DNA from: a virus | IMG/VR virus record: IMGVR_UViG_3300008448_010506 | Span: 1 to 26,838 of that record | Reading direction: 5' to 3' (one strand) | DNA: 26,838 nt | In this document: piece after piece, positions 1-26,838 of the stretch | How the letters are laid out: every line of letters begins with the position of its first letter | How positions within the stretch are numbered: the stretch's first letter is position 1 | Notes under the pieces: model-generated | Seen by the model: the letters and a program-made list of their open reading frames with translations, nothing else | Told to the model about the DNA's origin: nothing | Database searches by the model: none | Made by a program: the position numbers and the translations under genes

Positions 1-37
1 GGTATAAAAATAGAACCGCACCATTTAAAATATACAG

Positions 38-712
38 ATGATTAAAATAGATTTAAATACTAAAAAAACGTTAATTGACTTATATAATAAAAAGGGTATA
101 GGTCTTGAGGGTAATATTACCAAACTTATTGATGGTGAGGATGATGAAGAGTTTAAAGAGTATTTAAAAACTTGTCAAACTAAAGATGAAGAAAAAAGAA
201 AAAAACGTCTTGAAATGACAAAAAAAATTCAAAAGCAAAACGACGAATTAACTAACGCCAATAATGAAAATGAAAGAATACTTGGGGAATTACAAGAAAC
301 TTTAAGAGAAGTTGAGGAATCAAGGTTGACTTTTGAAGTCCAAAATAGAGAACTTAATGAGTGGAAACAAGATAACCTTAGATTAACTGAGGAGCTAAAA
401 AATGAAATGGTTAAGGCCGAACAAGCTAAGATTGACGCTGAAACCGCAAAGCAAAGTGCCGAAAACGACTTAGACTTACTTCAAAAAAGAACCCAAAACC
501 AATTAATTTCAACTATTGTTAGAGTTGCATTATGGATTATTGTAGGTGTTGGGTTTATTACAACAGGGGTTTATGTATTCACTATGCTCATGGGTAAAGA
601 CACACAAGTTATAAGTGCCGCTTGGTCAAATATGTTTGGTATACTGTTAACTAACGCTTTCTCAATTATAGGTACTATAATGGGTATTAAATATGCATCT
701 AAAGAGGAGTAA
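38..712 (+). CDS. Coiled-coil protein with two C-terminal membrane helices
   Basis: I do not recognise a family. The 224-residue product has a charged N-terminal part, then a long Glu/Lys/Gln-rich stretch from about residue 45 to 155 with the heptad-like look of a coiled coil. Two hydrophobic segments follow, at about residues 157-184 and 192-218, the second ending in a short charged tail. This predicts a membrane-anchored protein with a rod-like domain on one side of the inner membrane. A spanin, holin-associated or superinfection-exclusion role is possible, but nothing in the sequence selects one. The ATG at 38 is the first in frame and lacks a Shine-Dalgarno site. The window begins only 37 bases upstream with GGTATAAAAAT, which resembles the end of the block at 959-975 and 23077-23093, so a promoter may lie at the left edge. 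Confidence 0.7.
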   Translation: MIKIDLNTKKTLIDLYNKKGIGLEGNITKLIDGEDDEEFKEYLKTCQTKDEEKRKKRLEMTKKIQKQNDELTNANNENERILGELQETLREVEESRLTFEVQNRELNEWKQDNLRLTEELKNEMVKAEQAKIDAETAKQSAENDLDLLQKRTQNQLISTIVRVALWIIVGVGFITTGVYVFTMLMGKDTQVISAAWSNMFGILLTNAFSIIGTIMGIKYASKEE

Positions 713-886
713 TTAAATTTTACTCCTCTTAACACCACCTTTTCTTTCAACCTTGTATTTTATTTCAACTTCACAAGGATTAATCATACTTTTTTTACTA
801 TCATACTTGAATGTGATGATTGTTTCATCATCCTCAAACACTCTTTCCCACTTTTTGTGCTCTATTTCTACCTTTTTCTTTGACAT
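713..886 (-). CDS. Small basic/acidic hypothetical protein (57 aa)
   Basis: A 57-codon reading frame on the minus strand starts at the ATG complementary to 884-886 and stops at 713-715, one base after the stop of the convergent upstream gene. The product starts MSKKKVEIEHKKWERVFEDD and ends in a basic tail (VERKGGVKRSKI). The central part alternates hydrophobic and charged residues as in a small beta-rich fold. A well-formed Bacteroidota promoter lies directly in front (TTG at the complement of 917-919, 18-base spacer, TAATTTTG at the complement of 891-898), only four bases before the ATG. That promoter, and the fit between neighbours, is the main support for a real gene. Function unknown. 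Confidence 0.65.
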   Translation of the reverse strand: MSKKKVEIEHKKWERVFEDDETIITFKYDSKKSMINPCEVEIKYKVERKGGVKRSKI

Positions 887-890
887 ATCA

Positions 891-919
891 CAAAATTAAT
901 AATATTTTTAATAAAACAA
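891..919 (-). promoter_or_regulatory. Bacteroidota-type promoter, predicted leaderless
   Basis: On the minus strand TTG (917-919) is followed after 18 bases by TAATTTTG (891-898), a match to TAnnTTTG. Only four bases (TGAT) separate it from the ATG at 886, so the transcript should start at or within a base or two of the start codon. Confidence 0.6.
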
Positions 920-920
920 T

Positions 921-989
921 ACTGACACAAAAAAAAATTATACTGACAATTTGTCAGGTTTTGACATTTGGTATAATTTTTATTATATA
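921..989 (+). promoter_or_regulatory. dnaK control region: repeated ACTGACA, 15-bp palindrome, TTGACA/TATATA
   Basis: ACTGACA occurs at 921-927 and 942-948, 21 bases apart (two helical turns). The second copy lies in a perfect palindrome, CTGACAATTTGTCAG, at 943-957. Directly after it come TTGACA (961-966), a 17-base spacer and TATATA (984-989). This looks like a repressor site beside a promoter, unlike the other promoters here, which follow the TAnnTTTG form. The block TTTGACATTTGGTATAA at 959-975 recurs almost unchanged before the first tRNA cluster. The leader to the ATG is a purine-rich A/T tract without a Shine-Dalgarno site. Confidence 0.5.
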
Positions 990-1024
990 AATAACGAAAA
1001 TAAATAAAAATAAAAATAAAAACT

Positions 1025-2896
1025 ATGAGTAAAATTATTGGAATTGATTTAGGTACAACAAATTCGTGTGTTGCGGTAATGGAAGGTAATGAACCTATTG
1101 TTATCCCAAACAGTGAAGGTAAAAGAACTACACCATCAATTGTGGGGTATGTGAATGAAGGGGAAAGAAAAGTGGGTGACCCCGCTAAAAGACAATCTGT
1201 GACAAACCCAACTAAAACTGTTTATTCAATTAAAAGATTTATGGGGTCAACCTACGACGAATCTAAAGACGAAGTTGGTAAAGTTCCGTATTCCGTAATT
1301 AAAGGTAAGAATAACTCACCTAGAGTTAAAATTGATGGTAAGGAATACTCACCACAAGAAATTTCAGCAACTATCCTTCAGAAAATGAAAAAGACGGCTG
1401 AGGACTATTTGGGTACTACAGTTACTGAGGCGGTTATTACTGTTCCTGCGTACTTTAATGATGCTCAACGTCAAGCAACTAAAGAAGCGGGTGAAATTGC
1501 GGGATTAAAAGTTAGACGAATTATCAATGAACCAACCGCGGCGGCATTGGCTTACGGACTTGATAAAAAATCAAAAGATGCCGTTGTCGTTGTATTTGAC
1601 TGTGGTGGTGGAACTCATGACGTTTCTATCCTTGAGTTAGGTGATGGTGTTTTTGAGGTAATGGCTACTGATGGTGATACTCATTTGGGTGGTGATGACT
1701 TTGACCAAGCAATTATTGATTATTTGGTTGGAGAGTTTAAAAAAGAACATAATATTGACCCAAGTCAGGACCCAATGGCATTACAAAGACTGAAAGAGTC
1801 TGCTGAAAAAGCAAAAATTGAGTTGTCTTCATCATCATCAACCGAAATTAATTTACCATATTTAATTCCTGTTGATGGAATCCCAAAACATTTAGTGTTA
1901 ACATTAACAAAATCTAAATTTGAACAACTTGTTGATGATTTGGTTAAAAGAACTATTGAACCTTGTAAAACAGCGTTGAAAAATGCGGGTATTAAAACAA
2001 CTGATATTGATGAAATTATATTGGTTGGGGGGACAACAAGAATTCCCGCAATTCAAGAGGCGGTTAAAAACTTCTTCGGTAAAGAACCTTCAAAAGGGGT
2101 TAATCCTGATGAGGTTGTTGCGTTAGGTGCGGCAATTCAAGGAGGTGTATTGGCTGGAGATGTTAAAGATGTCTTGTTATTAGACGTTACACCACTTTCA
2201 TTAGGTATTGAGACTATGGGTGGGGTGTTTACTAAGTTAATTGAATCTAACACAACAATCCCAACTAAAAAATCTCAGGTATTCTCAACAGCAGTTGACA
2301 ATCAACCAAGTGTTGATATTCATGTATTACAAGGTGAAAGAGCGATGGCCAAAGACAATAAAACTATTGGTAGATTCCAATTGACCGATATTCCACCATC
2401 ACAAAGAGGAGTCCCTCAAATTGAAGTGACTTTTGACATTGACGCTAATGGTATTATTAATGTATCGGCAGTTGATAAAGGAACAAATAAAGTTCAATCA
2501 ATTAGAATTGAGTCTTCATCAGGTTTATCCAAAGAAGAAATTGATAAAATGAAGGCAGATGCCGAAGCAAATGCTGAATCAGACCAAAAGGCGAGAGAAG
2601 AAGTTGAATTAATTAACAAAGCGGATTCTACAGTATTTCAATCTGAAAGGTCTTTAAAAGACTTAGAGGAAAAAATATCAGAAACTGATAAGAATGAATT
2701 AACAGAACTTATCAGTAGTTTAAAAGAATCTGTAGATAAAAAAGAGTTAACTATTTTGGAATCTAAAATGGAAACATTAAACAATAAATTCCAATCAGTT
2801 TCTCAAAACTTGTATGAGAATTCTAATAATGAATCAACCAACGAATCAACAAATGATACTGATTTTTCAGATGTAGAATTTGAAGAAGTCAAGTAA
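1025..2896 (+). CDS. dnaK: Full-length Hsp70 chaperone DnaK
   Basis: This is a complete Hsp70. The ATP-binding motif GIDLGTTNS is at residues 6-14, the [13 protein letters not shown] segment at about 166-178, the interdomain linker [15 protein letters not shown] at 383-397, and a helical lid follows to about residue 600. The last residues are EFEEVK, the tail typical of Bacteroidota DnaK, which suggests acquisition from a host. In cells DnaK binds unfolded peptides in an ATP cycle driven by DnaJ and GrpE; neither partner is in this window, so host partners or phage ones elsewhere would be needed. One oddity is the second phosphate motif, usually DLGGGTFDVS, which reads [10 protein letters not shown] at 192-201, with Cys193 and His198 replacing Leu and Phe. 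Both catalytic-site Asp residues and the Thr are kept. A hairpin terminator follows the stop. Confidence 0.97.
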
Positions 2897-2914
2897 TTGT
2901 TAATAACTCCCGTG

Positions 2915-2951
2915 AAAAAAATCTCAGGCCTTTTATGGTTTGAGATTTTTT
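2915..2951 (+). terminator. Terminator after dnaK
   Basis: TCTCA (2922-2926) preceded by seven A pairs with TGAGA (2941-2945) followed by six T, giving an 11-bp stem with a 14-base loop and a T-run. The next promoter begins within its 3' arm. Confidence 0.75.
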
Positions 2952-2954
2952 GTG

Positions 2955-2962
2955 TATATTTG
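2955..2962 (+). promoter_or_regulatory. Bacteroidota -7 element TATATTTG, predicted leaderless
   Basis: TATATTTG is followed by TGAT and then the ATG at 2967, the same four-base spacing seen at 891 and 5929. The upstream TTTG at 2939-2942 is closer than usual (12 bases), so the -33 element is uncertain. Confidence 0.5.
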
Positions 2963-2966
2963 TGAT

Positions 2967-3488
2967 ATGAAAAACAAACTACCATACGAAACAACAGGAC
3001 GAGCAATTAAAGGATATACTGAATCTGCAATTGCTAAAGGTGAGACAAATGATTGTGTTGTAAGAGCATTTGCATCTTCATTTGAGATTTCTTATGATTA
3101 CGCTCACAAGTTTGTTGCTGAGGAGTTTAAAAGACAACCAAGAAGAGGTACTTTTTTCACGGCATCTAAGATGGTTAAGTTGTCAGAATGTAATATCAAA
3201 GTAAATGGTAAAAAAGTTTGTCCTGTTGGGACACCCACAAAAAATCCTTTACTCCCTCATTCATTATCTTATCCTGTTAAAGTAAAAGTTACTGGTACTG
3301 ATAAACTATATAAAATTGTTAACAGACAAATGACCGTAGGAACTTTTGTTAAAAAGAATCCAAAAGGAACATTCTTTGTATTGGTTAAAGGTCATGCCTT
3401 TACAATCAAAGATGGTGTCGTAATTGGTAATCCTGAAGATGCGGTTAAAGCGAGACGACCAATGAGAGCGGCGTTTGAAATTAAATAA
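2967..3488 (+). CDS. Putative papain-like cysteine peptidase (phage family)
   Basis: The 173-residue product has the pattern of small phage proteins with a predicted papain-like fold. A Cys sits at the start of a helix (ETNDCVVRAFA, Cys30), a His on a strand (VKGHAFTI, His143), and a polar residue follows soon after (Asn155 or Asp158 in VVIGNPEDAV). These could form a Cys-His-Asn/Asp triad, though no substrate can be named. A longer frame with a TTG start at 2940 exists, but the ATG at 2967 is preferred because TATATTTG ends four bases before it and the family-like sequence begins here. It is followed after three bases by the HAD gene at 3492 and probably forms an operon with both HAD genes. 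A non-catalytic homologue is the main alternative. Confidence 0.65.
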   Translation: MKNKLPYETTGRAIKGYTESAIAKGETNDCVVRAFASSFEISYDYAHKFVAEEFKRQPRRGTFFTASKMVKLSECNIKVNGKKVCPVGTPTKNPLLPHSLSYPVKVKVTGTDKLYKIVNRQMTVGTFVKKNPKGTFFVLVKGHAFTIKDGVVIGNPEDAVKARRPMRAAFEIK

Positions 3489-3491
3489 GAT

Positions 3492-3881
3492 ATGAAAGTA
3501 AGTTTTGATTTTGATGGGACATTATCCCGAAAAGATGTTCAGGACTTTGCCAAAGAATTGATTGGTAAAGGAATTGATGTATGGATTGTTACCTCAAGGA
3601 TTTCAACGGAACCCGCATTAGAAAAAGGGTGGTATTGGATTGAAAAACAAAATGATGAGTTATACAAAGTTGCTGAGTCGGTAGGTGTAGTAAAAGATAA
3701 AATTGTCTTTACAGAACACATAGATAAAATTGTTTTTCTAAAAGATAAAGGGTTTGAATTTCATTTAGATGACGATGAACATGAGTTAATTTTAATAATG
3801 CAAAGTAAAGATTCTTGTGTTCCACTTAATGTTGGTCACTTTTCTTGGAAAGAAAATTGTTTAGAGGTGTTAAATAAATAA
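3492..3881 (+). CDS. HAD-superfamily hydrolase, short
   Basis: A compact haloacid-dehalogenase fold of 129 residues. Motif I is FDFDGTL near the N terminus (Asp6 nucleophile, Asp8 acid/base), motif II is the Thr of WIVTSR at about residue 34, and the acidic motif IV is HLDDDEHE at about residue 92. A motif III Lys is probably one of those in the VVKDKIVF segment. No cap domain is visible, so a phosphate on a macromolecule or an exposed end is likelier than a small buried substrate. Its strands resemble phage HAD proteins placed near nucleic-acid repair genes. It lies three bases after the peptidase gene and three before the second HAD gene. Confidence 0.8.
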   Translation: MKVSFDFDGTLSRKDVQDFAKELIGKGIDVWIVTSRISTEPALEKGWYWIEKQNDELYKVAESVGVVKDKIVFTEHIDKIVFLKDKGFEFHLDDDEHELILIMQSKDSCVPLNVGHFSWKENCLEVLNK

Positions 3882-3884
3882 GTT

Positions 3885-4403
3885 ATGAAAGTATTATTTT
3901 TAGACCACGATGGAGTTATTTGTTTGTCAAATAATTGGGGTGGTCGTTATAAAAAGAAAGGGTTTGATAGCAACCCTGAAACACCAATGGATATCCGAAT
4001 GGATAATTTTGATGTGAAGGCGGTTAAAATTCTTAAAGAAATTATTGATGAAACAGGGTGTGAACTTGTTATATCATCTGATTGGAAATTACACGGGACT
4101 TTAGACCAAATGAAAGAAATGTACATCACTCGTGGTATTAAACCTCCTATTGATTACACTCCCAATATGAAAGACTTTGATGAGACTGGCCACGCTATGT
4201 TACATTGGAAGGGATTTAGTGAAAGTATCCGTGTTTATGAGGTCAATGAATACTTAAAGAATCATCCTGAAGTAACTCATTGGGTTGCGGTTGATGACCT
4301 GAATTTGTCATCACTTGAGAATTTTGTAAGAACAACCAAACCTTATAATGAGGGAATTAAACAGTCAGGTGTTAAGGATAAAATCCTGAAATATCTGAAA
4401 TAA
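3885..4403 (+). CDS. HAD domain protein of the Swiss-army-knife RNA repair type
   Basis: The 172-residue product begins KVLFLDHDGVIC, a HAD motif I (Asp7 and Asp9). It continues with CELVISSDWKLHGTLDQ, the strand-Ser/Ser-x-Trp signature of the HAD_SAK_2 group, and HWVAVDDLNL as the acidic motif. Members of that group are associated with RNA repair proteins and are thought to remove phosphates from nucleic-acid ends. Here the gene ends a peptidase-HAD-HAD operon, and a polynucleotide-kinase-like gene lies about 1.5 kb downstream on the other strand. This supports, but does not prove, an end-healing role. Two hairpins follow the stop. Confidence 0.75.
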   Translation: MKVLFLDHDGVICLSNNWGGRYKKKGFDSNPETPMDIRMDNFDVKAVKILKEIIDETGCELVISSDWKLHGTLDQMKEMYITRGIKPPIDYTPNMKDFDETGHAMLHWKGFSESIRVYEVNEYLKNHPEVTHWVAVDDLNLSSLENFVRTTKPYNEGIKQSGVKDKILKYLK

Positions 4404-4482
4404 AAAAGGGGATGGTAGCGAACCTCCCCTTTAGTTGTTACCATAACGATAACGGTCCTAAAAGTCCTCTGTAAAGAGGATT
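4404..4482 (+). ncRNA. Structured intergenic segment with 23S helix-69-like blocks and terminator
   Basis: Two hairpins are clear. The first pairs AAAGGGGA (4405-4412) with TCCCCTTT (4425-4432), with an inner GGT/ACC. The second pairs TCCTCT (4465-4470) with AGAGGA (4475-4480) around GTAA and is followed by a T-rich run, a good terminator that overlaps the end of the convergent gene. Between them lies TAACGGTCCTAA (4450-4461), and GGTAGCGAA (4414-4422) sits in the first hairpin. In bacterial 23S rRNA these two blocks are adjacent and in the opposite order. The segment could be a stable RNA processed from the operon 3' end or only a terminator region. Confidence 0.4.
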
Positions 4483-4490
4483 ATTTTTCT
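4465..4490 (+). terminator. Terminator of the peptidase-HAD operon
   Basis: TCCTCT-GTAA-AGAGGA stem (4465-4480), extended by one wobble and one A-T pair, followed by TATTTTTCTTTT. It overlaps the stop codon of the minus-strand gene at 4481. Confidence 0.65.
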
Positions 4491-4987
4491 TTTACTAACT
4501 GTAAACATCTTTTTAAATATTCTTTGGCTCTTGACGATGGGTCAGGATGAGAAAGAACTTTTTCAATATCTTTCACTAATTCTTCACCGTGTTCATTTTC
4601 TTTATAAAGCTCAAGTACTTTATCCATGGCACTGTGACAATTACCTGTTGTCTCATCTAAATAATTTTTACCACGAAATGTGTTAAGATGATTCATTAAA
4701 TCGTAAGATAAATGTTCACCAGCATCTGTAACATCAGGGTGTAATCTTATGGTTCTTAAAATATCCAAAGCGTCTACCATACCTCTAATACCACCACTTC
4801 TTTTATACAACTTTGAAGTGTAGTTTTTAAACCCATCATTTAAACCGACAATTTCATCCAAACTAACTGTGTTAGTTGTAAGGCATCTTTGTTTTCCTTC
4901 ATTAGGTTCTTGAGTTGAGTCTGACTCAAGAATATGCTGTCTAATTGCTTTACGAAGTTTATTTTCGTCAATTATGTATTTTTTCAT
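4481..4987 (-). CDS. Hypothetical protein with N-terminal I-x-E signal
   Basis: No family recognised. The 168-residue product is mostly helical and soluble. It begins MKKYIIDENKLRKAIRQHIL with an acidic Ser-rich stretch after it. The I-D-E at 6-8 and I-L-E at 19-21 flank a basic amphipathic helix, the layout shared by many genes in this window and resembling T4 capsid-targeting peptides cut after I/L-x-E. If cleaved at residue 21, the mature protein starts SDSTQEPN. The ATG is preceded on its strand by TATAAATAAC and, further up, ATATTTATC (complement of 5007-5015). The gene is divergent from the small membrane protein at 5104, with a 14-bp inverted repeat between them. An internal head protein is the leading guess. 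Confidence 0.7.
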   Translation of the reverse strand: MKKYIIDENKLRKAIRQHILESDSTQEPNEGKQRCLTTNTVSLDEIVGLNDGFKNYTSKLYKRSGGIRGMVDALDILRTIRLHPDVTDAGEHLSYDLMNHLNTFRGKNYLDETTGNCHSAMDKVLELYKENEHGEELVKDIEKVLSHPDPSSRAKEYLKRCLQLVKEK

Positions 4988-5010
4988 ACTAAATGTTATT
5001 TATATAGATA

Positions 5011-5059
5011 AATATTAATATAAATCAAAATAACTCAACATTTGGTTTATATTAATATT
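5011..5059. repeat. 14-bp perfect inverted repeat in a divergent promoter region
   Basis: AATATTAATATAAA (5011-5024) and its exact complement TTTATATTAATATT (5046-5059) are separated by 21 bases. The repeat sits between divergent genes at 4987 and 5104, so it may be two facing promoter boxes or an operator. Confidence 0.6.
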
Positions 5060-5079
5060 CGTAATTTTTTATTACATAA

Positions 5080-5094
5080 ATGTTAAATTAACAT
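5080..5094. promoter_or_regulatory. 15-bp palindrome ATGTTAAATTAACAT
   Basis: A perfect palindrome around a central A, ending nine bases before the ATG at 5104. Placement suggests an operator for the small membrane protein. Confidence 0.4.
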
Positions 5095-5103
5095 ATATGG
5101 ACG

Positions 5104-5322
5104 ATGATGAATCGAATCAAGACGTGGAGACAAATATTTTTGGGGAATCTTTCAATAAAGTTCCTTATGTTAGCAATGTTCTTCAATCCATTTGGATTCG
5201 ATGCGGTTCAATATTATCTGATTGTTACGACAGGGAGTTTATTTTATGCAAATTTAATTTTGTATTGCGTATCGGGACTATTTTTTGGTCTTTATTTCTT
5301 ATTTCGGAAATACTCTAAATAA
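5104..5322 (+). CDS. Small membrane protein, two helices
   Basis: The 72-residue product starts MMNRIKTWRQIFLGN; translation could also begin at the second Met, 5107. Two hydrophobic segments are visible at about residues 17-38 and 45-66, then the basic tail RKYSK, which predicts an inner-membrane hairpin. A frame from 5097 to 5318 overlaps it, but its translation is a Cys-rich mix without a coherent hydrophobic pattern, so this frame is preferred. It faces another two-helix membrane protein (5326-5535) with only three bases between their stops. Function unknown; small phage proteins of this form include exclusion factors and holin partners. Confidence 0.55.
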   Translation: MMNRIKTWRQIFLGNLSIKFLMLAMFFNPFGFDAVQYYLIVTTGSLFYANLILYCVSGLFFGLYFLFRKYSK

Positions 5323-5325
5323 TAA

Positions 5326-5535
5326 TCATTCATCACTATCCGATTTTTCTTCAGGTGCTGGTATTTGGGTTAAAACCCAAATATCAAAAATCAATAAATA
5401 AATCCACCAAGTTAATGATGAAACATCATATTTCTCAGGATATAAACTTGTTTGTAAAAACAATAGTAATAGTTTTAAAACTATAAAAATTCTAAAAAAT
5501 AAGATTAATGCCGCTAGTAAAGGGGAGTACTTCAT
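5326..5535 (-). CDS. Small membrane protein, two helices with acidic tail
   Basis: A 69-residue product with a hydrophobic N-terminal helix (about residues 4-27), a short loop rich in Tyr and Ser, a second helix (about 41-58) and the acidic end PEEKSDSDE. Its ATG overlaps the TGA of the kinase gene in an ATGA arrangement (5532-5535), so the two are probably translationally coupled and share the promoter at 5929-5936. Function unknown. Confidence 0.65.
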   Translation of the reverse strand: MKYSPLLAALILFFRIFIVLKLLLLFLQTSLYPEKYDVSSLTWWIYLLIFDIWVLTQIPAPEEKSDSDE

Positions 5536-5924
5536 AGGTTAAATTCAAATCGGGTTTTCATTGAGTCAATAATATTATCAGGAACATTGTGTACATTCTT
5601 ACCACCGTGTCTATTTTCCACAATTATTGTAAAAACTTTATACCCAAATTCTTTAGCAATGTTGAAATAATATTCCATCTCCCATTCTTGGGTGAATGTA
5701 TTTGACACGGCAATTTTTGGAATAGATGATTCCATGGCGTATTTTACATTATCTTGACAATCTTTATGAGCGTCTTTGATTTTTGTAAAATCAAATTTGT
5801 ATTCACCATTTTCATCAATAAAATATTGGTCCGCCTCAAATACGTTTGAGGTTAATTGTCTTGCAAAAGTTGATTTACCTGAACCTGGTACTCCCCTAAC
5901 GATATATAAAACTTTTTCATTCAT
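5532..5924 (-). CDS. P-loop kinase, polynucleotide-kinase or NEDD4BP2-like type
   Basis: The 130-residue protein begins with strand YIVRG followed by a Walker A loop GVPGSGKST at residues 11-19. The segment EADQYF (about 30-35) is at the place where this kinase group uses an Asp to activate the acceptor hydroxyl. The C-terminal part contains a basic segment ENRHGG and a conserved-looking NVP. The length and these motifs fit the small ATP-dependent kinases that phosphorylate 5' ends or small molecules. With the HAD_SAK-like gene at 3885 it could form a kinase and phosphatase pair for RNA end repair, by inference. TATATTTG lies four bases before the ATG. Confidence 0.75.
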   Translation of the reverse strand: MNEKVLYIVRGVPGSGKSTFARQLTSNVFEADQYFIDENGEYKFDFTKIKDAHKDCQDNVKYAMESSIPKIAVSNTFTQEWEMEYYFNIAKEFGYKVFTIIVENRHGGKNVHNVPDNIIDSMKTRFEFNL

Positions 5925-5928
5925 AACA

Positions 5929-5936
5929 CAAATATA
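5929..5936 (-). promoter_or_regulatory. Bacteroidota -7 element for the kinase operon, predicted leaderless
   Basis: The minus strand reads TATATTTG then TGTT then ATG (5924), the same four-base spacing as at 891 and 2955. A clear -33 TTG is not obvious. Confidence 0.5.
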
Positions 5937-5939
5937 GGG

Positions 5940-5950
5940 ATATTTATTTA
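5940..5950 (+). promoter_or_regulatory. ATATTTATTTA box (candidate late promoter)
   Basis: One of a set of ATATTTAT-type boxes placed just before genes carrying the N-terminal I/L-x-E signal. Here it lies 15 bases before the ATG at 5966. Confidence 0.35.
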
Positions 5951-5965
5951 AATAAAAAAGAAGTT

Positions 5966-6589
5966 ATGAAAAATTTAGATTTATTAATAGAATCAGTTTT
6001 ACGTGAATATAAAAACCCACCTATGAAATTAAAAAGAGGTGTTGACGTTTCTCCTGAGTTAAAATATCATTTAGAAAATAAAGTTAGTTTAAGTGAAAAC
6101 GTTTTTAGAATATATTCATCAAAATATTTTGATTTGATTAATGAAGCTAGAGAACTTTATAATCAAAATTTGTTATCATTAAACGAAAATGATATATGGT
6201 TAGTTGAATCTGATTTAGGAAAAAAAGTTATCCTTGAAAATGGGGATGAGGTTTATTTGGACGCACCTATTTATGAAAATGACCTTGAGGATGTTTTAAA
6301 TGAAGCGATACACCGTGGTAAAAAAGTTAAATTAGGTAGTCCATTTAGAACACCTGGCGGACCAAAAAAATTCGCAGTTTATGTTAAAACCCCAAAAGGT
6401 ACAGTAAAAAAAGTTACATTTGGGGACCCAAATTTAAGAATTAAAAATGCTAGTAAAGGCAGGGCAAAATCATTTAGAGCGAGACACAAATGTGACCAAA
6501 AGAAAGATAGAACAACTGCTGGATATTGGTCTTGTAATGTGTCAAGATATAGAAAAAAATTAGGTTTAAAATCGTCAAGAAGCTGGTAA
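5966..6589 (+). CDS. Phage protein with SFRARH-C/YWSC C-terminal domain and N-terminal signal
   Basis: The 207-residue product starts MKNLDLLIESVLREY, with L-I-E at 7-9 and L-R-E at 12-14. A spacer with several acidic stretches follows to about residue 110. Then comes LNE at 111-113 and a basic domain of about 94 residues: a beta-rich KFAVYVKTPKG part and the signature SFRARHKC (His174, Cys176) with GYWSC (Cys190). This signature recurs in T4-like and cyanophage proteins, where I recall it as a domain of unknown function (DUF5872-like; name not checked). Cutting after LNE113 would release the basic domain, which could bind DNA or metal. The next gene starts one base after its stop. Confidence 0.75.
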   Translation: MKNLDLLIESVLREYKNPPMKLKRGVDVSPELKYHLENKVSLSENVFRIYSSKYFDLINEARELYNQNLLSLNENDIWLVESDLGKKVILENGDEVYLDAPIYENDLEDVLNEAIHRGKKVKLGSPFRTPGGPKKFAVYVKTPKGTVKKVTFGDPNLRIKNASKGRAKSFRARHKCDQKKDRTTAGYWSCNVSRYRKKLGLKSSRSW

Positions 6590-6590
6590 T

Positions 6591-7178
6591 ATGAACAAAC
6601 GTTTAAACGTGTTAAATGAAAATAAAGTCAAAGAATTTTTCAATAAACACAAAGAATCAATAAAAAAAACATTCTTAGAAGAACTTAAAAATTCAAGTGA
6701 TGATGCTAAATCAGCATATTCTAATTTAATTAAATTGGTTAATAGTGGGGAATCAATTAGTGAAGAAGAACGTGAAAAAATTGGTAATGAACTTAAGAGT
6801 GTATTTAAAAGAACTTTAACTAAATTAGGTATGGCGGGTATATTTTTGTTACCTGGTGGTACTATATTTTTAATATTAATGAAACTATTTAAAAAGAAAA
6901 AATCAAAAGTTAATGATTTACCATTTGACGAAATAAATGAGGGTAATAAAAAAATTCGTGTGTTTAGTGAAAATACCGAATCTGATGAATTAAAATGGCA
7001 CAGAGATAGAGAGGATAGATTAGTCACAGTCCTTGAAGGTCAAGGATGGGAAATACAAATGGATAACGAATTACCAAAAAGTCTTACAAAAGGCCAAAAA
7101 TATATAATACCTGAAGGTGTATATCACAGAATAATTAAAGGACAAGGTAATTTAAAAGTATCCATAGAATTTATTTAG
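6591..7178 (+). CDS. Membrane-helix plus cupin protein with N-terminal signal
   Basis: The 195-residue product has three parts. Residues 1-30 carry the signal-like start NVLNENKVKEFF (LNE at 8-10). Residues 31-105 are helical and contain one hydrophobic segment with a central LPGG (about 78-99) followed by a Lys-rich stop. Residues 118-195 form a cupin-like barrel (WHRDREDR, LEGQGWEIQMDNELP, IIPEGVYHRIIKG) of a type common in T4-like phages. INE at 115-117 lies exactly before the cupin, so head-protease cleavage would separate the membrane part from the barrel. The start is one base after the previous stop, indicating an operon. Its 3' end overlaps the convergent gene by eight bases. Confidence 0.75.
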   Translation: MNKRLNVLNENKVKEFFNKHKESIKKTFLEELKNSSDDAKSAYSNLIKLVNSGESISEEEREKIGNELKSVFKRTLTKLGMAGIFLLPGGTIFLILMKLFKKKKSKVNDLPFDEINEGNKKIRVFSENTESDELKWHRDREDRLVTVLEGQGWEIQMDNELPKSLTKGQKYIIPEGVYHRIIKGQGNLKVSIEFI

Positions 7179-8193
7179 AAAACCTTTTTAACGCATTCTC
7201 AGTGATAAAAACATATTGGGATTCTCTAAACTCAGATAAAGTCCTTGAATTAGTGTAGGACATTGCTGATTTAAGATAATCCTCAAAGTTTTCAACCCAA
7301 GAACTTAATTTATATTCAACCTTATTAAATTTAGATATCCCTTCAGAAGTTTTTAATACTGGTCTATTCCATTTTCTTTGAACTTCTTTGGTTGACATAC
7401 CCCTAAAATTTTTATACATGTGTTTTCTAAGGTACGGACACTTATCCCAAATTTTAACTGAAGTTTTATAACTGATTGGGATTTTTTTGAATAGTTTAGT
7501 TTGAGAACAAGACTCTAAAGTTTGATTTAATAATCCTCCTAACATAACATAATCGGCACCTAACATAATCGCTTTAATTATGTCATCGTAATTCCTAAAC
7601 CCACCATCGGCAACTATGTTTGTAGTGTAATTAGATAATTGTTTAATCCAAAAACATTCACTTATTAATGATGCCATCGGATAATGAACACCTGTATTTG
7701 CTGAGGTTAAACAACCACTACCACCACCAATGCCAACTCTAACATAATCAACACCAATCTCACAAAAACGTTTAAATGTTTCAGGATTAGCAATATTCCC
7801 AACCATAAGTTTGTGAGAATCGGTCGGTCTCATTTCAATAAACCTTTTAGATAAAGTGTGGATTTTTTCCATATGACCATTTGCAATGTCCACCAAAATA
7901 TTTTTTGGTTCGGTCTTTTCAGGTAATAACTCTAAGTACCACTCAAATTCATCCAAAGACAGTGAAAAAAACGAATTAGTGTCAACACTTTTAACACCTC
8001 TAGGTAAACAAACAACTAAATTATTTTTAGTAAAAATTTCTTGATTATCGTAATCAATTACAGTATCCATTGGGGAAACAATAATTGGTAATTTATTGTT
8101 TTCATCTTTAACATTAATCTCACTTCTTGAATTTATTGATGAAATTGATTCTGGAATAATTGTAATGTCTTTAAAATCAAATTTTTGTTCCAT
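7171..8193 (-). CDS. IMP dehydrogenase / GMP reductase family enzyme
   Basis: A 340-residue TIM-barrel oxidoreductase of the IMPDH/GMPR family. Visible motifs are the N-terminal KFDFKDITIIPE, SPMDTV at about 40-45, the catalytic loop GIGGGSGCLTS with Cys161, the phosphate-binding ADGG at 196-199 and GADYVMLGG at 212-220. There is no CBS pair, which together with the length is closer to GMP reductase (GMP to IMP, NADPH) than to typical bacterial IMPDH, but substrate choice cannot be fixed by eye. A longer frame starts at 8229 with a poor N terminus; the ATG at 8193 is chosen because the family sequence starts there and it lies one base after the thioesterase stop. The gene would adjust the phage guanine nucleotide supply. 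Confidence 0.85.
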   Translation of the reverse strand: MEQKFDFKDITIIPESISSINSRSEINVKDENNKLPIIVSPMDTVIDYDNQEIFTKNNLVVCLPRGVKSVDTNSFFSLSLDEFEWYLELLPEKTEPKNILVDIANGHMEKIHTLSKRFIEMRPTDSHKLMVGNIANPETFKRFCEIGVDYVRVGIGGGSGCLTSANTGVHYPMASLISECFWIKQLSNYTTNIVADGGFRNYDDIIKAIMLGADYVMLGGLLNQTLESCSQTKLFKKIPISYKTSVKIWDKCPYLRKHMYKNFRGMSTKEVQRKWNRPVLKTSEGISKFNKVEYKLSSWVENFEDYLKSAMSYTNSRTLSEFRESQYVFITENALKRFSK

Positions 8194-8194
8194 A

Positions 8195-8617
8195 TTAGTT
8201 TTTTGTTTCTTCGTTTTTAATTGAGTCAATCATAGTTGTTATACGTTTAATTGATTTTTCTTTTAATGGTAATGGCGCTCCATCTTCATCAATATACACA
8301 AATTTAGTGTGAGTTTTTAATACAATATATTGTTTTCCTGTTCTAACATTATGCGCTCTGGCCTCAATATATAAAGTCACAGATGTGGTTCCAATAGATG
8401 ATGGCCACCCAAATATTTTTAATAACTGACCTTCTTTTGACGGTTTTTCAAAAACGCATTTATCTATAGATACTGTAACCATTCTAGGGGTGTCACATAA
8501 TTGCATTGCGTAGGCCACAGCAGATGCATCTAACCACGCCAAAAGTTTCCCACCAAACAAATTTCCGTGAAATCCTAAATCAGATTTTTTAATAGGGTGG
8601 GTGTTTAATAATTCCAT
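8195..8617 (-). CDS. Hotdog-fold acyl-CoA thioesterase, YciA-like
   Basis: The product carries the hotdog signature of acyl-CoA thioesterases: a strand, then GFHGNLFGGKLLAWLDASA, where the Asp of AWLD is the catalytic acid position, followed by an antiparallel sheet (TVSIDKCVF, TSVTLYIEARA). It would hydrolyse acyl-CoA to free acid and CoA in the cytoplasm. An in-frame ATG at 8635 is possible and would overlap the DUF2452 gene by 16 bases; the ATG at 8617, two bases after that gene's stop, is preferred. It lies in a tight three-gene minus-strand operon. Acyl-CoA metabolism is unusual in phages, and the cassette looks host-derived. Confidence 0.85.
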   Translation of the reverse strand: MELLNTHPIKKSDLGFHGNLFGGKLLAWLDASAVAYAMQLCDTPRMVTVSIDKCVFEKPSKEGQLLKIFGWPSSIGTTSVTLYIEARAHNVRTGKQYIVLKTHTKFVYIDEDGAPLPLKEKSIKRITTMIDSIKNEETKN

Positions 8618-8619
8618 TT

Positions 8620-9015
8620 CTAAATTTTTAACCATTTATTATCGCTATTTAACTTAAAACTCCCTACGTATTTTTTATTCCATTCGTTAGGACCAATTAA
8701 TGATAAGAAAACACTTTCATCATTTCCATAGTAAAGGTGATATATTTCACCAACAACTGGCTCAAAAGTAAATTTAGAGTTATAAATCATCTCGTTCCAT
8801 AAAAATTCCTCCATTAATAAATCATAGTCTTTTTTCATTTCCTCAAATTTTGATTTAAACTGATGATTTACTTTTTGTAATTTAGATGCCTTCCATCCGT
8901 CAACATTTTCTATACTAATACTTGGGGCCCCCACATTAGAACCATAGGGTAATAAACCTGGATTATCGGCAACATTGTCAGGTTTTTTATTTTTTCGTAT
9001 ATTTATTATTTCCAT
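8620..9015 (-). CDS. DUF2452-type protein
   Basis: The product matches from memory the DUF2452 family common in Bacteroidota: KPDNVADNPGLLPYGSNVGA near the start, then KVNHQFKSKFEEMKKDY, a Tyr/Phe-rich helix, FEPVVGEIYHLYYG and a C-terminal GSFKLNSDNKWLKI. The role of the family is not established. A start at 9033 adds six residues (MFYFYF); the ATG at 9015 is preferred because it begins closer to the conserved part. It heads the minus-strand operon with the thioesterase and IMPDH/GMPR genes, which supports transfer of a host-like block. Confidence 0.8.
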   Translation of the reverse strand: MEIINIRKNKKPDNVADNPGLLPYGSNVGAPSISIENVDGWKASKLQKVNHQFKSKFEEMKKDYDLLMEEFLWNEMIYNSKFTFEPVVGEIYHLYYGNDESVFLSLIGPNEWNKKYVGSFKLNSDNKWLKI

Positions 9016-9031
9016 AAAGTAAAAATAAAAC

Positions 9032-9041
9032 ATATTTATTA
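9032..9041 (+). promoter_or_regulatory. ATATTTATTA box (candidate late promoter)
   Basis: A copy of the ATATTTATTA motif 18 bases before the ATG at 9060, in the 44-base divergent gap to the DUF2452 gene. Confidence 0.4.
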
Positions 9042-9059
9042 GTATATAAAGAGTCTCCC

Positions 9060-10061
9060 ATGCAAGAACACGGTTATAGAATTGAATTCATTAGTAGATT
9101 ACTGAAAAGAAAAGTGTTTCAGTATTCAGGTGATTTTTATCAATTCCCTAACCCAAGAAAAGAAGGTATTACATATGAATTCAAATACCGAGTTAAAAAA
9201 GTTAACGACATCAAAATGATGATTCATACTGGTGATTGGAAACCTGTCATATTTTTGGAGGTTGAGCTTTTTGATTTTGATGATGAAATGGATTATACTT
9301 TTAAAAATCTTTTAAAGGCATTAAGGGGTTCTGATAATGTGGAAGGACTTTTAGATATTGTTGCAAAACCCACATTATGGGAAATAAAAGGAGAAATCAG
9401 GGAATATTTGATGTCTGCAATAGGGTTTGAGGGGACTATCGCGGTTACTAAAACCGACATACAATTCAAAGAAACCGAGAGTATTAATGAAACTAAGGCA
9501 CACAGATTACCAATTCAAAAAATGATTAAAGACGTTGTTTCTATATTAAAGAAAAATCAAGAGGGTGAATTTTATTTACCTGAAGATATTAATGATGAAA
9601 TGGTATATAATTTTACGAATGTTAAAGATATTTCAGTTGAGTTAACCGTTAGAAAAGATGACGACATAAAAAGATTTGCAGTTAATGGAAATTATGTTAA
9701 AGACCAAGATGTTATTGAAGTTTTAGTTGTTGTTAATCCTGATGAAAATATTAATAAATTACTTTACGATATTATTGGCGAACTAAATGATTTGTTTGCT
9801 CACGAATTAGAACACTACAGACAATATAAATCGGGAGAGTTTGAGTTAGGGGGTAATGCGGATATTGAAGACCCATTAGAATATTACACAAGACCTGAAG
9901 AAATTAAAGCACAATTAAAAGGGTTTAAACGATTATCAAAAATTCGTAGGATACCTTTAAATGCAACAATTAGAAATTGGTTTGAAACTCATGAAGATAT
10001 TCACCATTTAAATAATAAAGATAAGGAAAAAGTGATAAACACTTTGTTACAAAACGCTTAA
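9060..10061 (+). CDS. Zinc metallopeptidase-like phage protein (HExxH)
   Basis: The 333-residue protein contains DLFAHELEHYRQYKSG with HELEH at 248-252, the zinc-binding and catalytic HExxH. It also has TRPEEIKAQLKGF at about 278-290, whose Glu280 or Glu281 is the likely third ligand. The first 240 residues are of unknown fold; within them INE at 142-144 is a possible head-protease site before a helical segment. The pattern fits the gluzincin-like proteins of large phages, which may act on virion proteins or the host envelope. No signal peptide is visible. The 3' end overlaps the convergent gene by four bases. Confidence 0.75.
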   Translation: MQEHGYRIEFISRLLKRKVFQYSGDFYQFPNPRKEGITYEFKYRVKKVNDIKMMIHTGDWKPVIFLEVELFDFDDEMDYTFKNLLKALRGSDNVEGLLDIVAKPTLWEIKGEIREYLMSAIGFEGTIAVTKTDIQFKETESINETKAHRLPIQKMIKDVVSILKKNQEGEFYLPEDINDEMVYNFTNVKDISVELTVRKDDDIKRFAVNGNYVKDQDVIEVLVVVNPDENINKLLYDIIGELNDLFAHELEHYRQYKSGEFELGGNADIEDPLEYYTRPEEIKAQLKGFKRLSKIRRIPLNATIRNWFETHEDIHHLNNKDKEKVINTLLQNA

Positions 10062-10687
10062 TTTTGTAATTTACTAATTAGTTTCTTAAAAAATTCACTT
10101 AAAACTTTACCTGATAAAGTAATTAATTTTGACATCCCGATTGACGAAACAAATAACATAGTATCGTCATACGTAACTTGACCTGTTTGTACTAAGTTTA
10201 TAATTGGACCTAGTGATGGTATCATAAAGGCGTAAGATAACATTGTCACCATACTACCAACATTAATATCAATTGATTTTAAAAATGAAATAAAAGTTTT
10301 CTTTAAATTTTTAGATTTATTAAGTGCGATTTTAAATACATCAAACAAACCTTTTTCTTTAATTTTATCAATAATATCACCAATAAAAGTTCTATTATTC
10401 ATAAAAATAGTTCCTACAATACCTAATAAAATTAATGTCGTATCTCTATCACTTAATTCAGGATACTCGCCTGATAAAAAATCATTAACTGGTTTCATAA
10501 AACCACCAATACCCGCTCCCCAAGTAATTAAAAATCCAAGATTGTTTGAAAACTCATCTTTAGAAAATTCTGTAATTCGTTTAAAAAGATTATAGTTTTG
10601 TTTCACATCATCTTCTATTTCGTTATTAAGAGACTCAACAATAAGTTTTCTTTTTTGTTCTTCAGTAATTAAAATTGTGGTTTTCAT
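10058..10687 (-). CDS. Multi-helix membrane protein with N-terminal I-x-E signal
   Basis: The 209-residue product starts MKTTILITEEQKRKLIVES, with I-T-E at 7-9 and I-V-E at 16-18, so it belongs to the signal-bearing set. At least three hydrophobic segments follow, around residues 50-66 (Gly-rich), 83-97 and 143-168, separated by basic helices, and the C terminus is basic. After cleavage this could be a membrane-active internal virion protein delivered with the DNA. Function unknown. The ATG directly follows the box ATATTTATATTAAT on its own strand, four bases away. Confidence 0.7.
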   Translation of the reverse strand: MKTTILITEEQKRKLIVESLNNEIEDDVKQNYNLFKRITEFSKDEFSNNLGFLITWGAGIGGFMKPVNDFLSGEYPELSDRDTTLILLGIVGTIFMNNRTFIGDIIDKIKEKGLFDVFKIALNKSKNLKKTFISFLKSIDINVGSMVTMLSYAFMIPSLGPIINLVQTGQVTYDDTMLFVSSIGMSKLITLSGKVLSEFFKKLISKLQN

Positions 10688-10691
10688 ATTA

Positions 10692-10720
10692 ATATAAATA
10701 TCTTGTTATATTTATTAATA
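10692..10720. promoter_or_regulatory. Divergent pair of ATATTTAT boxes around CTTGTT
   Basis: ATATAAATAT (10692-10701) reads ATATTTATAT on the minus strand and leads into the gene at 10687. ATATTTATTAATA (10708-10720) faces the gene at 10734. The two are nearly symmetric around a six-base centre, as expected for back-to-back promoters. Confidence 0.5.
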
Positions 10721-10733
10721 AATATTTTATATC

Positions 10734-11519
10734 ATGTTTAAACCAAAATTACAAGAAAAGGATAGAATTAGATTATTAAATATGGAAGGTGAAACCAAAC
10801 CTTACCCTGGTTGTTATGGTGTAGTTAGAGGTGTATTTAGAGACCCTGACGATGGTTCTGAAGCTTACTATGTTAATTGGGATGATGGTGATAAAGAAAA
10901 TATTGGTAACCTCATATCAACCAATAATCTATTCTCAACTACAGACAGATGGATGTTAATTAACAGAGCAAAATCCCCAATTGAAGAGAAATGGTCTCAA
11001 AAATATAAAAAAAGTATTGATTGTAAAAACCCAAAAGGGTTCTCTCAAAAAGCTCATTGTCAAGGAAGAAAAAAAAGAAAGGTAAATGAAGACCGTGATA
11101 TGGATACCTTTATTAAAAATGCCGATGTCGTTAAATACTTTAAAATGAATAATAAAAATTACCTCTTGGAATTAGTTAGATTTTTAAAATTAATTAAAAA
11201 GTCGGGTATAGTTAATATGTTTGGAGCTTCTCCGTTCTTATATATGGGTAGAGATTATATTGATAGACACTATGGTGATGGAACGATAGGTGACGATGAA
11301 GCGTTTGAGGAAGTATTAGATATGGCAGATGATGCTAGAAATATAATGATTATGGTCACAATGAATCTAATTGAAGATAAGTACAAAATTGATTCAGAAA
11401 AATTAGGTGATGATGAAGACGAGGATTCTATGGAACAAAGTAAAATATTAAGATTGGCTAATAGACATATTAAAGATTTGGCAAGTAGAGTATTAAGAAT
11501 CTATATGACAAGTTTTTAA
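10734..11519 (+). CDS. Phage protein with SH3-like N-domain and Cys-His motif
   Basis: Residues 1-60 look like a small beta barrel (GCYGVVRGV, YYVNWDDGD) of the KOW/SH3 kind. At 93-114 lies SIDCKNPKGFSQKAHCQGRKKR (Cys97, His108, Cys109), a short basic Cys-His motif I have seen repeated in phage proteins but whose role is unknown. After an acidic VNEDRDMD junction, residues 125-261 form a helical domain with hydrophobic helices and a strongly acidic segment near 223-233. The gene sits among probable virion genes and behind an ATATTTATTAATA box. The basic central motif and its place suggest binding to DNA or to another head protein; this is inference. Confidence 0.7.
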   Translation: MFKPKLQEKDRIRLLNMEGETKPYPGCYGVVRGVFRDPDDGSEAYYVNWDDGDKENIGNLISTNNLFSTTDRWMLINRAKSPIEEKWSQKYKKSIDCKNPKGFSQKAHCQGRKKRKVNEDRDMDTFIKNADVVKYFKMNNKNYLLELVRFLKLIKKSGIVNMFGASPFLYMGRDYIDRHYGDGTIGDDEAFEEVLDMADDARNIMIMVTMNLIEDKYKIDSEKLGDDEDEDSMEQSKILRLANRHIKDLASRVLRIYMTSF

Positions 11520-11522
11520 TTG

Positions 11523-11768
11523 TTATGGTATTGTGAGAAAAACAGGATTTTGTTCACCAGCATATAAACCAAGAATATTAAAATCGTAAAACTCAATGGC
11601 CTCAATCTCATCCATTCCGTCCCTTTCAACTAAAACATCAATTATTTTACTTTTAGAATAAAGAATACGAGGACCGTTACCAAACTCCTCAACAATACCA
11701 ATAATCGCACTTTCAAGACCATCCAACATAACAGCACCTTCAGCGAAAAATTCCAAATCCTTATCCAT
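11523..11768 (-). CDS. Small conserved phage protein (81 aa)
   Basis: The 81-residue acidic protein has a layout I recognise from many phages without a known function: a helix ending in GLESAIIGIVEEF, a Tyr, then a helix DEIEAIEFYDFN and a final strand GLYAGEQNPVFL. It is soluble and lacks cysteines. Its stop lies four bases from the stop of the convergent upstream gene. Upstream on the minus strand there is neither a clear TAnnTTTG box nor an ATATTTAT box. Confidence 0.75.
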   Translation of the reverse strand: MDKDLEFFAEGAVMLDGLESAIIGIVEEFGNGPRILYSKSKIIDVLVERDGMDEIEAIEFYDFNILGLYAGEQNPVFLTIP

Positions 11769-11804
11769 ATTTTAATGATAAATTTAATATTGTTGTTAAT
11801 CAAC

Positions 11805-11817
11805 ATATTTATAAATA
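11805..11817 (+). promoter_or_regulatory. ATATTTATAAATA box (candidate late promoter)
   Basis: ATATTTATAAATA ends nine bases before the ATG at 11826. It contains TATAAATA, the known T4 late-promoter sequence, which may be coincidence in such AT-rich DNA. Confidence 0.4.
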
Positions 11818-11825
11818 AAAAAATT

Positions 11826-12308
11826 ATGAACGCTTATTTTTTCAATATTACAAACGAGGAAAGAAATAACATATTAGACAAGCATAAAGAAATTTATGAC
11901 GGATATGTGACTCAATATTCAAAACCAAATGAACAACCATTATATACTCAAGATTTTGCAAACGATAAAAACGGTATTACTGTAAATAATAAAGGTGAAG
12001 TTGGGGAGTATAGAAATATGAATATCAATGAAATGAAATACGATGGTAAAGATATTGGTTTGTTTTCTGATGAAGCAACTGAGGACGTTTATTCAGGTGC
12101 CAAATTTGAACCTGAAGAAACATTTGAGGAAATAGATGAAATGCAATTAGACACAATTGGTGATGGTCCTTTGGATTTGGAAAATGGTACAGTGGATTTT
12201 GACGACGAAAACGATATTTTTGATGAACTTGAGGACGATATGGTTGAACCATTACAAGAACAATTAAATAGAACTATTGACATGTTCAATAGATTTAAGA
12301 AATATTGA
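11826..12308 (+). CDS. Acidic phage protein with ITxEER-ILDKHKxxYDGY start
   Basis: The chosen ATG (11826) gives MNAYFFNITNEERNNILDKH and then KEIYDGY, QPLYTQDFANDKNGITV and a C-terminal half dominated by Asp and Glu. The opening pattern recurs in uncharacterised proteins of Bacteroidota phages and is a variant of the window-wide signal. A longer frame from 11775 adds a hydrophobic stretch encoded across the promoter-like box and is rejected. The very acidic C terminus resembles scaffolding or internal head proteins. The next gene begins one base after its stop. Confidence 0.7.
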   Translation: MNAYFFNITNEERNNILDKHKEIYDGYVTQYSKPNEQPLYTQDFANDKNGITVNNKGEVGEYRNMNINEMKYDGKDIGLFSDEATEDVYSGAKFEPEETFEEIDEMQLDTIGDGPLDLENGTVDFDDENDIFDELEDDMVEPLQEQLNRTIDMFNRFKKY

Positions 12309-12309
12309 A

Positions 12310-12627
12310 ATGGAAATTAAGGAATTAGTGTCGTTTTACATTAATGAATCATCGCAAACATTAGACGTAACTTTTAGAACTTTATTAGATACTGACGATG
12401 AAATTAGAACTGACCAAATAAATTTTAGTGAAATTAAAAATTTTGGTTATGATGTTTTACTTAATAGGATTGATGAATTTGAAGACTTGTTAGATGAGGA
12501 CGAATTTGAATATGATGATTTTGACGAACTTTTTGAAGATGATGAATTAGAAGATGACGTAATTTCGTTTTTAAATGAATATTACTTAATAAATTCAGGT
12601 AACTTGCCTAAGGCCGAATTTTTTTAA
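12310..12627 (+). CDS. Acidic hypothetical protein (105 aa)
   Basis: The ATG at 12310, one base after the previous stop, gives MEIKELVSFYINESSQTLDV. I-N-E near residue 12 matches the shared signal. A beta-rich segment follows (VTFRTLLDTDDEIRTDQI), then a run of Asp/Glu-rich sequence in the second half and a hydrophobic end. A longer frame from 12277 overlaps the upstream gene and is not needed. Function unknown. It may work with the equally acidic neighbour, as the two are probably co-transcribed. Confidence 0.65.
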   Translation: MEIKELVSFYINESSQTLDVTFRTLLDTDDEIRTDQINFSEIKNFGYDVLLNRIDEFEDLLDEDEFEYDDFDELFEDDELEDDVISFLNEYYLINSGNLPKAEFF

Positions 12628-12631
12628 AAAT

Positions 12632-13801
12632 ATGAAAAATAGAATTAACATTAATGAAAGGGGATTAAAAACCTCAATTAGAAAGGTTTTAAATGAACAA
12701 CTTTTAAACAAATCGGTGGAATCAAAATTGTTCCCTAATGTCATTGATAAAATGAAAAGAATGAATGATGGGGTTTATAAAGATTTTGATAAGTCTTACG
12801 ATTACAAATTAGAGAATATGAAGTGGTTCTTTAAAAGAAAAACAGATAAATCAAACAATTGGGTTAGTTTAGAGAAATACCCCGTAGCATTAAAAAAATT
12901 ATACGGACAATTATCATCAACTTTAAATAAGAAATATCAAAAAGCGAATAACCAAAAATTCATTATGGGGTTCCAATTATGGATGAATAAAAATAAACCC
13001 AATTGGTTTAAAGGTGGTAAGTTACCTAACAATTATCTAGGGACATATGGTCCTGAAACAAAAAATGCGATGAAAACTTACAAACAATCTTATGTGAGTG
13101 CTCTAAAACAAGAAACTAAAAAAAGTGGGACACTTTGGGATGATGTGAAAAACTTAGCATCTGTTGCGGGTGTTGCGTTAGATGCGTTTTTAACTTTTAC
13201 GTCCCCAGCATACTCTGGTGTTAAAACAGCGGGAAATGCTGCGGTCAGAGGAGTTAAAAAGTTTTTAAGAAAACAATTTCCAAATGTTATTCAGTTATTT
13301 TATTCAAGGGATTTAGACGAGTCCGACTTTAAACCTGACCAATTGGCGGTCATTAAAACTGCGGTTAATAATGCGGTTAAAAGAACTGGTAAAACTAAAT
13401 TAGGCGCTACCGAATATGTTGATTATGGTAAAGAAAATGCCGATAAATGGTTCGGACCTGGTGGTGTAAAATCTGTAGATATGGTTTTGAATACTTTAAA
13501 TAGTAATCCTATATTTATGATAGCAACAACTTTAGGTAGATTTACTTATAAAATTGAAAATGGTAAACTAAAAGTAACCGACATTTATGACTTTAGTCCT
13601 ATTCCTGATGCTAAAACAAATTTAAAGGAACTTGAAAACTTAACATATCCGCAAAAAATATTAAAAATAAAAAATGAAAACCCGAAGGCTGGGTGGTACG
13701 CTTGTATTAGACATTTGGCTTACTTAGAACATCCTGACACCAATGTTAATAATAAACCAAAAGTAAATATTACTATAGATTATCCTCAAAATGTTGCGTA
13801 A
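12632..13801 (+). CDS. Putative internal virion protein with signal and hydrophobic core
   Basis: The 389-residue product begins MKNRININERGLKTSIRKVL and then NEQ, with I-N-E at 7-9 and L-N-E at 20-22 flanking a basic helix, the clearest double signal here besides the one at 26572. The segment GTYGPETKNAMKTY (about 130-144) resembles the end of a peptidoglycan-binding repeat. A hydrophobic stretch at about 172-195 is followed by NAAVRGVKKFLRKQF. The C-terminal half contains a beta-rich LGRFTYKIENGKLKVTDIYDF. I do not recognise the whole protein. Its parts fit an internal protein that meets the host envelope during infection. It starts four bases after the preceding stop. Confidence 0.65.
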   Translation: MKNRININERGLKTSIRKVLNEQLLNKSVESKLFPNVIDKMKRMNDGVYKDFDKSYDYKLENMKWFFKRKTDKSNNWVSLEKYPVALKKLYGQLSSTLNKKYQKANNQKFIMGFQLWMNKNKPNWFKGGKLPNNYLGTYGPETKNAMKTYKQSYVSALKQETKKSGTLWDDVKNLASVAGVALDAFLTFTSPAYSGVKTAGNAAVRGVKKFLRKQFPNVIQLFYSRDLDESDFKPDQLAVIKTAVNNAVKRTGKTKLGATEYVDYGKENADKWFGPGGVKSVDMVLNTLNSNPIFMIATTLGRFTYKIENGKLKVTDIYDFSPIPDAKTNLKELENLTYPQKILKIKNENPKAGWYACIRHLAYLEHPDTNVNNKPKVNITIDYPQNVA

Positions 13802-13823
13802 TTGAAAAAATCCATTATCTTTG
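13794..13823 (+). promoter_or_regulatory. Bacteroidota-type promoter
   Basis: TTG (13794-13796), 19-base spacer, TATCTTTG (13816-13823), about 20 bases before the ATG at 13845. It overlaps the end of the previous gene. Confidence 0.65.
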
Positions 13824-13844
13824 TAATAATAAAAAGACAAAGAG

Positions 13845-14189
13845 ATGAAATTCATAAAATCAATTTATTGGGGTAGTGTTATTTTTTGGTTAGTCGTTTT
13901 TTCAGTTATTTTACTTTGTGGTAACGAATCTTACGTTGTTAGTCCGTACCTTTTAAAAGGATATTCATACGATTCATATCTTGATTTGTTCGCGACTTTG
14001 TTTTTAAAAGATAATAATCTGACTTTATTTGAAAAATGCTGTGATATCATCAACTACATTGGTAGAAATTACGGGTATTCATATCAAGACATTAATATTA
14101 TTATATTTGTTATTATATCTCCATTACTGATGTTAAATTTAATAGTAATTTCAGTGTCTCAATTTTTCTTCATACTATCTAAAAAATAG
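13845..14189 (+). CDS. Small membrane protein, two helices
   Basis: The 114-residue product opens with a basic MKFIKSIYWGS and a hydrophobic helix (about residues 8-27). An approximately 55-residue loop rich in Tyr, Ser and Asp with two adjacent Cys follows, then a second helix (about 87-109) ending in SKK. Both ends would lie in the cytoplasm and the loop in the periplasm. The gene has its own host-type promoter and its own terminator, so it is an isolated early-type unit inside the virion gene block. A role in membrane modification or superinfection exclusion is possible but not shown. Confidence 0.65.
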   Translation: MKFIKSIYWGSVIFWLVVFSVILLCGNESYVVSPYLLKGYSYDSYLDLFATLFLKDNNLTLFEKCCDIINYIGRNYGYSYQDINIIIFVIISPLLMLNLIVISVSQFFFILSKK

Positions 14190-14200
14190 TTTTTAAAACC

Positions 14201-14224
14201 ACCCCCTCAATTAGGGGGTTTTTT
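14201..14224 (+). terminator. Terminator after the membrane protein gene
   Basis: ACCCCCT (14201-14207) pairs with AGGGGGT (14213-14219) around CAATT, followed by a T-run. Confidence 0.85.
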
Positions 14225-14234
14225 ATTTCCATTA

Positions 14235-14244
14235 ATATTTATAA
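14235..14244 (+). promoter_or_regulatory. ATATTTATAA box (candidate late promoter)
   Basis: ATATTTATAA ends two bases before the ATG at 14247. If it is a promoter element, the mRNA would have almost no leader or start inside the gene. Confidence 0.35.
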
Positions 14245-14246
14245 CT

Positions 14247-14498
14247 ATGAGAAGTGAAATTGACAATATAATCTCAGTTATGAATATGGTTATTAATAAA
14301 TCATATGACACAGAATTAAGTGAACAAGATACCACTACGGCGGGCGGAGGAGATACTGGTGGAGATACAAAACCAGATTATCCGACAGTGACAAAATGGG
14401 AATCAGGTGTTGCTAGAGGACCTGCCAATCAAATAGCGATAGTTAAATGGGCGGACATTGTAAAAGTTAACAGAGGTAAAGCTAATACTTTATTGTAA
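14247..14498 (+). CDS. Small conserved phage protein with WESGVxRGPANQI motif
   Basis: The 83-residue product has a helical start, L-S-E at 24-26, a Gly/Thr/Asp linker (about 29-41) and the C-terminal motif TKWESGVARGPANQIAIVKW followed by GKANTLL. I recall this C-terminal motif from other Bacteroidota phage proteins but know no function. Cleavage after LSE26 would leave the Gly-rich linker and the motif. Its place before three large internal-type proteins suggests a virion component. Confidence 0.65.
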   Translation: MRSEIDNIISVMNMVINKSYDTELSEQDTTTAGGGDTGGDTKPDYPTVTKWESGVARGPANQIAIVKWADIVKVNRGKANTLL

Positions 14499-14544
14499 AA
14501 TTTACTTTTTTATATTATAAACTATTTATAAGATAAAATAAGAT

Positions 14545-15750
14545 ATGAAGAAACTGTTGATTACAGAATCGGAAAAAGACAATATATTAGGTTTATACAA
14601 TATAACCGCAACTAATAACATTAGTGAGGAAATTGTTATTACCGATTGGTTATCTCCCGATGAAAAATACATCATATTTTTGGATGAGTTATATGACATT
14701 GAAAACAAAACCAAACTTGGGAATATATGGGAAGACTTTAATAATTTAAAAACTTTCTTATCACACTCATTTGCTGTGTCAACTTTACCCAAACAAATAA
14801 AGGAAGAGGCAGAATTAATCCTAAGTAGTAAACTTATAACCGAAAGTACAAAAAACATTTCACATTTAAAATCAGATTTCAAGGTCCTGTTAAATGAAGG
14901 ATTATGGAGTAGTTTTAAAAATTGGGCTTACGAAACAGGTAAATCCACTATTGACGGATTTAAAGAATTCGCTAAAAAAAGTGTTAAAGGTATTGGTGAT
15001 ATTGTTGATAAAATATCTAAGGGTGAATGGAAAGAAGTTTTTTCATTATTAGGGAAAGGAGTTTTATGGTTGGCGAGAAAACTAAGAAGTGCATTGTATC
15101 ATCCTGTCGGGTTGATTCTTGACGCTATTTTAGTTGCGACAGGAATTGGTAAAGCGGTTCAGTGGATTCCTTGGGCAATAATAGTTGCTTTAGATGTGTA
15201 TGAAATGGTTACAGGTAATTATGAGGAAAACTTACCTACTTGGCAAAGATTATTATTCTTAGGAGTTGATATCTTAGGTTTAGTTTTTGCGGGGGCAGTA
15301 GCTAAATCAGGAAGAGTGGCCCTTGAAGGTGCTGTTAGAGGGGTTAAAACCGCTGAAGAGTTGGGAGTGGTTGCGGCTAAAAACTCAACCGTAAAAAACT
15401 TGTTAACTAAAATTGGTGGTGCCGTTGAAAAAGTCCCTGGTCTTTTAGAAAGAGCCGTTAATTGGTTAAAAACTAAATTCCCTATGGGTGCTAAATTTAT
15501 TGGTGGTATCTTAAGTAAAATTGGTAAATTTTTAAAAGGGATATCTAATTTTATTTCTAAGGCGTTACATACAATTGCACCTGGAACTGGTAAATTGGCA
15601 AGAGGGTCAAGAGCTGCGATTGGAACAACCGCTTTAGTTGGTGGTATTGGAACTTATAGTGGGTATAAACAAGAAAAAGGTGAGATGGAATTGGCATCCG
15701 CACTAACAGACTCAGATGTGAAGTCGGTATATAATATAAATAAAATATAA
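14545..15750 (+). CDS. Large internal-type protein with signal and hydrophobic core
   Basis: The 401-residue product starts MKKLLITESEKDNILGLYNI, with I-T-E at 6-8. Residues 20-118 look like a propeptide rich in acidic residues. LLNE at 115-118 is followed by GLWSSFKNWAYETG, the start of a long amphipathic and hydrophobic region. Hydrophobic segments lie at about 184-222 and 234-253, then Gly/Lys-rich repeats to the end. The next two genes share this plan. If the head protease cuts after E118, the released part would be a membrane-active protein, perhaps ejected to form a channel. No enzyme motif is visible. The ATG is preceded by CTATTTATAAG (14522-14531). Confidence 0.65.
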   Translation: MKKLLITESEKDNILGLYNITATNNISEEIVITDWLSPDEKYIIFLDELYDIENKTKLGNIWEDFNNLKTFLSHSFAVSTLPKQIKEEAELILSSKLITESTKNISHLKSDFKVLLNEGLWSSFKNWAYETGKSTIDGFKEFAKKSVKGIGDIVDKISKGEWKEVFSLLGKGVLWLARKLRSALYHPVGLILDAILVATGIGKAVQWIPWAIIVALDVYEMVTGNYEENLPTWQRLLFLGVDILGLVFAGAVAKSGRVALEGAVRGVKTAEELGVVAAKNSTVKNLLTKIGGAVEKVPGLLERAVNWLKTKFPMGAKFIGGILSKIGKFLKGISNFISKALHTIAPGTGKLARGSRAAIGTTALVGGIGTYSGYKQEKGEMELASALTDSDVKSVYNINKI

Positions 15751-15755
15751 ATATT

Positions 15756-17150
15756 ATGAGTGAAGATTTATTAAAAAGACAATTATTGTTAATGAAATAC
15801 GATATGAGTACAACATTAACTGAAAATTTAGAAAGTGTTGAATCCGTAATTTCAGAACAAGGTGTTATAAAAGATATTGTTAGAGGTGGTGGAGTTGCGG
15901 CTCGTGAACTTGAGGGTGTACTTAAAACTATGATGAAAGATAGTAAAGTTGCTAATGAACTTAAAAATGTGACTTTAACTGATGCTAAAGGAATGAGGAC
16001 GGGAGTTAGAACCGCTGAAGAACTTGCAAGTGCGATTAAATTAGGTAAACTAAATAGTTTTCTAAAAGGTGAACTTGAGTTAGCTATATTAAAATCAAGA
16101 ACAACTAATAAATCATTAATTGATGCTGCAGCTAGTAACTTAGCAAGAAACAAAAGTTTTATAAACAAATATTCATCATCATTAGCTAAAGGTCAAGTTG
16201 AGTACGAAAAAGCGTTAAAGGCCGCTGGATATAGCGAAGAGGCGATAACTTCAATTGTTAAACAAACTGAAAACATTGGAGGTAAAATAAAAACAGGTGA
16301 AGATATCCTTAAAACATCAGGTAAAGACGTTCAAGCAGGTAAAAATATAAAATCTGAAAAAGATTTATTTAGTTTAAATACTCAAAAAGGTAAATGGGAA
16401 GGTTTTAAAAAATTGGCCCGAATGAAAGGGTTGAAAGTACTTGAATACGCTAAAAGACTTGGTTGGAAAAAGGTAATTATGTATGGTGCAGCAGGATGGT
16501 TGGCGATATATCTTTGGAGAAACTGGTTTTCCGCAAAACCTAAGATATGGAGTCAATGTTTAATTGATTTTGTTGGATACAACAATTTTTCAAAGGCGGT
16601 TCAGATTAAACCAGGTATTTTATCTGTTAAAGGTAAAACAGGTTTACAATCGTTAGACATGAACGGATATACTTATTTTAGAAATGATGGAACCGCAAAA
16701 AATGGTCAATTTGAAGGTACTTGGGAATGTGATGGTGAAAAATTAGTATTAGAATTTGATGGTCAAGAATATTATCCTGTTAAAGGTTCAGTAACACCTG
16801 TAGTCACAGATGGTGGAGGTGGAGGTTCTAACACAGATGGTGGTGGAGGAACAACCCAACCAACATACAGAGCTTGTAGTGGAACATATAATAAAGGATG
16901 TAAATCTGAAGTAATTAGAAAAGTACAAGGTTGTTTAGGTGTTAAAATGGACGGTTTATTTGGACCTAAAACAGAAGCGGCTGTTCAGTCTAAACTTGGT
17001 AAATTGATTTTTAGTGATTCTGATGTTGATGGAATTTGTGGTATTGCACAAAATGTAACAACCACAACTACAACTGTTAAACCTATTTCAGAACCAACAA
17101 CAATAGAACCTGAATCAGTTAATGTTAAAGATTTTTTAGCAGGGATTTAA
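15756..17150 (+). CDS. Virion protein with membrane segment and peptidoglycan-binding domain
   Basis: The 464-residue product has L-T-E and I-S-E sites (residues 21-23 and 32-34) before GVIKDIVRGG, a helical region to about 240, and a hydrophobic segment IMYGAAGWLAIYLW (241-254). A beta-rich domain (about 262-345: GYTYFRNDGTAKNG, GTWECDGEKLVLEFDG) follows, then a Gly-rich linker (353-367). A PG_binding_1-like domain at about 371-415 carries QGCLGVKMDGLFGPKTEAAV and four Cys. This layout, membrane segment then wall-binding domain, fits a protein working at the cell envelope during DNA entry or lysis. No lytic active site is visible. It begins five bases after the previous stop, and two TATAAATA sequences precede the ATG. 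Confidence 0.75.
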   Translation: MSEDLLKRQLLLMKYDMSTTLTENLESVESVISEQGVIKDIVRGGGVAARELEGVLKTMMKDSKVANELKNVTLTDAKGMRTGVRTAEELASAIKLGKLNSFLKGELELAILKSRTTNKSLIDAAASNLARNKSFINKYSSSLAKGQVEYEKALKAAGYSEEAITSIVKQTENIGGKIKTGEDILKTSGKDVQAGKNIKSEKDLFSLNTQKGKWEGFKKLARMKGLKVLEYAKRLGWKKVIMYGAAGWLAIYLWRNWFSAKPKIWSQCLIDFVGYNNFSKAVQIKPGILSVKGKTGLQSLDMNGYTYFRNDGTAKNGQFEGTWECDGEKLVLEFDGQEYYPVKGSVTPVVTDGGGGGSNTDGGGGTTQPTYRACSGTYNKGCKSEVIRKVQGCLGVKMDGLFGPKTEAAVQSKLGKLIFSDSDVDGICGIAQNVTTTTTTVKPISEPTTIEPESVNVKDFLAGI

Positions 17151-17176
17151 ATAAAATAAAATTAATATAAAATACG

Positions 17177-18700
17177 ATGTTATTAAAAGAAGACCAAAAT
17201 ACAGGATTAACAAATTTAAAAGAAATCAAAGCGAAAAAATGTGTAACCGATGATTTTAAGTTTGTAACTAACCCTATTAATAATAAAGTTGCTTTATACA
17301 AGAAAACTGAAAAAGGGAATTGGATTTTTGTTTATGAAGATTTAACTATTGAGGCAATTAATCCATCTACTAAAGAAACATTGAAGACGGGTAAAATATC
17401 TTGCGAAGGGTTTAAGTCGGTAGAACAAAAAAAATCTGACGAAGAAAAACTTAAATCTGACGAAGAAAAACTTAAAATAACTGCAGACAATAAAGTTGTA
17501 GAGGACGTTTTAAATAAAGCTGGATATACTTTAGTTGCTCCTGAGATTACTGACGGTAGATATGACAAAAGAATGGACATTAGACTACTGATGGGTGGTA
17601 AGTATAAAGATTATTATAAAGATTTAGGTGGGACAGGTGGTCCTATTTACGCATATCCAATGGAAGATGAAACACCTGAAAACTATTCATTAAAGGATAG
17701 AATCACACGTAGACCGACAGATGATTCCGAAATTACAGGTAAGATTGATAGTAAATCAGCTAAAAAACTTCTTAAAAGAGTAAAGAGTGGTGAGACATCT
17801 AAAAAAGATTGTAGAAGTATGATTAAAACTTTAGATTATCTAAGAAAAACTAACGCACAAGTTGATGATGCCGAATTAATGTCATTAAAACGTGGAGTTT
17901 TTGCTTGTTATGAACAAGGTGAAAAATTTATTGAGGGTACGTTAGGTGTTGGTGATGAAATGAAAAATATAATAGGTGATACAAGTAAGTATGGTATTAA
18001 TGAATTTTTAACTAATAAAATGAATATGAAAGAATCAACAAGCATTAAAAGTGTAATTAAAGAAAATTTAATTAAAAAATCAATTGAGAAAAAAAATATT
18101 CTTATTAGTGAAACTACGGTAATTAAAAATAGATACGAAGTATTAACTGAAGGTAAAAGTATTAAAACTGAAAAAGAAATTAGAGAATTTGTTAATGAAC
18201 TAATTAAAGAAACTGCCGAGTTAAATTCATTAGGGTATAGACCTGAATTAATCCAAGAAGGGTTATTTGACATGGTTAAAGGTTTATTCGGTAACGCATC
18301 TGAAAGCATCTTCAGTTACTTCAAAGAGCAATTTGCAACTTGGATTGTTGAGAAATTTACACCAATAGAATCTGATAGTTGGTTAGGGTCAATAATTATA
18401 ACGGCAATAGGTAACGTTCCGATAAGTGAATTACCAAAATTAACTAATTGTAGTTTTGTTAGTAATATCATATCAAAATCAATTGTTGAGGGTACCACTA
18501 AGAAAATACAAGCTGAAAGAGGATTTGAGGGTGCGGGTTATGATATTTTACGTAACGCATTAATTGAGATGGCTGAAGACAGTTCATTTGGTCAAAAAGT
18601 TGAACAAAAAGTTAGTGAATTTATTTGTCCTTTATTGGGTGGTATTGGTCAGAAATTAGGTTCTGCAGCATCAACTATCAAACAAAAAGTGATGGCATAA
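17177..18700 (+). CDS. Large internal-type protein with many I/L-x-E sites
   Basis: The 507-residue product starts MLLKEDQNTGLTNLKEIKAK. Residues 85-99 hold two copies of KSDEEKL. The middle part contains GTGGPIYAYPMEDETPENYS (151-170) and a helical Lys-rich region. From about 293 it has several I/L-x-E sites (IKE, ISE, LTE), one group in a sequence like the window-wide N-terminal signal (NILISETTVIKNRYEVLTEG). LIQE at 358-361 is followed by GLFDMVKGLFG and a hydrophobic C-terminal region. This repeats the plan of the gene at 14545, where LLNE precedes GLW. A head-protease substrate with a membrane-active C-terminal product is the working model. A strong terminator follows. Confidence 0.65.
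   Translation: MLLKEDQNTGLTNLKEIKAKKCVTDDFKFVTNPINNKVALYKKTEKGNWIFVYEDLTIEAINPSTKETLKTGKISCEGFKSVEQKKSDEEKLKSDEEKLKITADNKVVEDVLNKAGYTLVAPEITDGRYDKRMDIRLLMGGKYKDYYKDLGGTGGPIYAYPMEDETPENYSLKDRITRRPTDDSEITGKIDSKSAKKLLKRVKSGETSKKDCRSMIKTLDYLRKTNAQVDDAELMSLKRGVFACYEQGEKFIEGTLGVGDEMKNIIGDTSKYGINEFLTNKMNMKESTSIKSVIKENLIKKSIEKKNILISETTVIKNRYEVLTEGKSIKTEKEIREFVNELIKETAELNSLGYRPELIQEGLFDMVKGLFGNASESIFSYFKEQFATWIVEKFTPIESDSWLGSIIITAIGNVPISELPKLTNCSFVSNIISKSIVEGTTKKIQAERGFEGAGYDILRNALIEMAEDSSFGQKVEQKVSEFICPLLGGIGQKLGSAASTIKQKVMA
17432..17473 (+). repeat. Tandem 21-bp duplication inside the gene at 17177
   Basis: The 21-bp unit beginning AAATCTGACGAAG occurs at 17432-17452 and 17453-17473 without change, encoding KSDEEKL twice. 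It is a recent in-frame duplication in a charged linker. Confidence 0.85.
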
Positions 18701-18704
18701 AAAT

Positions 18705-18724
18705 CTTTTAGATTTGTCTAAAAG
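18705..18724. terminator. Hairpin after the gene at 17177
   Basis: CTTTTAGA (18705-18712) pairs exactly with TCTAAAAG (18717-18724) around TTTG, five bases after the stop codon. No T-run follows on the plus strand, so it may be a processing or stabilising hairpin rather than a terminator. Confidence 0.5.
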
Positions 18725-18760
18725 GCTTAACATTTTAAAAGAAAGGAGAGCAAATCTAGC

Positions 18761-18790
18761 AAAAAGGTGTCGTTTGACACCTTTTTGTTT
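18761..18790. terminator. Bidirectional terminator
   Basis: AAAAAGGTGTC (18761-18771) pairs with GACACCTTTTT (18776-18786) around GTTT, with T-runs on both strands. It separates the convergent genes ending at 18700 and 18790. Confidence 0.85.
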
Positions 18791-19281
18791 TAACTATAAG
18801 ATTTTTTAAACTCATTCCAAATCTCTGAAATAGATGGATTAATAACTTCTGAAAATAATGAAGGTTCAAAAGGACGATTAATCAATTTCATACCAGCCTC
18901 TTCGGGTGTTTTATTATCTTTTATTCTATTACAGTTTTTACAACAAGTTGTTAGATTTAACCAAGTATTTCCACCACCCCTTGATTTAGGTAAAATATGG
19001 TCAATAGTAAGATTTTTAGATATCCCACAGTACGAACATTTAAAACCATCCCGTTTAAAAATACGTTGTCTATTAATTTTTAAAGGTTTAACTCTAAATC
19101 TAACGTAATTCAATAAACGTATGATAAGGGGTCTAACGTATTTTTTATGTCCTGATGTTATAGGGTTATCACCTGACTTTAAAACTTCCGCTTTACCTTT
19201 ATCCACTAATGTAAACCCCCTAATTAATGTCGTAACATTTATTGGGGTGTAATCAGAATTTAATACTAATACTTTATCCAT
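18790..19281 (-). CDS. HNH endonuclease
   Basis: The 163-residue protein has the common HNH plan with an N-terminal domain (VLVLNSDYTPINVTT) found in many bacterial and phage HNH proteins. The zinc pairs are CSYC (Cys82, Cys85) and CKNC (Cys114, Cys117). The catalytic motif has Asp94-His95 in TIDHILPKSRGG, Asn109 in TWLNLTTC and Asn118 in NRIK. In phages such enzymes act as free-standing homing nucleases or in DNA processing or packaging; the genome context here does not decide. It is convergent to the large virion gene and divergent from the methyltransferase gene. Confidence 0.9.
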   Translation of the reverse strand: MDKVLVLNSDYTPINVTTLIRGFTLVDKGKAEVLKSGDNPITSGHKKYVRPLIIRLLNYVRFRVKPLKINRQRIFKRDGFKCSYCGISKNLTIDHILPKSRGGGNTWLNLTTCCKNCNRIKDNKTPEEAGMKLINRPFEPSLFSEVINPSISEIWNEFKKSYS

Positions 19282-19379
19282 TGCTCATAACATTATAAGA
19301 AAATTAAATAACATTCAAGAGTAAAAAACGATTATACGTAAAATACACTATTATTTTTTTTTGGTTATATTTATTTAAT
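19282..19379. promoter_or_regulatory. Divergent intergenic region with ATATTTATTTAAT box
   Basis: The 98-base gap between the HNH gene and the methyltransferase contains ATATTTATTTAAT (19367-19379), directly before the ATG at 19380. On the other strand there is a weak TTGAAT/TATAAT pair with a short 15-base spacer. No structured RNA is apparent. Confidence 0.35.
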
Positions 19380-19910
19380 ATGAATATAGTTGATAAAGTT
19401 GAATATTACAACAAAGTAAAAAGATTAAATGATAGATATTGGGATAAATCTAAACATTTTAGATGGAAATATAGTGAGATTGTTGTTAATGAGTTAAAAA
19501 AAATAAATCCTAAGACCGCAATAGAGATGGGTACTAATAGAATGTCTTTAATGGGTTTTAGTGATACTATAGCGTTAGAAATTGACACAGTTGACCCTGA
19601 TAATATAAAAAATAAAAATTATATTTTTGACGCAACAAAAACTCCTTGGGATATACCTGATAAAGAATACGATGTATTTGTTGCTTTACAAGTTTTAGAA
19701 CATTTAAGTCCTAGTCAAAAATTAGTTTTTGATGAAATAAAAAGAATATCAAAATATTGTATCATTTCATTACCCTATAAATGGGATTGCCCTGACGATA
19801 TTGAACATCACATGATTGATGATGAAATAATTAAAGAATGGACTATGGGTCACACTCCGTATCATTCAGAAATAATATCTGAACGAATAATACTTTGTTA
19901 TAAATTTTAA
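19380..19910 (+). CDS. Class I SAM-dependent methyltransferase-like protein
   Basis: The 176-residue protein has the layout of type 11 methyltransferases. A first strand with an acidic/Gly turn (TAIEMGTNRMSLMG) is followed by an acidic residue ending strand 2 (ALEIDTVD), then YDVFVALQVLEHL as the motif around strand 4, a helix (VFDEIKRI) and CIISLPYKW as strand 5. The glycine-rich loop is not canonical. The stop is one base from the start of the glycosyltransferase gene, so the two are co-translated, and modification of a sugar or glycolipid is the likely theme. It could also use another substrate. Confidence 0.7.
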   Translation: MNIVDKVEYYNKVKRLNDRYWDKSKHFRWKYSEIVVNELKKINPKTAIEMGTNRMSLMGFSDTIALEIDTVDPDNIKNKNYIFDATKTPWDIPDKEYDVFVALQVLEHLSPSQKLVFDEIKRISKYCIISLPYKWDCPDDIEHHMIDDEIIKEWTMGHTPYHSEIISERIILCYKF

Positions 19911-19911
19911 T

Positions 19912-22611
19912 ATGGAGAATCTTAAATGTGTAATCAACAGAGATAGTGATGTTGGTACATTTTTACATGTAAAGACAATGGTTGAAGAATTATATTCTGA
20001 TAATTCTAAATACCATAATTGTCTGGTTATATTAGGATATAATTTAGGTAAAGAGATTAATTTCTATAGAGAAAAATACCCTAATAAAAAAATAATAGTT
20101 TACCAATTAGAGCAACTTTTTAATTATAACCCAAATTGGTTTAACCCTAATAGTAATTCAAAACATGTGAAACATAGAACCTCTCACATTAAAAAATGGT
20201 TGGATGAATGTGATGAAATATGGGAATATGATTTATCTAATAAGTGGTTTTTAGAAACTCTTGGTTACAATAAAGTAAAATTTGTACCACTTAAATATTC
20301 TAAATCTTTAGAAAACATAAAGGTTAATCAAAACCCTAAATACGACATTTTATTTTATGGTGCAATAAATAAAAAACGATTTGAAATTTTAAAAAAAATA
20401 AATTCTAAATTTAATTTAGTTGTTATTGGTGACAATTTTGATGTAGATAACGTTGAGTTAAATAATTCGGGAATTAAATTTTTACCTAAAGATTTTTCGG
20501 ATAAGTTAGATAATATAATTTCAGAAACTAAAATTATTTTAAATTTACATTTTTATGAATCGTCAATACAAGAACAAGTAAGGTTATTTTATTTATTAAA
20601 TAATAGTAAATGTGTTGTATCGGAACTAAGTAAAAAGAATTATTATGGTGATTTAATCCACGAATTTGAAAATTATGAAACTTTAGAAAAAAAGTTAACT
20701 GAATTGTTGACTAACAATAAATGGTTAGATTTTAGTAGAACAATATCTCATAGGTTTAAAACTAAACAATTTAATAATTTAAAAGTTGGGGTTTCATATA
20801 ATTCCTTTTATAATGTTGACGTATTAAAAAAATCAATTGAATCAATTATTAATGTTGTTGATTACATATGTGTGGTTCATCAGAAAAAAAGTTTTTCGGG
20901 TGAAATCGGCTCAATTGAAAATAATATTTTATTACAAGAATTGGTTGATTGTGGTTATATAGATGAATTGGTGTTATATGATGAAGATGTGGTAGATAAG
21001 ATTATCGGAATGATAGACAAACGAAATGTTGGTTTATCTAAATGTAAAAACGCGAATTGTGATTATATTCTAACTTTAGATAATGATGAATGTTATAATG
21101 ATAGATATGTTACTGATGAAATAAAATTCATGAATGAGAATGGTATTGACACATTATATTCACCAATCGTGTCATATTATAAAAGTGATAAATATTACTT
21201 TGTTGAGGACAAACTTTACGTACCATCAATTTATAAAATTGATGAAAGAAAATATGGTAGACATATAAGTAGTTCAGTTCTTTCTGACCCTGCAAGAAAA
21301 ATGCCCGAAAAAAAATATTATATTTCTCAAATGTATATGCACCATCTTACTTACTTAGAAAATAATTTTAAAGAAAAACTTAATAGTAAAATTTTATTTT
21401 CGGTGGATAATAATAAAAAAAGTTTCTCACATCAAATATTAGAAAATTTAATTAATTGGATACCTGGTAATAAAGGGTTAGTTATTGGTAATAACGATAA
21501 AAATGAGAATATTTTGGTATTAAAAGATTTATTAACGTTAAATAAAATGGTTAATGAATTTGATATAAAAAACAATAAAAAGGACATATCAATCATCATC
21601 CCAACGTATAATGTTTTAAATTATTTAACCGAATGTTTAGATTCTGTATTAACATCAATTAAAGATTTAAATGTTGAGATATTAGTTGGAATTGATGGGT
21701 GCAAAAAAACACTATCTTATATTCAAGACAGTAAATTTGACCCAAGAATTAGATTCTATTACTTTAATCAAAATGTCGGACCTTATATTGTTAAAAATAG
21801 TTTATCACTGATTTCAAATTCTGATTATTTAATGTTTTTTGATTCTGATGACATTATGAAAGAAGAACTTGTCCAAGACATCATTCGTTATAAATCAACA
21901 CATAAGCTAATAAAGCCTATGTATATAGATTTCAACGAAGAAGTTAAAAACATTAATTTGGAAAAATCAAATGCAAACACATATGGTGAAGGTGTTTTTG
22001 GAATTGAGAAAAAATTATTTTTAGACATGAATGGTTTTGAGGGGTGGAGATGTGCGGCGGATTCTGACCTAATGAATAGATTATATAAAAATAATGTCAA
22101 ATTAATCCATACCAAATCTTTAGGGTTTTATAGAAGGGTCCATAAAAATAGTTTAACTCAACATCCCGATACTAATTTATCTTCTCAAATGAGAGGTAAA
22201 TATTATAATTTAAGTAAAAAAAGAAAAACTTTTGGACCGATAGAAAATTTAGTAACCGAATCTTTTTATGAAATTTTTAATAAAAAGATTATTGATGAAG
22301 AGTATGAAAAATTCATAATTAATAAACAAAAAATAGATACTCTATTAACTGACGTTATTAAATTAAATGTTAAACCAAAAAATTCTGATTCCAAAATAAA
22401 TTATGATTTAATCAATCAAGTTTTAAATAGAACTGATATATACCATCCATCAAAAAATGTGAAACCTGTTAGAGAACATGTGCCAAACGACAGGAATAAA
22501 CTTATTGAAATTAAAAAGGGTACTTTGGCGGCTCAAAATAGGGAGTTCTTCCCTCAAAAAAGAAAACGTGACGACTCAAATAACCCATTTTCAAGAAAAA
22601 ACAAATACTAA
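19912..22611 (+). CDS. Tri-modular glycosyltransferase (899 aa)
   Basis: Three glycosyltransferase-like modules are joined. Residues 1-290 resemble a GT-B enzyme of the spore-protein or rhamnan type (YQLEQL, IWEYDLSN, ILFYGAINKKRFEIL, IILNLHFYESSIQEQVR). Residues 291-520 look like a GT-A fold with a candidate metal-binding DND (390-392) in ILTLDNDECYND and a late HHLTY. Residues 555-760 are a clear family-2 glycosyltransferase: ISIIIPTYN at 559-567, the metal motif FFDSDD at 642-647 and a C-terminal GFYRRVHKNSLTQH. The tail is basic (KRKRDDSNNPFSRKNKY). No membrane segment is seen. It could decorate virion proteins or DNA, or alter host surface glycans; the linked methyltransferase supports glycan work. 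Confidence 0.8.
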   Translation: MENLKCVINRDSDVGTFLHVKTMVEELYSDNSKYHNCLVILGYNLGKEINFYREKYPNKKIIVYQLEQLFNYNPNWFNPNSNSKHVKHRTSHIKKWLDECDEIWEYDLSNKWFLETLGYNKVKFVPLKYSKSLENIKVNQNPKYDILFYGAINKKRFEILKKINSKFNLVVIGDNFDVDNVELNNSGIKFLPKDFSDKLDNIISETKIILNLHFYESSIQEQVRLFYLLNNSKCVVSELSKKNYYGDLIHEFENYETLEKKLTELLTNNKWLDFSRTISHRFKTKQFNNLKVGVSYNSFYNVDVLKKSIESIINVVDYICVVHQKKSFSGEIGSIENNILLQELVDCGYIDELVLYDEDVVDKIIGMIDKRNVGLSKCKNANCDYILTLDNDECYNDRYVTDEIKFMNENGIDTLYSPIVSYYKSDKYYFVEDKLYVPSIYKIDERKYGRHISSSVLSDPARKMPEKKYYISQMYMHHLTYLENNFKEKLNSKILFSVDNNKKSFSHQILENLINWIPGNKGLVIGNNDKNENILVLKDLLTLNKMVNEFDIKNNKKDISIIIPTYNVLNYLTECLDSVLTSIKDLNVEILVGIDGCKKTLSYIQDSKFDPRIRFYYFNQNVGPYIVKNSLSLISNSDYLMFFDSDDIMKEELVQDIIRYKSTHKLIKPMYIDFNEEVKNINLEKSNANTYGEGVFGIEKKLFLDMNGFEGWRCAADSDLMNRLYKNNVKLIHTKSLGFYRRVHKNSLTQHPDTNLSSQMRGKYYNLSKKRKTFGPIENLVTESFYEIFNKKIIDEEYEKFIINKQKIDTLLTDVIKLNVKPKNSDSKINYDLINQVLNRTDIYHPSKNVKPVREHVPNDRNKLIEIKKGTLAAQNREFFPQKRKRDDSNNPFSRKNKY

Positions 22612-22612
22612 G

Positions 22613-22643
22613 TTGAACCGTAACCAAAAAAACGTTACATTTG
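22613..22643 (+). promoter_or_regulatory. Bacteroidota-type promoter
   Basis: TTG (22613-22615), 20-base spacer, TACATTTG (22636-22643), 18 bases before the ATG at 22662. Confidence 0.7.
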
Positions 22644-22661
22644 TAAAAAAAATCTAAAACT

Positions 22662-22841
22662 ATGTATGTAATAATCAAAAGCATTAAAAACAAAAAATCA
22701 GGTAAATGGTTACCTGTTATAATTTTAAATTCTGATAATGAAGTTTGGGAGTTTGAATCTGAAAAGGAGGCTGATAAGATGAAAGAGATATTTCAAACAA
22801 ATTCAGATTCAGGTCACATTTATTCAGTGAAAAAAATATAA
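22662..22841 (+). CDS. Small phage protein (59 aa)
   Basis: The 59-codon frame starts at ATG 22662 and stops at 22839-22841. The product has a beta-rich start (MYVIIKSIKNKKSGKWLPVI), then EVWEFESEKEADKMKEIF and a last strand GHIYSVKKI. This is the pattern of a very small two-strand and helix protein that I recognise from other phages without a known role. It has its own host-type promoter, so it is likely expressed early. The gene at 22904 also has a separate promoter. Confidence 0.75.
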   Translation: MYVIIKSIKNKKSGKWLPVIILNSDNEVWEFESEKEADKMKEIFQTNSDSGHIYSVKKI

Positions 22842-22854
22842 TTTTAAAGAAATA

Positions 22855-22884
22855 TTGATTAAACGAGGATTTTTCCTATATTTG
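22855..22884 (+). promoter_or_regulatory. Bacteroidota-type promoter
   Basis: TTG (22855-22857), 19-base spacer, TATATTTG (22877-22884), 19 bases before the ATG at 22904. Confidence 0.7.
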
Positions 22885-22903
22885 TAATAGTTATTAAAAA
22901 ACA

Positions 22904-23020
22904 ATGAAAACATTTGGTAAACATATGATTAATTTTAAACAATCACAGATTGTCATCTCGTGTAACCGCAATTGGTATCCGAGCATGTCATATGGTAGTC
23001 CGAAGTGTTTTATAAGTTAA
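22904..23020 (+). CDS. Possible 38-aa ORF, or a structured RNA
   Basis: An ATG at 22904 opens 38 codons, starting MKTFGKHMINFKQSQIVISC and ending in CFIS. It stands between a good promoter (22855-22884) and a terminator (23043-23071), so the unit is certainly a candidate transcript of about 180 bases. Part of it can also fold: CTCG and CGAG enclose ACC-GCAATT-GGT within 22958-22984. The base content of that part (22950-23011) is less AT-rich than neighbouring genes and resembles the RNA genes downstream. I cannot decide between a micro-protein and a non-coding RNA. Confidence 0.35.
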   Translation: MKTFGKHMINFKQSQIVISCNRNWYPSMSYGSPKCFIS

Positions 23021-23042
23021 AAAAGATTAACTATGATATAAG

Positions 23043-23071
23043 CCCTCGGACCACAAGTTCGGGGGTTTTTT
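23043..23071 (+). terminator. Terminator before the first tRNA cluster
   Basis: CCCTCGGA (23043-23050) pairs with TTCGGGGG (23058-23065), with two G-T pairs, around CCACAAG, followed by six T. Confidence 0.8.
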
Positions 23072-23076
23072 GTTCT

Positions 23077-23098
23077 TTGACATATTGGTATAAAAATT
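23077..23098 (+). promoter_or_regulatory. Repeat of the dnaK promoter block before tRNA-Ser
   Basis: TTTGACATATTGGTATAA (23077-23094) is the same as TTTGACATTTGGTATAA before dnaK except for one inserted A. It lies directly before the first tRNA, so it is a candidate promoter element of a second class. Confidence 0.4.
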
Positions 23099-23099
23099 C

Positions 23100-23186
23100 G
23101 GAGGGTATCTGGCTGGATGAAGAGCTCGTCTTGAAAACGAGTAAGACGTGTAATAGGTCTTGTGGGTTCAAGTCCCACACCCTCCT
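23100..23186 (+). tRNA. tRNA-Ser (TGA)
   Basis: Acceptor GGAGGGT/ACCCTCC, anticodon loop CTTGAAA in a CTCGT/ACGAG stem, long variable arm and T-arm GTGGG-TTCAAGT-CCCAC. It reads UCA. The discriminator base would be T rather than the usual G, and no CCA is encoded. Confidence 0.9.
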
Positions 23187-23202
23187 CGCTAAAAAATAAA
23201 TT

Positions 23203-23340
23203 ATGGGAAAAAAAGAAACTATTAAAATTGTACTTGAGGGGACCTTCAACTCAAGTCAGGAAAATTTAAGAAAAGAAGGGATTAAAATTAAAGTAAAATC
23301 AAAACTTTTAAAAAAGATTTTAAAAAAACTCAAAAAGTGA
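23203..23340 (+). CDS. Lys-rich micro-ORF between tRNA genes (45 aa)
   Basis: An ATG at 23203 opens 45 codons ending at TGA 23338-23340, seven bases before the next tRNA. The product begins MGKKETIKIVLEGTFNSSQE and ends in a strongly basic, amphipathic-looking tail with more than ten Lys (KVKSKLLKKILKKLKK). It has neither a promoter of its own nor a ribosome-binding site. A tiny nucleic-acid-binding protein is possible. A chance frame in A-rich spacer is the alternative, although the regular spacing of Leu/Ile and Lys argues for coding. Confidence 0.5.
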   Translation: MGKKETIKIVLEGTFNSSQENLRKEGIKIKVKSKLLKKILKKLKK

Positions 23341-23346
23341 GTTCAC

Positions 23347-23420
23347 TGTCCTGTAGACGAACTGGCAAAGTCACCTCGCTTTGAACGAGGAAATTGGAGG
23401 TTCAAATCCTTCCAGGACAA
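23347..23420 (+). tRNA. tRNA-Gln (TTG)
   Basis: Acceptor TGTCCTG/CAGGACA, D-arm GAC...GTC, anticodon loop CTTTGAA in a CCTCG/CGAGG stem, T-loop TTCAAAT, discriminator A, no CCA. Confidence 0.9.
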
Positions 23421-23426
23421 CAATAA

Positions 23427-23499
23427 GGAGAGGTTGCCAAGTTGGTCAAGGCACTGGACTGAAAATCCAGCAATGTGGGTTCGATTCCCACCCTCTCCA
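23427..23499 (+). tRNA. tRNA-Phe (GAA)
   Basis: Acceptor GGAGAGG/CCTCTCC, anticodon loop CTGAAAA in CTGGA/TCCAG, T-arm GTGGG-TTCGATT-CCCAC, discriminator A. Confidence 0.92.
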
Positions 23500-23519
23500 C
23501 ATAGAAAATAAAATTTTAT

Positions 23520-23593
23520 GGTAGCTATAGCTCAGTAGGTAGAGCAAAGGATTGTGGTTCCTTGTGCCATGGGTTCGATTCCCATTAGTTACC
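23520..23593 (+). tRNA. tRNA-His (GTG)
   Basis: Acceptor GTAGCTA/TAGTTAC with an extra 5' G (23520) facing C73 (23593), the histidine identity pair. Anticodon loop TTGTGGT in AAGGA/TCCTT, D-arm GCTC...GAGC, T-arm ATGGG-TTCGATT-CCCAT. Confidence 0.9.
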
Positions 23594-23599
23594 CACTTT

Positions 23600-23671
23600 G
23601 GTCTCTTGGTGTAACGGACAGCACGAAACACTACGGATGTTTTAGAGAAGGTTCAAATCCTTCAGAGACTT
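23600..23671 (+). tRNA. tRNA-Arg (ACG)
   Basis: Acceptor GGTCTCT/AGAGACT with a G1-U72 wobble, D-arm GTG...CAC, anticodon loop CTACGGA in AAACA/TGTTT, T-arm GAAGG-TTCAAAT-CCTTC. The ACG anticodon would need A34 deamination to read CGC. Confidence 0.85.
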
Positions 23672-23675
23672 CTAC

Positions 23676-23764
23676 GGAGAATTACCCAAGATGGTTTAAG
23701 GGGTCACATTGCTAACGTGATAGGTCTGAAACATGATGCGTGGGTTCGAATCCCACATTCTCCG
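23676..23764 (+). tRNA. tRNA-Ser (GCT)
   Basis: Acceptor GGAGAAT/ATTCTCC, anticodon loop TTGCTAA in TCACA/CGTGA, long variable arm, T-arm GTGGG-TTCGAAT-CCCAC, discriminator G. Confidence 0.92.
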
Positions 23765-23770
23765 CTGAGA

Positions 23771-23841
23771 TACCGAGGCTTAGTGGTAAAGAACTATCTC
23801 TCATAAGGATGGTCAAGTGGGTTCAATCCCCATACTCGGTA
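23771..23841 (+). tRNA. tRNA with CAT anticodon (Met or Ile2), atypical
   Basis: TACCGAG pairs with CTCGGTA, the anticodon loop reads CTCATAA, and the T-arm is GTGGG-TTCAATC-CCCAT. The D-arm is weak, position 8 is not T in either register, and in the standard register the 7-66 pair is a G-A mismatch. The gene may be partly degenerate or unusual in structure. CAT could serve Met or, if modified, Ile AUA. Confidence 0.7.
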
Positions 23842-23847
23842 CAATAT

Positions 23848-23922
23848 AGGGTAGTTGGCCAATTGGTAGGCCGCCTCATTTGGGATGAGGACATAGTGCA
23901 GGTTCGAGTCCTGTCTACCCTA
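23848..23922 (+). tRNA. tRNA-Pro (TGG)
   Basis: Acceptor AGGGTAG/CTACCCT, D-arm GGCC...GGCC, anticodon loop TTTGGGA in CCTCA/TGAGG, T-arm GCAGG-TTCGAGT-CCTGT, discriminator A. Confidence 0.92.
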
Positions 23923-23983
23923 CAAAAAATTAATGGTATTGAATAATTTATTTTATTTACGTACTTTGTTAAAAATGTATTGT

Positions 23984-24592
23984 ATGAATCTATCAGAATT
24001 AAAATTAAACTATTCATTAGGAGATAATTCTAAAATATTAGAACTTGATGACAAAACCAAAGAAACGTTATTATTAGGGTTACTTAATGAGATGTCTAAT
24101 GATAAAAATTCCTCATTATTTAGAGAAGGGGTGACATTGGGGATTTTAGGGGTAAAACAAAGTGTTCACAAATTAGGGTACGATTCTGACGAATACCCAA
24201 TTGAAGTTAAACCAAAGAATTTATCATCAGATTCAACTAAAAAGTTTGACGGTTCAGGTAATTTCAGTGACTTTACATGGAAAAGACACAAAAAATATAA
24301 AGATGATAAAGTTAAAATGGTAGTGTCGGGGTTTTTAGATGGTAAATTATTGTTTTTAGTAAGTTTCCAATATAACTCAGTTGATTTTGTAAATGAAATA
24401 GAACGGCAATTAACTAAACACTTACCAAACGGTGATGAATTAAATAGATATGTTAGAAGTGTTAAATTTAGTTACTTACACTTTAAAAATTCAGATTCGT
24501 TTAGACTTGAATATATTTCACCTATGATTAGTGAATATGAACATAAATTTACAAAACCGTTTTTTAAATCGTTGATTGAATATGGAAATTAA
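23984..24592 (+). CDS. Putative type II restriction endonuclease (PD-(D/E)XK-like)
   Basis: The 202-residue product (ATG 23984; 23975 and 23933 are in-frame alternatives) has an approximately 60-residue helical start. EYPIEVKPKN follows, whose Glu74-Val-Lys76 fits the ExK half of a nuclease active site; Asp67, Asp69 or Glu70 could be the first acid. A Gly/Phe-rich segment (GSGNFSDFTWKRHKKY) and a strand pair VKMVVSGFLDGKLLFLVSF come after. It overlaps the DNA methyltransferase gene by 11 bases, the classic arrangement of a restriction-modification pair. I cannot name the recognition site. A nickase or homing nuclease is a weaker alternative. Confidence 0.6.
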   Translation: MNLSELKLNYSLGDNSKILELDDKTKETLLLGLLNEMSNDKNSSLFREGVTLGILGVKQSVHKLGYDSDEYPIEVKPKNLSSDSTKKFDGSGNFSDFTWKRHKKYKDDKVKMVVSGFLDGKLLFLVSFQYNSVDFVNEIERQLTKHLPNGDELNRYVRSVKFSYLHFKNSDSFRLEYISPMISEYEHKFTKPFFKSLIEYGN

Positions 24593-25400
24593 AAACAATA
24601 TAGTACTTGGTGATGTGTATGATGTTTTAAAAACACTTGATGAAAACATTTTTGATATGGGTGTAACATCCCCACCTTATAATAAACAAAACAATAGAAA
24701 AGGTGTCTTGGTTAAGGATATTAAATATTCGGATATTACGGATAATAAAAATGAATCTGAATACCAAATAGAGCAAATTGAAATACTAAACGAATTGTTT
24801 CGTGTTATTAAACCTGGAGGTTCGTTCTTTTATAACCATAAAATTAGATGGGATAAAGGAGAAATGTTTCATCCGATGGATTGGTTAAAAAAAACTGATT
24901 GGACAGTTAAACAAGAAATAATTTGGGATAGACAAATTGCCGCAAATATTAGAGGTTGGAGATTTTGGCAAGTGGAGGAAAGAATTTATTGGTTGTACAA
25001 ACCAATAAATAAAAAAGATAATGGTGAGGAATTAAAATCTAAACATGCATTAATGACATCAGTTTGGAGATTACGACCTGAAATGAATAAATCTACGGTA
25101 TCTAATCATCCCGCACCATTTCCAATTGAAATACCGACAAGATGTATTTACTCAATATTGGATGATAAAGAAGGTTGTGACATTATTGACCCATATATGG
25201 GTAGTGGAACTTCAGCGGTTGCATCTAAACTATTAGGGCATAACTATTTTGGGATTGATATATCTGAGGAATATATTATCAACGCCAATAACAGAATTAA
25301 TAATATAACTGATAAAGAAATATCTGACTTTAACGATGAGGTTGCTAAACATAAAGTAAATAAAACATATAAAGACAGAAAAAAAGAAAAAGAAAATTAG
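24582..25400 (+). CDS. DNA amino-methyltransferase, beta class
   Basis: The product has catalytic motif IV TSPPYN at residues 29-34 near the N terminus and the SAM-binding motif DPYMGSGTSAVAS at 203-215 near the C terminus, with HPAPFP (176-181) between. This order defines the beta class of N6-adenine or N4-cytosine methyltransferases; TSPPY alone does not separate the two. The 272-residue length is usual. The ATG at 24582 is preferred over a TTG at 24576. The upstream overlapping gene is a probable restriction enzyme, so this is the modification half, protecting phage DNA and perhaps marking or attacking competing DNA. Site specificity is unknown; GATC is a candidate worth testing because that site is absent here. 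Confidence 0.88.
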   Translation: MEIKNNIVLGDVYDVLKTLDENIFDMGVTSPPYNKQNNRKGVLVKDIKYSDITDNKNESEYQIEQIEILNELFRVIKPGGSFFYNHKIRWDKGEMFHPMDWLKKTDWTVKQEIIWDRQIAANIRGWRFWQVEERIYWLYKPINKKDNGEELKSKHALMTSVWRLRPEMNKSTVSNHPAPFPIEIPTRCIYSILDDKEGCDIIDPYMGSGTSAVASKLLGHNYFGIDISEEYIINANNRINNITDKEISDFNDEVAKHKVNKTYKDRKKEKEN

Positions 25401-25407
25401 TATAATG

Positions 25408-25439
25408 TTGCGGTATATACCAAAAAACGGTTATATTTG
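25408..25439 (+). promoter_or_regulatory. Bacteroidota-type promoter with palindromic spacer, second tRNA cluster
   Basis: TTG (25408-25410), 21-base spacer, TATATTTG (25432-25439), 18 bases before tRNA-Ile. The spacer holds the perfect palindrome GGTATATACC (25412-25421), a possible operator. Confidence 0.7.
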
Positions 25440-25456
25440 TTCCAAGAAACTAAAAC

Positions 25457-25529
25457 TGTGATGTGCCCGAGCGGTGTAGGGGCTATCCTGATACGATAGT
25501 TTACGGGGGTTCGAATCCCTCCATCACAA
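25457..25529 (+). tRNA. tRNA-Ile (GAT)
   Basis: Acceptor TGTGATG/CATCACA, anticodon loop CTGATAC in CTATC/GATAG, T-arm GGGGG-TTCGAAT-CCCTC, discriminator A. Confidence 0.9.
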
Positions 25530-25535
25530 CAAAAT

Positions 25536-25610
25536 GTCTTCGTAGCTCAGCAGGATTAGAGCACTCCACTTTTAATGGAGGGGTCAAGAGTTCGAATCTC
25601 TTCGGGGATA
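25536..25610 (+). tRNA. tRNA-Lys (TTT)
   Basis: Acceptor GTCTTCG/CGGGGAT with a G1-U72 wobble and two internal G-U pairs, D-arm GCTC...GAGC, anticodon loop CTTTTAA in CTCCA/TGGAG, T-loop TTCGAAT, discriminator A. Confidence 0.88.
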
Positions 25611-25617
25611 CAAAAAT

Positions 25618-25689
25618 AGCTCCTTAGCTTAAAGGAAAAGCGCTTGTTTTACATACAAGATAGTGTAGGTTCGAGTCCTACAGGGGCTA
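25618..25689 (+). tRNA. tRNA-Val (TAC)
   Basis: Acceptor AGCTCCT/AGGGGCT, D-arm GCTT...AAGC, anticodon loop TTTACAT in CTTGT/ACAAG, T-arm GTAGG-TTCGAGT-CCTAC, discriminator A. Confidence 0.9.
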
Positions 25690-25695
25690 CAATAC

Positions 25696-25846
25696 GACTC
25701 CATAACTGTTAGGGTCGCAACCGAAGCGGTGAGTGGGTTAACGATGATAATTTGTAGTTGGCACCCGTAGTACTAGTATATGGGTCACTTAGGTCAAAGC
25801 ATCTTATATGTAGTTAACAAGGTGGGTTCGATTCCCATTGGGGTCA
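25696..25846 (+). ncRNA. Oversized tRNA-like RNA (151 nt)
   Basis: The ends are those of a tRNA: acceptor GACTCCA (25696-25702) pairs with TGGGGTC (25839-25845), preceded by a perfect T-arm GTGGG-TTCGATT-CCCAT and followed by A. Between them lie about 119 bases instead of about 45. They contain hairpins ACCG-AAG-CGGT (25720-25730) and ACCCGTA/TATGGGT (25763-25785), and a GTTAAC repeat (25737-25742 and 25813-25818) that can pair with itself just before the T-arm, where an anticodon stem would be. No anticodon can be assigned. It may be a tRNA with a long insertion, a decayed tRNA, or a tRNA-like RNA with another job. Confidence 0.6.
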
Positions 25847-25850
25847 CAAT

Positions 25851-25916
25851 AGAGGTATAGGGTTTACCCCTTGAGACGAAGTACAAGTCATGGTCACTGA
25901 ATGTAAACCAACCTCT
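25851..25916 (+). ncRNA. 66-nt two-stem RNA between tRNA genes
   Basis: AGAGGT (25851-25856) pairs with ACCTCT (25911-25916), and GGTTTAC (25861-25867) with GTAAACC (25903-25909), enclosing a 35-base loop that can form a CTTG/CAAG hairpin. It has tRNA-like outer dimensions but no T-loop. It starts five bases after the tRNA-like RNA, so it is probably cut from the same transcript. Confidence 0.5.
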
Positions 25917-25930
25917 AAACAAATTAACAA

Positions 25931-26004
25931 GGACAGATGCCTGAGTGGTTTAAAGGGGTGGACTGCAAATCCATTATTCGGGGGTTCAAATCCCTCTCTG
26001 TCCT
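25931..26004 (+). tRNA. tRNA-Cys (GCA)
   Basis: Acceptor GGACAGA/TCTGTCC, anticodon loop CTGCAAA in GTGGA/TCCAT, T-arm GGGGG-TTCAAAT-CCCTC, discriminator T as expected for Cys. Confidence 0.9.
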
Positions 26005-26005
26005 C

Positions 26006-26026
26006 AATGAAATAATTAATTTCATT
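26006..26026. repeat. 8-bp inverted repeat between tRNA-Cys and tRNA-Trp
   Basis: AATGAAAT (26006-26013) and ATTTCATT (26019-26026) around AATTA form an AT-rich hairpin in the tRNA spacer, perhaps a processing signal. Confidence 0.45.
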
Positions 26027-26030
26027 ATTT

Positions 26031-26102
26031 GCGTCTTTGGTGTAACGGCAAGCATAAGTGACTCCAAATCTCTTGGTCAGGGTTCGAGTCCTTGGAGACG
26101 CG
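26031..26102 (+). tRNA. tRNA-Trp (CCA)
   Basis: Acceptor GCGTCTT/GAGACGC, anticodon loop CTCCAAA in AGTGA/TCTCT (one T-T mismatch), T-arm CAGGG-TTCGAGT-CCTTG, discriminator G as in other tRNA-Trp. Confidence 0.88.
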
Positions 26103-26108
26103 CAAAAT

Positions 26109-26181
26109 GACTCAGTAGCTCAATTGGGAGAGCATCACACTGTTAATGTGAACGTTACAGGTTCGAGTCCTGTCTGAGTCG
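26109..26181 (+). tRNA. tRNA-Asn (GTT)
   Basis: Acceptor GACTCAG/CTGAGTC, D-arm GCTC...GAGC, anticodon loop CTGTTAA in TCACA/TGTGA, T-arm ACAGG-TTCGAGT-CCTGT, discriminator G. Confidence 0.93.
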
Positions 26182-26190
26182 CAATAGGTT

Positions 26191-26315
26191 GATTGGGGAA
26201 GGGTGATACTAATGACACGAGAGTGTATATCGGTCAGTATCATCGGAGTTGGGAGATATACACCAAAGTAATGCCAATCGTAAAATCAGATGTCCACACA
26301 ACCATCTTCTGATTT
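26191..26315 (+). ncRNA. Structured RNA with a predicted pseudoknot
   Basis: Four exact pairings are visible. GATTGG (26191-26196) pairs with CCAATC (26274-26279) as an outer stem. GGTGATACT (26202-26210) pairs with AGTATCATC (26236-26244) over nine bases. The loop of that stem contains GTGTATATC (26223-26231), which pairs over nine bases with GATATACAC (26255-26263) downstream, giving an H-type pseudoknot. A competing small hairpin ACAC-GAGA-GTGT shares part of this. A further hairpin AAATCAG/CTGATTT (26283-26289, 26309-26315) follows. There is no tRNA T-loop and no coding frame. Function unknown. Confidence 0.6.
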
Positions 26316-26324
26316 CCTAAACTT

Positions 26325-26407
26325 GGGATGTTATACCGTAGGGGCAGCGGGAACGACTGTAAATCGTTTGTCTTCGGACTCGGGTGGTTCGACTCCATCA
26401 CATCCCA
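26325..26407 (+). tRNA. tRNA-Tyr (GTA)
   Basis: Acceptor GGGATGT/ACATCCC, D-arm CCG...CGG, anticodon loop CTGTAAA in AACGA/TCGTT, long variable arm, T-arm GGTGG-TTCGACT-CCATC, discriminator A. Confidence 0.9.
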
Positions 26408-26418
26408 CACATAAAACC

Positions 26419-26537
26419 TTCAGGTAGGTGGATTGTGTTACACACCCCATTGACGAATGGGACGGTCCTAACAATAAATTGCCCAGACGTACAAGCAACG
26501 AATATGGACTAAGTGGGTTAGATTCCCACACCTGGAC
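26419..26537 (+). ncRNA. Second oversized tRNA-like RNA (119 nt)
   Basis: Acceptor TTCAGGT (26419-26425) pairs with ACCTGGA (26530-26536, one G-T), next to a T-arm GTGGG-TTAGATT-CCCAC whose loop lacks the usual C56. Inside are GGTG/CACC (26427-26430, 26443-26446), the hairpin CCCATT-GACG-AATGGG (26446-26461; its first C is shared with the preceding stem) and ACGGTCCTAA (26462-26471), a 10-mer also present at 4452-4461. No anticodon arm is recognisable. A T-rich run follows and may end the cluster. Confidence 0.5.
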
Positions 26538-26559
26538 ATTATTTTTTATACCAATTGCA

Positions 26560-26570
26560 ATATTTATTAA
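26560..26570 (+). promoter_or_regulatory. ATATTTATTAA box (candidate late promoter)
   Basis: ATATTTATTAA ends one base before the ATG at 26572, matching the boxes at 9032, 10708 and the minus-strand copy at 10692. Confidence 0.4.
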
Positions 26571-26571
26571 T

Positions 26572-26838
26572 ATGAAAAAAGTAATTAGGCTAACAGAATC
26601 GGATTTAACAAGATTTGTTAAACGAGTAATCAATGAAAGTAAGAAAGACCCATCAAATAAAAAAATTGAATCTGAGTTAAACAAACTTATGGACGATTAC
26701 GTTGGTGAAGATGAATGGATTGGTGGTCACCGTGAATCCTCAGATAAACCATACGATAGATTTATGGTCAAATTTAAACAATCAGGTGAGGATACTGAAG
26801 AAATTGCCGAAGAAGTTATTGAAAAATTAAATGATGTC
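26572..26838 (+). CDS. Protein with N-terminal I/L-x-E signal, cut by the window end
   Basis: Only the first 89 codons are present. The product starts MKKVIRLTESDLTRFVKRVI followed by NES, with L-T-E at 7-9 and I-N-E at 20-22 around a basic amphipathic helix. It is the most typical form of the signal shared by many genes here. The rest is charged and soluble (KIESELNKLMDDYVGEDEW, then an acidic helix). No family recognised. Starts of this form are frequent in phages of marine Bacteroidota as far as I recall. The gene resumes the probable virion set after the tRNA region. Confidence 0.75.
   Translation, partial: MKKVIRLTESDLTRFVKRVINESKKDPSNKKIESELNKLMDDYVGEDEWIGGHRESSDKPYDRFMVKFKQSGEDTEEIAEEVIEKLNDV

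What the first reader, a model, noticed from the sequence alone, without database searches (positions are those of the whole stretch)
4481..26838. A shared N-terminal signal resembling capsid-targeting peptides
At least ten unrelated proteins begin with Met, basic residues, I/L-x-E at about residues 7-9, a short amphipathic helix and often a second I/L-x-E at about 19-22: genes at 4987(-), 5966, 6591, 10687(-), 12310, 12632, 14545 and 26572, with looser forms at 11826, 14247, 15756 and 17177. T4 internal head proteins carry an N-terminal targeting peptide cut by the gp21 protease after I/L-x-E. The pattern suggests a large set of proteins co-packaged into the prohead and delivered to the host.
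Basis: partly seen in the sequence, partly recalled or inferred. Interest (0 to 1): 0.82.

Follow-up and report, generated by a model that had tools for sequence, protein, structure and literature searches.

The report
Capsid-loading tags on giant-phage proteins
A giant phage, probably of Bacteroidota, and its relatives put a short, apparently cleavable address tag on the front of dozens of unrelated proteins, which most likely loads them into the virus head for delivery to the next host; phage T4 is known to do this with only a handful of proteins.

Summary
I/L-x-E at residues 6-12 occurs in 324/1630 proteins of seven related contigs, against about 9% expected and no clear excess in two S77-less phages. 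A 22-residue form, MKK(I/V)I(R/K)LTE-SDLxRIVKRVIxE, keeps E22 in 110/123 copies although E22 was not in the search pattern, and conservation stops there. P3 (I/L) and P1 (E) are conserved between orthologs while P2 and P1' are not. All 11 module-bearing contigs of at least 149 kb encode a gp21-like S77 protease. Their capsid protein carries LI(N/Y)E-A exactly at T4 gp23's processing site FLTE-A. The same protein bodies carry interchangeable tag types, or none. The pattern is nearly absent from 84,980 cellular genomes. The protease is not on the window's own fragment. Cleavage, packaging and injection remain untested. It is a new, greatly expanded variant of the T4 capsid-targeting system.

The parts
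4925..4987 (-). Tag on gene 4481-4987: MKKYIIDE|NKLRKAIRQHILE| (residues 1-21, two I/L-x-E sites)
   Evidence: E21 invariant in 8 homologs; AlphaFold2: helix 8-21, disorder 22-32, then globular domain
5966..6007 (+). Short tag on gene 5966-6589: MKNLDLLIESVLRE| (residues 1-14)
   Evidence: E14 with [IL]xE in 11/11 homologs
10634..10687 (-). Tag on gene 10058-10687: MKTTILITE|EQKRKLIVE| (sites at residues 9 and 18)
   Evidence: 10/10 and 9/10 homologs
12632..12697 (+). 22-residue tag on gene 12632-13801: MKNRININE|RGLKTSIRKVLNE|
   Evidence: matches the module form; no diverged ortholog found
14247..14324 (+). Tag on gene 14247-14498: helix, then ELSE| at residue 26, followed by a Gly/Ala-rich linker
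   Evidence: 8/9 homologs
14545..14568 (+). Short tag on gene 14545-15750: MKKLLITE|
   Evidence: 6/9 homologs; the L131 homolog carries an N terminus (LLEEIEKSK..GYNPKNTLSEN) resembling that of 15756
15756..15857 (+). Two-site tag on gene 15756-17150: ...TLTE|N...VISE| (residues 23 and 34)
   Evidence: first site 9/9 homologs; a second I/L-x-E with variable spacing in most
26572..26637 (+). Canonical 22-residue tag MKKVIRLTE|SDLTRFVKRVINE| on a gene cut by the window end (complete, 110 aa, in the 61-kb contig of the same virus, G021:59748-60080)
17177..17191 (+). Weak candidate tag MLLKE| on gene 17177-18700; the gene also has a run of I/L-x-E sites inside (residues 296-361), where two proteins that are separate genes in relatives are joined
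6591..7178 (+).
12310..12627 (+).
11826..12308 (+). Listed as a looser form, not supported at the stated place; conserved INE at residue 69 could end a longer propeptide

Best explanation
The N-terminal segments are capsid-targeting propeptides of the T4 type, in a different sequence dialect. While the prohead core assembles, a short, mostly basic, amphipathic N-terminal helix binds the core (scaffold), so the tagged protein is enclosed when the gp23-type shell closes. The gp21-like S77 protease inside the prohead then cuts after I/L-x-E, at one site or at two successive ones, releasing the tag and freeing the mature protein. The protein stays in the head with the DNA and, as in T4, is probably ejected into the next host. 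The tag is a detachable cassette moved between unrelated genes, so in these phages it marks dozens of cargo proteins. Shown by sequence: the shared tag, its boundary, the protease-like conservation pattern, swapping, and co-occurrence with the S77 head cassette and an I/L-x-E capsid site. Inferred: binding to the core, actual cleavage, presence in virions. Further inferred: injection and the roles of the cargo.
For: Positional enrichment in seven related contigs and in T4 as positive control (34/219 against 8%, recovering gp21, gp22, gp24, gp68, Alt and the two MKTYQEFIAEA internal proteins), with none significant in two S77-less phages. Model of the tag: 43 N-terminal hits of at least 10 bits against 0 in shuffled N termini. 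E22 in 110/123 with conservation ending there. P3 0.75 and P1 0.65 against P2 0.40 and P1' 0.45 at N-terminal sites; body sites P1 0.47. S77 in 11/11 module contigs of at least 149 kb; at 100 kb or more 15/19 against 6/19 in neutrally chosen contigs (Fisher p=0.004), and the strict tag in none of those controls. T4-like portal, S77, scaffold and gp23 cassette. Capsid protein LI(N/Y)E-A aligned to T4 FLTE-A. Scaffold enriched in I/L-x-E: 0.023-0.028 per residue against a G002 median of 0.013. One protein body (RYMFFSNLEQ...) with the long tag in some members, the short tag in others and none in one. Synonymous positions vary. Near-absence from cellular genomes. T4 facts: PMC9026906.
Against: No virion proteomics or cleavage data exist for these uncultured phages. 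The protease is not on the window's own contig or its two longer near-identical contigs (61 and 43 kb, both fragments). Four module contigs of 107-149 kb also lack it, perhaps because incomplete. The tag sequence does not resemble T4's MKTYQEFIAE beyond basic-helix-I/L-x-E. The scaffold's site density is well below T4 gp22's 0.0595. The contigs compared are related, so counts are not independent. Some tagged proteins may be core or structural proteins rather than injected cargo.
Confidence: 0.82

Rival explanations
1. The tag is a docking peptide for another hub (tail, membrane, replication compartment) and is not cut; I/L-x-E is simply the end of an amphipathic helix.
For: The tag is helical and charged, and no cleavage data exist. 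Weak matches to tape-measure and endolysin families among carriers would fit a tail or envelope role for some.
Against: P3 and P1 alone stand out. Conservation ends at E even when helix length changes by a turn (E22 or E26) or the upstream part varies from 16 to 43 residues (the APIDY family). The same site type lies at the capsid protein's processing point. The tag tracks the S77 protease.
Confidence: 0.1
2. The tagged proteins are prohead core and assembly proteins, cut and mostly discarded like T4 gp22, gp67 and gp68, with little delivered to the host.
For: One tagged gene lies just upstream of the protease gene (G002 166712-167158), and the scaffold itself is rich in I/L-x-E.
Against: Carriers are numerous, variable between genomes and mostly unlike one another; a few resemble enzymes or effectors (TseH-like, GH19, peptidoglycan-binding, M78), which fits cargo better than scaffold.
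Confidence: 0.25
3. The similarity is at the DNA or RNA level, for example a translation leader around the start codon.
For: It sits exactly at start codons.
Against: Third codon positions vary freely at invariant or nearly invariant residues (T8 1.75 bits, L12 1.34 bits) while second positions are fixed. The short tag types share no DNA motif with the long one.
Confidence: 0.02
4. Chance or compositional bias of AT-rich, Lys/Glu/Ile-rich proteins.
For: Background density of I/L-x-E is fairly high in these genomes (0.011-0.016 per site), and three of the twelve reported genes are indeed chance.
Against: Enrichment is confined to about residues 5-25, absent for I/L-x-D, not significant in S77-less genomes, and the tag model gives zero hits after shuffling.
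Confidence: 0.01

Closest known systems
T4 capsid-targeting sequences of internal proteins IPI-IPIII and Alt, cut by gp21 (PMC9026906)
   Same: N-terminal, short, on unrelated proteins; I/L-x-E site; S77 protease, gp20 portal, scaffold and gp23 cassette; the same site at the capsid-protein processing point
   Different: Different sequence (MKKxIRLTESDLxRIVKRVIxE, MKIIITE, MNLxxIIKKVLKE and TLTEN types instead of MKTYQEFIAE); often two sites and up to 22-34 residues; dozens of carriers per genome instead of a handful
SPN3US and phiKZ propeptides of ejection proteins (PMC5694885)
   Same: Giant phages with many head proteins processed by a prohead protease; identical N termini on diverged proteins (gp53, gp54)
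   Different: Their motif is A/S-x-E, propeptides are mostly over 100 residues, and only eight processed proteins were reported in SPN3US
P1 DarB capsid-targeting signal (PMC9024508)
   Same: N-terminal residues direct an anti-restriction protein into the head
   Different: Single carrier studied; no separate scaffold system in P1
bS21-encoding Bacteroidetes phages (PMC9723584)
   Same: Probably the same viral group: up to 331 kb, with an antisense bS21-like gene inside the head cassette
   Different: That abstract and outline do not mention targeting peptides (body text not read)

Membership tests
T4-type capsid-targeting sequence | Short N-terminal extension shared by unrelated proteins | tested here: met
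T4-type capsid-targeting sequence | Ends in an L/I-x-E cleavage motif | tested here: met
   (as sequence; cutting itself not shown)
T4-type capsid-targeting sequence | gp21-type S77 prohead protease in the same virus | tested here: met
   16/22 module contigs, 11/11 of at least 149 kb; for the window's own virus inconclusive, contigs incomplete
T4-type capsid-targeting sequence | gp23-type capsid protein with an I/L-x-E propeptide site | tested here: met
   not on the window's contig
T4-type capsid-targeting sequence | Sequence similarity to MKTYQEFIAE | tested here: not met
   the strict tag pattern is absent from T4; only the basic-helix-I/L-x-E plan is shared. The T4 sequence itself is not what defines the class (Alt differs too)
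T4-type capsid-targeting sequence | Sufficient to bring a foreign protein into the head | not testable with these tools
   needs a reporter fusion in an infected host
T4-type capsid-targeting sequence | Mature protein in the virion starting after the site | not testable with these tools
   needs virion mass spectrometry; none found in the literature searched
phiKZ/SPN3US-type propeptides | A/S-x-E motif on long propeptides | tested here: not met
   [AV]xE not enriched at N termini (SxE was not counted); tags are 7-34 residues

The most novel reading that the evidence does not exclude
A widespread group of giant T4-related phages packages and injects a variable set of several dozen different proteins (perhaps a tenth to a quarter of its genes), each labelled by an interchangeable, protease-removed N-terminal tag, so the injected proteome of an uncultured phage can be read from sequence. 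Candidate cargo includes a TseH-like hydrolase, peptidoglycan-active proteins and, below threshold, an Acb1-like anti-CBASS protein.
Probability: 0.5. Interest if true: 0.85.

Novelty: new variant of a known kind. Interest (0 to 1): 0.72.

Why it matters
Most genes of giant phages have no assigned function; here a simple tag predicts which are loaded into the virion and where their mature N termini lie. It shows the T4 capsid-targeting principle at a scale not described in the papers I could search, names candidate early-acting host-takeover or anti-defence proteins, and suggests a ready-made address for loading proteins into heads of phages that probably infect Bacteroidota. It also gives a test for whether cargo loading follows the S77 protease across tailed phages: T4 and an S77-positive contig without the strict tag show the same N-terminal excess, and two S77-less phages do not.

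Tried and rejected
Rejected as members: 6591, 12310 and 11826. Searching S77 in the window itself: nothing, because the record is a 26.8-kb fragment. Short-peptide tblastn of the tag against INPHARED: no match, too short for that search. Literature search for the motif string: none. AlphaFold2 of 14545: poor, mean pLDDT 49.5, not used. PDB fold search with 4481: no match at E<=0.001. The tag in cellular genomes: 4 stretches only, of which L407 is a phage-like contig, L405 lies in the same MAG (that MAG also holds an S77 gene), L406 is a match outside any ORF of 70 aa or more and probably chance, and L408 was not examined. An Acb1 label for one carrier is below Pfam's cut-off and is kept only as a lead.
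Full report
WHAT IT IS. The window is a complete IMG/VR record of 26,838 bases and a fragment of a larger virus. Two longer near-identical contigs exist: G021 (61 kb) and G022 (43 kb). Relatives are contigs of up to 412 kb. Those contigs encode a T4-like head cassette (large terminase, portal, S77 protease, scaffold, gp23; S77 and gp23 by profile, the others by position and appearance) with a small antisense gene that looks like bS21. This matches the published bS21 phages predicted to infect Bacteroidetes (PMC9723584); placing the window's virus in that group is inference.

CHECKING THE OBSERVATION. The N termini are as stated. Residues 13 onward were free in that search, yet they read xRIVKRVIxE: residue 22 is E in 110 of 123 copies, and beyond residue 23 no position is conserved. 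Twelve variants with SDLHxIVxxSVxxIxxE carry four extra residues, one helical turn, with the final E at 26 in most. A profile of the 22 residues finds 43 N-terminal hits of at least 10 bits among about 1,200 proteins of six contigs, and none when N termini are shuffled.

STATISTICS ACROSS GENOMES. Using one ORF caller throughout, the fraction of proteins with [IL]xE ending at residues 6-12 is 0.20, 0.12, 0.30, 0.34, 0.25, 0.17 and 0.17 in G002, G005, G021, G020, G012, G007 and G003, against 0.08-0.10 expected from each genome's own body density (p from 2e-2 to 3e-15). Peaks lie at 7, 9, 13 and 22. [IL]xD shows no such peak. T4 shows the excess (0.16 against 0.08), as does G039, an S77-positive contig without the strict tag (0.13 against 0.06). 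The S77-less G030 and G034 show no significant excess (0.08 against 0.06, p=0.05; 0.07 against 0.07). In T4 the excess includes gp21, gp22, gp24, gp68, Alt and the two MKTYQEFIAEA internal proteins, which is the positive control (gene names assigned from known T4 sequences). Pooled, 324/1630 against 64/827 gives p=2e-16, but the contigs are related, so this p-value is only indicative.

PROTEASE-LIKE CONSERVATION. Over 807 reciprocal-best pairs below 65% identity, N-terminal sites keep P3 (I/L, 0.75) and P1 (E, 0.65), while P2 (0.40) and P1' (0.45) are ordinary. Body sites show P1 at 0.47. P1' after N-terminal sites is enriched in Ser and Gln. This is what a protease with I/L-x-E specificity leaves, and T4 gp21 has exactly that specificity (PMC9026906). 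Third codon positions vary at fixed residues, so selection acts on protein.

LINK TO THE PROTEASE AND CAPSID. S77 (PF03420) is found in 16 of 22 module contigs and in all 11 of at least 149 kb. Contigs chosen through a neutral tRNA pattern had it in 6 of 19 of at least 100 kb and the tag in none. The capsid proteins of the relatives read LINE-A or LIYE-A where T4 gp23 reads FLTE-A, its 65-residue processing point. The scaffold is richer in [IL]xE than most proteins, though less so than T4 gp22.

DETACHABILITY. The RYMFFSNLEQ family carries the long tag in some members, the short type (MNLNxIIKKVLKE) in others, and none in L296, a contig from the neutral set. The APIDY family keeps (I/L)xE-API in most members while everything upstream varies in length. 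A 2H-phosphoesterase-like protein with a weak Acb1 match has a tag in G012 and none in the window's virus. In the window, the homolog of 14545 in L131 carries an N terminus resembling the two-site type of 15756. AlphaFold2 of 4481 gives a lone helix at residues 8-21, disorder at 22-32, then the globular domain (mean pLDDT 82), as expected for a propeptide ending at E21.

WINDOW GENES. Supported: 4481, 5966, 10058, 12632, 14247, 14545, 15756 and 26572. Weak: 17177. Rejected: 6591, 12310 and 11826 at the stated place. The 61-kb contig adds many more, concentrated in its first 20 kb, where 16 of 35 proteins have [IL]xE at residues 6-12.

CARGO. Of 130 carriers chosen by pattern (so their shared ITE is partly by selection), only seven Pfam families appear: GH19, TseH-like (above cut-off), peptidoglycan-binding, M78, DHH, Acb1-like and a glycosyltransferase. 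Most carriers have no known domain, so host takeover or envelope roles are plausible, not shown.

HOW IT WORKS. The tag helix is inferred to bind the core, the shell closes, S77 cuts after I/L-x-E at one or two sites, and the cargo stays with the DNA and is probably ejected. In T4, residues 4 and 7 of the tag direct targeting and residues 8 and 10 direct processing. Excess over expectation at residues 6-17 suggests roughly 40-60 tagged proteins on the 296-kb contig G002; this is an estimate.

NOVELTY. The principle is that of T4. The sequence dialect, the two-site form and the number of carriers were not found in the papers searched, which exclude most subscription journals. Verdict: new variant of a known kind, pending proteomics.

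Noticed in passing
window 10734-11519, residues 83-116: A roughly 35-residue motif (K-SIDCxNPKGFSQKAHCQGRKK) recurs at 61-82% identity inside otherwise unrelated proteins L072 and L111 and, more weakly (36% over 88 residues), L188: a second detachable module, function unknown.
   Followed up: no
window 17177-18700: A fusion of two proteins that are separate genes in relatives, with several I/L-x-E sites around the junction (residues 296-361); if S77 cuts there it would behave as a polyprotein.
   Followed up: partly
L296 and module contigs: The RYMFFSNLEQ(M)KRQCE family (about 150 aa) occurs with long, short or no tag and has no name in the searches made.
   Followed up: partly
G012:98606-98791, G020:3425-3619: Small antisense gene in the head cassette that looks like ribosomal protein bS21, as in the published Bacteroidetes phages; identified by eye only.
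   Followed up: partly
window 11826-12308, residue 69: A conserved INE in 8 of 11 homologs that could end a 69-residue propeptide, similar in length to that of gp23.
   Followed up: no
window 23100-26408: Fourteen tRNA genes, with a DNA-methylase-like gene at 24576 among them.
   Followed up: no
G012:25542-26084 and G021:19627-20169: 2H-phosphoesterase-like protein with a sub-threshold match to anti-CBASS Acb1; tagged in one phage, untagged in the other.
   Followed up: partly
L405, L407: Short contigs binned to an 'Alphaproteobacteria' MAG (UBA3650); L407 is phage-like and carries three tagged genes, and the same MAG also holds an S77 gene.
   Followed up: partly
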